In this document: positions 1 through 54,762 of the stretch, one piece after another
Position numbering within the stretch: position 1 is the stretch's first letter
How the letters are laid out: each line of letters begins with the position of its first letter
Assembly (NCBI GenBank): GCA_040753085.1
Contig: JBFMHI010000006.1
Coordinates: 1 to 54,762, forward strand
Direction of reading: 5' to 3'
DNA: 54,762 nt
DNA from: a bacterium
GTDB lineage: Bacteria; UBA9089; JASEGY01
The notes under the pieces: generated by a model
Seen by the model: only the letters and a program-made list of their open reading frames with translations
Told to the model about the DNA's origin: nothing
Database searches by the model: none
Program-made: the position numbers and the translations under genes

Positions 1-150
1 GGCTTGTCCCTGTCCGTGCTTGTCCATGTCCGTTCCGTAGACGGACAACCACAAGGGTTGTCCCTACAGCCTAAGGACAGACCCTAATCACGGACACGGC
101 TCACGGATTTTCCGTGTTTCATCTGTGCGCATCTGTGGCTGAACGGTTAC
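1..150. repeat. Partial dispersed element, right half (ends in CAGCCAC-type terminus)
   Basis: The stretch ends in GTGGCTGAACGGTTAC, the terminal sequence shared by many intergenic elements here. Its interior (alternating tgtccgt/cggacaa words and an ACAAGGGTTGTCCC palindrome) is an inverted, roughly 80% similar copy of positions 30834-30980. The left end lies outside the window. Confidence 0.7.
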
Positions 151-194
151 GCCCTTTTTTGAACAGGTCTGCCCCTACAGAGTAAATTAAGACA

Positions 195-626
195 ATGAAA
201 GAACTAAGTATCATTGCCTTTTGCTGCTCTCGCGGTTTAGCCGACTTAGAAGAAGTGGTGGATTGCGAGGCCAAATTGGGTGTAAAAATAAGACTGCTTC
301 CCTGTTCCAGTAAGATTGAAGTGGCCCATTTGTTGAGCACCTTTGAATCCGGCCTTGATGGGGTGATAGTGGCTGGATGTCCGGAAGGAGAATGCCAGTT
401 TGTAGATGGGAATCTATTGGCCGGAGGAAGGGTGGCTTATCTTAAGAAGATGCTGGCTGAGATTGGATTAGAAGAAGAACGGCTCAGAATGCATCATCTG
501 AACCCTGCCAAAAAGGGTGATTTGTCTGAAGTATTGGCCGATTTCTTAAATAAAATAAAAGAGATGGGGCAAAGCCCACTATTGACAGAACACAAAGCCC
601 AGAACCCAGATGACAGAGAAATCTGA
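195..626 (+). CDS. MvhD/FlpD-like [2Fe-2S] electron-transfer protein
   Basis: This 143-residue protein matches the delta subunit family of methyl-viologen-reducing hydrogenase (MvhD, FrhD, FlpD), small [2Fe-2S] proteins that pass electrons between a flavoprotein and a partner oxidoreductase in the cytoplasm. Visible family marks are CCSRG at residues 10-14, Cys37, CPEGEC at 62-67 and the RMHHL stretch near residue 97. The last ~18 residues are not family-like and may be read-through into spacer. Only 18 bases separate it from the ferredoxin-type glutamate synthase gene downstream, so it probably feeds electrons to that complex rather than to a hydrogenase or HdrA, neither of which is present. 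No clear Shine-Dalgarno sequence precedes the ATG, which follows a repeat element closely. Confidence 0.8.
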   Translation: MKELSIIAFCCSRGLADLEEVVDCEAKLGVKIRLLPCSSKIEVAHLLSTFESGLDGVIVAGCPEGECQFVDGNLLAGGRVAYLKKMLAEIGLEEERLRMHHLNPAKKGDLSEVLADFLNKIKEMGQSPLLTEHKAQNPDDREI

Positions 627-644
627 CTTCTGAGGTAAAAGAGG

Positions 645-2024
645 ATGCCCAAAAAATATCACATTCCCATAAAACCCACGCCGGGTAGGTTTCCCTCCAT
701 AGGTAGATTTTACATCATAGAACAGGACCAGTATTGCCTGCACTGTCCCACTAATTCTTGTGTTAAGTATAACTGTGCCTATGGCGTCTACAAAGAGCGA
801 AGGTTTGATTCAAAAGAATGGAAGGATACCATTGATTATCTGTGTAAAAACTGCTTTCGCTGTATTCAGGAATGCAAGGCAAAGGCGATAAGCAAAACTA
901 AAAATCCCGAGTATCTTCAGCTTGGGGATGACTATTGGAAGCCAGGCATAATTACTTCTCTCTGGTATCAGGCCGAGACAGGCAAGATCCCTGTCTCTGG
1001 AGCCGGTTACCGAGGCCCTTTTGTTGGTCCTGGATTTGATGAAATGTGGACCGACATGAGTGAGATAGTAAGGCCGACCAGGGATGGCATTCACGGCCGA
1101 GAATATATCGCCACCAATATTGACTTAGGCCGCAAACTCCCTTCCCTTAGATTTGACCCTGAGGGAGGGCTTCTCTCTACTCCCTTCCCTTCCATTGACC
1201 TGCCTATGCCCATCATATTCAATCCCCTTCCCTTTGGGGCATTGAGCGAAAATGTAACCCTGGCTATGGCTAAGGCCGCTAAAACCCTGGGTATTATGAT
1301 GGTGGTTAATGACCGGGAGTTATCTCCTTCCCTTATTCCCTACCGGGAACACCTTATCCCTTGCCTTAACGGTGAAGGAAAGGAGATAAAGGGATCAAAG
1401 GCGGTAGAGTTTCCCTACCGGAAAGGCTGCCTATCCAAGGTTAAAGAACTTAAGGCCAAAAATCCGGAAGCGGTGGCCCTGATCAAAGTCATCTTAAATA
1501 AAGAAGCAAAGAGGACAGTATTGGAACTGACTAAAACCGGGGCAGAGATAATTCACCTCTCTGCTGATATAAACGGCCATGAGTTTGAAGAAAACCCCTC
1601 CTTTATCAAAGATGCCATCCGTAAGATTCATACCCAGTTAGTAGAAGAAGGTATCCGGGATGAAGTGACCTTGATTGTCTCAGGCGGTATTGCTCAAGCC
1701 GAACATCTGGCTAAAATTATGCTTTGTGGGGCGGATGGCTGCGCCATTGATCTGCCTCTTCTCATTGCCCTGGAATGCAGACTTTGCAAGAGGTGCGTCA
1801 AGGGCTTGTCCTGTCCTGTAGAGATTGATTCTATAAATCCTGACTGGGGGGCGAGAAGGATTGTAAACTTAATGGGCGCCTGGCATTCTCAATTAATAGA
1901 GGTAATGGGAGCAATGGGAATTCGAGAGGCAAGAAGATTAAGAGGTGAGACTGGTCGAGCTATGTTTTATGAGGATATGGAACGGGAGAGGTTTGGAGAG
2001 CTGTTTGGAAAGAGGAGCCGTTAA
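645..2024 (+). CDS. Divergent FMN-type glutamate synthase domain protein with ferredoxin N-terminus
   Basis: A 459-residue paralogue of the next gene. The N-terminus carries two cysteine clusters (CLHC...C...C at 31-44; CKNCFRC...C at 67-77) of 4Fe-4S type, followed by a TIM-barrel glutamate synthase domain and a C-terminal cysteine group CRLCKRC near residue 378 where the family binds a further cluster. The phrase SLWYQAETGKIP is almost repeated in the next protein, showing common descent. Key active-site phrases of glutamate synthase (TGEGG, AQGAKPG) are absent: the matching region reads FNPLPFGALSENV. It is therefore likely a structural or electron-transfer subunit, or an enzyme with altered chemistry. 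It ends one base before the canonical gene's ATG, implying translational coupling. Confidence 0.75.
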   Translation: MPKKYHIPIKPTPGRFPSIGRFYIIEQDQYCLHCPTNSCVKYNCAYGVYKERRFDSKEWKDTIDYLCKNCFRCIQECKAKAISKTKNPEYLQLGDDYWKPGIITSLWYQAETGKIPVSGAGYRGPFVGPGFDEMWTDMSEIVRPTRDGIHGREYIATNIDLGRKLPSLRFDPEGGLLSTPFPSIDLPMPIIFNPLPFGALSENVTLAMAKAAKTLGIMMVVNDRELSPSLIPYREHLIPCLNGEGKEIKGSKAVEFPYRKGCLSKVKELKAKNPEAVALIKVILNKEAKRTVLELTKTGAEIIHLSADINGHEFEENPSFIKDAIRKIHTQLVEEGIRDEVTLIVSGGIAQAEHLAKIMLCGADGCAIDLPLLIALECRLCKRCVKGLSCPVEIDSINPDWGARRIVNLMGAWHSQLIEVMGAMGIREARRLRGETGRAMFYEDMERERFGELFGKRSR

Positions 2025-2025
2025 T

Positions 2026-3471
2026 ATGGAGGTAATATCTACCCCTTCCAGATACAGGAACCCTATTTCTAAATATATGGTAAAACGGGGGCCACAATGC
2101 ATCAAATGCGGCACTTGTGCCGAGAAGTGTCAGGCAGATGTCCATAAGATTATACCCACTGCGCCCTCAAGACCAAAGGAACACCTATGTTGGGGGGATT
2201 TTTGTGATAACCCCTGTGTGAAGTATTGTCCGACCGGCGCCTTGAGGGTAGAGAATAATCCTCTCTTTGAAGCCCTGGGTGATTATCGCTGGACACCTGA
2301 TTTGCTCCTTTCCACCTGGTATCAGGCAGAAACAGGCCAGATACCTCCGCCCTATCTGGAATACAAGATTGGGGCGTCAGGCGGTGGCTTCGATCGTTTG
2401 AGATTCAAATTCCCGCAGAAAAAGGGTGATATCCCTTTAGAGGAGATTTCCCTCTCCATAGCCTTAAACAGGAGTGGCGATAATCGTCCTACGGTAGAGA
2501 TCGGGATGCCTATCTATGGCGGCGGAATGTCTTATGGGTCAACCGCTCTTTCAGTAATGACGGCCAGGGCTAAAGCCGCCTCTATGCTCAATACCTTTAC
2601 CTGCACCGGGGAAGGCGGTTATCCTGAGGCCCTTTCAGCCTATGATGACTACGTCATCACCCAGGTAGCTACCGGACTCTTCGGGGTCAGGGAAGAAACC
2701 ATTCAACGGGTAAGAATGGTAGAATTCAAGTATGCCCAGGGGGCAAAGCCGGGTTTGGGAGGCCATCTCTTAGGTGACAAAGTCACCCCGGAAGTAGCCA
2801 AGATGAGGGAAGCCGTAGCCGGTTCTTCCCTTTTTTCACCTTTTCCTTTCCACTCGGTCTATTCCATTGAGGACCACAAAAAGCATGTGGACTGGATAAA
2901 GGAGATAAACCCAAAGGCCCTGGTTTCGGTCAAGGTTTCAACTCCCACTGATGTGGATATGGTGGCCGTAGGCAGTTATTATGCCGGCGCCCATATCATC
3001 CATTTAGATGGAAGCTATGGCGGCACAGGGGCAGCCCCGGATATTGCCAAGAAAAACATCGCCATGCCGATTGAATATGCCATCCCCTTTGTGCATAAGT
3101 TCTTGACTGACGAGGGGGTTCGGGATAAAATAACCTTTATGGCCTCAGGGGGTCTCCGGACAGCCTACGATGTGGCCAAGGCCATTGCCTTAGGGGCCGA
3201 CGGATGTGTGATCGGCACCGCCGAGTTAGTGGCTTTAGAATGTGTCAGATGCGGGAATTGTGAATCCGGCCGGGGGTGTGTCCGGGGGATTGCCACCACA
3301 GACCCGAAATTGTCTTCTATGATCACGGTTGATTGGGGGACGCAGAGGATTTATAATCTCTATTCTGCCTGGCAGACACAGCTTAAGGATATTCTCAGTA
3401 AACTGGGTATGAAGAGTGTCAAGGAATTGGTGGGCAGAACCGATTGTCTGGCCTATTTAGATTATGGCTGA
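2026..3471 (+). CDS. gltB2: Glutamate synthase FMN/Fe-S subunit (GltB2-type) with ferredoxin domain
   Basis: A 481-residue synthase domain of archaeal/split type, which makes glutamate from 2-oxoglutarate and ammonia using reduced ferredoxin or NAD(P)H. The N-terminus has CIKCGTCAEKC at 25-35 and a second group (CWGDFCDNPC...C) for 4Fe-4S clusters. The barrel keeps family signatures GGGMSYGS, TGEGGYPE, FKYAQGAKPGLGG, VSVKVS, HLDGSYGGTGAAP and MASGGLRT. The C-terminal CVRCGNC...C matches the cluster site beside FMN. I chose the ATG preceded by AGAGGAG; a longer in-frame start at 1945 lies inside the previous gene. Ammonia would come from the glutaminase encoded by the gene at 3675. No NAD(P)H-oxidising beta subunit is nearby. 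Confidence 0.88.
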   Translation: MEVISTPSRYRNPISKYMVKRGPQCIKCGTCAEKCQADVHKIIPTAPSRPKEHLCWGDFCDNPCVKYCPTGALRVENNPLFEALGDYRWTPDLLLSTWYQAETGQIPPPYLEYKIGASGGGFDRLRFKFPQKKGDIPLEEISLSIALNRSGDNRPTVEIGMPIYGGGMSYGSTALSVMTARAKAASMLNTFTCTGEGGYPEALSAYDDYVITQVATGLFGVREETIQRVRMVEFKYAQGAKPGLGGHLLGDKVTPEVAKMREAVAGSSLFSPFPFHSVYSIEDHKKHVDWIKEINPKALVSVKVSTPTDVDMVAVGSYYAGAHIIHLDGSYGGTGAAPDIAKKNIAMPIEYAIPFVHKFLTDEGVRDKITFMASGGLRTAYDVAKAIALGADGCVIGTAELVALECVRCGNCESGRGCVRGIATTDPKLSSMITVDWGTQRIYNLYSAWQTQLKDILSKLGMKSVKELVGRTDCLAYLDYG

Positions 3472-3474
3472 TTT

Positions 3475-3660
3475 GTAACTACTCAGTCCCTAAGACACAA
3501 AGATTACCAATAATAGCACACGGATTACACGGATGAGACGGATTGACACGGATAAAAATTTATTAGAAAAAATCCGTGAGAATCCGCCAAAATCTGTGTC
3601 ATCCGTGTGCTATTCCATCATTCTTTTCGTGCCTTAGTGTCTTAGTGGCTGAATAGTTAC
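3475..3660. mobile_element. Palindromic miniature element, GTAACTACTCAG termini
   Basis: The left end reads GTAACTACTCAGTCCCTAAG and the right end CTTAGTGTCTTAGTGGCTGAATAGTTAC-like, giving imperfect terminal inverted repeats. The core is a second, nested inverted repeat built from cacggat words (AATAGCACACGGATTACACG against CATCCGTGTGCTATT). There is no open reading frame. The element sits between two genes of the glutamate synthase island and ends 14 bases before the next ATG. Confidence 0.7.
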
Positions 3661-3674
3661 GATGAGGACAAGAT

Positions 3675-6320
3675 ATGAACTGGGCTAAAAAAATTATTAC
3701 TTCCAGACAGAATTTGATCAAGGCCTTCCCCCCTCCCAGGGCCAAAAAATCCGAAGAGGAAGGCGGCTGCGGGGTAACGGGCTTTGCGTGCTCTATTCCG
3801 GTAAGTGGCAAACACATCTTTGAGCCATCCATCCAGATGCACAACCGGGGTAATGGCAAAGGCGGAGGGATTGCCGCCGTAGGATTTTCACCGGATGAGA
3901 TGGGTGTGTCTCAAAAAATTCTGAAAGAGGATTATCTGCTGCAGATCGCTTTACTTGAGCCTGGAGCTGGCCAAGATATAGAAGATAAATTTATCACGCC
4001 TTTCTTTAAGGTGGATAAAGCGGAACGAATTCCTACAATCAAAGATTTTCGCGATCTCCCCAGCTTAGAGGTAAAGCCGCCAGATGTGCAGCGATACTTT
4101 GTCAGGGTGAAACCGGATGTCCTGCGTGATTTTATCACCCGGAACAACCTCGAAAATATGGACCTTAGACGGGCGGAAGATGAATTTATCTATCAGAACA
4201 GCTTTAAGCTCAATCAAAAGTTCTATGCCTCTCTGGGGGAAAAGGCCGCTTTTGTCCTTTCCCAAGGGCGGAATATGATGATCTTAAAGATTGTTGGTTA
4301 CGCCGAGGATGCGGTTAAATACTACCAATTGGAAAACTTTAAGGCCCACATCTGGATCGCCCATCAACGTTATCCTACTAAGGGCAGAGTCTGGCATCCT
4401 GGCGGGGCTCATCCCTTCTGCGGTATGAATGAGGCCCTGGTTCATAATGGCGATTTCGCCAATTACCACTCGGTCACAGAATACCTGAAACAAAGAGGCT
4501 ACCACCCCCTCTTTTTGACCGATACGGAAGTGAGTATCCTTGTCTTTGATTTACTGAACCGGGTCTATGGTTATCCCTTAGAATACATCATTGAGGCCTT
4601 GGCTCCTACCACAGAGCTTGATTTTGACCACTTACCCGAGGAAAAACAGAGAATATACCGCCTAATTCAGGCTCATCATATCCACGGCTCCCCTGATGGC
4701 CCCTGGTTCTTTATTATTGCCAGGAATAATCCTTATGAGGATTATCTCCAGTTAATCGGCATTACGGATACCGCAATGCTTAGGCCACAGGTCTTTGCCT
4801 TATATGAAGGGCCGAGCCGGCCTGGCGAGCCGAGCCGGCCTGGCGGGCCGAGCCGGCCTGGCGAGCAAATTCAAATTGGCCTCATCTGCTCGGAAAAGCA
4901 GGCCATTGATGCCACCCTACATTCTCTGGCCAAGGAGGATCCCAGATTCTCTCTGGTGGCGGATAAATACTGGAATGCCAGGGGCGGAAGCCATACTGAT
5001 GGGGGCGCTTTTATATTTACCCTTAAGGATGGGGGGTTAATCTGCACCGATAAATTCGGCCGGAGAATTTCAGCGCCGCCGGATCAGAAGTATACTGATC
5101 TAACCTTAGAGATCAATACCCCTCCATCGGCGACGTCCATCAAAGAGAGAATAAAGGAGTCGGCAGAGGCCTTCGGATTATTTGAATATATTAAAGGAGA
5201 GATTTCCCATTGGGATTATAACTGTTTTAGATGGGCGTGTGATGAGATGGTAAAGGCCTCTTTTAAGGAAGATTCAGTTAAAGGGACCATGATTGAGGCC
5301 TTGACCTTGCTTAACGACTTGCCGTACGATACCACCGATAAGAAGAGAAGCTTAATCCTGCAGATAATTAGAGAGGCGCTCCATCAGATTTTCTCTCGCA
5401 CACCATATCTGAATGAAAAAGGCGACTCTCTTTACCGGCTGATTGATTGGGAAAGAAGAGAGAGTTTAAGAAAGCCAAAAGAAAGAGAAGAAGTGCTGAT
5501 TATAAATGCCTCCTCCTTTCCTCCGGAGGGGGATGATTGTGACGCTCGAGTGATTGTTGAGGCGTATGCTCTTGGATGGAAGCGTTTTATGGCTTATGGA
5601 TATAAAGGACAGAGATTCTGTGGCTGCGGGTTAGGTCCTGAGACAAAAGGTGTAAGGATAGATGTTTATGGTTCTTCCGGTGATTACCTGGCTTCAGGAA
5701 TAGATGGGCTGGAAATATATGTCCATAACAATGCTCAGGATCAGTTGGGACAGATTATGAAGGCGGGAAAGCTGGTGGTTTACGGCGATGTAGGGCAAAC
5801 CTTCATGTATGGAGCCAAAGGCGGCCAAGTATACGTCCTGGGTAATGCGGCCGGAAGGCCCCTCATTAATGCCGTGGGCAAGCCGAGGGTAGTCATAAAC
5901 GGCACCTGCCTTGATTATCTGGCCGAGTCATTTATGGCCGGAGACTCTCTTAAGGGCGGAGGGTTTGTTATCCTGAATGGGGTTATGCGCGATGATAAAG
6001 GCCGAATCCGTGAGCAACCCACCCCCTATCCCGGCAGCAATCTCTTCTCCCTGGCATCTGGTGGGGCCATCTATCTTAGAGACCCCCACAGAAAAGTAGT
6101 GAAAGAACAGTTAAATGGTGGGGAATTTGTGCCTTTAACCAAAGAAGACTGGGAGGTCATCCTTCCTTATCTTAAGGAGAATGAAAGGATTTTTGGGATA
6201 TCCATCGAGGATGATCTTTTGAGGGTAGATGGGGAAAAGAGAAGGCCGGAAGAGGTCTACCGTAAGGTGCGGGCCGTAAAGCTTTCGGTCCTGACCGAGG
6301 TGGCCAGTGCTGAGGAATAG
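3675..6320 (+). CDS. Glutamate synthase glutaminase (class II amidotransferase) fused to GXGXG domain
   Basis: This 881-residue protein joins two pieces that are separate genes (GltB1 and GltB3) in many archaea. Residues ~32-450 are an Ntn-type class II glutamine amidotransferase: Cys32 in GGCGVTGF would become the N-terminal nucleophile after removal of a 31-residue propeptide, and AHQRYPTKG plus EALVHNGDF are typical substrate-site phrases. Residues ~640-830 are the GXGXG beta-helix (GCGLGPETKG, YVHNNAQDQLG, GDVGQTFMYG, GGFVILNG). It supplies ammonia to the synthase subunit upstream. An in-frame triplicated 18-bp block (4811-4864, residues ~380-397, PSRPGE repeats) looks like a recent expansion. 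GAGGACAAGAT before the ATG is the probable ribosome site. Confidence 0.88.
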   Translation: MNWAKKIITSRQNLIKAFPPPRAKKSEEEGGCGVTGFACSIPVSGKHIFEPSIQMHNRGNGKGGGIAAVGFSPDEMGVSQKILKEDYLLQIALLEPGAGQDIEDKFITPFFKVDKAERIPTIKDFRDLPSLEVKPPDVQRYFVRVKPDVLRDFITRNNLENMDLRRAEDEFIYQNSFKLNQKFYASLGEKAAFVLSQGRNMMILKIVGYAEDAVKYYQLENFKAHIWIAHQRYPTKGRVWHPGGAHPFCGMNEALVHNGDFANYHSVTEYLKQRGYHPLFLTDTEVSILVFDLLNRVYGYPLEYIIEALAPTTELDFDHLPEEKQRIYRLIQAHHIHGSPDGPWFFIIARNNPYEDYLQLIGITDTAMLRPQVFALYEGPSRPGEPSRPGGPSRPGEQIQIGLICSEKQAIDATLHSLAKEDPRFSLVADKYWNARGGSHTDGGAFIFTLKDGGLICTDKFGRRISAPPDQKYTDLTLEINTPPSATSIKERIKESAEAFGLFEYIKGEISHWDYNCFRWACDEMVKASFKEDSVKGTMIEALTLLNDLPYDTTDKKRSLILQIIREALHQIFSRTPYLNEKGDSLYRLIDWERRESLRKPKEREEVLIINASSFPPEGDDCDARVIVEAYALGWKRFMAYGYKGQRFCGCGLGPETKGVRIDVYGSSGDYLASGIDGLEIYVHNNAQDQLGQIMKAGKLVVYGDVGQTFMYGAKGGQVYVLGNAAGRPLINAVGKPRVVINGTCLDYLAESFMAGDSLKGGGFVILNGVMRDDKGRIREQPTPYPGSNLFSLASGGAIYLRDPHRKVVKEQLNGGEFVPLTKEDWEVILPYLKENERIFGISIEDDLLRVDGEKRRPEEVYRKVRAVKLSVLTEVASAEE

Positions 6321-6326
6321 AAGTCA

Positions 6327-7601
6327 TTAGTGTCTTCTGGCTCCAGTCACCAAAGGTAATCGGACGGCAAACTCTGTTTCGGTTTGGAAGAATTCCGGCT
6401 CCGGATAACCCTGTTCTTTCAGTTCTCTTTTGCTGTTGGCTATCCCTAAGCCTAAGCAGGTCATAAGGCCTTGAAGGAATAAGAAATGGGTAACCAGTGG
6501 GTTTCTTGAAAAGCGACGATTTACTACCTCTTCTACTCTCATCCCTCTGGGAAGAATACCCGGGGAGTAGAACTCAAAGCGGTCATCAAATAATAGAACC
6601 TTTACGGAGGAATCAGTCCGGGAATAATCCCGGTGAGCCACGGCATTGGTGATGATCTCTTTTAGAACTTCCTCCGGATACCAGCCGAATTCACTGCTCA
6701 GGGAAAAGCGGTTATTATCTTTGATAAACCTTACCCCTCCTTCTATTTGAGCCGTCAGGGTTCCCTTTATCTCCATCCGATCGGTTATCTCTTCTCCTTC
6801 GCCGCAGATTACCTTAACCACTGCCTGAGGCAGATATCGCTGGGGCTTTCTACCAAAGCAAAGCAGACCCCCTACCGTAGGGACTGCCTCCGGCTTATAA
6901 TCAGTCAGTATCTCCATATTCCTTAAAAGATCGATCAGAGAGATATCGAGATCATCTATCGAACGGTCGTATACCTTCTGAAGATAAGAATCTACCTTAT
7001 TAAGATCAATGTCTTCTAATTTACTGCCGCGGATGGGAGAGAGATCGAAGGCCGCCGGGAGAGGTGAGGCCACAAAGCCGCTCTTTTCCTTCTGGCTTTC
7101 TTCTTTTTGCCTTAGAACACGAGGTAACGAAGGGAAGTCAATCCTCTCTTCGAGTTTTTGTCTGTGATCCGGTTGGATATATTCTTGCTTGAATTTCTCG
7201 ATGGCGCTAAGCACTTCTTTCTCCAGACCCCTGGCCGGGATGTGCCTTGCCCCCCTACCCAGGACAATCAGCTTTAATTGACGATCTGAGGTGGCTACTT
7301 TAATGGAACCGGGTTCAGGACTCTGGTAAACCTGTCTTTCGATGTAGGTATCGGCTGTCTCTCCCGGCTTCGAGTAGATGACCTTTATGGATTCATCCCC
7401 TGAAATATCTCCTGGGCTTTGAGTTCCCTTTTGGCCGTCAAAGACAACGGTTACCTCTACGCCGGTGCAGTCCTGATACTCGGAAAGATACCGGATAAGC
7501 TCGGCTCTCGCCCCTTGCAAGCCTGCCTTCCTGATAAGCTTTCTTAGTTCCGGCCAGGCATTAAGTATATTATAACCATCAACAATCAAGGAAGAAGACA
7601 A
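6327..7601 (-). CDS. NYN-domain (YacP/Rae1-like) nuclease fused to GHKL-type ATPase domain
   Basis: Residues 1-165 are a NYN domain of YacP/Rae1 type: LIVDGYNILNAWPEL opens the fold, VVFDG and TADTYIER carry acidic residues, and VATSDRQLK is the usual later motif. Rae1 is a ribosome-associated mRNA endonuclease. After a ~50-residue linker, residues ~200-420 resemble the C-terminal HATPase_c_4 part of AlbA_2/RecG-like proteins: EIITNAVAHRDYS is an N-box and LGIANSKREL sits where a glycine-rich ATP lid motif is expected. The usual AlbA_2 domain is missing, replaced by the NYN domain. Start is TTG, directly at the first strand of the NYN fold. Seven bases separate it from the upstream enzyme gene, so they are probably co-transcribed. 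Cellular function is unknown. Confidence 0.72.
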   Translation of the reverse strand: MSSSLIVDGYNILNAWPELRKLIRKAGLQGARAELIRYLSEYQDCTGVEVTVVFDGQKGTQSPGDISGDESIKVIYSKPGETADTYIERQVYQSPEPGSIKVATSDRQLKLIVLGRGARHIPARGLEKEVLSAIEKFKQEYIQPDHRQKLEERIDFPSLPRVLRQKEESQKEKSGFVASPLPAAFDLSPIRGSKLEDIDLNKVDSYLQKVYDRSIDDLDISLIDLLRNMEILTDYKPEAVPTVGGLLCFGRKPQRYLPQAVVKVICGEGEEITDRMEIKGTLTAQIEGGVRFIKDNNRFSLSSEFGWYPEEVLKEIITNAVAHRDYSRTDSSVKVLLFDDRFEFYSPGILPRGMRVEEVVNRRFSRNPLVTHFLFLQGLMTCLGLGIANSKRELKEQGYPEPEFFQTETEFAVRLPLVTGARRH

Positions 7602-7608
7602 TTGTTAT

Positions 7609-9408
7609 TTACAGCTCCATCTTGACCAGGTCTTCAAACTTCATATCTATTTCCAGGATACCGACAATCTCTTCATTTTCATCCCGAATAGGGGCAGAGA
7701 CGGTGATACAAAGGGCCCCGGTTATGCGAGAAGTATAGAAATCAGTCACATAGGGGTTGCCGTCTTCTATGGGATGAATAAACCAATTCCGGTCGGAAAA
7801 ATTTTCATCCCGAAGGAGATTTTCATACTTAGCCCGGTCAGCCCGTTGGGTCACATTCCGGGTTACCCTGTTTCCTTCCGCATCAACGATATAGATGAGC
7901 TGGATAAAATGATTATCCTCTACGGTTCGGATCATAACCGGCAGACAGCGGTTAACGTCCATAGATCTAATCTCCGGATCCTCAACCATAGATATAACCA
8001 ATTCTCGACCTATCCGACCGGCCCTCAATTTAAGTTCTTCCAGATTGGAGTGGAATAGTTGAGGCAGATGCTTCTTGACCTGGGCATACATCTCCCTTTC
8101 TGCGATAGAGGTCACCCGTCCGGTCTTATACTGTTCTTCCACCCATTTCTGGATCTTGATTACCTCGGGATGCCGCTTATCGATCATCCTGTCACCGGTC
8201 AATTCCAGATGCCGGTTAATCCAGTGGGCAATCCCGGCAATCCCGGATTTATCACTTATGGCCACCTCTAAGGGACGATTAAGAAGCAGCTTGGTATCAA
8301 AGATATTGTAGATCTCCTCATCCTTCAGGGCGCCATCGGCATGAATGCCGGCCCAGGTGGTATTAAAATTAGTTCCGACAAAGGGATAATTGGCTGGTAT
8401 CCGGGTTTTGAGTTCACGGCGGAAATATTCAGCCATCTCAGTAATAGCGGTTGTATCCACCCCCTCTGTTTCTCCTTTGAGGCCAAGGTATTCTATGAGC
8501 AAACCTTCAATGGGGGGATTGCCGGTGCGTTCTCCCAGGCCCAATAATGTCCCGTTGGCGGCTGAGCATCCATAAAGCCAGGCGGTAGTTGCATTGATGA
8601 GAACGTGGTGGAAGTCATTATGTCCATGCCATTCCAGTTGAGCTGAGGGAACGCCGCCTTCGTGAATAAGACCATAGATCAATTTGGGCACGCTTCTGGG
8701 CAAGGCCGCTCCCGGATAGCTCACGCCATATCCCAGGGTATCACAGACCCGCACCTTGACCGGAAGCCCGCTTTCTTCAGAGAGCTTCCTCAGTTCCTGA
8801 ACAAAAGGAATGACAAATCCGTAGAAGTCAGCCCGAGTGATATCCTCTAAATGACATCTGGGAGTAATTCCGGCCTCCAGGGCGGTCTTAACCAAATCCA
8901 GATATCCTTCCATGGCCTTTTTCCTGTCTTTTTTCAATTTTAGAAAGATATGATAATCTGAACACGAGGTAAGAATCCCTGTTTCGGAAAGACCCATCTG
9001 CTTGACCAGTTGAAAGTCTTCTTTCACCGCTCTTATCCAGCCGGTTACTTCCGGATATTTATACCCCCTTTCCAGGCATTTCTCCACTGCCTCCCGGTCT
9101 TTGTCACTATAAAGGAAAAATTCACTCTGTCTTATTACCCCCCTTTCACCGCCCATCCGATGAAGAAAATCAAACAGAGTCACTATTTGATCCGGCGTAT
9201 AAGGTGGCTGAGCTTGCTGTCCATCCCTGAAGGTAGTGTCGGTAATCCATATCTCTTCAGGCGGCTCCATAGGGATGATCTTGTAATCAAAAGGGATGCG
9301 GGGAACCTTATAGTAAGGAAAGATGTCACGCAGAAGCTCTGGTTCGTCACGTTCTAATAAGGGATATGTAGCCGCTGGTCTGGCTAAGACTTCCTTTAAT
9401 TTAGTCAT
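7609..9408 (-). CDS. HMGL-like acyl-CoA condensing enzyme (probable Re-citrate synthase) with Cache-like C-terminal domain
   Basis: A ~599-residue protein. Residues ~50-450 are a DRE-TIM condensing enzyme of the isopropylmalate/homocitrate synthase superfamily: DTTFRDGQQ holds the metal Asp and catalytic Arg, LEWHGHNDFH the two metal His, and GNPPIEGLL follows. The IRQSEFFLYSDKDREAVEKC wording recalls the group I associate with Re-citrate synthases of anaerobes, which make citrate from acetyl-CoA and oxaloacetate. The last ~120 residues are unlike any synthase: NWFIHP, GNPYVTDFY, ITVSAPIRDENEEIVG and DMKF match PDC/Cache ligand-sensing folds, normally extracellular. No transmembrane segment is seen, so sensing would be cytoplasmic. 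AGGAGGTGA eight bases before the ATG fixes the start. The exact acyl acceptor is uncertain. Confidence 0.68.
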   Translation of the reverse strand: MTKLKEVLARPAATYPLLERDEPELLRDIFPYYKVPRIPFDYKIIPMEPPEEIWITDTTFRDGQQAQPPYTPDQIVTLFDFLHRMGGERGVIRQSEFFLYSDKDREAVEKCLERGYKYPEVTGWIRAVKEDFQLVKQMGLSETGILTSCSDYHIFLKLKKDRKKAMEGYLDLVKTALEAGITPRCHLEDITRADFYGFVIPFVQELRKLSEESGLPVKVRVCDTLGYGVSYPGAALPRSVPKLIYGLIHEGGVPSAQLEWHGHNDFHHVLINATTAWLYGCSAANGTLLGLGERTGNPPIEGLLIEYLGLKGETEGVDTTAITEMAEYFRRELKTRIPANYPFVGTNFNTTWAGIHADGALKDEEIYNIFDTKLLLNRPLEVAISDKSGIAGIAHWINRHLELTGDRMIDKRHPEVIKIQKWVEEQYKTGRVTSIAEREMYAQVKKHLPQLFHSNLEELKLRAGRIGRELVISMVEDPEIRSMDVNRCLPVMIRTVEDNHFIQLIYIVDAEGNRVTRNVTQRADRAKYENLLRDENFSDRNWFIHPIEDGNPYVTDFYTSRITGALCITVSAPIRDENEEIVGILEIDMKFEDLVKMEL

Positions 9409-9432
9409 TGATTTCACCTCCTCTGTAAATTT

Positions 9433-9474
9433 CGATGCTCGATGCTCGATGCTCGATCCTCGATGTTCGATACT
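9433..9474. repeat. Heptanucleotide array, CGATGCT type (6 units)
   Basis: Six consecutive 7-bp units: CGATGCT three times, then CGATCCT, CGATGTT, CGATACT. It lies immediately upstream of the condensing-enzyme gene's ribosome site. The same word recurs at 19500-19605 and 41222-41300. Confidence 0.9.
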
Positions 9475-9476
9475 CG

Positions 9477-9713
9477 GTATCTACTCAAAATCAAGTTGAG
9501 AACTTGTCAATTGCGAGCCCGAACGGAGTGAGGGGAGGGAACAATCCGTCCTGTTTCGCCTTCGGCTTGCAGTCCTCGCATTACGACACAGCCTCTTCAA
9601 GGGTAATAATATTGCCCGCCCATTTCACCCTCACCCTATCCCTCTCCCATCAAGGGAGAGGGAATTTTGCTTTATCTCCCAACTAACTGCTTAACTTAGT
9701 TTTGAGTAGTTAC
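9477..9713. mobile_element. Miniature inverted-repeat element, copy 1 (CTACTCAAAA termini)
   Basis: The left end GTATCTACTCAAAATCAAGT is matched in inverse by the right end ACTTAGTTTTGAGTAGTTAC. The last 111 bp (9603-9713) are identical at 108 positions to 27259-27369, including the internal palindrome CCCTCTCCCATCAAGGGAGA. No coding capacity for a transposase is seen. The remaining gap to the terminator at 9865 holds only a half-element ending GCGGCTGAATAGTTAC at 9815. Confidence 0.75.
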
Positions 9714-9864
9714 CGAATTTTTAAGACGATTGCCTTGTTCGTGCTTGGGCATACGCTAAACAGATACAAAAAATCAGTGTTTCATCCGTGTAAATCCGCG
9801 GCTGAATAGTTACATTAAATTTATCCTGAATAGAGCTAAAAGTCAAGTCTTTTTTGCCATAAAA

Positions 9865-9899
9865 AAACCTCCCGCCGGCTATAAACCGGCGGGAGGTTT
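9865..9899 (-). terminator. Intrinsic terminator of the 1423-residue surface protein gene
   Basis: AAACCTCCCGCCGG pairs perfectly with CCGGCGGGAGGTTT across a 7-base loop, a 14-bp stem. Read on the minus strand the stem ends in a run of seven T. It lies 17 bases past the stop codon. Confidence 0.92.
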
Positions 9900-9915
9900 C
9901 TGATTAGGTCCGGAG

Positions 9916-12900
9916 CTATTTAAGGACAATCATCTTGCGAGTTGAGACGACATCTTTGGTGACCAATTGATAAAGATAGATACCACTGGCGGCTTCCTGG
10001 CCTGAATTGTCTCGACCATCCCAGTAAGCGGCTCGCTCCTTATCGACATATGTTCCGGCCGAAAGTTTCCCCAGGTCCAGGGTTCTAATTAGTTGTCCAG
10101 AGAGGTTGTAGATATTGATATTCACCCTGGTGTCTGTAGACAGGGCGAAGGGGAGCCAGGTCTCTGGATTAAACGGATTGGGGTAATTCTGGGAGAGGCT
10201 TGATCTGGCCGGTATCTGGGCGGCTACTCCCTGGGTGATAATGTGGGCCAGGAACTCTTTGATCGCCTGGTTACCTTCGGTATGGGGACTATTCTTTATG
10301 GCCTGATACATTGCCCTGAAGGCCTCCAGATGTTCGGCGTAATAGGCCGGATCAAACTGAGGCGACCGGTTGGGCGCGGCATTGGGGTTGTGGGTTTTGC
10401 CCCAGTTAAGGCCGATCACCAGGACATCAGAGGCATTAACTGTGCCGTTGCCGTTGGCATCAGCATAGCTCGCGGCTTCTGTCGACCAGATATAGACGGT
10501 TTGCACCTTCCAGGAAGTCGACGCCCCGACACGGGCTGACCCGGTTTGTCCCCAATAGATACCTATGGGCAAGACATCGGCGGCGTCCACATCGCCGTCG
10601 TTGTCTGTATCTCCCGGCCAGACATAGGCGTCGGTGCCGAAGTGGCCGCCTAAGGTGACCGAATTATCCACGGTATTTCCCTGATCATCGGCTAAGGTAG
10701 CTCCGTCAGCGGTAATAGTAATACCCGCCGTAATAGTGGGGGCACGGGTAGCCGTGGTAAAGATGATCTTCAGGGTATCACTATCAGAGGTGGTGCTATA
10801 CCACAGGGAGGAGGCGCTAAAGGCTCCGGCGCCATCCTTCCAGGTGCCGCTGCTTGGCGCCAGCACCGTATCGATATCCACGCCGCCTATTTGACCCGAA
10901 GAAGCGCTCAAGGCAATAGAAGTAGTCGTGTCAATGGATTCGGAGAACTTAATGATGACATAGTCTCCGGCCTGGATACCGGCCCGGTTATCGCCTACGC
11001 CATCATAGGCCGTGGCGCTGATGATCGTAGGGCTGTCACAGTCATTCCCGAAACTTCCGGTGATAGTCACTGTCCCGCTGAGTGGATTCTCAGCCGGGGT
11101 ATCGGTCAAGGTGCTCCCATCAGCCGTAATGATATCGCCCACCACTAAAGATGAGGCCGCGTTCAGGACAATCGTCACCCCAGTAGAGGCCTCATCCCAA
11201 CTAATAGTAGAAGCGTCCCAGCTATTTCCGCTGGAAATACTAAAAACAGTCCCGATATTTGAGGTAGTCAAGGCGGTGGTGTTTCCTATGGCTTCATCAA
11301 AGGTGATGGTCACTGTATCACCACTCCAACTGTTATCACAGCTATTGGCGTCGCCTGCCTCAGCTACGGCGCTGGCAAACGCCGGTGGAACAGCATCTAT
11401 TCCAATTTCAATCTGGGGTGACCCGGCATAGGCATACATATCCTGGCTGCTACCGAGTGTTCCGGTATTACCATGGAGGTCATCGATCGTCATGTAGATA
11501 GTATCTCCATTTATGGCCGCCGATGAAATAGTAAAGAGGGCTTCCAGGACATAGTCATTAGCGCTCTGAGGCCCGGTATCTGAGGTAGTGCTCACCGCAA
11601 ACTCTATCTCACCATTGGCCCCATCGAGGTTGGTGGTGCTCGTCACATTGCTTGAATTATCGTCAAAGAAGGCGGTGCGGACGGTTACGGTAGTCGGCTC
11701 AATAATACTGGGTTTGGTATAATTTATTGTCCCGGCCATACCAACCAACTTGCCGTCTTTTCCGGTCCCGGCATGACCTACATCTAGGCCGGGAATGCCT
11801 GAGGCTGTCCCCGCATAAACCCTGACAGTTATTGTATCTCCAGGGCCCTTCGTCAGGGTTGAAAATGTATTGCCACTGTCATCGGCCAGATAAACCGGCG
11901 CCTTATCAGATGTCTGGCCCTCAGCTACTGATATAGTGATAATATCAGGGGCTGAATTATAACCCGGTGAGTTTGTTGTCGTGACATCATTAACGATTAG
12001 TTGAAAGACGTAGGTCCCGGTGGAGACAGCATTAAAATAGACCTGCTGGGAGGAAGTGTTAGGCGAGAGAGTAACGGCCGTCCCTGAGAGTTGAGACCAG
12101 GTATAGGTAAGGTAATCCCAATCAGGATCATGGCTTCCACCCCCGGACAGAATAATGTAGTTGTCTGTATCAGCCTGGATGGTTTCCGAAGACCCACCGT
12201 AGGAAAAGCCATACTCACCCGCATCGGCGGTAGGCGGATTGTTGATGTTAGGGACTTCGTCCACGGCCGGCGAATAAGCGACATTTATGTTGATGGTATC
12301 GCTGGTATAAAGATAAGTCAGGGTTGCATCTGAAAGCCACGTCCCGACGTTGGGATCCTCTCTGTTCCCCCACCAGTTATTAGTAGCTATAGTTGAGTCC
12401 GAGGTATTATCACTATAAACCCCGTAGCTGTCATTATTCCAGATGCAACTGTTTTGGATGTTGGCCTTAGAACTGCTATCCACTGTGACCCCGTAATCGT
12501 TTAAGGTAATGTAGCAATCCCTCACGGTTGGCTCAGAGCCGGTTTTGGAATAAATCCCGGTGGTATTGTTTTTGATAATACACCTTTGCAGACTTGGCTT
12601 GGCCCCGTTTTTACACTCAACACCAATCACATCGTTTTCAAAGGTATTGTCAGTAATAGTCGGACTGCTGCCATCTATTACGATTCCGGCGGCATACCTT
12701 TCGATACAATTTCTAAAGGCCGTAACCGTAACCGTAGAGCTGAAAGTAATTCCCCCCCAATCGCCGGCAGACGCGCTGACGGTGCTGTCATTGGTATCTC
12801 CTCCGTAGGTGTCATCATTAAAAGCGGTGAAAATAATAGGACTGCTGCTGCTCCCGGCGGCGTTAATAGTGCCGGTAATAGTGATGCCGGAGGTATCTGA

Positions 12901-14187
12901 TTTAGCTTTTAAGATTGTTCCCGCCTGGAGAGTCAAAGTTCTGCCGGAAGCAACCGAGATATCCTCAAAGACATAAGGAACATTAGAATAGAAGGTCGTG
13001 TTGGCGGTATGATTGGCCTGACGAATATAGATCGCATTATAGCCATAGTTTGCCCCGGCGGGGGTGCTAATGGTATTACTGCTGATATTATAACCTCCGA
13101 CTCCAGTATCCGGGCCGCCTTTGATAATGGCCCAACCACCATCCTTCGTGATGATGGTATTGCCGGTGATTGTTTCAAAATTAGTGGTGGTTGTTCCGGC
13201 TTCACTACAAATAGCTGCGTCGTCGCAGTTTGAAAAGGTGTTAACAGTGATGATAGGAGATGATGTCCCGGAGGTATAGATGCCGTACCCGTCGCTGTAT
13301 TGAATAGTGCAGTTAGAGATAGTAGGGCCGGCCGTATCGCCGGTGTTGTTACACTCGATCATTCCCCTGGTGGTCGTTAGGCTGGGGCTTCCTCCATACG
13401 ACAGGGTGCAGTACCTAAGAGAACTCCCACTGCTTCCTGAGCCGCTAAAGATAATCCCCCGCCAGTCTCCGGCCGCCGGAGAGCCGGCATTAGAGGTGAA
13501 AGTGATGCCATTAGAAGAAGTGCCCACCGCGCTCAGGATCCCGGAACAGGTCAAAGTAATATTTTTCCCTGAAGCAAATTTAACCTGGACACCGGCATTA
13601 ATCTGAAGGGTCTGGCCAGAGGCAATAGTGACATTCCCCTCAATAATATAAGGACTCCCGTAGGTAGTCCATGTCTCGCTGGAGCTTATATTATAAGTCT
13701 CATAATGATAATGAACCCCATCGATTCGATCGTAGACCCGATTGACAAAGATACCGTCTTCCATCTCGTGGCTCTGCGTCGTGGAAATAGTTCCGAAGGT
13801 AGCCGTGATGGTTATCTGCCTCAAGGTCGTGCTCGAATCTTTATAATAAAAACTGGTCGAATTGGAACCGGAACTTATGGTTACCTGGGTGACGGCGCTC
13901 CAGGGGTCTTGAGTTTTAGAAAACTGACCAGTGCTGATAGATGCGCCGGTATTGGCATCTTTTACACTGAGGCTGATAGTAACATCTCCCGTCACGGTGT
14001 AGGCATTGCTATCCTCATCCAGGGCCTGAATGGTCATTACATCTGAAGCCAGGCCGGTCGCAATCTCCTGGGCAGGGGTGATGAAGGCTAAATACTTGAG
14101 GCTGGCCGCCTCGGCCGGATTGACCTTTAATACCCCCAGGCCCAATATAATCAAGCTGCTCAGAATCATTCCTTTTTTACTCATCAT
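9916..14187 (-). CDS. Secreted beta-helix / PKD-like / cohesin-like / dockerin protein with FlgD-like C-terminus
   Basis: A 1423-residue exported protein with a signal peptide (MMSKKGMILSSLIILGLGVL, then a likely AEAA cut site). From ~160 to ~640 come right-handed beta-helix repeats (GIYTSGTSSPIITVNTF-like rungs), then a PKD-like domain near 650-755, a cohesin-like domain (~755-920, starting APVYLADDSGN), two SbsA-like Ig domains (PPAFASA..., ~925-1180), a dockerin pair of calcium loops (DTDNDGDVDAADV and DANGNGTVNASDV, ~1189-1250) and a C-terminal FlgD-like module (QNYPNPFNPET ... GIYLYQL ... RKMIVLK). That last module often directs or anchors surface proteins in gliding and candidate phyla. 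AAAGGAGA precedes the double ATG. It is a clear paralogue of the gene at 31527-40880. Structural or adhesive role inferred; no catalytic domain seen. Confidence 0.85.
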   Translation of the reverse strand: MMSKKGMILSSLIILGLGVLKVNPAEAASLKYLAFITPAQEIATGLASDVMTIQALDEDSNAYTVTGDVTISLSVKDANTGASISTGQFSKTQDPWSAVTQVTISSGSNSTSFYYKDSSTTLRQITITATFGTISTTQSHEMEDGIFVNRVYDRIDGVHYHYETYNISSSETWTTYGSPYIIEGNVTIASGQTLQINAGVQVKFASGKNITLTCSGILSAVGTSSNGITFTSNAGSPAAGDWRGIIFSGSGSSGSSLRYCTLSYGGSPSLTTTRGMIECNNTGDTAGPTISNCTIQYSDGYGIYTSGTSSPIITVNTFSNCDDAAICSEAGTTTTNFETITGNTIITKDGGWAIIKGGPDTGVGGYNISSNTISTPAGANYGYNAIYIRQANHTANTTFYSNVPYVFEDISVASGRTLTLQAGTILKAKSDTSGITITGTINAAGSSSSPIIFTAFNDDTYGGDTNDSTVSASAGDWGGITFSSTVTVTAFRNCIERYAAGIVIDGSSPTITDNTFENDVIGVECKNGAKPSLQRCIIKNNTTGIYSKTGSEPTVRDCYITLNDYGVTVDSSSKANIQNSCIWNNDSYGVYSDNTSDSTIATNNWWGNREDPNVGTWLSDATLTYLYTSDTININVAYSPAVDEVPNINNPPTADAGEYGFSYGGSSETIQADTDNYIILSGGGSHDPDWDYLTYTWSQLSGTAVTLSPNTSSQQVYFNAVSTGTYVFQLIVNDVTTTNSPGYNSAPDIITISVAEGQTSDKAPVYLADDSGNTFSTLTKGPGDTITVRVYAGTASGIPGLDVGHAGTGKDGKLVGMAGTINYTKPSIIEPTTVTVRTAFFDDNSSNVTSTTNLDGANGEIEFAVSTTSDTGPQSANDYVLEALFTISSAAINGDTIYMTIDDLHGNTGTLGSSQDMYAYAGSPQIEIGIDAVPPAFASAVAEAGDANSCDNSWSGDTVTITFDEAIGNTTALTTSNIGTVFSISSGNSWDASTISWDEASTGVTIVLNAASSLVVGDIITADGSTLTDTPAENPLSGTVTITGSFGNDCDSPTIISATAYDGVGDNRAGIQAGDYVIIKFSESIDTTTSIALSASSGQIGGVDIDTVLAPSSGTWKDGAGAFSASSLWYSTTSDSDTLKIIFTTATRAPTITAGITITADGATLADDQGNTVDNSVTLGGHFGTDAYVWPGDTDNDGDVDAADVLPIGIYWGQTGSARVGASTSWKVQTVYIWSTEAASYADANGNGTVNASDVLVIGLNWGKTHNPNAAPNRSPQFDPAYYAEHLEAFRAMYQAIKNSPHTEGNQAIKEFLAHIITQGVAAQIPARSSLSQNYPNPFNPETWLPFALSTDTRVNINIYNLSGQLIRTLDLGKLSAGTYVDKERAAYWDGRDNSGQEAASGIYLYQLVTKDVVSTRKMIVLK

Positions 14188-14233
14188 AAATCATCTCCTT
14201 TGGTTTAATTTATCTGCCCCTAAGCTAAAAGCG

Positions 14234-14438
14234 TGTCTGAAAAGTTGATGCGTTAATCAGCCCCGTAGGGGCAAAATGTTTATAGTAGCCGTTTTTCTCA
14301 TAAACCCAAGCTCCGTTAGGAGCGAAATGTTCAAGAAGTAAACTTAGCAAAGCGAACATGTCGCCCCTAACGGGGCTAAAAATAACGGTGGGCGTTCATG
14401 TCTATAAACATTACGTCCCTAACGGGACTTTTCAGACA
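14234..14438. mobile_element. MITE-like element with 12-bp perfect terminal inverted repeats
   Basis: TGTCTGAAAAGT at 14234-14245 is perfectly inverted as ACTTTTCAGACA at 14427-14438. Inside are REP-like units (AGCCCCGTAGGGGC, CGCCCCTAACGGGGC, ATGTTTATAG with its inverse). About 205 bp, no ORF. It separates the surface-protein gene from the structured region at 14572-14769. Confidence 0.75.
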
Positions 14439-14571
14439 GCCTCTAAGGGATCTCTCCATAATCAGGTAATCAGTAATTGGTTATCGGTCGTCAGTCACTC
14501 CACTTCTTATTGACTACCGATGACCGATCACCTTTCGGCTATGATTCTTGCGGACAATGAAGGGTGAAATC

Positions 14572-14769
14572 TTTGGAGCTGCATTAGGACTGGATTGAAT
14601 GATGGGATTATGGTGAGATCTTTACGCCGTTAGGATTTGCTTTATCACTGCCGATAAATAAGATACAAAAAAGGCTTACCCCGACAGATTATTTTCCCCC
14701 TCCATGTCTCAGGTAAGCCTTCTAAATCCTTTTATCAGCTTGTTACCTTTATCGGCAACCAGCTCCAAA
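14572..14769 (-). ncRNA. Candidate structured leader RNA: three nested perfect 10-bp stems with terminator-like core
   Basis: Three perfect 10-bp inverted repeats are nested: TTTGGAGCTG (14572) with CAGCTCCAAA (14760), TGCCGATAAA (14649) with TTTATCGGCA (14748), and AAGGCTTACC (14671) with GGTAAGCCTT (14712). On the minus strand the inner stem is followed by six T, like an intrinsic terminator. AGGATTT (14632) can pair with AAATCCT (14724), which would cross the middle stem, and TTTATC/GATAAA gives a local alternative. It lies downstream of the ligase gene at 14903 and upstream of the surface-protein gene, so it is either an elaborate terminator or a regulatory leader. It matches no riboswitch class that I recognise. 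Confidence 0.5.
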
Positions 14770-14800
14770 AACTTTAGACTTTTTTATGGCGATGATCTTA

Positions 14801-14856
14801 CGGATTGCGGAATGCAGATTGCGGAATGCGGATTGCGGAATGCGAAATGCGGATTG
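14801..14856. repeat. Heptanucleotide array, CGGATTG/CGGAATG type (8 units)
   Basis: Eight 7-bp units alternate CGGATTG and CGGAATG with single-base variants. The same word, in the other orientation, forms the AcpS tail at 19644-19671 and part of the coding sequence at 51720-52140. Confidence 0.9.
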
Positions 14857-14902
14857 CAGTAACGAAAACTGACGGGCAACCACAGGGGATTGCCCCTACC
14901 CA

Positions 14903-17242
14903 CTACTGACTCCTGTCTACGGTAACCGCGGAGGGGATCTTAAAGAAGGCCTCTAATTCAGACACCCGTCTTTGAGCCAGGCTGTTATTCTTATCTAACC
15001 TTAAGACCTCCCGCCACTCGGCTAAGGCCTTCATAAAGTTTCGCTCTGTCTCATAAAGGGAAGCCATCAAGGTCCGGGCTTGGGCATTATTTGGGTCTTG
15101 AGCTATCGCCGAATCAGCTTGAATTTTGGCCTTGGGAAAATCTCCTTTTTGGCGATAGATAAGGGCCAGTTTATAGTTAGTATCCTTATAGTCAGGGACA
15201 AACCCCAGGGCGTTGTTCAGGTATAAAGCCGCCGTGTCATATTCTTGCTTCTGTCCACGAATTAAGCCCAGGGTATAGTACATCTTGGCATAATCTTCTT
15301 TAGATGGATATTCAAAATTATCCGTCATGGGCTGAACCGATAGGGCGTCTTCATAGACCTTAATAGCCTCGTCCATCTGCCCCTTGGCCGCATAAACATG
15401 AGCCAGATTGTAGTAAGCATCCATACAGTAGCGATCTATCTTTATGGCCTGCTTAAACTCGCCAATGGCCTCATCATATAACTGTTTCTTGCCATAGACC
15501 ACCCCAAAGTTGTAATGGATCTGGGAATAATTGGGGGCTAATTTGGAAAGGGTCCGATAGGTCTCCATGGCCTTATCATTTTCCCCACTCATGGCATAAG
15601 CATGACCGATCTTATAGTAAGACGAAAGATTATAAGGATTCAGCTCGAGAGACTTATTCAAAAACTGGATAGCCTCCGGCCATCTATTTATGGAGATCAT
15701 ATCTATCCCTTTCTTCAGTTCCCTATCGGATAAGAAGGCCTTCCACATGACACGATTAAGCCCAATATAGGCAATAAGCATAAGGACTACTATCCCCCAT
15801 TTAAAGAAGGGATTAGCCGGCGCCAGGAGAGACTCGGCTTTTTTGACGGTCTGCCGTTTTTTTCTTTTCTGGTTGGCGCTTATCTGAGCTTCAGACAGCT
15901 CCCGCTCACAGGCCAATCGATTGGCTATGGTCACGCCCATCATTAGCCAGGTATAAACGGCCGTGGGTATCCACCTCAGGTTAACACCGGTCAGATTATC
16001 GGTCCAAGCTCCCACGAGGGCGGAGATCAAGCCTATCTGAAGGATCACCCAGGGGGAGATAATAGAGTTTCGGGTTTCGGATTTCGGGTTTAAGGAAGCC
16101 GCGCCTTCTGAAGAGGTGAGTTTAAATAAACCAAAGGCCCCATAAAAATAAGCCCCCATTATCACTAAAAAACTCAGGAATCCCAAAATGCCTTCCTCAG
16201 CCAGATACTCAAGATATTCATTATGGGCATGCAGGGTGTTATGAGAAACACTTCTATGATGATATTCGGAAGGACGGTGGGCAGGAAAGATAAGCTGGAA
16301 GGTTCCAATCCCATGGCCGATGATTGGATGTTCTTTAAAGGCGCTAAGTACACCCCGCCACATTATGATCCGGACCACGTTGGTACCGGTTTGGGTCTGA
16401 AAAATAGACTTAAAGGTATCTTTCATCCGGGCCACATAATTAGGGGCCAGGAGGGGGGGAAGGGTGGTAACACCCACCAGGACTACCACCAGGCCTATTT
16501 GGACAAACCTCTTACGCAGGTAGTGAGTTAATAAACCCAGCTTCAGGGAAAGCCCGGCAAAACATAGAAAAGCGGCGATCGCTCCGAGCCAGACCCCCCT
16601 CGTTTGGCTATATAAGACACAAAGGAGCATAAGGATAAAGAGCACGGCGGCGAGCACCTTACTTTCTATGGAGCGGCCCATTAAGATCAAACTGGCTACT
16701 ACCGGCATAAGCATAACCAGGTAGCCGGCAAAGAAGTTTTTGTTGCCAAAGGTAGAGATAAAAACCGTTACTCCCCACTCCACAGGATCCAGGGTAGGAT
16801 AGTAGGCCTGGATAATGCCATAGAGGGTAGTCATAACAGCCGGGATGAGGATAGCCCAAAGCAGTCTCTTCATCTGGGTCAGGGTCTGGATATGGTTGAC
16901 GATTAAGAAGAAATACAAGATATAACTGGTAAAGAGACCCAGTTCTTCTACACTGGCCCAGGGCTGTTCAGAAAAGAAGGCCCCAGATATAATTCCAATC
17001 CACCAAAAAACGAGCAGAGGAATATTTAAGGGAGTAGGTTTAAGGACAAATCGCCTCTCTACTATCCCCTTCAAAAACCAGATTCCGACCAGACCGTAGA
17101 CGATGGCGTGATTTACCACCGTCTTTATCATCAAGATACTTTGATTCTGGGTAGTAAACAGAAGAGGTATGAGAAAGGCATTAAGATATATCCCCCACTC
17201 AATGATGGTGTCGTAGATTTTTACTTCCGTAGATGGTTTCAT
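14903..17242 (-). CDS. O-antigen ligase / polymerase family membrane protein with C-terminal TPR domain
   Basis: A 779-residue protein. Roughly residues 1-500 contain about a dozen hydrophobic segments and the Wzy/WaaL-type large periplasmic loop (RVIMWRG, GHGIGTFQLIFP, SHNTLHAHNEYLEYLAEEG), where the conserved His and Arg act in transfer of undecaprenyl-linked glycan. After a basic stretch (NQKRKKRQTVKK) and a last membrane segment near 490-505, residues ~520-760 are TPR repeats (YKIGHAYAMSGENDKAMETY and similar), as in PglL-like and many candidate-phylum ligases. It probably joins lipid-linked polysaccharide to lipid A or protein at the outer face of the inner membrane. The GlcNAc-1-phosphate transferase gene immediately upstream would start the same glycan. 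Confidence 0.8.
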   Translation of the reverse strand: MKPSTEVKIYDTIIEWGIYLNAFLIPLLFTTQNQSILMIKTVVNHAIVYGLVGIWFLKGIVERRFVLKPTPLNIPLLVFWWIGIISGAFFSEQPWASVEELGLFTSYILYFFLIVNHIQTLTQMKRLLWAILIPAVMTTLYGIIQAYYPTLDPVEWGVTVFISTFGNKNFFAGYLVMLMPVVASLILMGRSIESKVLAAVLFILMLLCVLYSQTRGVWLGAIAAFLCFAGLSLKLGLLTHYLRKRFVQIGLVVVLVGVTTLPPLLAPNYVARMKDTFKSIFQTQTGTNVVRIIMWRGVLSAFKEHPIIGHGIGTFQLIFPAHRPSEYHHRSVSHNTLHAHNEYLEYLAEEGILGFLSFLVIMGAYFYGAFGLFKLTSSEGAASLNPKSETRNSIISPWVILQIGLISALVGAWTDNLTGVNLRWIPTAVYTWLMMGVTIANRLACERELSEAQISANQKRKKRQTVKKAESLLAPANPFFKWGIVVLMLIAYIGLNRVMWKAFLSDRELKKGIDMISINRWPEAIQFLNKSLELNPYNLSSYYKIGHAYAMSGENDKAMETYRTLSKLAPNYSQIHYNFGVVYGKKQLYDEAIGEFKQAIKIDRYCMDAYYNLAHVYAAKGQMDEAIKVYEDALSVQPMTDNFEYPSKEDYAKMYYTLGLIRGQKQEYDTAALYLNNALGFVPDYKDTNYKLALIYRQKGDFPKAKIQADSAIAQDPNNAQARTLMASLYETERNFMKALAEWREVLRLDKNNSLAQRRVSELEAFFKIPSAVTVDRSQ

Positions 17243-17275
17243 TTTAACTCCTTTGCTAAGGCAGCCACTCGAAAC

Positions 17276-18385
17276 TTAATCGTGTCCCCATCTGGCCGCA
17301 TCTTTCTTTCCCACTATCATTAGAATAACAATAAGGATAAATATAATCACCGCCTGGACAAAAACTATCAAACTCTCTATCCGGTCGAGGCTGGGAAGCA
17401 AGATAGCGGCCAGACCGACACAAAAGGTTACCAGGTAAATAAAAAGCACGGCCTGTTTTTTGGTCATCCCCAGGTCAACCAGGCGATGAGAGAAATGGTT
17501 TTTATCCCCTCGATAGATAGGCTTTCCGACTCTCCAGCGAATATAGATAACGGATAAGGTGTCGAAGATAGGGACGCTTAAGATAATAACCGGCATAATT
17601 ACCGGCAGAAGGGAAGTGGATTCGGAAACGACATAAGAACTGGTCACCGTTAGACTGCCGAGCATAAAGCCGATAAAGAGACTGCCGGTATCACCCATAA
17701 AGATACTTGAGGGAGGAAAATTGTACCAAAGGAAACCCAGAATACTTCCGGCCAGGGCCAAGAGGATGAGGGCGGTAAAAAACTGTCCCTGGCTGACCGC
17801 CACAATAAAAAAGATAATAGAGGCAATGATGGCCACCCCACTACTCAAGCCGTCCATATTGTCCAGGAGGTTAAAAGAGTTAGTAATGCCGACCACCCAT
17901 AGTATAGTGAGTGGAATATTGAGATAAGGGTTGGACATAAATTCGATACTTATTCCCCCCCAAACAAGGATCAGGCTGGCCAGGATTTGTCCCATAAATT
18001 TCAGTTTGAAAGAAAAATCTACCCCTCGGATATCATCAATCATCCCCATCAACATAATCAAGGTCCCGGCCGCCAGCACCACACCCAGATTGGGTAAGAC
18101 TTCGGCCAATTTTGGGATCTGTTCAACCATAGATGGGAAGGTCTTGAGAACTAAGGCATGGTCCTTAAGCAGCCACAAAGCCCCGATATTTCCCCAGATA
18201 ACTACCATCAAGGCCAGGTAGATGGCCAGCCCTCCCATCAGGGGTTTAGGGGTAGAATGAACTTTTCTCTCACCCGGGTGATCAAGGATACCAAAGGCCA
18301 GGCTTATCTTCTTAACCACCGGCACAAGGATGAGGGAAAGAAGGAATGAAGAAAAAAGCACGAAAAGATAAGGATAAATGCTCAT
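17276..18385 (-). CDS. Undecaprenyl-phosphate GlcNAc-1-phosphate transferase (WecA/TagO family)
   Basis: An integral membrane protein of ~369 residues with about eleven hydrophobic segments. It keeps the family motifs HPGERKVHSTPKPLMGGLA, GMIDD, NLLDNMDGLSSG and MGDTGSLFIGF (Asp-rich Mg/nucleotide site) and NHFSHRLVDLG. The reaction moves GlcNAc-1-phosphate (or a similar sugar) from UDP to undecaprenyl phosphate, the first membrane step of O-antigen or teichoic-type glycans. I prefer the ATG at 18385; an upstream in-frame TTG at 18421 adds twelve non-family residues. TTGACT and TATAAG words around 18421 and 18395 could be a promoter. The ligase gene follows after 33 bases, consistent with one operon. 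Confidence 0.85.
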   Translation of the reverse strand: MSIYPYLFVLFSSFLLSLILVPVVKKISLAFGILDHPGERKVHSTPKPLMGGLAIYLALMVVIWGNIGALWLLKDHALVLKTFPSMVEQIPKLAEVLPNLGVVLAAGTLIMLMGMIDDIRGVDFSFKLKFMGQILASLILVWGGISIEFMSNPYLNIPLTILWVVGITNSFNLLDNMDGLSSGVAIIASIIFFIVAVSQGQFFTALILLALAGSILGFLWYNFPPSSIFMGDTGSLFIGFMLGSLTVTSSYVVSESTSLLPVIMPVIILSVPIFDTLSVIYIRWRVGKPIYRGDKNHFSHRLVDLGMTKKQAVLFIYLVTFCVGLAAILLPSLDRIESLIVFVQAVIIFILIVILMIVGKKDAARWGHD

Positions 18386-18453
18386 CGAGGTTAGCTTATA
18401 TGATACTACTCCAAAAGTCAAGGATTTTTTGTAACCAAGTAGTTACAATTTTT

Positions 18454-19434
18454 TCAAGATTTAAGAGACAATTCCTTCTTTAGTTCGCCTCTGGTAACGG
18501 TCGCTGTCCCCACTTTACCGACCACAATTCCGGCCGCATAATTGGCCAAAGTGGCTGCTTCCAACAAACCGGCGCCGGAGGCTAAGGCCAGCGTAAAGAC
18601 AGCGACTACTGTATCTCCGGCCCCGGTAACATCATAGACTTCTCTGGCTACGGTGGGGATATGAGTTACTTCCCCTTGCCGGGGAAAGAGGGACATTCCT
18701 TTTTCTCCCCTGGTGATCAAGACCGCCTCGCATTCCAAAAGGTTAAGAAGAAACCAACCGACTTCGATTAGGCTCTCTTCATCAGTAATAGGCTTGCCTG
18801 ATAGAAGACCGGCCTCGTGATGATTGGGGGTGAGCACAGAGATACGCTTATATGATTTCAAATGTCCTATCTTGGGATCGACCACCACGGGTCGATCAAA
18901 CTCTCTGGATAGAGCCACCAGCTTTTCAATAAGGGGTGGGATAATGACCCCCTTGCCATAGTCAGAAATAATAACCGCGTCTATGTCAGAGATAAGGCCG
19001 CCACAATAATCAAGTATGGTCTCCGTCAAGGCCGGGTCTATCTCTTTTCTGTTTTCCCGATCCACCCGAACCACCTGTTGTGAATGGGCAATGATTCTTG
19101 TTTTTTGTATAGTCGGCCGCTCCTGGACGGCCAAGATCCCCTCTGTGCCAATCTTCCTTTGCTTCAGGTCAGCCGTTAAGTCTTCACCTATTTTATCCTG
19201 GCCAATGACGCCGACCAGTTCTGCCTTCCCTTCCAGGGAGATAATATTGTTGGCCACATTGGCTGCCCCCCCCGGAAGGATGGTCTCATCGACTACCTCC
19301 ACCACCGGCACCGGCGCCTCAGGCGAGATTCGATTTACCCGACCCCAGACAAATTCATCCGCCATAATATCGCCCACCACCAACAGCCTTGAATTTTCAA
19401 ACCGGTCTATGATATTTAGGAGATTAGTCATCAT
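18454..19434 (-). CDS. rfaE1: D-glycero-beta-D-manno-heptose-7-phosphate kinase (RfaE1/HldE kinase domain)
   Basis: A 326-residue PfkB/ribokinase-family sugar kinase. VVGDIMADEFVWGRVNRISP and PVPVVEVV are characteristic of the heptose kinase; LPGGAANVANNI is the ribokinase GG motif, and DVTGAGDTVVAVF holds the catalytic Asp near residue 270. It phosphorylates heptose-7-phosphate at C1 for ADP-heptose synthesis, a core lipopolysaccharide sugar, supporting a diderm envelope. The second (adenylyltransferase) half of bifunctional HldE is absent. The ATG directly abuts a CGGATTT array, leaving no Shine-Dalgarno sequence; a second ATG follows at codon 2. Confidence 0.85.
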   Translation of the reverse strand: MMTNLLNIIDRFENSRLLVVGDIMADEFVWGRVNRISPEAPVPVVEVVDETILPGGAANVANNIISLEGKAELVGVIGQDKIGEDLTADLKQRKIGTEGILAVQERPTIQKTRIIAHSQQVVRVDRENRKEIDPALTETILDYCGGLISDIDAVIISDYGKGVIIPPLIEKLVALSREFDRPVVVDPKIGHLKSYKRISVLTPNHHEAGLLSGKPITDEESLIEVGWFLLNLLECEAVLITRGEKGMSLFPRQGEVTHIPTVAREVYDVTGAGDTVVAVFTLALASGAGLLEAATLANYAAGIVVGKVGTATVTRGELKKELSLKS

Positions 19435-19476
19435 CGGATTTCGGATTTCGGATTTCGGATTTCGGATTTCGGATTT
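19435..19476. repeat. Heptanucleotide array, CGGATTT (6 units)
   Basis: Six nearly perfect CGGATTT units end at the base before the heptose-kinase start codon (minus strand). The repeat therefore occupies the place of that gene's ribosome-binding site. Confidence 0.92.
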
Positions 19477-19483
19477 ATTTTTC

Positions 19484-19631
19484 GTAACCGTTCAGCACAT
19501 GATGCTGGATGCTCGATCCTCGATCCTCGATGCTCGATCTTCGATGCTGGTAAAGGATTCAGTATCCAGGATCGAGCATCCAGGATCGAGCATCCAGGAT
19601 CGAGGTTGTGCCTTAGTGGCTGAACGCTTAC
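19484..19631. mobile_element. Palindromic miniature element with 7-bp-repeat core
   Basis: The left end GTAACCGTTCAGCACATGAT is inverted on the right as GTGGCTGAACGCTTAC. The core is an array of 7-bp words (GATGCTC, GATCCTC, GATCTTC, GATGCTG) followed by its own inverted copy (ATCCAGG, ATCGAGC), so the transcript would fold into one long hairpin. No ORF. Confidence 0.8.
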
Positions 19632-19638
19632 AATTTTT

Positions 19639-20064
19639 CTAATCCGCAATCCGCAATCCGCAATCCGCAATGTAGACCGCCTGGGCCAGAGCCAATTGGG
19701 CGGTATGAGTGAGGGTAATCAGGATATGTCCCTGACCGGCCAGCTCTTTGGCCTTGCCTTCAAGATGAACCGCCGGTTTTCCGGTGTTACCCCTTCTTAT
19801 CTCAATATCCTTCCAGGGGCATCGAAGCCCCAGGGCCTTTATAACCGCCTCCTTGCCGGCGAACCTGGCCGCCAGATGCTCAGCCGGCCTGGCCCGGCTC
19901 AAGCAGTAATTTAGCTCCGCCGGGGTAAAGACCTTCTCCAGAAATCGCTGGCCCCATTTGGTTACGGCGCTCTCTATCCTTTCGACCTCAACCAGATCCA
20001 CTCCCAAACCTTTTAGTTCTGAGTTTCGCACCCACTTCGTGGGTACCCGGAGTTTCGAGTTCAT
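19639..20064 (-). CDS. acpS: Holo-[acyl-carrier-protein] synthase, extended by repeats at both ends
   Basis: The central ~115 residues are a normal AcpS, which transfers 4'-phosphopantetheine from CoA to acyl carrier protein. Visible motifs are GLGVDLVEVERIE (metal Asp), FTPAELNYC, HLAARFAGKEAVIKALG (catalytic stretch) and TLTHTAQLALAQAV. It is unusual at both ends. The first 18 residues (MNSKLRVPTKWVRNSELK) precede the normal N-terminus and are encoded by a palindromic repeat (20028-20049), and the last nine (ADCGLRIAD) by CCGCAAT-type 7-bp repeats. Its ATG overlaps the TonB-like gene's stop by four bases (ATGA), so translation is probably coupled, and the long start is likely real. Confidence 0.9.
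   Translation of the reverse strand: MNSKLRVPTKWVRNSELKGLGVDLVEVERIESAVTKWGQRFLEKVFTPAELNYCLSRARPAEHLAARFAGKEAVIKALGLRCPWKDIEIRRGNTGKPAVHLEGKAKELAGQGHILITLTHTAQLALAQAVYIADCGLRIAD
19644..19671. repeat. Heptanucleotide array CCGCAAT (4 units) inside the acpS 3' end
   Basis: Four CCGCAAT units lie within the acpS reading frame and encode its non-homologous C-terminal tail, including the region of the stop codon. Confidence 0.88.
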
Positions 20065-20930
20065 TTAAAGCTTATCTTAACCGACACCAATCCCCAATCT
20101 GTTCTATTCTCAGAGGGAGGTAGGGCTTCAAATCTCCATTTCAAAAAGGCCTTCTTCACCAGGATATCTATCTCACTATCTCCGGTGGTTCGTTCTATTT
20201 CCACTTTTTCCACGGATCCGTCCGGAATAACCCAAAGTTTAAACTCTCCCGCCCGGGGGATAGCCTCTTTTTCCTTCTCCTCAGGCAAATTAATCGGCTC
20301 TCTGTAGCGGATGCCGCGCCCTTTCAGGGGCCCTTTAGTAATAGGGAAAGGCGTCACGGCGCCCCTTTTATCTGATTCCCTTTGACCCTCATAAGAGGGA
20401 GATGTTTTCAGGCCCACTTCTTCCGGGATAAATATTCGCCTGGAGACAGAGGTCTTATCCCATTGTGGTTCTTCAGGTAAAAGTTCACCCGCATCCTTTT
20501 CTAAAGGAGATGTCGGTTGAATGGCCGGCTCCATCGAAAGTCCGAGAGAGCGGGGGCCCTTTAAAGGAGATAAGTTAGCCTTTGGCTCAATTACCTTTTC
20601 TCTTACCACGATCCTTTCATCAATCTTTCCAGGGACAGCCTCTCCCCTGGGAAGCTCCACTATCTCGTGGCCTCTTGCCCTGTCTCCCTTTTCCAGAGAG
20701 GGAGCTAAGGTCTGTATAACCGTCGGTGGGCTAATTTTCTCTCTGGCTGATAAAGAAGCCGCCTCTTCCGTTAATGTTCTTTGAGGTATCTCGATCATGG
20801 CCACCTCGAAAATTCGGGGTGGTGAGATAACCCCATATTGAATGGAAATAAAAGAGAAGATCAAGGCTAAGCACGAATGAATAATCATTGAAATCAATAG
20901 AGATGTATCTAAGGTTTGACGTTGATACAT
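20061..20930 (-). CDS. TonB-family energy-transducer-like protein
   Basis: About 289 residues with one N-terminal membrane anchor (TSLLISMIIHSCLALIFSFI), a ~170-residue linker rich in Pro, Glu and Lys, and a C-terminal TonB-like domain (LWVIPDGSVEKVEIERTTGD, KKAFLKWRFEALP). Such proteins carry energy from the inner membrane to outer-membrane receptors, again suggesting a diderm cell. No ExbB/ExbD or receptor gene is adjacent. GGGAGGGGTG lies seven bases before the chosen ATG; an in-frame GTG three codons earlier overlaps the HD-GYP stop. The gene is tightly packed between the HD-GYP gene and acpS. Confidence 0.72.
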   Translation of the reverse strand: MYQRQTLDTSLLISMIIHSCLALIFSFISIQYGVISPPRIFEVAMIEIPQRTLTEEAASLSAREKISPPTVIQTLAPSLEKGDRARGHEIVELPRGEAVPGKIDERIVVREKVIEPKANLSPLKGPRSLGLSMEPAIQPTSPLEKDAGELLPEEPQWDKTSVSRRIFIPEEVGLKTSPSYEGQRESDKRGAVTPFPITKGPLKGRGIRYREPINLPEEKEKEAIPRAGEFKLWVIPDGSVEKVEIERTTGDSEIDILVKKAFLKWRFEALPPSENRTDWGLVSVKISFK

Positions 20931-20935
20931 TGAAT

Positions 20936-22537
20936 TCACCCCTCCCTTTCTTTCATCGCCTTTATTTGGGGATATTCCTTCAGAAAAACCTCCACTACCC
21001 TGGGATCAAACTGCCTCCCCGATTGCTTAATTATCTCATTTTTGGCCTCTTCAGGAGACATAGGCCCCCGGTAAGGGCGGCTACTGGTCATAGCATCAAA
21101 GGTGTCAGCCACCGCAAGGATCCTCGCCCCCAGGGGGATGTTATCTCCAGCCAACTGATCAGGATACCCACCGCCGTCGTAACGTTCATGATGGTGAACA
21201 ATGATAGGCAGGGTAGATTGAAGGAACTTCAAGGAGCCCACGATCTTCCCACTCTTGACTGGATGGGTTTTCATAATATCCATTTCATCGGAAGTCAGTT
21301 TGTCAGGTTTTAGAAGGATATCGTCACTTATCCCTATTTTACCTAAATCATGAAGAAGTCCGGCCGTCTTGATCTCTTCTATCCGGTCTTCTGATAAACT
21401 TAAACGCTGGGCCAGAAGAACAGCATACTCGGTTACTCTCTCTGAATGCCTTTGAGTGTAAGGATTTCTTGTCTCTATTTCCGCCGCCAGGGCCTTAATT
21501 GTTCCCGTATAATATTCTTTTATCTCACGAAAGCGCCTGGCGTTTTCTAAAGCCACAGAGACCTGAGAGGCAAAGGTAGTCATAATTCTCAGGTTATCCC
21601 GGTGAAAGATATCTTCAGATAAACTGTTGATATTTAAAAGACCAATGACCTTTTCCCCACAAATGAGAGGCACGGTCAATTGAGATTTTATCGGCCGGGG
21701 GTCTGTTCCCTCTGCCTCTTTAACCTCAATCGGTTCGGTCAAGATTTGCTCAGTTTCAATAGTCTGTTCAATCAGCCGGCTGAATATCTGGATTAAATTG
21801 TCTTTAAGATTTAAAATAAGGGTCTGGGGAATGGAGATACTTGAAGTAAAGGCGAATTTGAATTGCTTGTCAGCCGCCAGAAAAATACTTCCAATTTCAA
21901 AGCAGACCAGCTTTTTTAGATTACTGAAAGTGAGCTTGATGATTTGCTCCGGATCAGTGGTAGAAGCAATGGCCCGGCCCACCTCGTTTAGGGTAAATAA
22001 TTCCTGGAGTCTTTGTTCGACCGTCTTGTATAATCTGGCATTTTCGATAGCGCCAGCCGCCTGCGCCCCCATAATAAACACAGACTCAGCGTCTTCTTGG
22101 GTAAAAATATCTTTTGGAGATAAACCTCCTTGGACTAAATTCAGATTAAGCATCCCAATTACTCGCTCTCGGATTTTTAAAGGCACAGAGATGGCGGACC
22201 TTATTTCTTTTCTTTGGAGGTAATCAGTCAGCCGGGGATCATCGGTGAGATGGTTTAAAAGAAGGGGCTTCCCCTCTTTGGCTACCAGGCCGGCGATAGG
22301 CTCGCCTATTCGAATCTTGAAGGAATTGGCAATCGCCTGGCTCAACCCGGAGGAAACCTCTATAGAGAGTTCCCCTGTTTCTTCATTCAGGAGCATCAAT
22401 GACCCATGGTCAGCTTGAACCAATTTGAGGGCAGAGTCCATAATCCGTCTTAGAAGCTCCTTAAGCTCTACCCTTGCGCCCATCCATTGACATATAGAAT
22501 ATATCTCTTTTAAAGGGACGTGCTCTTTTTTTGACAA
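20936..22537 (-). CDS. GAF-GAF-HD-GYP protein, probable cyclic-di-GMP phosphodiesterase
   Basis: A 533-residue cytoplasmic signalling protein. Residues ~20-175 and ~185-345 are two GAF sensor domains (DHGSLMLLNEETGELSIEV; LVCFEIGSIFLAA). Residues ~350-525 are an HD-GYP domain with HDLGKIGISDD near 397 and HHERYDGGGYPD near 447, the metal-binding and GYP motifs of enzymes that degrade c-di-GMP. Start is TTG with GAGGG upstream, overlapping the response-regulator gene by 28 bases, so the two are probably co-translated. No GGDEF cyclase gene is present in the window. Surface-polysaccharide or adhesion control is the likely output, given the neighbours. Confidence 0.88.
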   Translation of the reverse strand: MSKKEHVPLKEIYSICQWMGARVELKELLRRIMDSALKLVQADHGSLMLLNEETGELSIEVSSGLSQAIANSFKIRIGEPIAGLVAKEGKPLLLNHLTDDPRLTDYLQRKEIRSAISVPLKIRERVIGMLNLNLVQGGLSPKDIFTQEDAESVFIMGAQAAGAIENARLYKTVEQRLQELFTLNEVGRAIASTTDPEQIIKLTFSNLKKLVCFEIGSIFLAADKQFKFAFTSSISIPQTLILNLKDNLIQIFSRLIEQTIETEQILTEPIEVKEAEGTDPRPIKSQLTVPLICGEKVIGLLNINSLSEDIFHRDNLRIMTTFASQVSVALENARRFREIKEYYTGTIKALAAEIETRNPYTQRHSERVTEYAVLLAQRLSLSEDRIEEIKTAGLLHDLGKIGISDDILLKPDKLTSDEMDIMKTHPVKSGKIVGSLKFLQSTLPIIVHHHERYDGGGYPDQLAGDNIPLGARILAVADTFDAMTSSRPYRGPMSPEEAKNEIIKQSGRQFDPRVVEVFLKEYPQIKAMKEREG

Positions 22538-22923
22538 CTTAATTCCCTCAGCCTTTTGTAATCAGAAAGCGTCTCATTAATTACCTTTATTAGCTCTTCG
22601 TTAGTAAAAGGCTTACTAATATATCCATCGGCCCTAAGATAATAGGAGGTCATTCGATCTATCACTTCATTCATGCCGGTAAGCATAATAACCGGTATAG
22701 ATTTAGTCTCATGATTACTTTTTATGATCTGAAGGACGGCCCAGCCATCCAATTTAGGTATCTTTATATCGAGGAGGACCAGATCCGGTTTTCTTTCTCT
22801 AACTATTTCCAGGGCTTCTTGACCATCAGCCGCAAATATGACCTGGAAGCCCTCTACCATTAAGATCTCGGAAAGGAAATCCCTCACATCCTTCTCATCA
22901 TCAACTACAAGAATCTTTTCCAA
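22510..22923 (-). CDS. Single-domain CheY-like response regulator
   Basis: A 137-residue receiver domain with the acidic pair Asp8-Asp9, the phospho-acceptor Asp52 (LVLLDIKIP), Thr82 (MLTG) and Lys104 (YISKPF). There is no output domain; it likely regulates the overlapping GAF/HD-GYP protein or a remote kinase. Start is TTG, with GGAG nine bases upstream. A tandem CCTCGAG array begins about 60 bases upstream of it. Confidence 0.9.
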   Translation of the reverse strand: MEKILVVDDEKDVRDFLSEILMVEGFQVIFAADGQEALEIVRERKPDLVLLDIKIPKLDGWAVLQIIKSNHETKSIPVIMLTGMNEVIDRMTSYYLRADGYISKPFTNEELIKVINETLSDYKRLRELSCQKKSTSL

Positions 22924-22982
22924 TTAATGTCACTCCTTCTCGATGCTCGATACTCGACACTAGATCCTTTGCCAGCATCCAG

Positions 22983-23064
22983 CCTCGAGCCTCGAGCCTC
23001 GAGCCTCGAGCCTCGAGCCTCGAGCCTCGAGCCTCGAGCCTCGAGCCTCGAGCATCGAGCATCG
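22983..23064. repeat. Heptanucleotide array, CCTCGAG (10 units plus variants)
   Basis: Ten consecutive CCTCGAG units are followed by CATCGAG variants. Each unit contains the palindrome CTCGAG, so the array can fold in many registers. Confidence 0.94.
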
Positions 23065-23179
23065 TTTGGTTGCGGCCAAAGGCCAGATTGTAATATTCTA
23101 CCACAAAATCTGAGTATTTTCAAATAAAATTTTCCCTCATGGGTTGACATTTATTCTGAGATGAGATATAATTAGAGCC

Positions 23180-23489
23180 GTAACTACTCAGGTAGATAGG
23201 CTGAAGACTGAAGACCGAAGACTGAAGACTGAAGACTGAAGGCTGAAGGCTGAAGACTGAAGGCTGAAGACTGAAGGCTGAAGGCTGAAGACTGAAGGCT
23301 GAAGACTGAAGACTGAAGGCTGAAGGCTGAAGACTGAAGACTGAAGGCTGAAGGCTGAAGGCTGAAGACTGAAGGCTGAAGTTCAATCATCTACTCACCG
23401 CATTTGTCCCTAAAAGCCTTCAGTCTATTCCCCTGAGTAGCCCGTCCCTAAAAGCCTTCAGTCTTCAGCCTATCTGCCCGAATAGTTAC
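23180..23489. mobile_element. Palindromic element with 26-unit GRCTGAA array
   Basis: The left end GTAACTACTCAGGTAGATAG is inverted on the right as CTATCTGCCCGAATAGTTAC. Positions 23199-23380 hold exactly 26 units of 7 bp (GACTGAA or GGCTGAA, one GACCGAA). The rest contains two inverse words, AAGCCTTCAGTC and CAGTCTTCAGCC. No gene is seen between 23066 and 23803. Confidence 0.85.
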
Positions 23490-23619
23490 TTAGACGCTAT
23501 CCCAAAACCGGGGCAAAAGAAACGAGGCGAGGTTTGGGGATGGGTACTTAGTCAGGAGTCAGTAGATTTTTTCGACAGCTCTGGGCCTAGCAAACAAATA
23601 TGGAGCAAAGGCCTAGATA

Positions 23620-23780
23620 ATCGTTTCGGCCAATGGGGGATAGAGTCCACTGTCCACCCCGTCCACTGAGTCCACTCAGTCCACTGAGTCCACTCAGTCC
23701 ACTGAGTCCACTGAGTCCACCCAGTCCATCGTCCATCGCCGCCTATTAACCATCGACCGTCTTAGAGTAGCCGAAACGAT
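23620..23780. repeat. Repeat unit with 11-bp inverted ends and 9-bp GTCCACTGA array
   Basis: ATCGTTTCGGC (23620-23630) is inverted as GCCGAAACGAT (23770-23780). Between them lie seven 9-bp units (GTCCACTGA or GTCCACTCA) from 23661, then two 7-bp GTCCATC units. It occupies the region upstream of the DUF89/cobalamin cluster, where a promoter or B12 riboswitch might be expected; I see no B12-box. Confidence 0.78.
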
Positions 23781-23803
23781 GACCATCACCGGAGAAAAGA
23801 GAT

Positions 23804-24676
23804 ATGCAAGTTGAACCCGAATGTATCCCCTGCATTTTAAAACAGGCCCTCCGTGGGGCAAAGCTGATCCAGGTAGATAAGTCCGTTCAACAAAGGTTGT
23901 TAAATGAGACTATGGACTACCTGAAGACCATCTCCTTTGAGGCCCATAATCCCCCTGGAATTACCTCATATCTTCATCACGGCTTGCTTAAAAGGATACT
24001 TAACCATCCGGATCCTTATCGCGAAGTTAAGCTTAAGTATAACCAAATCGGGTTGAATCTTTATGCTGACCTTCAATCTCGAGTTAAAAGATCGGCTGAC
24101 CCGCTTTATACCGCGGCTAAATTAGCTATTGCCGGTAACTGTATAGACTTTGGAGTGGGAGATGGATTTGATCTGGAGGGAACCATTGAGCAGATTCTGA
24201 ATTTCCCCCTGGGCAGGGATGACTATCAGGCCTTCAAGAAGGCCCTGCCAGAGGCCGGACAGATTCTTTACTTAGCTGATAATGCCGGAGAGCTGGTTTT
24301 TGATAAGATATTTATTGAGGAACTGTTAAGCGAGGAACCCTTAAAAGAGGGGCGGGCTATTCTCCGGGTGGTAGTAAAAAGCGCCCCGATTATAAACGAT
24401 GTTACTATGGAAGACGCCCGTTTTATTGGCTTAGAGGGTCTCGTTCCAGTGGTGACCAATACGGCTGATGTGGGAACCCCTCTGGATACAGCTTCCCCTG
24501 AAGTTAGACGCCTCTTTGATCAAGCTGACCTTATTATCAGTAAAGGCCAGGGAAATTACGAAACACTGAATCAAAATAACCGAGGTAAGATATTTTTCTT
24601 CCTTCAAGCCAAGTGTGATATAGTGGCTAAGGCCTTGGGAGTAGATTTGGGGCAGGCGGTGTTGGCTATCCAATAG
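23804..24676 (+). CDS. DUF89 (ARMT1-like) damage-control phosphatase family protein
   Basis: A 290-residue protein of the DUF89 family, metal-dependent phosphatases thought to remove damaged or excess phosphometabolites. It begins with a CIPC motif (residues 7-10), has GNCIDFGVG near 112 and the metal-site phrase LYLADNAGELVFDK near 152-165, followed by KSAPIINDVT and IISKGQGNYETL, all typical of the prokaryotic subgroup. It is the first gene of the cobalamin nucleotide-loop cluster, so its substrate may be a cobalamin intermediate or a phosphoribosyl by-product; that is inference from position only. GGAG lies 13 bases before the ATG. Confidence 0.82.
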   Translation: MQVEPECIPCILKQALRGAKLIQVDKSVQQRLLNETMDYLKTISFEAHNPPGITSYLHHGLLKRILNHPDPYREVKLKYNQIGLNLYADLQSRVKRSADPLYTAAKLAIAGNCIDFGVGDGFDLEGTIEQILNFPLGRDDYQAFKKALPEAGQILYLADNAGELVFDKIFIEELLSEEPLKEGRAILRVVVKSAPIINDVTMEDARFIGLEGLVPVVTNTADVGTPLDTASPEVRRLFDQADLIISKGQGNYETLNQNNRGKIFFFLQAKCDIVAKALGVDLGQAVLAIQ

Positions 24677-24783
24677 TCAATAGTCAATAGCCAATACTCT
24701 CTTTGGTCCCTTTAGTCCCTTTGGTCCCTTTGGGTTAAAGAGCCAATAGGCAATAGGGGAGAACGCCCTATTGCCTATTGGCT
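24671..24783. repeat. CAATAGT array and 18-bp perfect hairpin before cobU
   Basis: Four 7-bp CAATAGT-type units overlap the end of the DUF89 gene. They are followed by TCCCTTTGG words and by AGCCAATAGGCAATAGGG (24741) perfectly inverted at 24766-24783 around a 7-base loop. No T-run follows on the plus strand, so it is not a standard terminator; it ends 14 bases before the CobU ATG. Confidence 0.85.
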
Positions 24784-24797
24784 AATTGATAATTCTT

Positions 24798-25436
24798 ATG
24801 AGCGCAATTGTCTTTATTGCTGGTGGAGCCAGAAGCGGAAAGAGCTGGCTGGCTCAGGAGTTCGCTAAGATGTGGGTCGAAGATTCCCCCCTTAAGGGAG
24901 TCCTCGGCGGCAAGAGTAAATTTGCTAAACAAGGTAAGAAGATTAAAGAAAGTCCGGCCGCCAGGGTCTGTTATTTGGCTACAGCCAGACCAGTGGATGA
25001 GGAGATGAAGGCCAGGATCGAACAACATAAACAGAAAAGACCAAAGGGTTGGTATACGGTGGAGGAACCCGTTGACTTAGTTTCTGTTCTTTCTGAAGTT
25101 AAAGGGACATTGATTGAAATGGTCATTATCGACTGTGTCACGGTCTGGATATCCAATATGATGGAAACGCTAAGTGGGGAATATGACGAAATAAGGGCTG
25201 AGATCCTTAAACGGACGGATGAATTAATTAAAGAATGCTTTAAACTGGAAGATGTGGCTATAGTAGTGGTTGGTAACGAAGTTGGTTCAGCCATAGTGCC
25301 TGAAAATGCCCTGGCCAGACAGTTCAGGGATATAAATGGCGAGGTAAATCAGCGATTTGCCCGGGCGGCCAGGCTGGCCTATCTTATGGTTTCAGGGATA
25401 CCGGTGAAGATAAAGGGCGGTAAGCGGGAGGAGTAA
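24798..25436 (+). CDS. cobU: Adenosylcobinamide kinase / adenosylcobinamide-phosphate guanylyltransferase
   Basis: About 212 residues. GGARSGKS at 9-16 is the P-loop of CobU; LATARPVDEEMKARIEQHK (with the guanylylated His), IDCVTVWISNMM and GNEVGSAIVPENALARQFRD follow in family order. The enzyme phosphorylates adenosylcobinamide and adds GMP, preparing it for ribazole attachment. A ~25-residue basic stretch near 33-55 (LKGVLGGKSKFAKQGKKIKE) is longer than in standard CobU. I chose the ATG over an in-frame TTG four codons earlier. There is no strong Shine-Dalgarno sequence; an 18-bp hairpin lies just upstream. Confidence 0.92.
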   Translation: MSAIVFIAGGARSGKSWLAQEFAKMWVEDSPLKGVLGGKSKFAKQGKKIKESPAARVCYLATARPVDEEMKARIEQHKQKRPKGWYTVEEPVDLVSVLSEVKGTLIEMVIIDCVTVWISNMMETLSGEYDEIRAEILKRTDELIKECFKLEDVAIVVVGNEVGSAIVPENALARQFRDINGEVNQRFARAARLAYLMVSGIPVKIKGGKREE

Positions 25437-25553
25437 GCGTTGAGGGCGAATAACTCAGCCAGGCGTATCCGCCGACCTGACATAACACCCCGAAGGAAGT
25501 ATTCTTATAACTGTCAAAGATTAGACATACTAAACTTATGGAGGTGATTGAAG

Positions 25554-25823
25554 ATGGAAGCAATGTTTGCACATCCGCTTCCCAAGCTACATAGCTTACC
25601 TGATACTTTGCCGAGGGAAGGCGCTCTACGCATTGAATTGCAAGAAGGAATACCCATTATACGGGCGTCTTCATACGTGCATGACCGGATTGAAACATTA
25701 TTAAAGAAACAGCAGGAAGCTGGATTATCGAGGAAAGAAAGAGAAGAGTTTGATCTATATGAGGAAATTGATGATTACTTGAGTCTTATTAACAGGATTG
25801 TTCGCAACCTTTATTGGGGTTAA
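25554..25823 (+). CDS. Small uncharacterised protein, antitoxin-like
   Basis: An 89-90 residue acidic, mostly helical protein starting MEAMFAHPLPKLH, with a strong GGAGGTGA site six bases before the ATG. The C-terminal half (IETLLKKQQEAGLSRKERE, EFDLYEEIDDYLSLINRIVR) resembles small proteins often found as antitoxin-like partners of nucleases, but I cannot name the family and no toxin gene lies beside it. It sits between cobU and cobT, 36 bases before the cobT start, so it may simply be carried in the cob transcript. Confidence 0.7.
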   Translation: MEAMFAHPLPKLHSLPDTLPREGALRIELQEGIPIIRASSYVHDRIETLLKKQQEAGLSRKEREEFDLYEEIDDYLSLINRIVRNLYWG

Positions 25824-25859
25824 GAACAGAGAGAGAACCCTGGAACTAAGGAGAGAGGT

Positions 25860-26927
25860 GTGCTACTACTTCAAGAAACCTTAAAGCGAATTCGGCCCCT
25901 TGATACCGAGGTTATAGCTAAGGCCAGAGCCAGGTCTGATCAGTTGGCTATTCCCAGGAACAGCCTGGGACGGCTTCAGACAATGGCCCAACAAATAGCC
26001 GGAATAACCGGCCAGATCAACCCTCCTTACGAAAGAAAGGTCATTACCACCATGGCCGGAGACCACGGAGTGGTGGAAGAAGGCGTAAGCGCCTTTCCAC
26101 CAGAGGTGACACCCCAGATGGTTTACAACTTTGTCAGGGGTGGGGCAGGGATAAACGTCCTGGCCGGACACGTGGGGGCTGAAGTAGTGGTGGTAGATAT
26201 GGGGGTGGCCGCTGACCTGACTGATCTGAGGGAGACCTCCCGGATTATTTCTAAAAAGGTCGATTATGGGACAAGAAATTTTACCAAAGGCCCGGCCATG
26301 AATTATGATCAGGCAGTGGCCTCTATTGAAGCCGGCATAGAAGTAGTTAATGATCTGGCTAAAACCGGGCTTCACCTTCTGGGCCTTGGGGATATGGGGA
26401 TTGGCAATACTACTCCCAGCAGCGCTATTGCGGCCGCCTTAACCGGCCGGAAGGTAGAAGAAGTTACCGGACGAGGCACCGGGGTAAATGACGAGACACT
26501 GAAGAGAAAGATTGAAGTAATAAAGCGTGGTCTGGCCGTCAATCAACCTGATCCGAGGGATCCCCTCGATGTGTTAGCTAAGGTAGGCGGGTTTGAAATC
26601 GGCGGGTTAGCCGGGGCGATAATTGGAGCGGCGGCTTTAAGGATTCCGGTAGTTATCGACGGCCTCATTGCCGGCGGCGGGGCCTTAATTGCCACTGAAC
26701 TTTCTTCGACGGTCAAGAAATACATCTTTGCCGGCCACAACTCAGTGGAACCAGGACACAAGGTTATGCTGGAACGAATGGGACTTAGGCCGCTTCTTGA
26801 TCTTGACCTTCGCCTGGGGGAGGGAACCGGCGCGGCTCTGGGGATAAGCCTGTTAGAGGCGTCCATCAAGATATTGAACCGGGTGTTGACCTTTGAAGAA
26901 GCCGCGGTCACCGAAGGAAATCGGTGA
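25860..26927 (+). CDS. cobT: Nicotinate-nucleotide--dimethylbenzimidazole phosphoribosyltransferase
   Basis: A 355-residue CobT, which makes alpha-ribazole phosphate from a lower-ligand base and nicotinate mononucleotide. Family signatures in order: TMAGDHGVVEEGVSAFPPEV, FVRGGAGINVLA, LGDMGIGNTTPSSAI, GRGTGV, DGLIAGGGALIA, GHNSVEPGH and LGEGTGAALG, the last carrying the catalytic Glu. Start is GTG with AAGGAGAG upstream. With CobU and CobS it completes the nucleotide-loop pathway; no corrin-ring genes are present, so salvage of cobinamide is the simplest reading. Confidence 0.95.
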   Translation: MLLLQETLKRIRPLDTEVIAKARARSDQLAIPRNSLGRLQTMAQQIAGITGQINPPYERKVITTMAGDHGVVEEGVSAFPPEVTPQMVYNFVRGGAGINVLAGHVGAEVVVVDMGVAADLTDLRETSRIISKKVDYGTRNFTKGPAMNYDQAVASIEAGIEVVNDLAKTGLHLLGLGDMGIGNTTPSSAIAAALTGRKVEEVTGRGTGVNDETLKRKIEVIKRGLAVNQPDPRDPLDVLAKVGGFEIGGLAGAIIGAAALRIPVVIDGLIAGGGALIATELSSTVKKYIFAGHNSVEPGHKVMLERMGLRPLLDLDLRLGEGTGAALGISLLEASIKILNRVLTFEEAAVTEGNR

Positions 26928-26947
26928 TAACCTGATTACCGATTACC

Positions 26948-27369
26948 GTATCTACTCAAAATCAAGTTAAAAAAGTAAGCTCATTACAGATTATAGTGCT
27001 ATGGGTTAAGTTTCATCTCCTTTTGTACCGACGACAGCGTTGGCATAAAAGCTTCCCCTCCCTTGATGCTTATCCTTACCCACAAATTGGATAAAAGGAT
27101 GGGGGAAACAAGGATAAACCACGAAGAGCACGAAGGACACGAAGAAAAAAATATTTGTTTTATAATTCTTCGTGCTCTTCGTGTTCTTCGTGGTTTTAAA
27201 AGATGTGGGTAAGGATAAGCTTGATGGGAGGGGTTAGGGGAGGGTGAAATAAACAAGAGTAATAATATTGCCCGCCAATTTCACCCTCACCCTATCCCTC
27301 TCCCATCAAGGGAGAGGGAATTTTGCTTTGTCTCCCAACTAACTGCTTAACTTAGTTTTGAGCAGTTAC
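26948..27369. mobile_element. Miniature inverted-repeat element, copy 2, with nested palindromes
   Basis: The termini GTATCTACTCAAAATCAAGT and ACTTAGTTTTGAGCAGTTAC match copy 1 at 9477-9713. The extra ~185 bp form nested palindromes: CTTATCCTTACCCACA (27069) pairs with TGTGGGTAAGGATAAG (27204), enclosing CCACGAAGAGCACGAAG (27119) against CTTCGTGCTCTTCGTG-type words ending at 27193. It looks like element within element. It splits cobT from cobS. Confidence 0.78.
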
Positions 27370-27401
27370 CGATTACCTAAGCAGTTGCGAAAGGTGTAAC
27401 G

Positions 27402-28133
27402 TTGCAGATTCTAACCGCCCTTAGCTTCCTCACCTGTCTGCCAGTTAGGCTAAGGAGACCACCTGACGAACGTGATCTGGCCGGGTCAATGGTCTACTTT
27501 CCCCTTATTGGATTTTTCCTTGGTTCCCTGCTTGTTTTACTTAATCTTATCCTCTCGCCTCTCTTACCGATAAGAGTAGTCAATTTGGCCTTACTCATTC
27601 TCCTGGCAGGATTAACAGGCGGTCTTCATCTGGATGGACTGGCGGATACCATTGATGGCCTGGCCGGCGGGAGAGAAAAGGAGCAGCGGCTGGCTATTAT
27701 GCGAGACAGCCGTATCGGCGCCTTGGGCGCCCTGGCCCTTATTCTCCTTCTGTTAGCTAAATATGAACTCCTCTGCAGCCTTTCCGGGGATCACCGAAAT
27801 ATCCTTCTCTTGCTTATGCCGGCTATGGGCAGATGGAGTCAGGTAATGGGAGCCGGCCTTTTCCCCTCAGCCCGACCAGGGATGGGCAGCATTTTTGTTA
27901 AGGTAGTAGGCATCAAGGAATTAATCTGGACGACCTTGATGATCCTCCCTTTTTGCCTTCTTTTGGGCCTGTTCCAGGGTCTCCTTTTCTGTCTAATAAA
28001 TTTTGGGGCAGCCCTGGTCCTCTTTTGGCTTATCAGTCGCAGAATCGGTGGGCTAACTGGTGATTCTCTTGGGGCCGTAAGCGAGACGATTGAAGTGGTC
28101 AGCCTGGTCATTGGACTACTTATGGTGGCCTGA
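27402..28133 (+). CDS. cobS: Adenosylcobinamide-GDP ribazoletransferase (cobalamin synthase)
   Basis: A 243-residue membrane protein that joins adenosylcobinamide-GDP with alpha-ribazole (phosphate), the last step of cobalamin assembly. It has the CobS signatures LTCLPV, GGLHLDGLADTIDGLAGG (acidic metal site) and IMRDSRIGALG, with about six hydrophobic segments. Start is TTG, preceded by AAAGGTG at suitable distance. It follows cobT across a 420-bp repeat element. Confidence 0.93.
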   Translation: MQILTALSFLTCLPVRLRRPPDERDLAGSMVYFPLIGFFLGSLLVLLNLILSPLLPIRVVNLALLILLAGLTGGLHLDGLADTIDGLAGGREKEQRLAIMRDSRIGALGALALILLLLAKYELLCSLSGDHRNILLLLMPAMGRWSQVMGAGLFPSARPGMGSIFVKVVGIKELIWTTLMILPFCLLLGLFQGLLFCLINFGAALVLFWLISRRIGGLTGDSLGAVSETIEVVSLVIGLLMVA

Positions 28134-28281
28134 AATTATTCGACCTCTGCCCACCAAAATTCACCCTGGAGACTACTGCTTCACGACGTTTGATTTTAGC
28201 AGTTGAGCTATTTTGACGATATCTGATCGACGGATACCTGACATTGAAACTTTGTAACTATTCAGCCACAAAGCCACTACT

Positions 28282-28458
28282 TCATCCTTTTATTTCCCTT
28301 CTTGTTCTTTCGCCTTCGGCAACAATCAAACGAGCTGTCTCTTCTTGGGTTTTCTGAATTAGATGGGCTATTTCTTTTAGGGTTTCTTTTAAGCCTTCCT
28401 CCATTTTGACAATGGTCTCATCCATTTTAGCAATCATTTCTCTCGTCACTTTTGACAT
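28282..28458 (-). CDS. Small coiled-coil protein, 58 residues
   Basis: A short open frame: MSKVTREMIAKMDETIVKM at the start, then a continuous charged amphipathic helix (GLKETLKEIAHLIQKTQEE, RLIVAEGERTRREIKG). Heptad-like spacing of Ile, Met and Leu suggests a coiled coil. There is no clear Shine-Dalgarno sequence, and a half-element (GTAACTATTCAGCCAC, 28256) lies just past its stop. It may be a remnant of a larger coiled-coil gene; function unknown. Confidence 0.4.
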   Translation of the reverse strand: MSKVTREMIAKMDETIVKMEEGLKETLKEIAHLIQKTQEETARLIVAEGERTRREIKG

Positions 28459-28489
28459 GGTTAGGTCTATACTACTGTATTTTCTCCTT

Positions 28490-28690
28490 CGCCCCTGCGG
28501 GGCTTAATTAATTTTCAATCTAATGTTCCGTAGGTTCAAACCTACGGCTAACATACTACAGCCCTTCGGGCTTTAATAATGATTCCTGAACTCCAGAGCC
28601 TGTCAGGAGCAGGTTCTGTCAGAACTTGCCCTGATGAAAATCAGGGAACAGGTTTTATTAATATATCCTATTATACGCCGAAGGCGTAAA
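28490..28690. repeat. Cluster of short REP-like hairpins
   Basis: Successive small palindromes GCCCCTGCGGGGC, CCGTAGGTTCAAACCTACGG, AGCCCTTCGGGCT, CCCTGATGAAAATCAGGG and ACGCCGAAGGCGT stand a few bases apart without coding sequence. Apart from these and the small ORF, the 28134-28852 spacer shows only the LysR promoter. Confidence 0.7.
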
Positions 28691-28814
28691 GAAATTTAGC
28701 CACAGATTTCAATCTACGGAATAATGGTATCCCCTAAGGTCAAGCCCTGACAGGGCGTAGGAAAGATTTCAACCCATTGTTTATAATCTCTAACCATACA
28801 GGTCGAATTAATGG

Positions 28815-28843
28815 TTGACAGAATTGCTTGGATACTATAAACT
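28815..28843 (+). promoter_or_regulatory. Sigma-70-like promoter of the LysR gene
   Basis: TTGACA at 28815-28820 and TAAACT at 28838-28843 (17-bp spacer), or TATAAA with a 15-bp spacer. Either puts the transcript start only a few bases before the ATG at 28853, and no Shine-Dalgarno sequence is visible, so the mRNA may be nearly leaderless. Confidence 0.55.
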
Positions 28844-28852
28844 AAAAATATA

Positions 28853-29755
28853 ATGGAAGATTTTACCCTGAAGGTATTTTACAAGTTAGCCCAATTAAAA
28901 AGTTTCTCAAAGGTAGCCGAGGAATTATACATCACCCAGTCTGCGGTCAGCCGCCAGATTAAGAATTTAGAAGACAACCTGGCCGTAAAATTGTGCCTTA
29001 GGGAAAAGGAGGGAATTTCACTCACCCAGGAAGGCAGAATCTTGCTGGGTTATGTGAAAAAAATATTGGCTCTTTATGAAAAAGCGACTAAGGAGATAGA
29101 CCACTTCAGGCATACCAGTCTGGATAAACTAATCATAGGCGCCAGTACTACCTTAGGTGAATATGTGCTGCCCAGGATAATTAGCTATTTTGGGAAAAAA
29201 CACCCTGAAGCGGATATCTACTTAAGAGTAGCCAATACAAAGGAGATATTAAAACAACTATCGGCTAATGCCTTTAATTTAGCCTTGCTTGAAGGGCGAT
29301 TTGATAATTCTTCTTTTATAGTTGAGAAGGCCATGGAAGATGAATTAGTGCTCATTGTTTCCAATGAGCATCGATGGGCTAAGAATCCGGGTATAAATTT
29401 TAGTGAATTAAGAACGGAGCCGCTGATAATAAGAGAAGAAGGGTCAGGAACAAGGAAGGTGCTGGAGGAAGCGCTGGCTAAATTGGGGGCAGAGCTTTCT
29501 GATTTAAACATCAAAATGGAGCTTGACTTAACAGAGGCAGTCAAGAACGCTGTAGGAGAAAACCTTGGTGTCTCCTTTGTCTCCAAATCTACCCTTATTA
29601 AAAAGCCGGGAAATATAGTAATCGTCCCCCTAACTAACATGTATCTTCGGTTTGACTTCAACCTTATCTACAACCGGGAAAGAGGGCTTACCTCTTTAAC
29701 CCTCGAATTTATAGAGTGCTTGAAGGAGAGATTGTCTAAGCAGGCGGGGGTGTAG
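28853..29755 (+). CDS. LysR-family transcriptional regulator
   Basis: A 300-residue LysR protein. Residues ~5-65 form the winged helix-turn-helix (FYKLAQLKSFSKVAEELYIT, QSAVSRQIKNLE), followed by the linker helix and an effector-binding domain from ~90 (LIIGASTTLGEYVLPRII; REEGSGTRKVLEEAL), closest in feel to CysL/CbbR-type regulators. It is a lone gene between the cobalamin cluster and a convergent PAP2 gene, so its target is not evident. The start is set by the family N-terminus. Confidence 0.9.
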   Translation: MEDFTLKVFYKLAQLKSFSKVAEELYITQSAVSRQIKNLEDNLAVKLCLREKEGISLTQEGRILLGYVKKILALYEKATKEIDHFRHTSLDKLIIGASTTLGEYVLPRIISYFGKKHPEADIYLRVANTKEILKQLSANAFNLALLEGRFDNSSFIVEKAMEDELVLIVSNEHRWAKNPGINFSELRTEPLIIREEGSGTRKVLEEALAKLGAELSDLNIKMELDLTEAVKNAVGENLGVSFVSKSTLIKKPGNIVIVPLTNMYLRFDFNLIYNRERGLTSLTLEFIECLKERLSKQAGV

Positions 29756-29780
29756 TATATCAATAGAATAAGGGAGTATG

Positions 29781-30824
29781 TCAGGAGATATCTGGCTTCT
29801 TACCCCGATAGAGCCTGGAAGCGATGGCAATAGAAAGGACAGTGATGAGTATGCCGACTAACCCATCGCTGAGGTAATGCCATCCAAAATAAAGGGTAGA
29901 CACAAAGTTAAGCACGGCCCAGATGAACATAGGTATCCAAAGCCGGCTTGAAGCCCGGAAAAAATAGTAAGCGTGATTAAACATCATGGTGACATGCAGA
30001 CTGGGCATAGCCCCGACGCCGTTGCCTAACATGATCCTGAAGTGCTGCGGATCAGATAGGTAGGCCTGTTGAGCCCACAGGAGAGATTTCTGGATTTCTG
30101 CTATCTCTGTCCCTTCCAGAAAGGTGTAGAAATCTGGTCTGAAATAGCACGGGCCCCATGAAGGAAACAAGAGATAGCCGATAAGGGAAAGATAGTGGGC
30201 CGCAATAAGAGAAGTCGCATAATGCCAGGAAAGATTCAAGTCCCTCTTCATGGTGGCTAAGAAAAAAAGGGTGAAAAGAAGAAGAAAGAAATGGGAGCAA
30301 TAGACAATAGTCAGGAACCCGGTCAATAGCGACCAGTTATGTTGTGAAACCCAACCAGGGAGGTTGTGGCCTAAAAAGAGGATATTGTCTAATTCCCAAA
30401 GCTCTGGGTCAAAAGATCTCTGGGCCAGCACGAAAGAGGCCGGTTTAAGGTTGGAATATACTATAAAACACAAAAAGGCCTGCAAGATAATGGGTAGGAG
30501 GCTGATAATAGAGCTGAAACTATAGTATCTTGATAGTCTCTCCTTGATGAACCGACGAATATCAGGGAGGATATCTCCTTTTAGATAATGCAAGCCAACG
30601 TTCTTAACGAGGCTAAATTCAAGGAGAACTATGGGGAGAGCTAAATACAATAAGTACAAGATGATTACAAACAGAAGAGTCTGGAAGAGGCTCTCCGGCA
30701 AGGCCTCGAAATTGAGTCCGCTGACCTTGCAGAGCAGAAAGGCCCCCATAAAGGCCCCTATATTCCACAGCCCGACCGAGTTACCCCGCCAGAATCCTGT
30801 TTTAAAAAAGAATGGAACGATCAT
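29781..30824 (-). CDS. PAP2-superfamily membrane phosphatase (inositolphosphotransferase-like)
   Basis: A 347-residue membrane protein with about eight hydrophobic segments. The C-terminal third holds PAP2 catalytic phrases: GNGVGAMPSLHVTM (phosphatase motif 2 with His) and YFGWHYLSDGLVG (motif 3 with His and Asp). Family members remove or transfer phosphate on lipid carriers such as undecaprenyl pyrophosphate, phosphatidate or phosphoinositol-ceramide; the substrate here is unknown. The ATG lies ten bases from the edge of a repeat element, with no Shine-Dalgarno sequence. It converges on the LysR gene. Confidence 0.78.
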   Translation of the reverse strand: MIVPFFFKTGFWRGNSVGLWNIGAFMGAFLLCKVSGLNFEALPESLFQTLLFVIILYLLYLALPIVLLEFSLVKNVGLHYLKGDILPDIRRFIKERLSRYYSFSSIISLLPIILQAFLCFIVYSNLKPASFVLAQRSFDPELWELDNILFLGHNLPGWVSQHNWSLLTGFLTIVYCSHFFLLLFTLFFLATMKRDLNLSWHYATSLIAAHYLSLIGYLLFPSWGPCYFRPDFYTFLEGTEIAEIQKSLLWAQQAYLSDPQHFRIMLGNGVGAMPSLHVTMMFNHAYYFFRASSRLWIPMFIWAVLNFVSTLYFGWHYLSDGLVGILITVLSIAIASRLYRGKKPDIS

Positions 30825-30833
30825 CGGTTTATT

Positions 30834-31043
30834 GTAACCGTTCAGTCACGGATGCACACAGATGAAACACGGATTTCCGTGAACCGTGTCCGGGAGTCGT
30901 GTCCGTGATTAGGTTGTAGGGACAACCCTTGTGGTTGTCCGCCTATGGAACGGACAGGGATAAGCTCTGTCCTTACAACTCCGCCTTCTGTCCTCTATTA
31001 TTTATCCGTGCTAATCCGTGTCAATCAGTGGCTGAACGGTTAC
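30834..31043. mobile_element. Palindromic miniature element, GTAACCGTTCAG termini
   Basis: The left end GTAACCGTTCAGTCACGGAT and the right end CAGTGGCTGAACGGTTAC are inverted. The core repeats cacggat, ccgtgtc and the ACAACCCTTGTGGTTGT palindrome, and resembles the inverse of positions 1-150. The remainder up to 31526 holds a GTAGGGGCGAATAATC palindrome (31121), a terminator, a direct repeat and the hairpin GGGTCGGATGGA/TCCATCCGACCC (31402-31439). Confidence 0.78.
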
Positions 31044-31177
31044 GGTTTATTATGGCTTCTATACGTTCAGATATGATCAGAATAGCTGAATTGAAAGAGA
31101 AACTGGCTAAGTCCAACAGGTAGGGGCGAATAATCATTCGCCCCTACCTTTCTTATCGAGAGCCAACGGTAAAAAGA

Positions 31178-31213
31178 TAGCCACCACCCTTTTTAATAAA
31201 AGAGTGATGGCTA
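31178..31213 (-). terminator. Probable intrinsic terminator of the 3117-residue gene
   Basis: TAGCCACCACCC pairs with GAGTGATGGCTA (one mismatch) around an A/T-rich loop; on the minus strand the stem is followed by TCTTTTT. It lies ~310 bases past the giant gene's stop. Confidence 0.7.
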
Positions 31214-31281
31214 CATAAAGACCCTCCTAAGGTCTCTATTACCGTAGATACATTGGCCTTGTGACTGCGAATACCGACCCG

Positions 31282-31379
31282 GTAGGGGCGAAAAATTTTT
31301 CGCCCCTACTCTGGCTACCGGGTGTCTGGGAGTTTAGTGTCTGGTGACCTAATGTTCCGACTATCAGACACACCAGACC
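31282..31379. repeat. Direct repeat, copy 1 (flanks the giant gene)
   Basis: A 98-bp block beginning with the perfect 28-bp palindrome that opens GTAGGGGCGAAAAATTTTTC, then CTGGCTACCGGGTGTCTGGG and TTAGTGTCTGGTGACC. It recurs in the same orientation at 41584-41679 with about ten differences. Confidence 0.82.
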
Positions 31380-31526
31380 CCGACTACCCGTTTATTTTTC
31401 CGGGTCGGATGGAGCGCCAGAGAACCATCCATCCGACCCTTATCTTAACTTCTACCTGCTTTCTTCCGCCTCCGTTTTAACCGGCTTTTTTCTCTCCCGC
31501 CTTGTGCGTTGCCTCTTCCCGTTCAC

Positions 31527-34500
31527 CTATTTTACTACAATCATCTTTCTGGTAGCCTCGAAGGAACCGGCCTTGAGCTGGTAGAAGTAGATACCGCTGG
31601 CTACTTCCTGACCGCTGTTATCTTTGCCATCCCAGTAAGCAGCCCGGTCTTTAGAGATATAGCTTCCGGCTGTAAGCACACCTAAGTCCAGGCTCCGAAC
31701 CAACCGGCCAGAGAGGTCAAAGATGTTGACCGTTACCCCGGCCTCCTGGCTCAGACTGAAGGGCAGGAAGGTCTCCGGATTCATCGGGTTAGGATAGTTC
31801 TGACCCAGCATGGTCTTAGTCGGTACCATCGCCCCCATACCCAGGCTGATATAATCCGCCAGGACTTGCTTCAGTTCGCTGTTGCCATCTCCCAGGGCTT
31901 CGTACATATCCCGGAAGGCCTCTAAATAGGCGGCGTAATCTATTCTTTCTTCTGAAGCCGCCGCTATCGGCGCCGCCGTGATTACGGTATGGCTCTGGTG
32001 CCAGTTGAGACCCACCGAGAGCACGTCTTTGGCATCCACTACGCCGTCACCATTGGCATCGGCATAAGTGGCCGCTACCGTAGACCAGCCGATCATTGAC
32101 TGGCCAATCCACTGGGTGGTGGCGCTGGCTCTCGGTTTGCCCGACACCTTCCAATACATGCCTATCGGCAGGATGTCCTTGGCATCCACATAACCATCGT
32201 TGTTGGTATCACCAGGCCAGATAACCAGGTTGTAGATGTTGCCTGCAATGACCCTGATCTGGGCCGAGGTCATCTTCACGCCTACGGGTTCATTGGCGCT
32301 GTTTCTGACTTCTACATCAGAGAAGCTCAGGTCGATCAGGTCGCCCACCTGACAGGCCGGCTCTTCAGCCAGCTTGAAGGTTATCTTCACCAGGGCCTCG
32401 CTCTCATCATAACCTGTCACGCCTGTGCCGTGTATCCCTTTCTTGCGGCTGATACCGATCTCGATCTTGCCGGCCGCCTCGTCTACCTTGGCCACATCTT
32501 CGTGATTCTCAATCAAGACCAGCTTGTTCGGATCAGAATCGAGGTATTTGCCAGGCGTAGCCGACACGTAATCCAGGATGTCTGACCGGGTGAAGTTCAG
32601 GGTAAAGGCCACACCGTAAATATCTTTGCCCTTATGGAAGTCATCGCCCACATATACGTTAAGCTCAAAGGTCTGGCCAGGACGCTGCTCATAGACCTCC
32701 TTACCCAGTCTAAGCTTCACTTGGGTAGTAGAGGAGACCACGTGGATAGTGACTGCATCAGGATGCGAGGTCCTCCCGCTGGGATCAATCACCACCAGTT
32801 GGAAGGTATAATCACCTACATAGTTGGGCACAAAGGTCGGATGCTCCACCTGGTCAAGGATAACCGTCTCCGGACCGGCTGTCTGGGTCCAGACATAGGC
32901 CAGGACATCGTTCTTATCCAGGTCATAGCTCTTGGAGCCGTCCAGGATGACCGTGGTGTTGGCCTCCACCGTCATGTCGGCTCCGGCCTCGGCTATCGGC
33001 GTATGTCCCTCTTTGCTCCAGGGCTTGTAGTCAACATAGTCGCTTACCCTATCTCCCAGACCATTGAGGTTGTAATAAGGTCTGGTCTTGGATTTATCCG
33101 CCGGACCAGTGGCGTCTCCCCACCAGTTATATTTGGCGTTGATCAGCACATCTTCATCCGAGTTGTAAACGGCGTAGTTGGCATTACTCAGGAACTCATT
33201 CATATCTTCTTCACTCCCGCCGATAAGAGGATTGGAACCGGTGCTGGTGTAAATGCCGTATTCGGCGTTTTCCGTGAAGACTGATTGGGTAATAGCCGGC
33301 GAGGCGCCCAGGGTGCATTTTACGCCAATGCCGTTCCAGATGAAATTGGCCCGCTTGATACTCGGCGCATTAGCCGCACAGTCAACCCCGACCGCCGCAT
33401 ACTTAATCACTACCTCCTCCAGCTCGCCGCTGGTGGTAGCGTCGTTAAAGGCGATGCCGCCCCAGTCACCGATCGTGGCTTCCATATAATCCTCATCAGC
33501 GTTAGTGTCTCCGCCATAGTTGTCATCCCGGTAAGAGGTGAAGATGATCTGCCCCTGGCCGGTGGTGCCGACCGCCCTGATCCTAGCATTATCATTCAGG
33601 TAAATAGAACCCCTCACCTTGATGGTAACACCGGGGTCAATGGCCCAGAAGGCGCCGTTGGTTACGGTCAGTCCATCAGGGATATAGAAAGGAGCATCTG
33701 TTTCATGCCAGGTAACCGACGGCGTCCCCTGAGCGCTCGGGGCTAAAGCCGGGCCGGCTTCCACTACTTCAGCTTCAACCGCCGGCCTAGTAATATCGCC
33801 GCAGACCTTAATGGCATCATACTGATTGCCGAAGATCTCGTTGTCCGTAATCAGATAGGCATTATTGGCCGTAATGCCGATGGCATAGTTGCGATTGTAG
33901 TTAATCAGGTTATGCCTGATAATCGGCTCGGCTTCCTCCCAACAGAAGGTGGCAATAGTCCCGGCTATGTGGCCCGTCGGATCATCGGTGTAGGTGAAGT
34001 CATCGTCCGGGGAGTAGGAATCATTGTAAGTCAGATGGTTCCACTCGATCAGCGGATCAGAGTTATTTCTCACCGCAATAGCCCGGTAGGTGTTGTAAGC
34101 GATCTTGTTGCTGGTGATGGTCGGTGAGGCATTGTGCAGCTCTACCCCATCCTCAGAGTAGAGGATGATAGACCGGTTGATGAGGGAATCATCTCGGGAT
34201 TGATCCCTAAAGAGGATGCCCTGCCAATCGCCGTCATCGGCTACCCTGGCCTCGGATTGACCATCGCAGTTGGTGTTTCCGCCAAAGTCATCGTCAAAAT
34301 AGGAAGTGAAGACGATGAAGTTTTCGCTCCAGTCGGAGGGGCGGATGGTCCGCTCAAAGGGCGGGCAGCAGTTCTGGCCCGGCTCAATGATGTCAAAGGC
34401 ATGCAGGTCGCCGCCCGGATCGCCGTCGGCAATCAGTCTGCCTCTGATCTCCAGACCGGCCCCTTCGGACTTGGGCTTGGTCTCATCGAACTTGATGACG

Positions 34501-37500
34501 TTACCAGGCATAATGGTCAGGGTGACGTCTTCCTCTACGATAACCCGCTGGACAAAATAGGGCACTAAGTCATTATAGTTCCAACTGGTGCCAGCCACGG
34601 CGTAGTTGGCATACCAGACCGTATCCGTGCAGTGGTTGGTGGCATCGATCCAGATGGCATTATGGTTGTTGCCCTTGATCAGGTTGTCCTTGATGATGTA
34701 ACCGCCCACACAATCTCCCAGTCGGTTCTGTCCTTTGATGATGGCCCAGCCGTCATTGTCCTGGATGAGGTTGTCGGTGATGGTCTCAGAGGCGGTGGCG
34801 GTGGAGTAGATACCGCCGCCGGCTCCATCCACATCAGTCGGCCTAACTCCATTGTCGTGTATATCACAGTTGGTCACCACTAAGTCGGTGTGGTTGCCCA
34901 CGTAGTAGTTGCCCTCATTGAGGATGCCCCAACGGCCGTTGCGAGCAAATTCGCAGTTGTCAATGGTGATGCGGCCGTCATCCAGCTTGAAGTCGGCCCC
35001 GTCCAACCGGTTGTCGGTGAATTCTGAATTAGTCAAGGTCGGATTCATGGCCGGCTCAGGATCATTGGTCATATCGGCCGTCTTGTCACCGCTGTAAAGT
35101 ATGCCGTAGGCAGCCGAGTTAGTGCTCCTGATATGGTCGATGACCACATCACTGCCGTAGACCTCGATGTTGCCCCGGTGATACTCGCCCAGGCCGTCAG
35201 CATACCAGCCGCCGTAGCGGATATCCGCATAGCTTATGATGGAGCCCTCCGAGGTCTCTTCAAATTTGATCCGCTGCCAATCACCGGCCTGCGGGTAATA
35301 GACCTGGCCGTCTGGTCTGGTCCAGGTGCTGAAGGTGATCCGCAGCTCGGGGATGGTGCCTTCCGGAGACGGCGCCCGCCCGGCCGCTACTAAGGTTCCC
35401 TGGATGACCAGCTCAGGCGGCTGGTTAGGATCGGTCAGAGTGGAGAATGGTCGGAAGAGAACTTCTACGCCCGGCTCCACCGTCAGGGTCACGCCCGGCT
35501 GAACCTGAACCAGGTCCTCAATGATGTAAGGTGAATTGGAGAGAGACCAGACCGTATCTTCTTGATAGATGCGGTCATCATAAGGCGGCACATCGTCCAG
35601 GATGCGGTTGACATAGGTGGCTGACTTTTTGACCGACCAGGCGCCGGTGAAGGCCGACTGGTTGCCGCCGCAGTCAACGGCCGCTACTCGCCAGTAGTAG
35701 ACCTCACCCATCAGCATGGCATACTCATTGGGCAGGGTGTATTCTACCGTGGAATAACCTTGATCCAGAACCTTTACGTTTACCTCAGGCGAGGAGAAAT
35801 CAGAATCACGGTCCATCTGGAAGATATAGTAAGTCGCATCCGGCGTGGCCGTCCACTCGAAGATGGGGGTCGAATCCGTCACCGGACTGGGCGTCATATC
35901 ACCCACTACCTTACTTACCTTAGCCGGGTGGATCAGGGTCGGCGTGGCCGGCGATTTGAGGTCGACCTCAAATCGATTGGGGGTGCTCCAGTTGGTGGAA
36001 TTAGTCGCCTGATCAAAGGCCTTGACCCGCCAGTAGTAGATACCTTCAGGGAAGGCGTTCAAGCCGGCCAGGGCCCCCTCAAACCGGCCGCCAAATTGGC
36101 CATTGTAGGCCTGATAGTCGGCTTCGGTGATGTTGAATCGGCCGTTGCCATCCTGATCAATCGGCCAGCGGCTGTTGGCGATATTCTGAATGCTGGGAAC
36201 CCCGTTGGTCCGGAATTCCATCAGCGGCTCAAAGGGTAGCTCGCTGATGTTTATCTCCAGAGGATCAGTGAACTTGATGTCGTCGCTTACCTGCAGGGTG
36301 TAGACGATGGGGGCGGAAGGATCGCCCATTGGATCCCAGTCAAAGATAGGGGTGGCATCATTGACGCACTGACCGTCCGCCGGTGTGACCAGTCTCACTG
36401 ACTTGCAGCTCACAAAACAGTCGGCAATCCGAGTATCAATATGAATCTCCCAGACATCGGTCGACCAGCCGGTCTTGCAGCAGCGGTTGCCGGCCTCATC
36501 CACACCACCGACTCTCCAATAGTAAGTGCCGTCTCTTAGGGCCACGGTCGGCACATAGCTGGAGACCTTGGTCCACTCATCTACCTCGGGTGAGGCAAAG
36601 TCGATGTTGTTGTCAATCTGAATATTATAGGTGATTTTGTCTATGCTCGGCCCGGTGCCCTCATCCTCGTAGGCTGACCCCTCATCCGACCAGTCAAAGA
36701 AGGGGGTGTCATCGTTGGTATAGGTGCCGTCATCCGGTGAAACCAGGCTCGGACATGAATCTACGTGCGGATCGATCCTGATGGCCCGGATCTCTGACCA
36801 GGTGGACTCATTCTCGGCACAGTCAATGGCCGTCACCCGCCAGTAGAAGGTCTTGCCGGCCCCGATACTAGGCAGAATAGTTGGCGTAAAGGTCATACGG
36901 CCATCTAAGACCTGGAACATCTCCGGATGATAGACATCGTGAGGGTCTCTCGGATCATTGGAATATTCAATGGTCTCATCAAAGATGTCGCCATTATTGG
37001 AATGATCCGCTGTGGTCAGGTCATTATCGCTCTCGATCTGGATGAGGTAGTAAACCTTATCGCAGTAGTCTGAGTTAAGGAAGTTGCCTGACAGCTCTGA
37101 AGAGTGGTAAGTCTTGGAATCAACCACCTGCTCCCAGGTCATCGTGGGCGTAATATCATTGGTAATGTAGAAATCTTCTGGTGAGATCAGATTAGGGGCG
37201 TCCGGGGCCGTGGTGTCAATGGTGAATCTCCGGTAAGGACTGGTATGGCTCCACTCGGAGATGTTGCCGGCACAGTCCATCGCCCGCACTCGCCAATAAT
37301 AGGTTCCTTCCGGCAGGGCCGGCGTGACCGTCATTTGACTGCCGTGGATATAACCGGTCGTGCTGCCGTCTAAGGGGTTATCTCCGCCTACCAATTGTGA
37401 CTCAAAGTCGTTTATGTCCAGAATAGGTGAAGAGAAATCAGCATCATCATCGATCTGGAGCTGATACCTCAGGTCGTAAGCCTCTGGCTCATCCCAGTCT

Positions 37501-40500
37501 AAGGTGGGGGTGTCATCGTTGAAGATGATGGCGTCATCCGGTGAGGAATAGTTGGGCATATCCGGCGGCGTCAGGTCCACGGTAAAGACCATCATATTCC
37601 CGCCGTTACTTCTGTTGCCGGCATCGTCAACGGCAATGACCCGCCAGTAGTAGTGCCCCTCATTCAGCTCATAAGCCGGTGGCAGGGTATACTGGGACTC
37701 GGTCAGACCAGAGACAGAGACGTCCGGGTCGATAAAGTCCGGGTCCCCGGCATCTTTGGCCTTGACCAACTCGAAGATGTAAGATATGGTCCGCTGCTGG
37801 GTATCGGTATCCTCCCAATAGAAGGTCGGCCTGGTTCGGCTGAAGGGCCGGCTGAGTGGACCGCCGGTGCCTGAAAAGACGCTGGGTGAAATATCCGGCT
37901 CCACCGCATATCCCTCGTCCCGGTAGCTGACACAGCCAAAAGGCGATAAGAGAACCGGATCGGCTGGGGCCTCCATTTCCGGATTGAAGCTCCAGACCTG
38001 GCTGGCGCACTGGTTGCCGGCCTTATCATAGGCAGTTACCCGCCAGTAATAGATTACCCGGTTATCCAGGGCCTCTGAATCAGCCGTTTGATAGCTGGAG
38101 ACCGGCGGCGTCCCGGTGTTCCACTGATCAATAACCAGGGGAGCCGTAAAGCTTGATTCGGTATCAACCTGAATATTGTAGCTGATAATATTGGGGTCGG
38201 TCACATCAGCCCAGTCAAATAAGGGAGTCGTATCGGGCAGGGCGATCCCGTTGGATGGAGAGAGCAGCTCAGGTGTGCAGGGCGGGATGGTGTCAATGAT
38301 AAAGACCTGCGTCTTCCATGGACTGATGTTGCCGGCACAGTCCCTGGCCCGCACCCGCCACATATAGTTGCCATCGGCTAAGGCTGCCGTATAAGTCGGC
38401 TGGGTCAGCTCAGTCACGTCAACTATGGGTGAGCTCCAGCCTGTCTCCATGGGCGCAATCTGCAGGTCATAGCGAAGCTCCTCGCCGTGACTGATCACCC
38501 AGGCGTAGGTCTCAGGTGGATTGCCGTCATCGGTACTGGTAAGATATGTAGCCGCCGTAGCGCTCCAATCTACCCAGTGCGTCTGAGAAGTGGTATCCCC
38601 CTCATTCCAGATAAAGGTCGGGGTCGGATCGGCCACATAGGCGCCGTTATCCGGAGTGTCAGACAGGTCCTGGGGAGTGGTCGGCGCTTTGGTGTCCACG
38701 ATAAAGGCAAAGGAGTCAGACCAGGTATTGCCCGCATCATCGGTTACCTGCAGCTCCCACCAATAAAAATCACCGTCGGTATCCGAATCCTCCAGACAGA
38801 CCGTGGTGATAAAGCTATGCTGGGTCCCGCCGCCACCGACGTCGACCCACCCATTAGCATCACTACTAGGAAGATTAACCACATTCGTGCTATCATAGAC
38901 GCCCAGATTTCTATTGACGATTCGAACTTGATAGGTCACGGCTGGCGGCTCATCCAGACCATTGGGCCTGGCCCCGTAAGGCGGCAGGTCAACCCACTCC
39001 AGAGTCGGGGTGCAGTCATTGATATGGAACTGCCGGCTGCAGAACTCTGAGTCAGCCCCAGGATAGATCAGTCTGGCCACGGGCGCCGTGGTATCCACCG
39101 TAAAGTAACAGATTTCACTCCAGTTGCCTACCACCTCGTTACAGGAAGGATCCAGGGCCCTCACCCGCCAGAACCAGATGCCGTCCGGTAAGACGGCCCC
39201 GGTCCAGGCAGTCGTCCGGTCAGAAAGCCAAGCTACCTGATTGCCGTTAGCATCCTGACCATTAGAAAACAAAAAGCTGCTAACCTCTGAAGGCGCCGCC
39301 GCAGCATCATTACCATTTCTGATCCAGAGGTCGTACTCCACATCTTCCGAATCAGCAATCGAGAAAGACTCGTCATGATCAAGCTGGATTTCATACCACA
39401 GGTCACTGGGCTGACTCCCTGAAGGATCAGCCACCTCGGTCCAGGTGAAGGTAGGCGTACCCGTATTGATCCGGTCTCCTCCATTAGTGCCGGTGGTGGT
39501 GCACTGGCCCGGTGACTGGAGGATAGGCGCCTCAGGCGGGATACAGTCTTCCAAGTCTACGATGACCCGCCACTTGACACTCCAGTTAGTGGAGTCACTC
39601 CAGGAATGGGCGTTGACCGACATAACCCGCCACCAGTAGGTGCCTTCGGGTAGACGACCGGCGTTGAGAGCCTGGAAGAGATCAGTGGACTGTTGATCAT
39701 AGACTAAGCCCGGATAGGTGTCCCCAATGGTAAAGCACGTTATGGTGCCGGGTATCCAGGCCTGAATGAGGAGATTATTGGCGTTTAGGGCGGCTGTATC
39801 TACCCCCGACCCTTCTCTCTCATTTTCATCCTCAAAGTTATCATTATTGAACCAGCCGAACTGGAAGATGTAAGAGTCACTGGCATCGTCTCCGCCACCT
39901 GTCTGAGTAATGCCGGGTCCCCCAGCGGCTAAATCCAGCGCATTCAGCACACCCTCATAAGGAATGCCCACCCTGGCATCCCAGCAGAAGGTAGGCTGAG
40001 GTGAATTGGTAGTGAGGCCGTCGATAAGAGACCGCAGGTCCACCGGCCGGATAGTGAAGGACCAGGTGGTGCTCCAGTTGGTGTAAGGCCTCCCAGAACC
40101 ACCCGCCCCCTCATCAGAATAACCCATCACCCGCCAGTAGTAAGTTCCGTTCTTGAGGTTAAAGGAGCCGGTGTCAACGGCATAGAACCCCTGGGTGGGA
40201 TCAAGTCCCCAGATGGCCTGACTGTCGGCGGTAGTGACAATCTTCGGCCATTGTTCCGTGGAGCCATCCGGATTGAATTCTGTCCGCTCCGCAAAACCTG
40301 GATCTTTATCTATCCAAATGGCCCAACTGTCAATCACATCATTGGCGCTGCTGTCGGACAGGTTCTCGGCCGCGCCGAATACTAGGTCAGGCGTGGCGCT
40401 GTAAACATCAAACCCATTTAAAGGATACTGCAGCACCGGTGGGACTATGTCAAACCAGCCCAGGTTGCTCTTGGTGTCCTCATCCACAATGACCCGCCAG

Positions 40501-40880
40501 TAGTACCTGGTGATTTCACCTTCCGGTACACAGTCCAGGGCCAGGCTGTCGGGTATGTTAAAGGAATGTGTTACCCCCGGACCTCCAAAACCACCACCAG
40601 ACACATTTAAACCATAATCCCCTATGCTGTCAAAAAGGAGATTAACCTCGAATTCTAACGGATAAAGAAAGTCATTCCGCTCATCGACCTGGACAATAAA
40701 CTGTTGAGCCGTATCAGGCCCGTTCCAGTACCAGGTCAAAGATGGGGTAGCGTCCCAGGTGTCAATCCCGTTAATGGGACTGGTCAAGGACAGGGCATAC
40801 CCCGTGCCCACCATGGCTGTCCCCAACACAGCCAGGGTGGCTAACACTACCATCACCATTTTTAGTACATCTTTCTTCAT
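31527..40880 (-). CDS. Giant secreted protein: ~13 FnIII/Ig-like repeats, beta-helix, PKD, cohesin-like, dockerin, FlgD-like end
   Basis: A 3117-residue exported protein (signal peptide MKKDVLKMVMVVLATLAVLG). Residues ~35-1740 are about thirteen FnIII/Ig-like repeats, each with a YYWRV (variants WWRV, FWRV, MWRV) strand followed by a D-x-AGN-x-S turn. Residues ~1755-2600 are two runs of right-handed beta-helix (SPYIIEDLVQVQPGVTL), ~2630-2715 a PKD domain (PIAEAGADMTVEANTTVILD), ~2718-2880 a cohesin-like domain, ~2885-2950 two dockerin calcium loops (DTNNDGYVDAKDI, DANGDGVVDAKDV), and from ~3020 a FlgD-like terminal module (QNYPNPMNPETFLPF ... RKMIVVK). GGGAGG lies before the ATG. The domain order from beta-helix to C-terminus equals that of the 1423-residue protein. 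Likely a surface fibre or adhesin; no enzymatic domain seen. Confidence 0.87.
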   Translation of the reverse strand: MKKDVLKMVMVVLATLAVLGTAMVGTGYALSLTSPINGIDTWDATPSLTWYWNGPDTAQQFIVQVDERNDFLYPLEFEVNLLFDSIGDYGLNVSGGGFGGPGVTHSFNIPDSLALDCVPEGEITRYYWRVIVDEDTKSNLGWFDIVPPVLQYPLNGFDVYSATPDLVFGAAENLSDSSANDVIDSWAIWIDKDPGFAERTEFNPDGSTEQWPKIVTTADSQAIWGLDPTQGFYAVDTGSFNLKNGTYYWRVMGYSDEGAGGSGRPYTNWSTTWSFTIRPVDLRSLIDGLTTNSPQPTFCWDARVGIPYEGVLNALDLAAGGPGITQTGGGDDASDSYIFQFGWFNNDNFEDENEREGSGVDTAALNANNLLIQAWIPGTITCFTIGDTYPGLVYDQQSTDLFQALNAGRLPEGTYWWRVMSVNAHSWSDSTNWSVKWRVIVDLEDCIPPEAPILQSPGQCTTTGTNGGDRINTGTPTFTWTEVADPSGSQPSDLWYEIQLDHDESFSIADSEDVEYDLWIRNGNDAAAAPSEVSSFLFSNGQDANGNQVAWLSDRTTAWTGAVLPDGIWFWRVRALDPSCNEVVGNWSEICYFTVDTTAPVARLIYPGADSEFCSRQFHINDCTPTLEWVDLPPYGARPNGLDEPPAVTYQVRIVNRNLGVYDSTNVVNLPSSDANGWVDVGGGGTQHSFITTVCLEDSDTDGDFYWWELQVTDDAGNTWSDSFAFIVDTKAPTTPQDLSDTPDNGAYVADPTPTFIWNEGDTTSQTHWVDWSATAATYLTSTDDGNPPETYAWVISHGEELRYDLQIAPMETGWSSPIVDVTELTQPTYTAALADGNYMWRVRARDCAGNISPWKTQVFIIDTIPPCTPELLSPSNGIALPDTTPLFDWADVTDPNIISYNIQVDTESSFTAPLVIDQWNTGTPPVSSYQTADSEALDNRVIYYWRVTAYDKAGNQCASQVWSFNPEMEAPADPVLLSPFGCVSYRDEGYAVEPDISPSVFSGTGGPLSRPFSRTRPTFYWEDTDTQQRTISYIFELVKAKDAGDPDFIDPDVSVSGLTESQYTLPPAYELNEGHYYWRVIAVDDAGNRSNGGNMMVFTVDLTPPDMPNYSSPDDAIIFNDDTPTLDWDEPEAYDLRYQLQIDDDADFSSPILDINDFESQLVGGDNPLDGSTTGYIHGSQMTVTPALPEGTYYWRVRAMDCAGNISEWSHTSPYRRFTIDTTAPDAPNLISPEDFYITNDITPTMTWEQVVDSKTYHSSELSGNFLNSDYCDKVYYLIQIESDNDLTTADHSNNGDIFDETIEYSNDPRDPHDVYHPEMFQVLDGRMTFTPTILPSIGAGKTFYWRVTAIDCAENESTWSEIRAIRIDPHVDSCPSLVSPDDGTYTNDDTPFFDWSDEGSAYEDEGTGPSIDKITYNIQIDNNIDFASPEVDEWTKVSSYVPTVALRDGTYYWRVGGVDEAGNRCCKTGWSTDVWEIHIDTRIADCFVSCKSVRLVTPADGQCVNDATPIFDWDPMGDPSAPIVYTLQVSDDIKFTDPLEINISELPFEPLMEFRTNGVPSIQNIANSRWPIDQDGNGRFNITEADYQAYNGQFGGRFEGALAGLNAFPEGIYYWRVKAFDQATNSTNWSTPNRFEVDLKSPATPTLIHPAKVSKVVGDMTPSPVTDSTPIFEWTATPDATYYIFQMDRDSDFSSPEVNVKVLDQGYSTVEYTLPNEYAMLMGEVYYWRVAAVDCGGNQSAFTGAWSVKKSATYVNRILDDVPPYDDRIYQEDTVWSLSNSPYIIEDLVQVQPGVTLTVEPGVEVLFRPFSTLTDPNQPPELVIQGTLVAAGRAPSPEGTIPELRITFSTWTRPDGQVYYPQAGDWQRIKFEETSEGSIISYADIRYGGWYADGLGEYHRGNIEVYGSDVVIDHIRSTNSAAYGILYSGDKTADMTNDPEPAMNPTLTNSEFTDNRLDGADFKLDDGRITIDNCEFARNGRWGILNEGNYYVGNHTDLVVTNCDIHDNGVRPTDVDGAGGGIYSTATASETITDNLIQDNDGWAIIKGQNRLGDCVGGYIIKDNLIKGNNHNAIWIDATNHCTDTVWYANYAVAGTSWNYNDLVPYFVQRVIVEEDVTLTIMPGNVIKFDETKPKSEGAGLEIRGRLIADGDPGGDLHAFDIIEPGQNCCPPFERTIRPSDWSENFIVFTSYFDDDFGGNTNCDGQSEARVADDGDWQGILFRDQSRDDSLINRSIILYSEDGVELHNASPTITSNKIAYNTYRAIAVRNNSDPLIEWNHLTYNDSYSPDDDFTYTDDPTGHIAGTIATFCWEEAEPIIRHNLINYNRNYAIGITANNAYLITDNEIFGNQYDAIKVCGDITRPAVEAEVVEAGPALAPSAQGTPSVTWHETDAPFYIPDGLTVTNGAFWAIDPGVTIKVRGSIYLNDNARIRAVGTTGQGQIIFTSYRDDNYGGDTNADEDYMEATIGDWGGIAFNDATTSGELEEVVIKYAAVGVDCAANAPSIKRANFIWNGIGVKCTLGASPAITQSVFTENAEYGIYTSTGSNPLIGGSEEDMNEFLSNANYAVYNSDEDVLINAKYNWWGDATGPADKSKTRPYYNLNGLGDRVSDYVDYKPWSKEGHTPIAEAGADMTVEANTTVILDGSKSYDLDKNDVLAYVWTQTAGPETVILDQVEHPTFVPNYVGDYTFQLVVIDPSGRTSHPDAVTIHVVSSTTQVKLRLGKEVYEQRPGQTFELNVYVGDDFHKGKDIYGVAFTLNFTRSDILDYVSATPGKYLDSDPNKLVLIENHEDVAKVDEAAGKIEIGISRKKGIHGTGVTGYDESEALVKITFKLAEEPACQVGDLIDLSFSDVEVRNSANEPVGVKMTSAQIRVIAGNIYNLVIWPGDTNNDGYVDAKDILPIGMYWKVSGKPRASATTQWIGQSMIGWSTVAATYADANGDGVVDAKDVLSVGLNWHQSHTVITAAPIAAASEERIDYAAYLEAFRDMYEALGDGNSELKQVLADYISLGMGAMVPTKTMLGQNYPNPMNPETFLPFSLSQEAGVTVNIFDLSGRLVRSLDLGVLTAGSYISKDRAAYWDGKDNSGQEVASGIYFYQLKAGSFEATRKMIVVK

Positions 40881-40993
40881 TTAAATAACCTCCCTGTATT
40901 TAGGATTTGTTTCCCCTCCCGGAAAAAAATATATAAACTACTCAGGTCAAAGAGAACGCGCGGTCATTCCCTTACCTTTACGTAGTTTAAATA

Positions 40994-41177
40994 GTAACTA
41001 CTCAGCCTCTATATAGTAGCCTTACCTAGCGAAACCACAACATATTGTGTTTAGGTGTTTAAAAGTTAGCTAAAATTCCTAAAAAACGGCTTTCTATGCA
41101 ACCTATAAAAGGAGACGAACCACAATATATTGTGTTCTGTAAGCTTCAAAATCAATATGTGGTGGCTGAGTAGTTAC
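40994..41177. mobile_element. Palindromic element upstream of the giant gene
   Basis: The ends GTAACTACTCAGCCTC and GGTGGCTGAGTAGTTAC are inverted. Unlike other copies, the core is A/T-rich unique sequence carrying two near-identical 20-bp words centred on CACAAYATATTGTG. Confidence 0.72.
41036..41134. promoter_or_regulatory. Pair of operator-like palindromes
   Basis: CACAACATATTGTG (41036-41049, one mismatch) and the perfect palindrome CACAATATATTGTG (41121-41134) share the flanks AAC...TTT/C and are 85 bp apart, close to eight helical turns. They lie 150-250 bp upstream of the giant gene. They could bind a dimeric regulator or simply be part of the repeat element around them. Confidence 0.4.
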
Positions 41178-41185
41178 TTTAAATA

Positions 41186-41320
41186 TATTGTTCAGCCACA
41201 AAGCCACTAAGGCACAAAGACACAACCTCGATCCTCGATTCTGGATGCTCGATCCTGGATACTGAATCCTTTACCAGCATCGAGGATCGAGCATCCAGCA
41301 TCATGTGCTGAACGGTTCCA
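41186..41320. repeat. Degenerate palindromic element with CTCGATC/CTGGATG 7-bp words
   Basis: TTGTTCAGCCACAAAGCCAC on the left and TGTGCTGAACGGTT on the right enclose CTCGATC, CTCGATT, CTGGATG words and their inverse (ATCGAGG, ATCGAGC, ATCCAGC). A further right-half copy (GGTGGCTGAACGGTTAC) ends at 41446. Confidence 0.75.
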
Positions 41321-41583
41321 TACTTTTAATAATAAGTAGCACATTAAAATTGATTAAAAAACCAGCCTCCTTTTTACCACGAAAACACAAAGAGACTAAA
41401 TTCATCAATAATTTCCCCTTCGTGCCTTGGTGGCTGAACGGTTACGATAATTATTAATTATTGGGGGTAGGGAGTAGAGAGACGAACGGGATGGGTCTTA
41501 TTGCCGCATATCTACCGACTCTCTCTGCTCCCTAAGATTAAAGAGTTATAGTATTGCCCCCCCAACATTTGCCTTCTCCGCCA

Positions 41584-41679
41584 GTAGGGGTGAAAAATTT
41601 TTCGCCCCTACGCTGGTTACCAGGTGTATAGGAGCTTAGTGTCTGGTGACCTCTTGTTCCGACTACCAGACACCAGACC
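41584..41679. repeat. Direct repeat, copy 2
   Basis: A 96-bp copy of 31282-31379 in the same orientation (GTAGGGGTGAAAAATTTTTC, TTAGTGTCTGGTGACC, CAGACACCAGACC). The two copies bracket the giant gene, 10.3 kb apart. Confidence 0.82.
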
Positions 41680-41690
41680 ACCCAAATAAA

Positions 41691-41734
41691 AAAAGACCTA
41701 TCACCCAGGGGAATGCCCTGATAATAGGTCTTTT
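41691..41734 (-). terminator. Terminator-like hairpin 1 upstream of the giant gene
   Basis: On the minus strand AAAAGACCTAT pairs with ATAGGTCTTTT, enclosing a second small stem (CAGGG/CCCTG), and a run of seven T follows. It shares the words GACCTATTATCAG and ACCAAGGAWGGT (upstream, at ~41855) with hairpin 2, so the region looks duplicated. Confidence 0.7.
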
Positions 41735-42047
41735 CACGCCGTCTCATTAACTTGCAGCACATATTGAAAAAGAGAAGCTGCCTTATTCTCTTCTCCTTAG
41801 GCTGTACTGAAGTCTTAGTTGGTTACTTTCAAAGTAACTAACTTCGGGCAACCATCCTTGGTGATTTGATATGATATTACTTTGTTTAAGCTGTTTTTTG
41901 GCTTTATTGAATTAGCGTCTTGTAAAAGGATCTGGATTTTTAGGCTCTACTAATTTTTTAGAGGAAATTTATCTTCTCATGCTTAATTCTCTATGCTAAA
42001 CTAATTCTTTGCTAAGGGGGGTAGAGAAACTCTACCCAAACAAAAAA

Positions 42048-42088
42048 GACCTATTACCATCGGGAGGTAAACCCTCTGATAATAGGTC
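42048..42088 (-). terminator. Terminator-like hairpin 2 upstream of the giant gene
   Basis: GACCTATTA pairs perfectly with TAATAGGTC around an inner GAGG/CCTC stem; on the minus strand six T follow. It may end the epimerase transcript (360 bases past that stop), or act in a long leader starting near a TTGACA box at 42262-42267. The rest of 40881-42453 is repeats and A/T-rich spacer without genes. Confidence 0.7.
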
Positions 42089-42453
42089 CCTTTCTTACCT
42101 ACCTAAAATTCAGACTACCTTCCTTGGTTATTTGCTTTGATTATGCTTTAATTAAACTGGCTTATATCTACGATTTTTACTATGTTGTCTATAGTCTAAA
42201 TCTCTTTTTTCTGACTACTATATTTCAACTATGAAGTCAGGTTAACACATTTCCTTTGAAATGTCAAGAAAAATCTTTAAAAAAATGAAAAAAAAATTTA
42301 ACTGGGGGTGGTTGTGAACCAAGTCTATATTTTGTAAGTAGTTGTGACGGTAAAAAAATTATTAGTCAGTTATCCGCTGTCCGTGGTGAAAAGACCAAAC
42401 TCAGCACCCACTCACGGATGACTGACCACGGACAACTGACTAATGACCAATCT

Positions 42454-43578
42454 TTATTTCACCAACCCTTTTTTATTTAGCTCGCTCCTGGCGTGTTCAA
42501 AGATATCTACGGCTGTCTGATTTTTAACCCATCGGGTTAAATCGGCTACCCCTTCTTCAAAAGGCACTTTAGGCTCAAAGCCCAAGCCTTGAATTTTTGT
42601 AATATCAGCATAACAGTGCCGAATATCTCCCTCTCGAAATTTAGAGGTTATCTCGGGCCTTAAGTCGGTGCGATTAAGGTCTTTTAGCAGGATATTAGCC
42701 ATATCTAACACCGTCAACCTTCTACCGGTCCCCACATTAAGTATCTCAAAATTGGCTTTTTCAGCCTCCATAGCCAGGAGATTAGCGGCGACTATGTCAC
42801 TCACATGAATAAAATCTCTGCTCTGTAGACCATCCTCAAAAATGACCGGTGGATGGCCGTTGAGTATCCTGGAAGAAAAAATGGCGGCCACCCCGGTATA
42901 GGGATTAGATAGGGCCTGCCGGGGACCGTAGACATTAAAATAACGAAGGGCGACAGTAGGAATATTATAAGCTCGCCCCAGGATTAGGCTTAGTTCCTCC
43001 TGGTCCTTTTTGGAGATGGCATAAACCGAGGTGGGATAGAGGGGTTTAGCTTCAGTAGTGGGGATGGCTTCCACTACGCCTTCGCACTCAGGGCATTGCA
43101 TCTCCCAGGCTTTTTTCTTTAATTGGTCTTTCGTTCTCAACTTTGGATAGACCACTCCACAACGGTCACATTGATATTCTCCTTCACCATAATTTGACAT
43201 AGAAGAGGCAATCAAAACCTTTCTTACCGAGTTGGATTCATTAACCAAAATATCCCAGAGGATAGCTGTGCCCAGGGTGTTAGCTTCCATATAGTGCTGG
43301 ATTTCATACATCGACTGGCCGACTCCGACTGCCGCCGCCTCATGGAAAATGATTTCGCACCCTTCGATAGCTTGTAATAACGCCCGGCGATCTCGCACAT
43401 CTCCTCTGATGAATTCGGCTTCAGGGTTCAGATATTCCGGCAATTTCTGTTCAGGGCCATGAACTTGAGGGTCAAGGTTATCAAATATCCTGACCTGATG
43501 TCCCGTCCCTATAAGAGCATCAACCAAATGAGAACCAATAAAGCCTGCCCCGCCAGTAACAAGAATCTTACAACTCAT
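42454..43578 (-). CDS. NAD-dependent nucleotide-sugar epimerase with zinc-ribbon insertion
   Basis: A ~374-residue short-chain epimerase/dehydratase. VTGGAGFIGSHLVDALI is the Rossmann NAD site; SSMSNYG and YAISKKDQEE give the catalytic Ser and Tyr-x3-Lys; YFNVYGPRQALSNPYTG and GLQSRDFIHVSDIVAANLLA are substrate-site phrases. An insert of ~40 residues with CDRCG and CPEC looks like a zinc ribbon, as in some dTDP-rhamnose or UDP-glucose 4-epimerases. It likely supplies a sugar nucleotide for surface glycans. GGAGG six bases before the ATG decides the start over an in-frame TTG two codons earlier. The exact substrate cannot be told from sequence. Confidence 0.85.
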   Translation of the reverse strand: MSCKILVTGGAGFIGSHLVDALIGTGHQVRIFDNLDPQVHGPEQKLPEYLNPEAEFIRGDVRDRRALLQAIEGCEIIFHEAAAVGVGQSMYEIQHYMEANTLGTAILWDILVNESNSVRKVLIASSMSNYGEGEYQCDRCGVVYPKLRTKDQLKKKAWEMQCPECEGVVEAIPTTEAKPLYPTSVYAISKKDQEELSLILGRAYNIPTVALRYFNVYGPRQALSNPYTGVAAIFSSRILNGHPPVIFEDGLQSRDFIHVSDIVAANLLAMEAEKANFEILNVGTGRRLTVLDMANILLKDLNRTDLRPEITSKFREGDIRHCYADITKIQGLGFEPKVPFEEGVADLTRWVKNQTAVDIFEHARSELNKKGLVK

Positions 43579-43659
43579 CTCCAACCTCCCCCTTTAGATT
43601 TCGGAATTCGGATGGCGGATTTCGGATTTTGGTGCCGTGGCTGGTCATTTAATACCACC

Positions 43660-43707
43660 GTAACTACTCAGCCACTAACCTTAGTGGCTTTGTGGCTAAG
43701 TAGTTAC
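43660..43707. mobile_element. Minimal 48-bp palindromic element
   Basis: GTAACTACTCAGCCACTAAC is directly followed by its inverse, ending GTGGCTAAGTAGTTAC. This is the shortest copy of the family and shows what the termini look like without a core. Confidence 0.82.
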
Positions 43708-43734
43708 ATTCCGCCATCCGCCATCTGCCATCGA

Positions 43735-45174
43735 TTAGTTGGCCTCTTTAAAAAGGCGCAACCGATTAAGAATGCTCAGGCCACTATTTATGACCCGCTT
43801 CGCTTCAGGCCAGTCTTTGATAGTCAAGGCGGTTTGAAGCATGTAACCCGGCCTCAGATAAAAACTCCGATAGGCCTTTGCTCTGGCTTGTTCAATGACC
43901 TTCCGGTTGAATTCCGGGGTTTCGATCAGGAAATTACAGGCATCAAAATCTTCCCAGGAATCAAACTTGAGCCAGCCTTTTTTCATACACATATCATACA
44001 AAACTGTCCCCGGATGAGGCACAGCGGTGGCAAACTGAGCTGAATAAGGCTTAATTTCCTTGGCAAACTCAATTGTTTTCTGCCGGGATTCTTCGGTCTC
44101 GCCAGGCAGGCCGAACATAAAGAAGGCCTGAGCCTTTATCCCTAATTTCCTGGCGAGCTTAAAGGCATTTCTCACCTGATCCAGGGTAATTCCCTTTTTC
44201 ATCCGCTTAAGCATCTCCGGGTCACCGGATTCAACCCCAAAGAAGATAGTATGACAGCCAGACTCCTTCATATACCTCAACATTTCTTCGTCTACCGTAA
44301 CCCTGGCCTGACAGAACCATTTCAGGGTTAATCCCTTATTTATCATGAGCTTACATATTTTAATCAACCGCTCTCTATCCTGGACCAAACAATCATCGTC
44401 AAAATAAAGCTCCTCTACCCCAAAATCACCTTTCAGTTGAGCAATCTCTTCTATTACATTCTCCGGGCTTCTAAATCGTGTCTTTCGGCCATATAAGGTG
44501 CGGGGCCAGAGACAGAAGATACAACCATAAGGACAGCCACGTGAACTGATAATAAAGGTAGCATTCTTGCCAGAATAATGGGCCGAAACATAGTTAGGGA
44601 TGCGGACCAGATTTCGATCAGGAAAGGGAATTTCGTCCAAATTTTCGATCAAGGCTCTATTTTCGTTTATCTTGATCCGGCCATTCTCTCGATAGGTTAA
44701 CCCAGGAACCTTGCCCAACCCCCCCTTATTGGCTATGGCCAGAGCCGCATCTCTTACCGTGTAGTCAAATTCACCTCGACAAATACCCCCAACTGATTCA
44801 TGATCTTTCATAATTTGTTCATGAAAGACAGTCGGATGAGAACCCACCAGAAGTATAAAGGTGTTCGGAGATTTTTGTTTGACGGTCCTGGCGGTTAATA
44901 GATCGTAATCAATAGAAGGCGTGGAACACTCCATCACCATCATATCCGGCCTTATCTGTTGAACCCGTTCGGCAAAATCGTCAATGGAAAGCTCCTCCAC
45001 GATTCCGTCGACAAAGACCACATCTATGCCGACCTTCTTAAGAATAGCACAGACATAAGCCAGATAAGTCGGATACTCAATAAACTTATCTTTTCTCCGA
45101 TGCGGCCACCGCACATCTGATCTAAGCCCATAGCCAGGCCCTGGCCAGGGTGGATTGGTTACTAAAACCTTCAT
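43735..45174 (-). CDS. B12-binding-domain radical SAM protein
   Basis: A 479-residue protein. Residues 1-140 form a cobalamin-binding-like Rossmann domain (MKVLVTNPPWPGPGYGLR, YPTYLAYVCAILKKVG, MVMECSTPS). Residues ~195-400 are a radical SAM barrel with CPYGCIFC holding the [4Fe-4S] cysteines, FDDDC and FFGVESGDPEMLKRM. The classical B12-binding DxHxxG motif is not obvious in the N-terminus, so cobalamin use is likely but not certain. Relatives include methyltransferases and ring-forming enzymes of lipid, tetrapyrrole and peptide pathways; no substrate can be assigned. GAGGAGGAT before the ATG. It follows the small TA-like genes and precedes the epimerase. Confidence 0.82.
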   Translation of the reverse strand: MKVLVTNPPWPGPGYGLRSDVRWPHRRKDKFIEYPTYLAYVCAILKKVGIDVVFVDGIVEELSIDDFAERVQQIRPDMMVMECSTPSIDYDLLTARTVKQKSPNTFILLVGSHPTVFHEQIMKDHESVGGICRGEFDYTVRDAALAIANKGGLGKVPGLTYRENGRIKINENRALIENLDEIPFPDRNLVRIPNYVSAHYSGKNATFIISSRGCPYGCIFCLWPRTLYGRKTRFRSPENVIEEIAQLKGDFGVEELYFDDDCLVQDRERLIKICKLMINKGLTLKWFCQARVTVDEEMLRYMKESGCHTIFFGVESGDPEMLKRMKKGITLDQVRNAFKLARKLGIKAQAFFMFGLPGETEESRQKTIEFAKEIKPYSAQFATAVPHPGTVLYDMCMKKGWLKFDSWEDFDACNFLIETPEFNRKVIEQARAKAYRSFYLRPGYMLQTALTIKDWPEAKRVINSGLSILNRLRLFKEAN

Positions 45175-45292
45175 TTCTTATCCTCCTCGTATAATTAATG
45201 GTATTATCAAAATTTTTTTCTTAACTATTTATAGTTAAAGCAGTTATCTACGATTTAGCTTACCTCCCCCTACTTTTTGTTTAATTGCAAGT

Positions 45293-45577
45293 TCAAGGGA
45301 GTAACTGTTTTTCTTTCAGAATCTGCATATATTCTTCGCAACCCAAGGGGCATTCTATTAACTGAGAAAATAGCTTGTTTGTCAGCTTAAGTTGATTAAC
45401 AATTGAAGATTGAGTGCCTTTTCTTAGCTCTCCTTGTCCCTTTGGGATAGTTACTCTCCCTATCTTTTTCCCTTCGTAGACAAACCATCCATTTACCTCT
45501 TTTGTAACCCGAAAGTTTATAGCCAACTTGTTTTCAAGGACGGCTACCACCTCCTGCTTAAGGTAAATTCTACTCAT
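45293..45577 (-). CDS. Small protein partner of the HicB-like gene (possible toxin)
   Basis: A 94-residue protein with VNGWFVYEGKKIGRVTIPKG and GELRKGTQSSIVNQLKLT, then an LIECPLGCEEYMQILKE tail. The 'RVTIPKG...KGT...I..QL' pattern recalls small proteins found beside HicB-like antitoxins, possibly HicA-related, but the HicA Gly-Ser-His motif is missing. Its ATG overlaps, by ATGA, the stop codon of the restored upstream reading frame, supporting a two-gene toxin-antitoxin-like unit. The role as toxin is inference. Confidence 0.6.
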   Translation of the reverse strand: MSRIYLKQEVVAVLENKLAINFRVTKEVNGWFVYEGKKIGRVTIPKGQGELRKGTQSSIVNQLKLTNKLFSQLIECPLGCEEYMQILKEKQLLP

Positions 45578-45931
45578 CTTTCAGCGATTAACTCCTTTAG
45601 GCTAATAAGCCATTTTTTAGGTAGTGGCCCCAGATTGTCAGGATCTTCCTTTAGATCAAAATATAATTCTACTATATTCTCTTAAGTTATTTAAGGCCTC
45701 AGAAACGTTATCGCCAAAACCAACTGTTTCAACGTCGTGATAATGAGCTATATAACCACCTTCATCTTCCGCTACCTGGACTAAGAGGGGTTGCTTTAAA
45801 ATCAATCGCTCGTTTCCTAAGCTCGAGATAAATATATTCTGGGTTTTGAGATCAGAATGGATATCTTCCAGCTTTCTCTCAATAACATTGATATGCTCCA
45901 AAACAATAGCCTGATCAGTTATGACTGGCAT
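45574..45931 (-). pseudogene. HicB-like (UPF0150) antitoxin gene with a frameshift
   Basis: The first part has a helical N-terminus (INVIERKLEDIHSDLKTQN) and a HicB/UPF0150 strand-helix core (LLVQVAEDEGGYIAHYHDV, GFGDNVSEALNNLRE). The frame then ends early after EYSRIIF at 45656. In the next frame the sequence continues sensibly as VELYFDLKEDPDNLGPLPKK and WLISLKELIAER, stopping where the partner gene's ATG begins. Loss of two bases (or gain of one) in the TATAGTAG stretch near 45673-45680 explains this. It could be a true pseudogene, a sequencing or assembly error, or programmed slippage. The start overlaps the membrane-protein gene upstream by 17 bases. Confidence 0.65.
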
Positions 45932-46397
45932 GCTCAATCCTCCTTAACCGTCCTGGGTTTCGGAGAGCCCATTCCACCACCACTATCAGGCCCACCCAGA
46001 GTGGGATAGTATACATACTCGCCTCCGATGAAAAAAGACCGATTTCATACCTTCTTAGAGAAAAGGGGAAAAGTAAAAGATGTTGGGATATAATTCCATA
46101 CTGGAGAAGATCCATCCCCAGGTGTAAGATACTTCCTAACCACAGGCTAATAAAAATTGTTTTACGCTCGTCCTCCTCAAAGAAATAGCTTAACCACAGG
46201 CAGACTAAAGTGATTCCACCAGGGGTATGAAGGGGATGAAACAGCCAATAAAATTTGGATTCAAGCAGAAAGAAAGGAATACGGGTAATAACATCAGGCA
46301 AGATTGTCCCTACCAGGAAGATAATCAAGTATCCTCTCTTCACCAATAATCTATAAATAAGATAAGCTACCCCGCTGTGGGTGACCAGATCAGGCAT
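45915..46397 (-). CDS. Small multi-pass membrane protein, metal-dependent-hydrolase-like (YdjM/YbcI-like)
   Basis: About 160 residues beginning MPDLVTHSGVAYLIYRLL, with four to five hydrophobic segments (IIFLVGTILPDVI, TIFISLWLGSILHLGMDLL). The order MPD...TH...LPD...HP.H...HLGMD resembles the LexA-regulated, membrane-bound putative hydrolases (YdjM-like), in which His and Asp residues bind metal. Function is not established for the family. The ATG at 46397 overlaps the previous gene's end by eight bases; an in-frame TTG at 46427 is less likely. Confidence 0.6.
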   Translation of the reverse strand: MPDLVTHSGVAYLIYRLLVKRGYLIIFLVGTILPDVITRIPFFLLESKFYWLFHPLHTPGGITLVCLWLSYFFEEDERKTIFISLWLGSILHLGMDLLQYGIISQHLLLFPFSLRRYEIGLFSSEASMYTIPLWVGLIVVVEWALRNPGRLRRIEHASHN

Positions 46398-46857
46398 CTT
46401 CAGATTTATTTCGATTTCGTGGGACAAAGACCTTTCGTTTCCAATCGAAGTGGTATTGCTTGAAAAAGAGAATCAGGATCAATAAAAAGGGGGGCAGGGA
46501 AACTACCCGTTTGAGTTGCCGGCCGTGATGGATATGGAAGCGCTTAAGCTCCAGATATCCCTCACGATGAAAGATAGCGGTAAGGCTGAGGTAATCTCCC
46601 TCTTTAAGGCCTGGTATTTGACCCCTTACCGGTATTTCATCTTTCCCATCCTTTAATTGAAAGCCATCTTTCCTTAAAAATTTGACCTTCTTAGTAAAAG
46701 CCACTACCTCTTTTCCGTCAAACCGTTCTGGTTCGGCTAAACCGTCCTGGAACCATGTTTCACATTTAGGACGGGCTTGCCATCCATATAAACAACCCAG
46801 CACGATGAGTCCGCTAAGAAAAGAAATTTTCAACCCTCGATTTTTATTCGAAAACAC
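46390..46857 (-). CDS. Uncharacterised two-TM protein with an OB-like domain
   Basis: About 155 residues from a GTG that starts one base after the glycosyltransferase stop. It has a first membrane segment (ISFLSGLIVLGCLYGW), a ~75-residue beta-rich middle (VVAFTKKVKFLRKDGFQLKD, IPVRGQIPGLKEGDYLSL) of OB-fold character, and a second membrane segment (VVSLPPFLLILILFF) with a basic tail. I do not recognise a family. Tight spacing with the genes on both sides implies one operon. Confidence 0.6.
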   Translation of the reverse strand: MFSNKNRGLKISFLSGLIVLGCLYGWQARPKCETWFQDGLAEPERFDGKEVVAFTKKVKFLRKDGFQLKDGKDEIPVRGQIPGLKEGDYLSLTAIFHREGYLELKRFHIHHGRQLKRVVSLPPFLLILILFFKQYHFDWKRKVFVPRNRNKSEDA

Positions 46858-46858
46858 T

Positions 46859-48049
46859 TTAGTGCTCCAGAGAATCCGCCCTCCGCAATTCCTCATACAC
46901 CTCTTCAAAGTCCTGCATTCTTCTCTCCCAGCCATAATCAGATTCAGTTCGCGCCCTGGCTTTTTCCCCCATTGACTTTCTCAGATCATCGTTTTCCAGT
47001 AACTCAAAAATGCCCTGGATAAAATCACTGTCTACCCCTTGGCTGATGTATATTTCTTCTCCATGAATAAAAGATAGTCCTTCTACCCCTTTTTGGGTGG
47101 AGACAATAGATTTGCCGGAGGCAGCCGCTTCAAATATCTTGATCCTCACGCCTGAGCCCGTAGTAATAGGGACAAGCACAATATCAGAAGCAGCCAGATG
47201 GGCCAATAGATCGGGTCTTTCCAAATAACCAGCAAATATTAAGCCCGGTCTTTGATATTTCTTGAGGTTGTCCCCCCCCTGACCAATAATGATGAATTTT
47301 GCCTCCGGGTATTTTTTAATGACCTGAGGAGATATAGTGTTGGCAATATGTTCCACCGCCTCAATATTGGGTCCGTATTTAAGGTTACCCATAAAAGCCA
47401 AAAGAGGCGTATGAGGCTCAAGTCCGTATTTTATCCTTACTTTTTCCGGGGCGCCCTCCCGACATTTAATATTATCCAGATCAATACACGGACTAATGAC
47501 TTTTAATTTATCTTCTGGGAGGTGATAAAGCCGGCCTAACTGATCTTTATCTACTTCAGATAAAACAATAATCTTGTCAGCCTTCCAACAAGCCAGATGT
47601 TCGACTACCTTTATTATTCGTCCCAATAAAAAATGAATTGGCCCTCCCATCTCTTTGAATTTAAGGTACTCGACATTTTGTTCAATCAGCACCAGAGGGC
47701 GATTAAATATGGTCTTCAAAAATATCCCCGATATAGCCGACCAGAGGGGTTCACATTGAATAAGGTCAGCCTTGAGTTCAAGCATAGCCTGATAAGCCGT
47801 CCATAGATAAAAGGGGTTAAATAAGACAGAGAAAACCCTCAGGCGATCAAAGAAAGAAGAAGGACAATAACTGACCTTAATATTTTCGTTTTTAATATCC
47901 ACTGCTCCACCCTGAGAGTGAAGGTGCGTAATAACAAGGCAGAGTTTATTTCGTTTTGAGGAATACTTAGCATAACTGTAAACTATAGTGCTTCCACCAT
48001 GAACAGGCGGGAATATATCAAAAGGAGCCAGCACCAAGATCTTCTGCAT
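46859..48049 (-). CDS. GT4-type (GT-B fold) glycosyltransferase
   Basis: A 396-residue glycosyltransferase. The N-terminus FDIFPPVHGGSTIVYSYAKY is a GT4 acceptor-site motif; ISPCIDLDNIK, LLAFMGNLKYGPNIEAV, EAKFIIIGQGG and GVRIKIFEAAASGKSIVSTQ (the EX7E-like sugar-nucleotide motif) follow. It transfers a sugar from a nucleotide donor to a glycan or lipid on the cytoplasmic face; specificity is unknown. It is the first gene behind the promoter and leader hairpin at 48146-48243. Confidence 0.86.
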   Translation of the reverse strand: MQKILVLAPFDIFPPVHGGSTIVYSYAKYSSKRNKLCLVITHLHSQGGAVDIKNENIKVSYCPSSFFDRLRVFSVLFNPFYLWTAYQAMLELKADLIQCEPLWSAISGIFLKTIFNRPLVLIEQNVEYLKFKEMGGPIHFLLGRIIKVVEHLACWKADKIIVLSEVDKDQLGRLYHLPEDKLKVISPCIDLDNIKCREGAPEKVRIKYGLEPHTPLLAFMGNLKYGPNIEAVEHIANTISPQVIKKYPEAKFIIIGQGGDNLKKYQRPGLIFAGYLERPDLLAHLAASDIVLVPITTGSGVRIKIFEAAASGKSIVSTQKGVEGLSFIHGEEIYISQGVDSDFIQGIFELLENDDLRKSMGEKARARTESDYGWERRMQDFEEVYEELRRADSLEH

Positions 48050-48145
48050 ATCTTATAATGGGTATCTGGTGTCTGGTTGTTTGGTGGATAATAAAAGCCG
48101 ATTAGACTACCCGAGACTACCCATAACCAGCCACCCATAAAAAAT

Positions 48146-48186
48146 AGCCCGTCTCCTGGCCTTAACTGACCGTCCTGAAACGGGCT
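48146..48186 (-). terminator. Leader hairpin/attenuator-like terminator before the glycosyltransferase operon
   Basis: On the minus strand AGCCCGTTTC-type sequence pairs with GAGACGGGCT, a ten-bp stem with one G-U, followed by ATTTTTT. It begins only ~20-25 bases after the predicted transcript start and ~100 bases before the ATG, so unless overridden it would stop transcription of the operon. Confidence 0.62.
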
Positions 48187-48214
48187 CTAATAAGTTTCCT
48201 ACCGTTATATATAT

Positions 48215-48243
48215 ATTTTATCACAAAATTCTTTTCCTGTCAA
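48215..48243 (-). promoter_or_regulatory. Sigma-70 promoter of the glycosyltransferase operon
   Basis: Minus strand: TTGACA (48243-48238), 17-bp spacer, TAAAAT (48220-48215). It is back to back with the speD promoter, the two -35 boxes being 11 bp apart. Confidence 0.75.
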
Positions 48244-48254
48244 ACATATTTTTC

Positions 48255-48283
48255 TTGACAAGAGGGGATATTATGAGTATATT
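48255..48283 (+). promoter_or_regulatory. Sigma-70 promoter of speD
   Basis: TTGACA at 48255-48260, 17-bp spacer, TATATT at 48278-48283. The leader to the ATG at 48370 is about 80 bases and ends in TAAGGAGGA. Confidence 0.75.
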
Positions 48284-48369
48284 AACATTTAATAAAAAAG
48301 AAGGCCTTTGGTTAAATCCACGCAGGGGGTGGTGGTGTAATTCTATCGACTTAAGGAGGATAGACTCGG

Positions 48370-48798
48370 ATGTCTGTTTTGGGCCCACATCTTACGATTG
48401 ATGGTTATGATTGTCCTCGTTCCAAGCTGGAGGACCTCGAACTTATTTATCAAGTTTTGGATGAATTTCCAGCCAAAATAGGGATGACCAAGATTATGCC
48501 TCCTTATGTTTTTCGGTACTATGGTAAGATCCCTGAAAAGTGGGGACTTTCTGGTTTTGTTCTCATTGCGGAAAGCCATATTAGCATTCATACTTTTCCG
48601 GAAGGTAAATTTTTGAGTGTGGATATATTTTCCTGCACTCGATTTAATCCGGAGGAAGCGACTTCTTTTATTAAGGAAACCTTTGGGATTAAGCGTCTGG
48701 AGACGAACCTTATAGAGCGGGGTCGTGATTATCCTTTTGATCTAACAAAGGCTCAGATAATTAATTTAGAAGAACGAAGGGCGATAGCATCCAAGTAA
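48370..48798 (+). CDS. speD: S-adenosylmethionine decarboxylase proenzyme
   Basis: A 142-residue prokaryotic SpeD. Self-cleavage between Glu68 and Ser69 in IAESHISIHTFPE would turn Ser69 into the pyruvoyl cofactor; DIFSCTRFNPEEA carries the conserved Cys. The product, decarboxylated SAM, donates aminopropyl groups for spermidine-type polyamines. TAAGGAGGA ten bases before the ATG is a strong ribosome site. The agmatinase-like gene follows after 85 bases; no aminopropyltransferase (speE) lies nearby. Confidence 0.94.
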   Translation: MSVLGPHLTIDGYDCPRSKLEDLELIYQVLDEFPAKIGMTKIMPPYVFRYYGKIPEKWGLSGFVLIAESHISIHTFPEGKFLSVDIFSCTRFNPEEATSFIKETFGIKRLETNLIERGRDYPFDLTKAQIINLEERRAIASK

Positions 48799-48883
48799 CT
48801 GTTTAGGTAAGGGGTGATCAGTGATCGGTAATCAATTACTGCTTCCCCCTCACCGATTACCGATTTCATTATTTCATTAATTA

Positions 48884-49756
48884 ATGGCGTGTCAACTTCC
48901 GTATAACTTTGGGGCTCTACCGAAACAGTTTTCCTCTTATGAGACTTCGAGGGTGGTGATTCTCCCTGTTCCTTATGATCAAACGACTTCTTACCTGGCA
49001 GGGACAAGAGATGGTCCCAGGGCTATCATAACGGCTTCAAGAAACCTGGAGTTATTTGATGAAGAACTGGAGAGGGAAACTTACCAGGCAGGTATTGCTA
49101 CCTTGGATGAACTTATTCCGATAATAAGTGGGCCGCCGGCAATGATCAAGGTAGTAGAAGAAGAGGTTGATGGCCACCTAAAGGCGGGAAAATTCCTGGT
49201 AATGATTGGGGGAGAACATTCCATTACTTTAGGCGCCGTTCGGGCCTTTAAAAAGCGATATGATGATTTATCGGTTCTCTTTTTAGATGCCCACGCTGAT
49301 CTTAGAGATAATTACCAGGGCACTCCATACAGCCACGCTTGTGTGGGAAGAAGGATTAGGGAAGAAGGCGTTTTTCTTATTCAGGCCGGTCTTAGAAGTT
49401 TATCTAAAGAAGAAGCGGATTACATCAGCCGGTCGGGGATAGAAACCTATCGGGCAAGAATGATGATGGAACGCTCTTCCTGGGTAAATCAACTGATTGA
49501 CGCTCTTTCAGGGCGGGTTTATTTGAGCATTGATTTAGATATCCTGGATCCTTCTGTTATGCCAGCGGTGGGGACACCGGAGCCAGGAGGTCTTTCCTGG
49601 TATCAACTTATTGATTTAGTCAGAGATGTAGCCTGCCGCCGTGAAATAGTTGGATTAGATGTAATGGAGTTATGTCCCCAACCAGGGGATATTTCTCCGG
49701 ATTTCCTGGCGGCTAAATTAGTTTATCGGGTGTTAGGATATAGCCTTTGTCCCTAA
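48884..49756 (+). CDS. speB: Agmatinase-family ureohydrolase
   Basis: A 290-residue ureohydrolase with all manganese-site motifs: GGEHSITLG near 108, LDAHADLRD near 135, SHACVGRR near 149 and SIDLDILDPSVMP near 214. It splits urea from agmatine or from an aminopropyl- or carboxyaminopropyl-agmatine, giving putrescine or spermidine. Position after speD supports a polyamine role. The real substrate (agmatine or an aminopropylated form) cannot be read from sequence. No Shine-Dalgarno sequence is clear before the ATG. Confidence 0.9.
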   Translation: MACQLPYNFGALPKQFSSYETSRVVILPVPYDQTTSYLAGTRDGPRAIITASRNLELFDEELERETYQAGIATLDELIPIISGPPAMIKVVEEEVDGHLKAGKFLVMIGGEHSITLGAVRAFKKRYDDLSVLFLDAHADLRDNYQGTPYSHACVGRRIREEGVFLIQAGLRSLSKEEADYISRSGIETYRARMMMERSSWVNQLIDALSGRVYLSIDLDILDPSVMPAVGTPEPGGLSWYQLIDLVRDVACRREIVGLDVMELCPQPGDISPDFLAAKLVYRVLGYSLCP

Positions 49757-49881
49757 AAGCCTTCAGCCTATTCACCTGATCAGCCTTCAGTCTATCCACT
49801 AATTTGAGAGGAGGTGATAGAGAGAAAAATAGGGGAAGATAAGGAGTTATATATTACCAAAACCATAAAGGAGGTGAAACG

Positions 49882-50127
49882 ATGAAACGTTTCATATTAG
49901 GGATAGGTCTTTTTTTCCTGGTGGGTGTGTTGATTAGCTGCACGCCTAAGCCTGAAGAAACTGCCGCCCCTGAAGAACAGGCCATAGAGGAGACTACTCC
50001 GGCCGTAGAGGAGGCCCCGGCCGTAGAGGAGGCCCCGGCCGTAGAGGAAGCCCCGGCAGGGGAAGTGGAACATGCCCCTGAGGGTGGTGAGATGGGAGCC
50101 CAACCAACAGAAAAAGCCCCCGAATAA
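49882..50127 (+). CDS. Small repeat-containing lipoprotein
   Basis: An 81-residue predicted lipoprotein: signal segment MKRFILGIGLFFLVGVLISC with lipobox LISC (lipid-modified Cys20), then a highly acidic, Pro/Ala/Glu-rich tail containing three VEEAPA units encoded by an 18-bp repeat. There is no recognisable domain; such tails are usually extended spacers. AAAGGAGGTGAAACG gives a strong ribosome site. Confidence 0.8.
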   Translation: MKRFILGIGLFFLVGVLISCTPKPEETAAPEEQAIEETTPAVEEAPAVEEAPAVEEAPAGEVEHAPEGGEMGAQPTEKAPE

Positions 50128-50206
50128 TCTGCCCTTCAGGTAAACTTCAAGTAACACAGACTTCCAGTCTATGAAAATCACAGGCAGGATGCCTGTGTCA
50201 CCCATA

Positions 50207-50248
50207 AAAAAGGGAGGAAGAAAGGTTACCCCTTTCTACTCCCTTTTT
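50207..50248. terminator. Bidirectional intrinsic terminator
   Basis: AAAAAGGGAG pairs with CTCCCTTTTT, enclosing a smaller AAAGG/CCTTT stem. T-runs exist on both strands, fitting its place between the convergent lipoprotein and histidine kinase genes. Confidence 0.8.
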
Positions 50249-50253
50249 GAGTT

Positions 50254-51156
50254 TTAGGTTTTATCTGCTACAGGTAAAATAATGGTAAAGGTAGTTCCTT
50301 TACCTCCTTCACTTTGATACTCGATTTTTCCATTATGGTCATGGATGATTCGCTGGACAATAGGTAATCCAAGGCCGGTTCCAGCCTCTTTAGTGGAATA
50401 AAAGAGGTCAAATATTCTCGCCTGTTTTTCCTTGGGGATACCAGAACCAGTATCTGATATAGTAAGAGAAACCTCCCTTCTTTTGCTCCCCGTAGACATG
50501 CTTAGTGTCCCTCCCTTATCCATAGCTGTTTTGGCGTTAAGAATAAGATTGAGGATGGCCCCTTTGAATTGTCGTTTATCCAGGAGAACAGGGGGCAGTG
50601 GATTCTGAAAGGCTTTATTTATTTGAATCTTAGCCCAAAGGCATTCGGGCTCTACGAATCGGATAACTTCTTCTAAAACGTAGTTCAAGTTTTCCTCCTT
50701 CAAGCTAAGTTCCGGTGGTCGGGCAAGCCTCAAAAACTCTGTTAGAATTTCATCCAGGCGAATTAGCTCTTCTTGGATTTCAGAAATCAAATTATGTGCC
50801 TCCCCCTCTTCTCTTCCGGTTCTTTTCAGTGCTTCCCTGAGCAGCTGAAGATTTATATTGAGAGAGTTTAACGGATTTTTTATCTCATGCACCAGGCCGC
50901 CTCCCATGAGACTAATATAGTTGATTCGCTCATCATCTTGAGCTTCAGCTTCCTCCTGCCTGGTCTTGAACAAAAGATACCAGAAGTAGGCGAAAAGCCC
51001 GCCCGTTAAGAAAATACTGCCGACAAAGGTAAATATAGATTTAGTCTGACTGAAGAGGATAAAGAGCCACACCCCAAAGACTATAAATAATATCAACTCG
51101 GGAAGTATGGCCAGCCGTGATCTTACCATTACCTTTATTTTACGCCTTCTCTTCAT
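50254..51156 (-). CDS. Membrane sensor histidine kinase
   Basis: About 300 residues: two membrane segments near the N-terminus (ILPELILFIVFGVWLFILF, FVGSIFLTGGLFAYFWYLLF) with almost no periplasmic domain, a HisKA dimerisation helix with the phospho-acceptor His in GGGLVHEIKNPLNSL, and an ATPase domain with N-box NLILNAKTAMDKGG, G1 DTGSGIP and G2 GTGLGLPIVQRII. The signal is probably sensed in the membrane or by a partner. There is no adjacent response regulator, so it is an orphan kinase. I prefer the ATG at 51156; a GTG eight codons upstream is possible. Confidence 0.88.
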   Translation of the reverse strand: MKRRRKIKVMVRSRLAILPELILFIVFGVWLFILFSQTKSIFTFVGSIFLTGGLFAYFWYLLFKTRQEEAEAQDDERINYISLMGGGLVHEIKNPLNSLNINLQLLREALKRTGREEGEAHNLISEIQEELIRLDEILTEFLRLARPPELSLKEENLNYVLEEVIRFVEPECLWAKIQINKAFQNPLPPVLLDKRQFKGAILNLILNAKTAMDKGGTLSMSTGSKRREVSLTISDTGSGIPKEKQARIFDLFYSTKEAGTGLGLPIVQRIIHDHNGKIEYQSEGGKGTTFTIILPVADKT

Positions 51157-51180
51157 CGAAAATACCCCCAATAAGGACAC

Positions 51181-51478
51181 AGATTAACGCTGATTTACGT
51201 GATGATACCATAATTCAGGCAGGGTGTCAAGAGATTGCCAGGCTTTTGTTCCCTTGGGACTTTTTGCCGGAGCCTCAGAAGAATGTTTCTCGAAAAACAG
51301 AGATAATGAGTTAAATTTAGCTAAGAAGGAGAGATAATCCAGGATTATGCCTATCAATCATCCTGTAGCATCGAATATAGAGCTAAATATTAGCCTCTAA
51401 ATTGCCGAAATATATATCAAATCGATAACTTGAAAAGTGACCAGATAAATGGATTTCCGCATCTAAAGGAGTAGGTCA
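51181..51478. other. Intergenic spacer without recognised features
   Basis: A 298-bp A/T-rich spacer between divergent genes. It ends with AAAGGAG upstream of the SprA-related gene's ATG. I see no clear promoter, repeat or RNA structure. Confidence 0.5.
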
Positions 51479-53038
51479 ATGGCATTAAATGGGATTAACC
51501 CTACTAACTATGAAATATCCCCCTTCCTAGGCAGGGAAGCATTTCTAGAAAATATCCCGCAGCCTTATGCTTCTCCCAGAGGAGAAGAAATAATCGACCG
51601 CTGGGAAAAAGGTCCTAAAGAGCCGACAGAGAAAGGCACCTATCATCCTTCCGATTTCAAACCGCCGTTGCCAGGTGAAGAGACTGAAGCAAACACTTCT
51701 GCTATCCGGGATACCCACGAAGTGGGTGCGCAATCCGCAATCCCGGGTACCCACGAAGTGGGTGCGCAATCCGCAATCGAAGAACTGCCAGGCGATGATC
51801 TTGAGCCTGAATTAGCAGGAAAAAAACCTGGGGTAGAGACCGATTCGCAATCCGCCATCCCGGGTACCCACGAAGTGGGTGCGCAATCCGCAATCGAAGA
51901 ACTGCCGGGCGATGATTTTGAGCCTGAATTGGCAGGAAGAGAACCTGAGGTAGAGACCGATTCACAATCCGCAATCCGCAATCCGCAATCCGCAATCGAA
52001 GAACTGCCGGGCGATGATTTTGAGCCTGAATTAGCAGGGAAAGAACCTGGGGTAGAGACCAATTCACCATCCGCCATCCCGGGTACCCACGAAGTGGGTG
52101 CGCAATCCGCAATCCGCAATCCGCAATCCGCAATTGGAAATGAGACTGAAGCCACGGCTGAAGAATCAGAATCCGCTTCAGAAGAAGCTGAAACTGAGGA
52201 GGAAGAAGAGGAGGAGAAAGAGAAAAAGGTAGGGACAACATCTGAGCAAGACTTATCCGAGGAAGAGCAAGAAGAAGTTCAGGAGTTAAAGCAAAGAGAC
52301 CGGGAAGTCCTCCAGCATGAGCAAGCCCATATAGCGGCAGGCGGACAGTATATCCGCGGGGGGGCAAAATATGAATATGAAACGGGGCCGGATAATAAAC
52401 GCTATGCGGTGGGGGGCGAGGTTTCAATCGACACCTCTTCTGAATCCACGCCTGAGGCCACCGCCCGAAAGGCCCAGGTAATCCGGCGGGCGGCTTTAGC
52501 CCCAAAAGACCCTTCATCCCAGGACAGAAGTGTAGCCGCTCAGGCTTCCAAAATGGAAATGCAGGCCCGGAGGGAGATGGCCGAAGAGGCGCGAGAGGAA
52601 GTTAAAGAGGCAGGAGAAGAGAGTAAATCAGAAGAGAGCAAGAATACTCAGAAGGTAGATGATAACCACCAGATCGAACAGAAAGATGATAATGAAAAGA
52701 TTGCTCAGCCGGAAACAGACAATAAAAAAACCTCTAACTCCAGAGAGGATGAAGAATCTTCGAATACCAGGACATCAGCCGGAGTTGAAAGCCTTGTAAA
52801 CGAAATAGTAAGCAAAAAAGAAGACGGTTCTTTATTGCAAATAGGAGTGGAGGAGAACCCCCTAACTGAAATAACAAACAACGAAAAAGAAGATGGGCCT
52901 CTGTCTCAAATAACGGAGGAGAAAGAGTCTGATAATTCCTCAGAAACAAAGGACGCCAATAATGGGTACGGCGGCTTTGCCCCTTATGCCCGGCTGACTC
53001 GACCAGAAGTAGGTGGCAACATTAACCTTTACGTATAA
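51479..53038 (+). CDS. SprA-related putative metalloprotease-like protein with repeat-derived insert
   Basis: A 519-residue hydrophilic protein without signal peptide. Residues ~265-385 match the SprA-related family: LKQRDREVLQHEQAHIAAGG contains HEQAH, an HExxH-type zinc motif, followed by YIRGGAKYEYETGPD, YAVGGEVSIDTS and KAQVIRRAALAPKDPS. The N-terminal third is a three-fold imperfect repeat (EELPGDDxEPELAG) joined by segments SAIPGTHEVGAQSAI and SAIRNPQSAI. These segments are translations of the palindromic GGGTACCCACGAAGTGGGTG repeat (four copies: 51709, 51745, 51862, 52081) and of 7-bp CCGCAAT repeats that are intergenic elsewhere. The C-terminus is acidic and low-complexity. Protease activity is not proven for the family. 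Confidence 0.75.
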   Translation: MALNGINPTNYEISPFLGREAFLENIPQPYASPRGEEIIDRWEKGPKEPTEKGTYHPSDFKPPLPGEETEANTSAIRDTHEVGAQSAIPGTHEVGAQSAIEELPGDDLEPELAGKKPGVETDSQSAIPGTHEVGAQSAIEELPGDDFEPELAGREPEVETDSQSAIRNPQSAIEELPGDDFEPELAGKEPGVETNSPSAIPGTHEVGAQSAIRNPQSAIGNETEATAEESESASEEAETEEEEEEEKEKKVGTTSEQDLSEEEQEEVQELKQRDREVLQHEQAHIAAGGQYIRGGAKYEYETGPDNKRYAVGGEVSIDTSSESTPEATARKAQVIRRAALAPKDPSSQDRSVAAQASKMEMQARREMAEEAREEVKEAGEESKSEESKNTQKVDDNHQIEQKDDNEKIAQPETDNKKTSNSREDEESSNTRTSAGVESLVNEIVSKKEDGSLLQIGVEENPLTEITNNEKEDGPLSQITEEKESDNSSETKDANNGYGGFAPYARLTRPEVGGNINLYV

Positions 53039-53058
53039 CTCGATGTTCAAGTTTTTTT

Positions 53059-53154
53059 GTAACTATTCAGCCACGGATTAACACGGATTAGCACGGATAA
53101 ATAGTAGATAGCAGAGGACAGAAGATAGAGAACAGAGGTCAGAGAACAGAAGGA
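53059..53154. repeat. Half-element and 7-bp AGAGAAC array
   Basis: GTAACTATTCAGCCACGG begins a left-half element with cacggatta words, followed at 53113-53154 by six 7-bp units (AGAGGAC, AGAAGAT, AGAGAAC, AGAGGTC, AGAGAAC, AGAAGGA). No matching right end is seen before 53310. Confidence 0.75.
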
Positions 53155-53310
53155 GAAAAACCCTACGATATTTTAACTAATGGCAGAAAATTATTTACTA
53201 TTAACTACTTAAAAAACTAATATCAAATTATTGTCAAAAGTATGCCAACTTCATTAGAAAAAAACTCGAACATCGAGCGATTTATTTTACTTTCGTATTG
53301 CATTATCTCC

Positions 53311-54351
53311 TCACCTTGTCAAGGGGACATCTTCTATCTTTTTATGCTTCTTTAATACAATAAAATCCACTATACCTTTCAAATATCCCACACCATAGCT
53401 AAGATGAAGCGTCACAAAAGCTATCGGTAAAACCATTAAATGCTTTAAGCCTCTCTTAACTGATAACAAAAGGGAAAACCCCAGATTTGCAGTTAAATAA
53501 CTTAAGATAATTAAAAGAAATATCCACAAAAATGGTTTTATCAGAAACGAAAGTATTCCACACATAATTAAACTACCTACAAAGACACTAGGAATTAACT
53601 GTCGCCAGGTAAGTACTGCTCCTACTTTTTGAGCTACAAGGGGTTTAAAGTACCCGTATTGGTAATGCTGACACCATAATTTTTTTAATGAAGGTCTTAA
53701 GTGAAGGTGCGATTTAATCAATGGTGAAAAATAAATCCTTCCACCGTTCTTAATCAACCGATAGTTAAACTCTTCGTCCTGATCACGGATAAGTTCTTCA
53801 TCAATTAATCCGATTTTGGAAAACACTTCTTTCTTATAGAGACAATATGGGAGAGTGTCCGAAACAAAACCTTCATTTGTTCTACTTCTGTATCTTTTAC
53901 CTCCAGCACCAAAAATCGAATCTGCCGCAAAAGGAATTGCTCGGGATACGATATCATCCCCTTCATTTATTGTGTTCAACATTCCACCTACAGCATCTGC
54001 ATTGGTTTTATTTAGGTATTTGACTCCATTTATTAAAAAATCGCTATCAATAACGGCATGGGAGTTAATCATCACGATTAGATCACCCTTTGCATTTTTT
54101 ATTCCTATATTCATTGCCACAGGAGTAACTCTCTTCTGGTTTTCCAGCAATCTGATGAAGGGATATTTTTGAGAGTATTCACTCACACCCTTTTTCGTCT
54201 CATCCTCACTCATCCCATCAACAACCAAGACCTCAAGTTTGTCCTTTGGATAATCCTGGGCAATAATGGAGTCAAGGCATTTGCCGATGAACCTTTCCTC
54301 ATTTCGACAGGGGATGATGATGGAAACAGACGGTAACTTATAATATGCCAT
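53311..54351 (-). CDS. Family 2 glycosyltransferase, membrane-associated (ExoA-like)
   Basis: A 346-residue GT-A glycosyltransferase. The catalytic domain runs from ~8 to ~230: VSIIIPCRNEERFIGKCLDS, VLVVDGMSEDET, LIVMINSHAVID (where the usual DxD is replaced by NSH) and IRDQDEEFNYRL. Three or four membrane segments follow (IPSVFVGSLIMCGILSFLI, WIFLLIILSYLTANLGFSLL). This layout resembles succinoglycan glycosyltransferase ExoA. It likely extends a lipid-linked exopolysaccharide. GGAGG lies nine bases before the ATG. Confidence 0.85.
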   Translation of the reverse strand: MAYYKLPSVSIIIPCRNEERFIGKCLDSIIAQDYPKDKLEVLVVDGMSEDETKKGVSEYSQKYPFIRLLENQKRVTPVAMNIGIKNAKGDLIVMINSHAVIDSDFLINGVKYLNKTNADAVGGMLNTINEGDDIVSRAIPFAADSIFGAGGKRYRSRTNEGFVSDTLPYCLYKKEVFSKIGLIDEELIRDQDEEFNYRLIKNGGRIYFSPLIKSHLHLRPSLKKLWCQHYQYGYFKPLVAQKVGAVLTWRQLIPSVFVGSLIMCGILSFLIKPFLWIFLLIILSYLTANLGFSLLLSVKRGLKHLMVLPIAFVTLHLSYGVGYLKGIVDFIVLKKHKKIEDVPLTR

Positions 54352-54532
54352 ATAGATAGTCCTCCATATCTGCCAGCTTGGATATCACTTCTCTATTAAT
54401 TTCTATCTAATTCATTTGCTGATAATTCCAGAATCTGCAAAACAGCCTTGATTAATTAGAGTTAAAAGTTATCCTTCATGAAAATGCTCGGCCAGCCAAA
54501 ACAAGAGATGTAATTAACTGCAAATAAATTAC

Positions 54533-54561
54533 TTGCAAATTCCTGCCTCCTGTGGTATAAT
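54533..54561 (+). promoter_or_regulatory. Strong sigma-70-like promoter
   Basis: TTGCAA at 54533-54538 and a perfect TATAAT at 54556-54561 with a 17-bp spacer. It drives toward the window end. Confidence 0.7.
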
Positions 54562-54612
54562 TGGATTAAAAGCAATAACCACAACCCCAAAAACAGCAGG
54601 AGGCAAAGAAGC

Positions 54613-54762
54613 ATGAAACCTACCAGAGAACAAAGTCCGGCATTGTCCCAAATCCCCTAAAAAAGGGCTGAAAAACTGGTAACAGTTTGGAGAACATTAT
54701 GCCTCGCCTCAATCACGTTATTATCTCCACAACTATGGGGGGTAAAAGTCTTTTCCTTGTCT
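54613..54762 (+). other. Short ORF and start of an unidentified reading frame at the window edge
   Basis: CAGGAGG precedes ATG 54613, which opens only 15 codons (MKPTREQSPALSQIP) before TAA. A second ATG at 54699, with TTTGGAG upstream, stays open to the window end (MPRLNHVIISTTMGGK...), and the first frame is also open again after its TAA. GCCTCCTG and CAGGAGGC near 54543 and 54597 are inverted. This could be the edge of an insertion sequence or a degraded gene; I cannot identify it. Confidence 0.3.

Follow-up and report, generated by a model that had tools for sequence, protein, structure and literature searches.

Why should the intergenic DNA of one bacterium be strewn with palindromes that share their ends but differ in what lies between them? 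The question is raised by the window, the whole stretch of 54,762 bp analysed here, which begins at base 1 of contig C6 in an assembly of 250 contigs. A first-pass annotation of the window had reported a 16-bp terminus, found between genes and mostly as inverted pairs around differing cores, and had suggested an end-recognising process, such as a transposase acting in trans or replication slippage, that captures or regrows cores. In their end sequence and in the 8-bp repeat that flanks them, these elements agree with the ISBst12 group (IS66 family), which identifies them, with a probability of about 0.9, as MITEs of that group.

Abundance and anatomy of the terminus

Copies of the terminus GTAACYRYTCAGCCAC with no more than two mismatches number 14 in the window against 0.08 expected, a count reached by none of 100 shuffles. 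The same search of the 3.05-Mb genome returned 811 matches (415 + 396), or about 266 per Mb, whereas the reversed pattern, used as a control, gave 11 (7 + 4). The arrangement first noticed in the window thus extends far beyond it. All seven pairs in the window are intergenic. In a 655-kb genome sample made up of 40 stretches (600 kb) and the window, neighbouring termini no more than 700 bp apart are oriented '+-' in 92 cases, '--' in 18, '-+' in 12, and '++' in 12, and terminus pairs cover 2.8% of the sequence.

In nonredundant elements, the common end comes down to about 12 bp, GTAACYRYTCAG, with the near-invariant form GTAA-C/G-YRY-TCAG. Positions 13 to 16 are mostly CCAC, but GGTA and other tetranucleotides also occur. 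The CCAC belongs to the commonest core type, and other types continue with GGTATAGCT or GGTAGATAGGCTG, so that the terminus described earlier does recur, but over a shared length of about 12 rather than 16 bp. The variable triplet within the end is identical on the left and right in 28 of 37 nonredundant elements, where shuffling yields 13.4 and at most 21. Such matching could reflect a demand of the transposase when it pairs the ends or a correction templated by the hairpin.

Table 1. Elements of the window, the orthologous gap compared with the congener, and IS66 copies
Feature	Location	Strand	Details
225-bp type element cut at contig edge	1..150	-	terminus 135-150; inverted repeats I1, I6
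MITE, CAC-octamer + ACGGAT-decamer hairpin core	3475..3660	+	both ends present; fold z = -10.3; target duplication not detectable
Single terminus, half element	9798..9813	-	terminus match
MITE, TCGATGC-heptad hairpin core	19484..19631	+	duplication 7/8 (TATTTTTC/AATTTTTC); fold z = -11.5
MITE-like, CTGAAGR heptad array	23180..23489	+	imperfect ends GTAACTACTCAGGTAG, GTAACTATTCGGGCAG; duplication 6/8; repeat family D1, inverted repeat I20
Orthologous cobT-cobS gap	26928..27401		congener's 185-bp element absent; other insertions present
Single terminus, half element	28254..28269	+	terminus match
Complete MITE, 225-bp/ACGGAT core type (210 bp here)	30834..31043	+	duplication 8/8, GGTTTATT, at 30826-30833 and 31044-31051; core cluster of 18
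Complete MITE, 184-bp A+T-rich core type	40994..41177	+	duplication 8/8, TTTAAATA, at 40986-40993 and 41178-41185
Degraded TCGATGC-heptad element	41186..41320	-	left end without GTAAC, right end GGTTCC; directly adjoins the 184-bp element; inverted repeats I2, I5 to 19484-19631
Single terminus, right half of CAC-octamer element	41430..41445	-	terminus; resembles right half of a 257-bp element
48-bp minimal element: two ends and short spacer	43660..43707	+	duplication 6/8
Half element, ACGGAT-decamer type, without right half	53059..53137	+	terminus match; I4
IS66 transposase L079	ends at 485 and 2221		522 aa, intact; PF03050 E = 1.5e-40; GTAACTACTCAGG at both ends
IS66 transposase L081			broken, two stops; left end GTAACCGTTCAGGTATAGCT, right end GTAACCGTTCAGGTAGGTAGGC
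IS66 transposase L082			GTAACTATTCAGC at both ends
IS66 copy L125			degenerate, 2.9 kb; 7/8 duplication

The window holds complete and minimal elements as well as half copies (Table 1); apart from the one cut at the contig edge, the latter appear to belong to known core types and to have been truncated or to have decayed.

The footprint of transposition

Exact 8-bp direct repeats flank 37 of 91 inverted pairs in the 655-kb sample, as against 0.45 with shuffled flanks. No pair among the 91 has exact flanking repeats of 4, 5, 6, or 7 bp, and a single one has a repeat of 9 bp. The exact 8-bp repeats indicate that the elements arrived by transposition. With a looser definition of the end, 57 elements carry a repeat matching at seven or eight of eight positions, and a control shifted by three bases yields none. 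The target sites are 69% A+T. Elements with a verified duplication measure 33 to 468 bp, and one composite measures 555 bp. They have the characters of MITEs: they are short, the usual range of the class being 50-500 bp, and lack transposase coding capacity (PF03050 is absent from the genome), they combine terminal inverted repeats with a target-site duplication, and they form multi-copy subfamilies of homologous members, as the core clusters described below and 13 identical copies of a 184-bp type attest.

Filled and empty sites relative to a congener add to the footprint. In the congener, a 185-bp element flanked by the duplication TTTTACAC lies between cobT and cobS, and it is missing from the orthologous gap in the window. 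Between rpsE and rpmD, the present genome carries an 87-bp element (L036:6463-6549, repeat AATTTACG) and, next to it, another short palindromic insert; the two genes are almost adjacent in the congener. The MITE between rpsE and rpmD implies that insertion within such a ribosomal-protein operon is tolerated.

Cores form recurrent and unrelated subfamilies

About a dozen recurrent core types were distinguished, and unrelated cores have only the ~12 bp of the end in common. Grouped by core, the elements whose target repeat matches at seven or eight of eight positions form clusters of 18 (ACGGAT/GTAGGGACAAC, about 225 bp), 8 (TCGATGC heptads, 127-177 bp), 6 (184 bp, A+T-rich), 3, 3, and 2 members, besides singletons and partial overlaps; cores are therefore subfamilies and not unique events. 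The 184-bp type has 26 matches in the genome, of which 13 are complete and identical and the others are mostly cut by contig edges; copies about 90% identical exist in the congener. Heptad number varies among TCGATGC-type members, indicating array growth. The statement that each core differs thus holds for most copies in the window but fails genome-wide. Descent of all copies from a single decaying ancestral core was considered and rejected, as there are several unrelated cores, each present in repeated copies that have diverged little. The contrast with ordinary MITE families drawn from the window was overstated, in that each core type is itself a homologous family, in several cases near identical, although the number of unrelated core types on one short end is unusual.

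Compared with shuffled sequences, 10 of 15 representative cores fold strongly (z of -3.8 or lower) and three more weakly (z from -2.1 to -3.5), while hairpin folding is absent from the 184-bp core and one 197-bp core. The view that most cores are palindromic thus holds, with these two types as exceptions. Almost all CAC-octamer clusters (64 of 69) and ACGGAT-decamer clusters (71 of 74) of the sample fall inside an element or no farther than 300 bp from a terminus. Of 16 TTCGGAT heptad clusters, by contrast, not one was located inside an element.

Some cores are composites. Elements of 381, 303, and 221 bp contain a second end-bearing element. A 340-bp element (L040:14892-15231, repeat TCCGAAAC) holds antisense sequence from a RAYT-type gene found on contig C110, and a 555-bp composite (L358:1486-2040, exact 8-bp repeat GGGATATT) holds antisense RAYT-type fragments of 168 bp (98.2% identity) and 120 bp (98.3%). 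The gene on C110 matches NCBIfam NF047646 in two collinear pieces with E-values of 0.004 and 2.7e-9, both below the cut-off. Cores that seemed to be uniquely captured recur elsewhere in the genome, and one of them traces to the RAYT-type gene. The proposal that cores are captured is thereby borne out in one case, that of the host RAYT-type gene fragments, and in the nested composites; regrowth of cores found no such backing.

Further repeats were observed in and around these loci. The RAYT-type gene (L364:1096-1700) is interrupted by a run of GTAGGGGCACCCCTTGTGGGTGCCC-type hairpin repeats, its halves lying in different frames, and GTAG-headed hairpins like those in this gene also sit in the cores of 225-bp MITEs. 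Inverted TTCGGAT/GCGGATT heptad arrays flank two MITEs of the window (19430-19480 with 19640-19671, and 43597-43632 with 43707-43733), as if a MITE had inserted midway into a larger heptad palindrome. A second repeat family, lying near arms TTATCCTTACCCACA...TGTGGGTAAGGATAA, occurs at 9598-9725 and 27254-27381 (94% identical) and beside L041:15145-15306; in addition, the hairpin CCACGAAG is contained in the 27254-27381 copy and in the one beside L041:15145. AATCCGC heptad arrays and a repeated GGGTACCCACGAAGTGGGTGCGC unit lie at 51697-52148 inside a 519-codon open reading frame (51479-53038). A 93-bp repeat with GTAGGGGCGAAAAATTTTTCGCCCCTAC hairpins is found on either side of a 3117-codon gene (31279-31371 and 41581-41673, 88% identical).

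Relation to IS66 transposases

IS66 elements have ends starting with GTAA and generate 8-bp duplications (PMC11946415). ISDge4 of Deinococcus, a member of the ISBst12 group for which transposition has been observed, ends in GTGACTACTCAGCA/GTAACTGCTCAGCA and is flanked by an 8-bp repeat (PMC12898284). The present elements likewise begin with GTAA/GTAAC, as in group members, and duplicate 8 bp of target. A transposase gene between the same ends, as the first-pass annotation had proposed to look for, is found in relatives: PF03050 scores above the cut-off in 11 of 19 genomes of the same phylum, and several of these genes lie between such ends (Table 1). At its left end, L081 agrees in all of the 20 outermost bp with one end of the 225-bp MITEs, and its right end resembles GTAACTACTCAGGTAGATAGGC, the end of a CTGAAG-heptad element. 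No intact target duplication was detected at the IS66 genes L079 and L081. Independently of the end sequence, IS66 genes on plasmids of other phyla were chosen by protein similarity alone, and their surroundings were examined for inverted ends, of whatever sequence, accompanied by an exact 8-bp repeat. Such ends were recovered for six of eight genes, and four of the six (from Deinococcus grandis, Geobacillus ISGka4, Chlorohelix, and Planococcus) fit GTAACnnnTCAG at eight or nine of nine fixed positions.

The mobilising gene is not apparent in the genome itself. A profile search gave no PF03050 match, and searches with PF03050, PF01797, and two IS66 proteins revealed no intact mobilising gene; the lone IS66 trace is a 43-residue stretch in the last bases of contig C166. 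The congener, G001, likewise has neither an intact IS66 transposase nor a PF03050 match. The 13 complete identical copies of the 184-bp type nevertheless require that a transposase was active recently. Its gene may reside in an unassembled piece, for example a short repeat-bounded contig, or may have been lost, and the actual mobilising element is presumed, from its relatives, to belong to the ISBst12 group.

Alternative explanations

Absence of an intact IS66 gene from the genome would suit mobilisation by another DDE transposase, for instance of the IS256 or ISL3 type, for which 8-bp repeats are possible, with the likeness to IS66 ends being convergent. This is improbable: the ends agree with those of IS66 elements from the same phylum along as many as 20 bp, and also with those of named members of the ISBst12 group, and convergence is unlikely because end sequence and repeat length both agree with IS66. 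A different kind of enzyme is invoked if the elements are taken for REP/RAYT-like sequences. REP/BIME/RAYT systems leave no target duplication and use a tyrosine transposase, so that single-stranded hairpins would here be moved by an IS200-type enzyme. The palindromic form, intergenic position, and hundreds of copies are in keeping with this, as are the broken RAYT-type gene and the GTAG-headed hairpins (GTAGGGGC...GCCCCTAC) within some cores. Precise 8-bp duplications are, however, the footprint of DDE and not of Y1 transposases, the ends match IS66, the 184-bp type has no hairpin, and PF01797 stays below threshold in the genome, where the RAYT-type gene is broken. A REP/RAYT-like origin is thus very improbable. 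For the ends, the 8-bp duplication refutes it, though some of the core hairpins could still have such an origin.

Least credible is an origin without any transposition, in which replication slippage or template switching enlarged the palindromes and structural demands kept the ends conserved. Copy numbers of heptads and octamers do differ between members, and the agreement of left and right end triplets could be produced by hairpin-templated correction. Yet as an account of how the elements spread, such a process is refuted by the 8-bp duplications, and it is contradicted by the many unlinked sites at which identical copies sit between differing flanks and by the filled and empty sites. Slippage may have shaped the arrays after insertion. 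Taken with the IS66 relatives that carry the same ends, the duplications and the site differences support the end-recognising alternative proposed for the window, that of a transposase supplied in trans.

A possible route of core exchange

Under the MITE interpretation, a transposase of the ISBst12 group, presumably supplied in trans, would recognise the two ~12-bp ends and move any DNA between them while duplicating 8 bp of an A+T-rich target. If the transposase requires nothing more than these short ends, cores of unrelated sequence can be carried along. The cargo could be a short-tandem-repeat hairpin, an A+T-rich filler, other elements nested inside, part of a host gene, or next to nothing. 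Two ends flanking new DNA would suffice for a new transposable unit, as experiments have demonstrated for Tn3-derived TIMEs (PMC4133298). The ends most likely come to flank new cores by nested insertions, deletions, and the use of two nearby ends. Each successful combination of ends and core would then multiply as a subfamily of its own, in some cases very recently.

Occurrence in other phyla

The end followed by one octamer step was also found in metagenome-assembled genomes (MAGs) labelled Elusimicrobia, Nitrospinae, Syntrophaceae, Desulfobacteraceae, Dehalococcoidia, Bacteroidetes, Deferribacteres, KSB1, and Dadabacteria, a list to which binning errors could have added some false phylum labels. 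The 80 MAG loci concerned include 34 pairs whose flanking repeat matches at seven or eight of eight positions, 23 of them exactly, against none in the control. PF03050 was matched in only 4 of 18 genomes of other phyla that carry these termini; the IS66 gene at locus L268 of Nitrospinae breaks off in a run of N, which leaves its right end unreadable.

Octamer arrays are present in 32 of 212 genomes. Several of these genomes (G034, G042, G181, G207, and G219; loci L315-L324, L329, L333, L334, and others) contain dozens of copies of bare CAC-octamer hairpins, AACCAC...GTGGTT or similar, without IS66-type ends, and no target duplication stood out at 13 pairs of such bare hairpins. The octamer hairpin is therefore not bound to the IS66-type end. 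It may have been captured by the ends, or it may have lost them in the other genomes. A tentative reading, possible but short of even odds, is that ISBst12-type ends are an open carrier that has repeatedly acquired pre-existing hairpin families (CAC-octamer, ACGGAT, heptad). In other phyla, these families would also spread independently of the ends; ends and cores would then evolve separately and recombine freely. If so, many CCACNAAGRCAC simple repeats of uncultured bacteria would be bare hairpins or cores of this kind.

Comparison with known systems and significance

Insertion sequences of the ISBst12 group (ISDge4, PMC12898284; ISGka4) share the end GTAACYRYTCAGC and the 8-bp target duplication with the present elements; they encode a single transposase, whereas the elements encode nothing. 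Bacterial MITEs such as Chunjie of Geobacter are similarly short, non-coding, intergenic, bounded by inverted ends and direct repeats, and multiplied in near-identical bursts, but they have been described with homologous cores (PMC10969869), in contrast to the roughly one dozen unrelated cores on one short end seen here. The Tn3-derived TIMEs are likewise non-autonomous, and their ends take up foreign DNA and give rise to mosaics (TIME-COMP, TIME-RES; PMC4133298). They differ in having 38-bp Tn3-type ends, 5-bp repeats, and large captured modules instead of hairpin arrays. Mobile insertion cassettes (MICs) carry passenger genes between IS231/IS4-type ends. As in the MICs of Bacillus cereus (named in PMC3281130), mobility is non-autonomous and IS-driven; the present elements, unlike MICs, consist of tiny cores in hundreds of copies. 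REP/BIME/RAYT sequences resemble them as abundant, paired intergenic palindromes (PMC3733652, PMC2817692). No IS66-derived MITE was found among the papers searched, and searching the literature with the end or core sequences returned chance primer matches only. The mechanism belongs to a known class; what is new here is the high number of unrelated cores per end and the capture of gene fragments by elements without genes.

These elements link intergenic palindromes and short tandem arrays, of which uncultured bacteria hold a large and unexplained class, to a named group of transposases. They also account for part of the fragmentation of such genome assemblies, as about a dozen contigs end within the 184-bp element, and they provide a concrete case of gene-less elements capturing host gene DNA.

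Follow-up and report, generated by a model that had tools for sequence, protein, structure and literature searches.

To our knowledge, palindromes that form part of coding sequence are documented in few lineages. In cyanobacteria, a short tandemly repeated repetitive (STRR) sequence is known to have inserted into the RNase P RNA. Rickettsia palindromic elements (RPEs) are palindromic repeats that lie in frame in unrelated conserved protein genes and are tolerated by the host protein (PMC2229807, PMC10969869). They measure 105-146 bp, bear a terminal inverted repeat of 12 bp and have also been found in RNase P RNA and tmRNA (PMC2229807). In PARCELs (palindromic amphipathic repeat coding elements), the repeat is coding and its DNA shows dyad symmetry (PMC2996958). 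The GGGNATC repeats of Xanthomonas and Nostoc are over-represented in non-coding and under-represented in coding regions (PMC4692102).

Here we analyzed a 54,762-nucleotide stretch of DNA (the window), contig 6 of a 3.05-Mb MAG, together with a congener, the JASEGY01 MAG "bacterium isolate Yes70-08". Two modules, the CGGGTACCCACGAAGTGGGTGC hairpin in its sequence context and 7-bp units of the form ATCCG(A/C)(A/C), are dispersed in these two congeneric species. Both lie in frame inside many functional genes, with interchange of hairpin and heptamer. The phenomenon is genome-wide and is not confined to the SprA-related gene of the window, from which the analysis started (Table 1).

Table 1. Positions of repeats, host frames and RNase P RNA genes (window coordinates unless a locus is named)
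Feature	Position	Strand	Evidence
SprA-related CDS, 519 aa, host of repeats	51479..53038	+	Pfam match
PF12118 domain with HEQAH motif; 3' of the repeats, itself repeat-free	52160..52609	+	
Hairpin copy 1, one mismatch (GGATACC), peptide DTHEVGA	51709..51730	+	
Hairpin copy 2, exact, peptide GTHEVGA	51745..51766	+	
Hairpin copy 3, exact, peptide GTHEVGA	51862..51883	+	
Hairpin copy 4, exact, peptide GTHEVGA	52081..52102	+	
CCGCAAT array inside hairpin-free module, peptide SAIRNPQSAI	51965..51997	+	perfect run
CCGCAAT array adjoining hairpin copy 4, peptide QSAIRNPQSAI	52101..52134	+	perfect run
Intragenic tandem module M2, 117 bp, hairpin present	51791..51907	+	
Intragenic tandem module M3, 102 bp, without hairpin	51908..52009	+	
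Intragenic tandem module M4, hairpin present, heptamer array extended	52010..52145	+	
acpS frame (PF01648); hairpin in N-terminal extension, heptamers as C-terminal tail	19639..20064	-	
Fifth hairpin copy of the window, acpS frame 1 (RVPTKWV)	20027..20048	-	
CCGCAAT array, antisense to acpS, at acpS 3' end, reads IADCGLRIAD*	19641..19671	+	
TCGGATT (= AATCCGA) array, intergenic, pfkB-type gene to acpS	19434..19476	.	
RNase P RNA genes of the two species	L259:1501-2012; L260:349-939		RF00010

The 519-aa frame of the SprA-related gene matched PF12118 (SprA-related) at residues 228-377 (E=5.5e-27, Pfam search). Upstream of this domain, the hairpin GGGTACCCACGAAGTGGGTGCG occurred four times, three times exactly and once with a single mismatch, and all hairpins and heptamers of the gene shared one frame, with (G/D)THEVGAQ and SAIRNPQ as products. 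With up to three mismatches allowed, the hairpin was matched five times in the window and never in 100 shuffled sequences, and the CCGCAATCCGCAAT pattern gave nine matches against zero expected from the shuffled control. Tandem units of 117 and 102 bp that enclose the hairpins were detected within the gene by TRF. Because these larger units contain hairpins and unit M3 is without one, the four copies are partly products of tandem duplication and not four independent insertions. M3 was exactly 15 bp shorter than M2, the hairpin being missing, and the SprA-related gene itself thus carries filled and empty versions of one site. A small putative lipoprotein at 49882-50127 contained an 18-bp coding tandem repeat (PAVEEA), whose length, unlike that of the heptamers, is a multiple of the frame.

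The acpS frame takes both of its ends from repeats, MNSKLRVPTKWVRN... at one end and ...IADCGLRIAD* at the other, and its start codon shares the ATGA at 20064-20061 with the stop codon of the frame before it. The initial annotation had described four in-frame copies of a 22-bp palindrome in the SprA-related gene, runs of CCGCAAT read as SAIRNPQ beside GTHEVGAQ, and the same words between genes elsewhere. The common 519-aa frame was confirmed for hairpins and runs alike; one of the four copies has a mismatch, and the palindrome is imperfect, with an 8-bp stem, a GAA loop and one T.G pair. An intergenic position holds for the AATCCGA run and fails for the fifth hairpin and the third CCGCAAT run, which lie at the ends of acpS.

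At 19501-19604, oppositely oriented heptamer arrays (GATGCTC / ATCCAGGATCGAGC) lie between genes and could form a long hairpin; inverted pairs of neighboring arrays were commoner in this genome (33 of 95) than random words would give (17 of 95). Long arrays of other heptamers, AGCCTCG x12 and CTGAAGA x26 (22981-23064 and 23201-23381), the second word containing a stop codon, were adjoined by a 9/18-bp array at 23644-23728. A 3117-aa frame at 31527-40880 showed beta-helix, Ig-like, PKD, dockerin and C-terminal secretion-tail matches.

The census of the hairpin in both genomes was based on a pattern search (up to three mismatches) and on the DNA fetched around every copy, so that the sampled sequence is that surrounding the copies; genes were called with our own hexamer model after masking of the elements. 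We found 88 copies in this genome and 30 in the congener, and the reversed (backward-read) pattern, used as a control, had no match in the census. The 88 copies comprised 64 in sense orientation within a gene, 13 antisense, 9 intergenic and 2 partial ones across a gene edge; the corresponding numbers in the congener were 21, 4, 3 and 2. Since 77/88 copies of this genome were genic, against a coding fraction of 0.835 in the sampled DNA, genes are not avoided by the hairpin. The proposal of the initial annotation that intergenic repeats had become coding was supported in its core, DNA repeats having become coding sequence, and wrong, for the hairpin, in calling them intergenic. Genic copies were biased toward the sense strand (p=3e-9 in this genome and 9e-4 in the congener). 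Among the 64 sense copies, the frame giving GTHEVGA predominated (41), followed by GYPRSGC (14) and RVPTKWV (9), and all six strand/frame states were represented among the copies. The hairpin was present in 52 host genes of this genome and 22 of the congener.

Perfect arrays of period 7 numbered 74 in the 637 kb sampled from this genome, as against 0-6 for each of the other periods from 4 to 12. Heptamer arrays as a whole were 44 intergenic and 28 genic in this genome and 26 intergenic and 39 genic in the congener, and hairpin copies were far more often genic than hairpin-free arrays (Fisher p=2e-7 and 0.01, respectively). Hairpin-free arrays in genes were also sense-biased, 13:5 in this genome and 19:4 in the congener. 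We therefore rejected an RNA-level cause of the bias; as heptamers without a hairpin show the same preference, tolerance of the product would be the simpler reading.

With up to three mismatches, 16/17 other genomes of the phylum had no match, and the remaining one (G013) had four copies with 2-3 mismatches. Among the genomes tested, the hairpin within this heptamer flanking context was not found outside the two congeneric ones. The exact 22-mer was present in MAGs of Syntrophorhabdus, Tectomicrobia, Rokuibacteriota, Planctomycetota, Bdellovibrio and Desantisbacteria. Because these distant 22-mers have no heptamer flanks and lie among different surrounding repeats, we treat them as independent hairpins, and horizontal spread across phyla was rejected. 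In the Syntrophorhabdus MAG, four exact copies belonged to a tandem repeat of 93 bp whose flanks are unrelated.

Alignment of the copies showed conservation beyond the core, reaching about 13 bp to the left and about 11 bp to the right, in the form AATCCG(CA)ATCCC-GGGTACCCACGAAGTGGGTGCG-(CA)ATCCG..AT; hairpin and conserved flanks together make a unit of about 46 bp. The words on the left and right flanks shared identical 5-mers in 44/88 copies, where 15 were expected and 0/10000 shuffles reached as high a number, and 84/118 copies had 7-bp periodicity on at least one side, compared with about 5% of random places. The matching flank words and the periodicity beside the copies suggest insertion of the hairpin into pre-existing heptamer arrays. 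The main coding words CCGCAAT and CCGAAAT contain no stop codon on either strand, and reading of the hairpin revealed no stop in any of six frames. As both modules are stop-free in all six frames, every orientation would be translatable and the repeats could be tolerated in coding DNA. The two lengths, 22 bp for the hairpin and 7 bp for the heptamer, are both 1 modulo 3.

Pfam matches identified hosts of diverse function, including leucyl-tRNA synthetase (LeuRS, two copies), DapF, TatD, an HhH-GPD DNA repair protein, an OppD-type ATPase, an M16 peptidase, a heptosyltransferase, a DinG-like helicase and a GH3 enzyme. In a histidine kinase, the insert falls inside the HATPase domain; the TrpE-like host was named from its sequence and not from a family search. 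Over the alignable parts of the 17 gene pairs tested between this genome and the congener, pN/pS was 0.14-0.33, and in these pairs the host genes stay open and appear to be under purifying selection. LeuRS could be aligned to PDB 1h3n over nearly its whole length, with the insert as an alignment gap before VFTTRPDT. For N-terminal copies, a Shine-Dalgarno-like motif preceded the upstream start in 16/26 cases and a later start in 2/26. From the open frames and the selection, we infer that the inserts should be translated as short extra peptides.

Comparison of orthologues revealed several states of the same sites. At the editing-domain site of LeuRS, this genome had heptamer-like sequence with a hairpin, the congener an array without a hairpin, and three outgroups neither heptamers nor hairpin; DinG and OppD followed the same pattern of presence and absence, with outgroups free of the insert. 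The heptosyltransferase had a hairpin in this genome and heptamers in the congener. The TrpE-like pair had the hairpin in the congener and four heptamers in this genome, with a difference of 15 bp, so that this difference between hairpin and no hairpin occurred in two independent cases, here and between M2 and M3 of the SprA-related gene. At the L178/L172 site, an antisense hairpin in this genome had no counterpart insert in the congener, and the GH3 and other pairs also differed in their inserts between the two species. For the SprA-related gene, the orthologue of the congener was free of the hairpin and carried a single heptamer run (SEIRNPKSEI) at the equivalent position, and two more distant homologues of the same phylum were without both repeats, a result of the orthologue comparison proposed by the initial annotation that favors insertion. 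At four further loci, no frame was recognized, and the DNA there was without hairpin and heptamers. The congener usually carries heptamers and no hairpin at matching sites, and the outgroup orthologues amenable to comparison are free of inserts. Two enzymes had heptamers in reverse and then forward orientation, the GH3 gene (L163, L197; GLGIGDWGLR...NPQSAIRNPQS) and the enzyme of L172 and L178:11420-13864 (FRISDFGFR...NPQS), and both inserts were present or different between the species.

The repeats extend to a structural RNA. The RNase P RNA genes of this genome and the congener matched RF00010 over the full model, with lengths of 512 and 591 bp. In both species, the largest excess lay in one apical loop with heptamer arrays facing each other, the facing words being CAGTAGT/CTACTGT in this genome and GAAGTGG/CTTCCTA in the congener.

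It is probable, in our view, that translatable repeats invaded coding DNA in the manner of RPEs and specifically in this lineage, with heptamers first, the hairpin later, and neutral or selfish spread. Heptamer arrays would have entered genes first, via slippage or ectopic copying; we infer this order, and loss of hairpins from older arrays would yield the same pattern. The hairpin would then have been gained and lost within existing arrays, spreading in the manner of a small selfish element or through recombination of one array with another. Since both lengths leave the same remainder, exchange of hairpin for heptamer would keep the reading frame, and gain or loss of units would keep it only in threes. 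Selection on the host protein would then leave copies that are mostly sense and encode hydrophilic linker peptides (SAIPGTHEVGAQSAIRNPQ) where the protein tolerates them, and we expect the peptides to have no useful function. In the SprA-related gene, the array would have lengthened an acidic segment before the conserved domain and would then have been multiplied by tandem duplication. A two-module, frame-neutral system, with a mobile hairpin living mainly in genes, essential ones among them, ongoing turnover, linkers and possibly phase-variable frameshifts, is conceivable and held only tentatively.

The reach of conservation into both flanks could also mean that the unit of about 46 bp is itself a true mobile element, non-autonomous and moved in trans as supposed for RPEs and MITEs, and the dispersal of near-identical copies, including the antisense L178/L172 copy facing an insert-free site in the congener, fits this reading. 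We nevertheless find it doubtful. The flank words vary by locus yet agree between left and right, which is better explained by insertion into arrays; the other species has heptamers at several matching sites, and a clean empty site is rare. Furthermore, the search for Y1 transposases (PF01797) returned none in this genome and one in the congener, and no mobilizing enzyme was identified; REP/RAYT mobilization was rejected because this genome has no such transposase.

Action of the hairpins on the mRNA, REP- or RNase III-like, with coding copies as by-products, would account for the 26/102 genic copies of both genomes within 25 codons of a start and for the greater predicted stability of the sense RNA hairpin (-12.8 vs -8.0 kcal/mol for the antisense). 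It is unlikely, given that most copies (75) are interior to genes and that heptamers alone are equally sense-biased. Moreover, pair counts over the copies showed almost no compensatory base-pair change, and maintenance of the structure through such change was rejected. The prevalence of the sense orientation and of the GTHEVGA frame indicates that the product matters, as would be expected if selected linkers or protein repeats had come first and the DNA similarity were secondary to protein constraint. Such an origin is nonetheless highly improbable: this DNA is found in every one of the six frame/strand states, between genes and in unrelated proteins, heptamer arrays interrupt RNase P RNA, and orthologues without the repeats exist. 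The two MAGs are fragmented, into 250 and about 1050 contigs, but an assembly or binning artefact is scarcely credible for repeats that two separate genomes have at matching orthologous sites, each species with sequence of its own, in frames that are open and with conserved sequence on both sides of the inserts.

If the invasion of coding DNA by translatable repeats is the correct reading, dozens of genes in a free-living lineage (groundwater appears to be the source of the congener) would carry translated or transcribed repeat inserts, among them the genes for an aminoacyl-tRNA synthetase and RNase P RNA. The two species and the outgroups display filled, heptamer-only and empty states, and this allows tests of how selfish or mutational DNA turns into protein sequence, which sites of a protein tolerate it, and how repeats that are not multiples of three keep the frame. 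For annotation, SAIRNPQ or GTHEVGAQ peptides that recur in this group should be taken as DNA repeats and not as protein domains.

Among known systems, REP/RAYT elements and MITEs share with the present hairpins their short length, dispersal and many copies; unlike REP/RAYT, the copies here are mostly genic rather than extragenic, and this genome has no REP-type transposase. A PARCEL is an amphipathic domain of 25 residues, repeated in tandem in ORFs of unassigned function, whereas the segments described here are short and lie in diverse housekeeping genes; the GTHEVGA and SAIRNPQ peptides are spaced by 12, 34 or 39 residues with no 25-residue unit, and they are therefore not PARCELs. Tandem 7-mers throughout the genome, with period 7 dominant here, recall cyanobacterial STRRs and the GGGNATC repeats of Xanthomonas and Nostoc; in contrast to the Xanthomonas/Nostoc repeats, the present arrays also pass through the coding sequence of many enzymes and include a hairpin module. 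RPEs differ in size and terminal repeat from the 22-bp core, 8-bp stem and roughly 46-bp unit found here, and the present hairpin typically lies among direct repeats of 7 bp that are coding too, with its copies predominantly genic. The palindromic elements of Wolbachia and Methanocaldococcus jannaschii are close systems alongside RPEs. The comparison with RPEs, already drawn in the initial annotation, is nevertheless apt: in both systems, a palindrome lies in frame in several unrelated genes, and insert-free orthologues exist, here in the outgroups for LeuRS, DinG and OppD and at the L178/L172 site.
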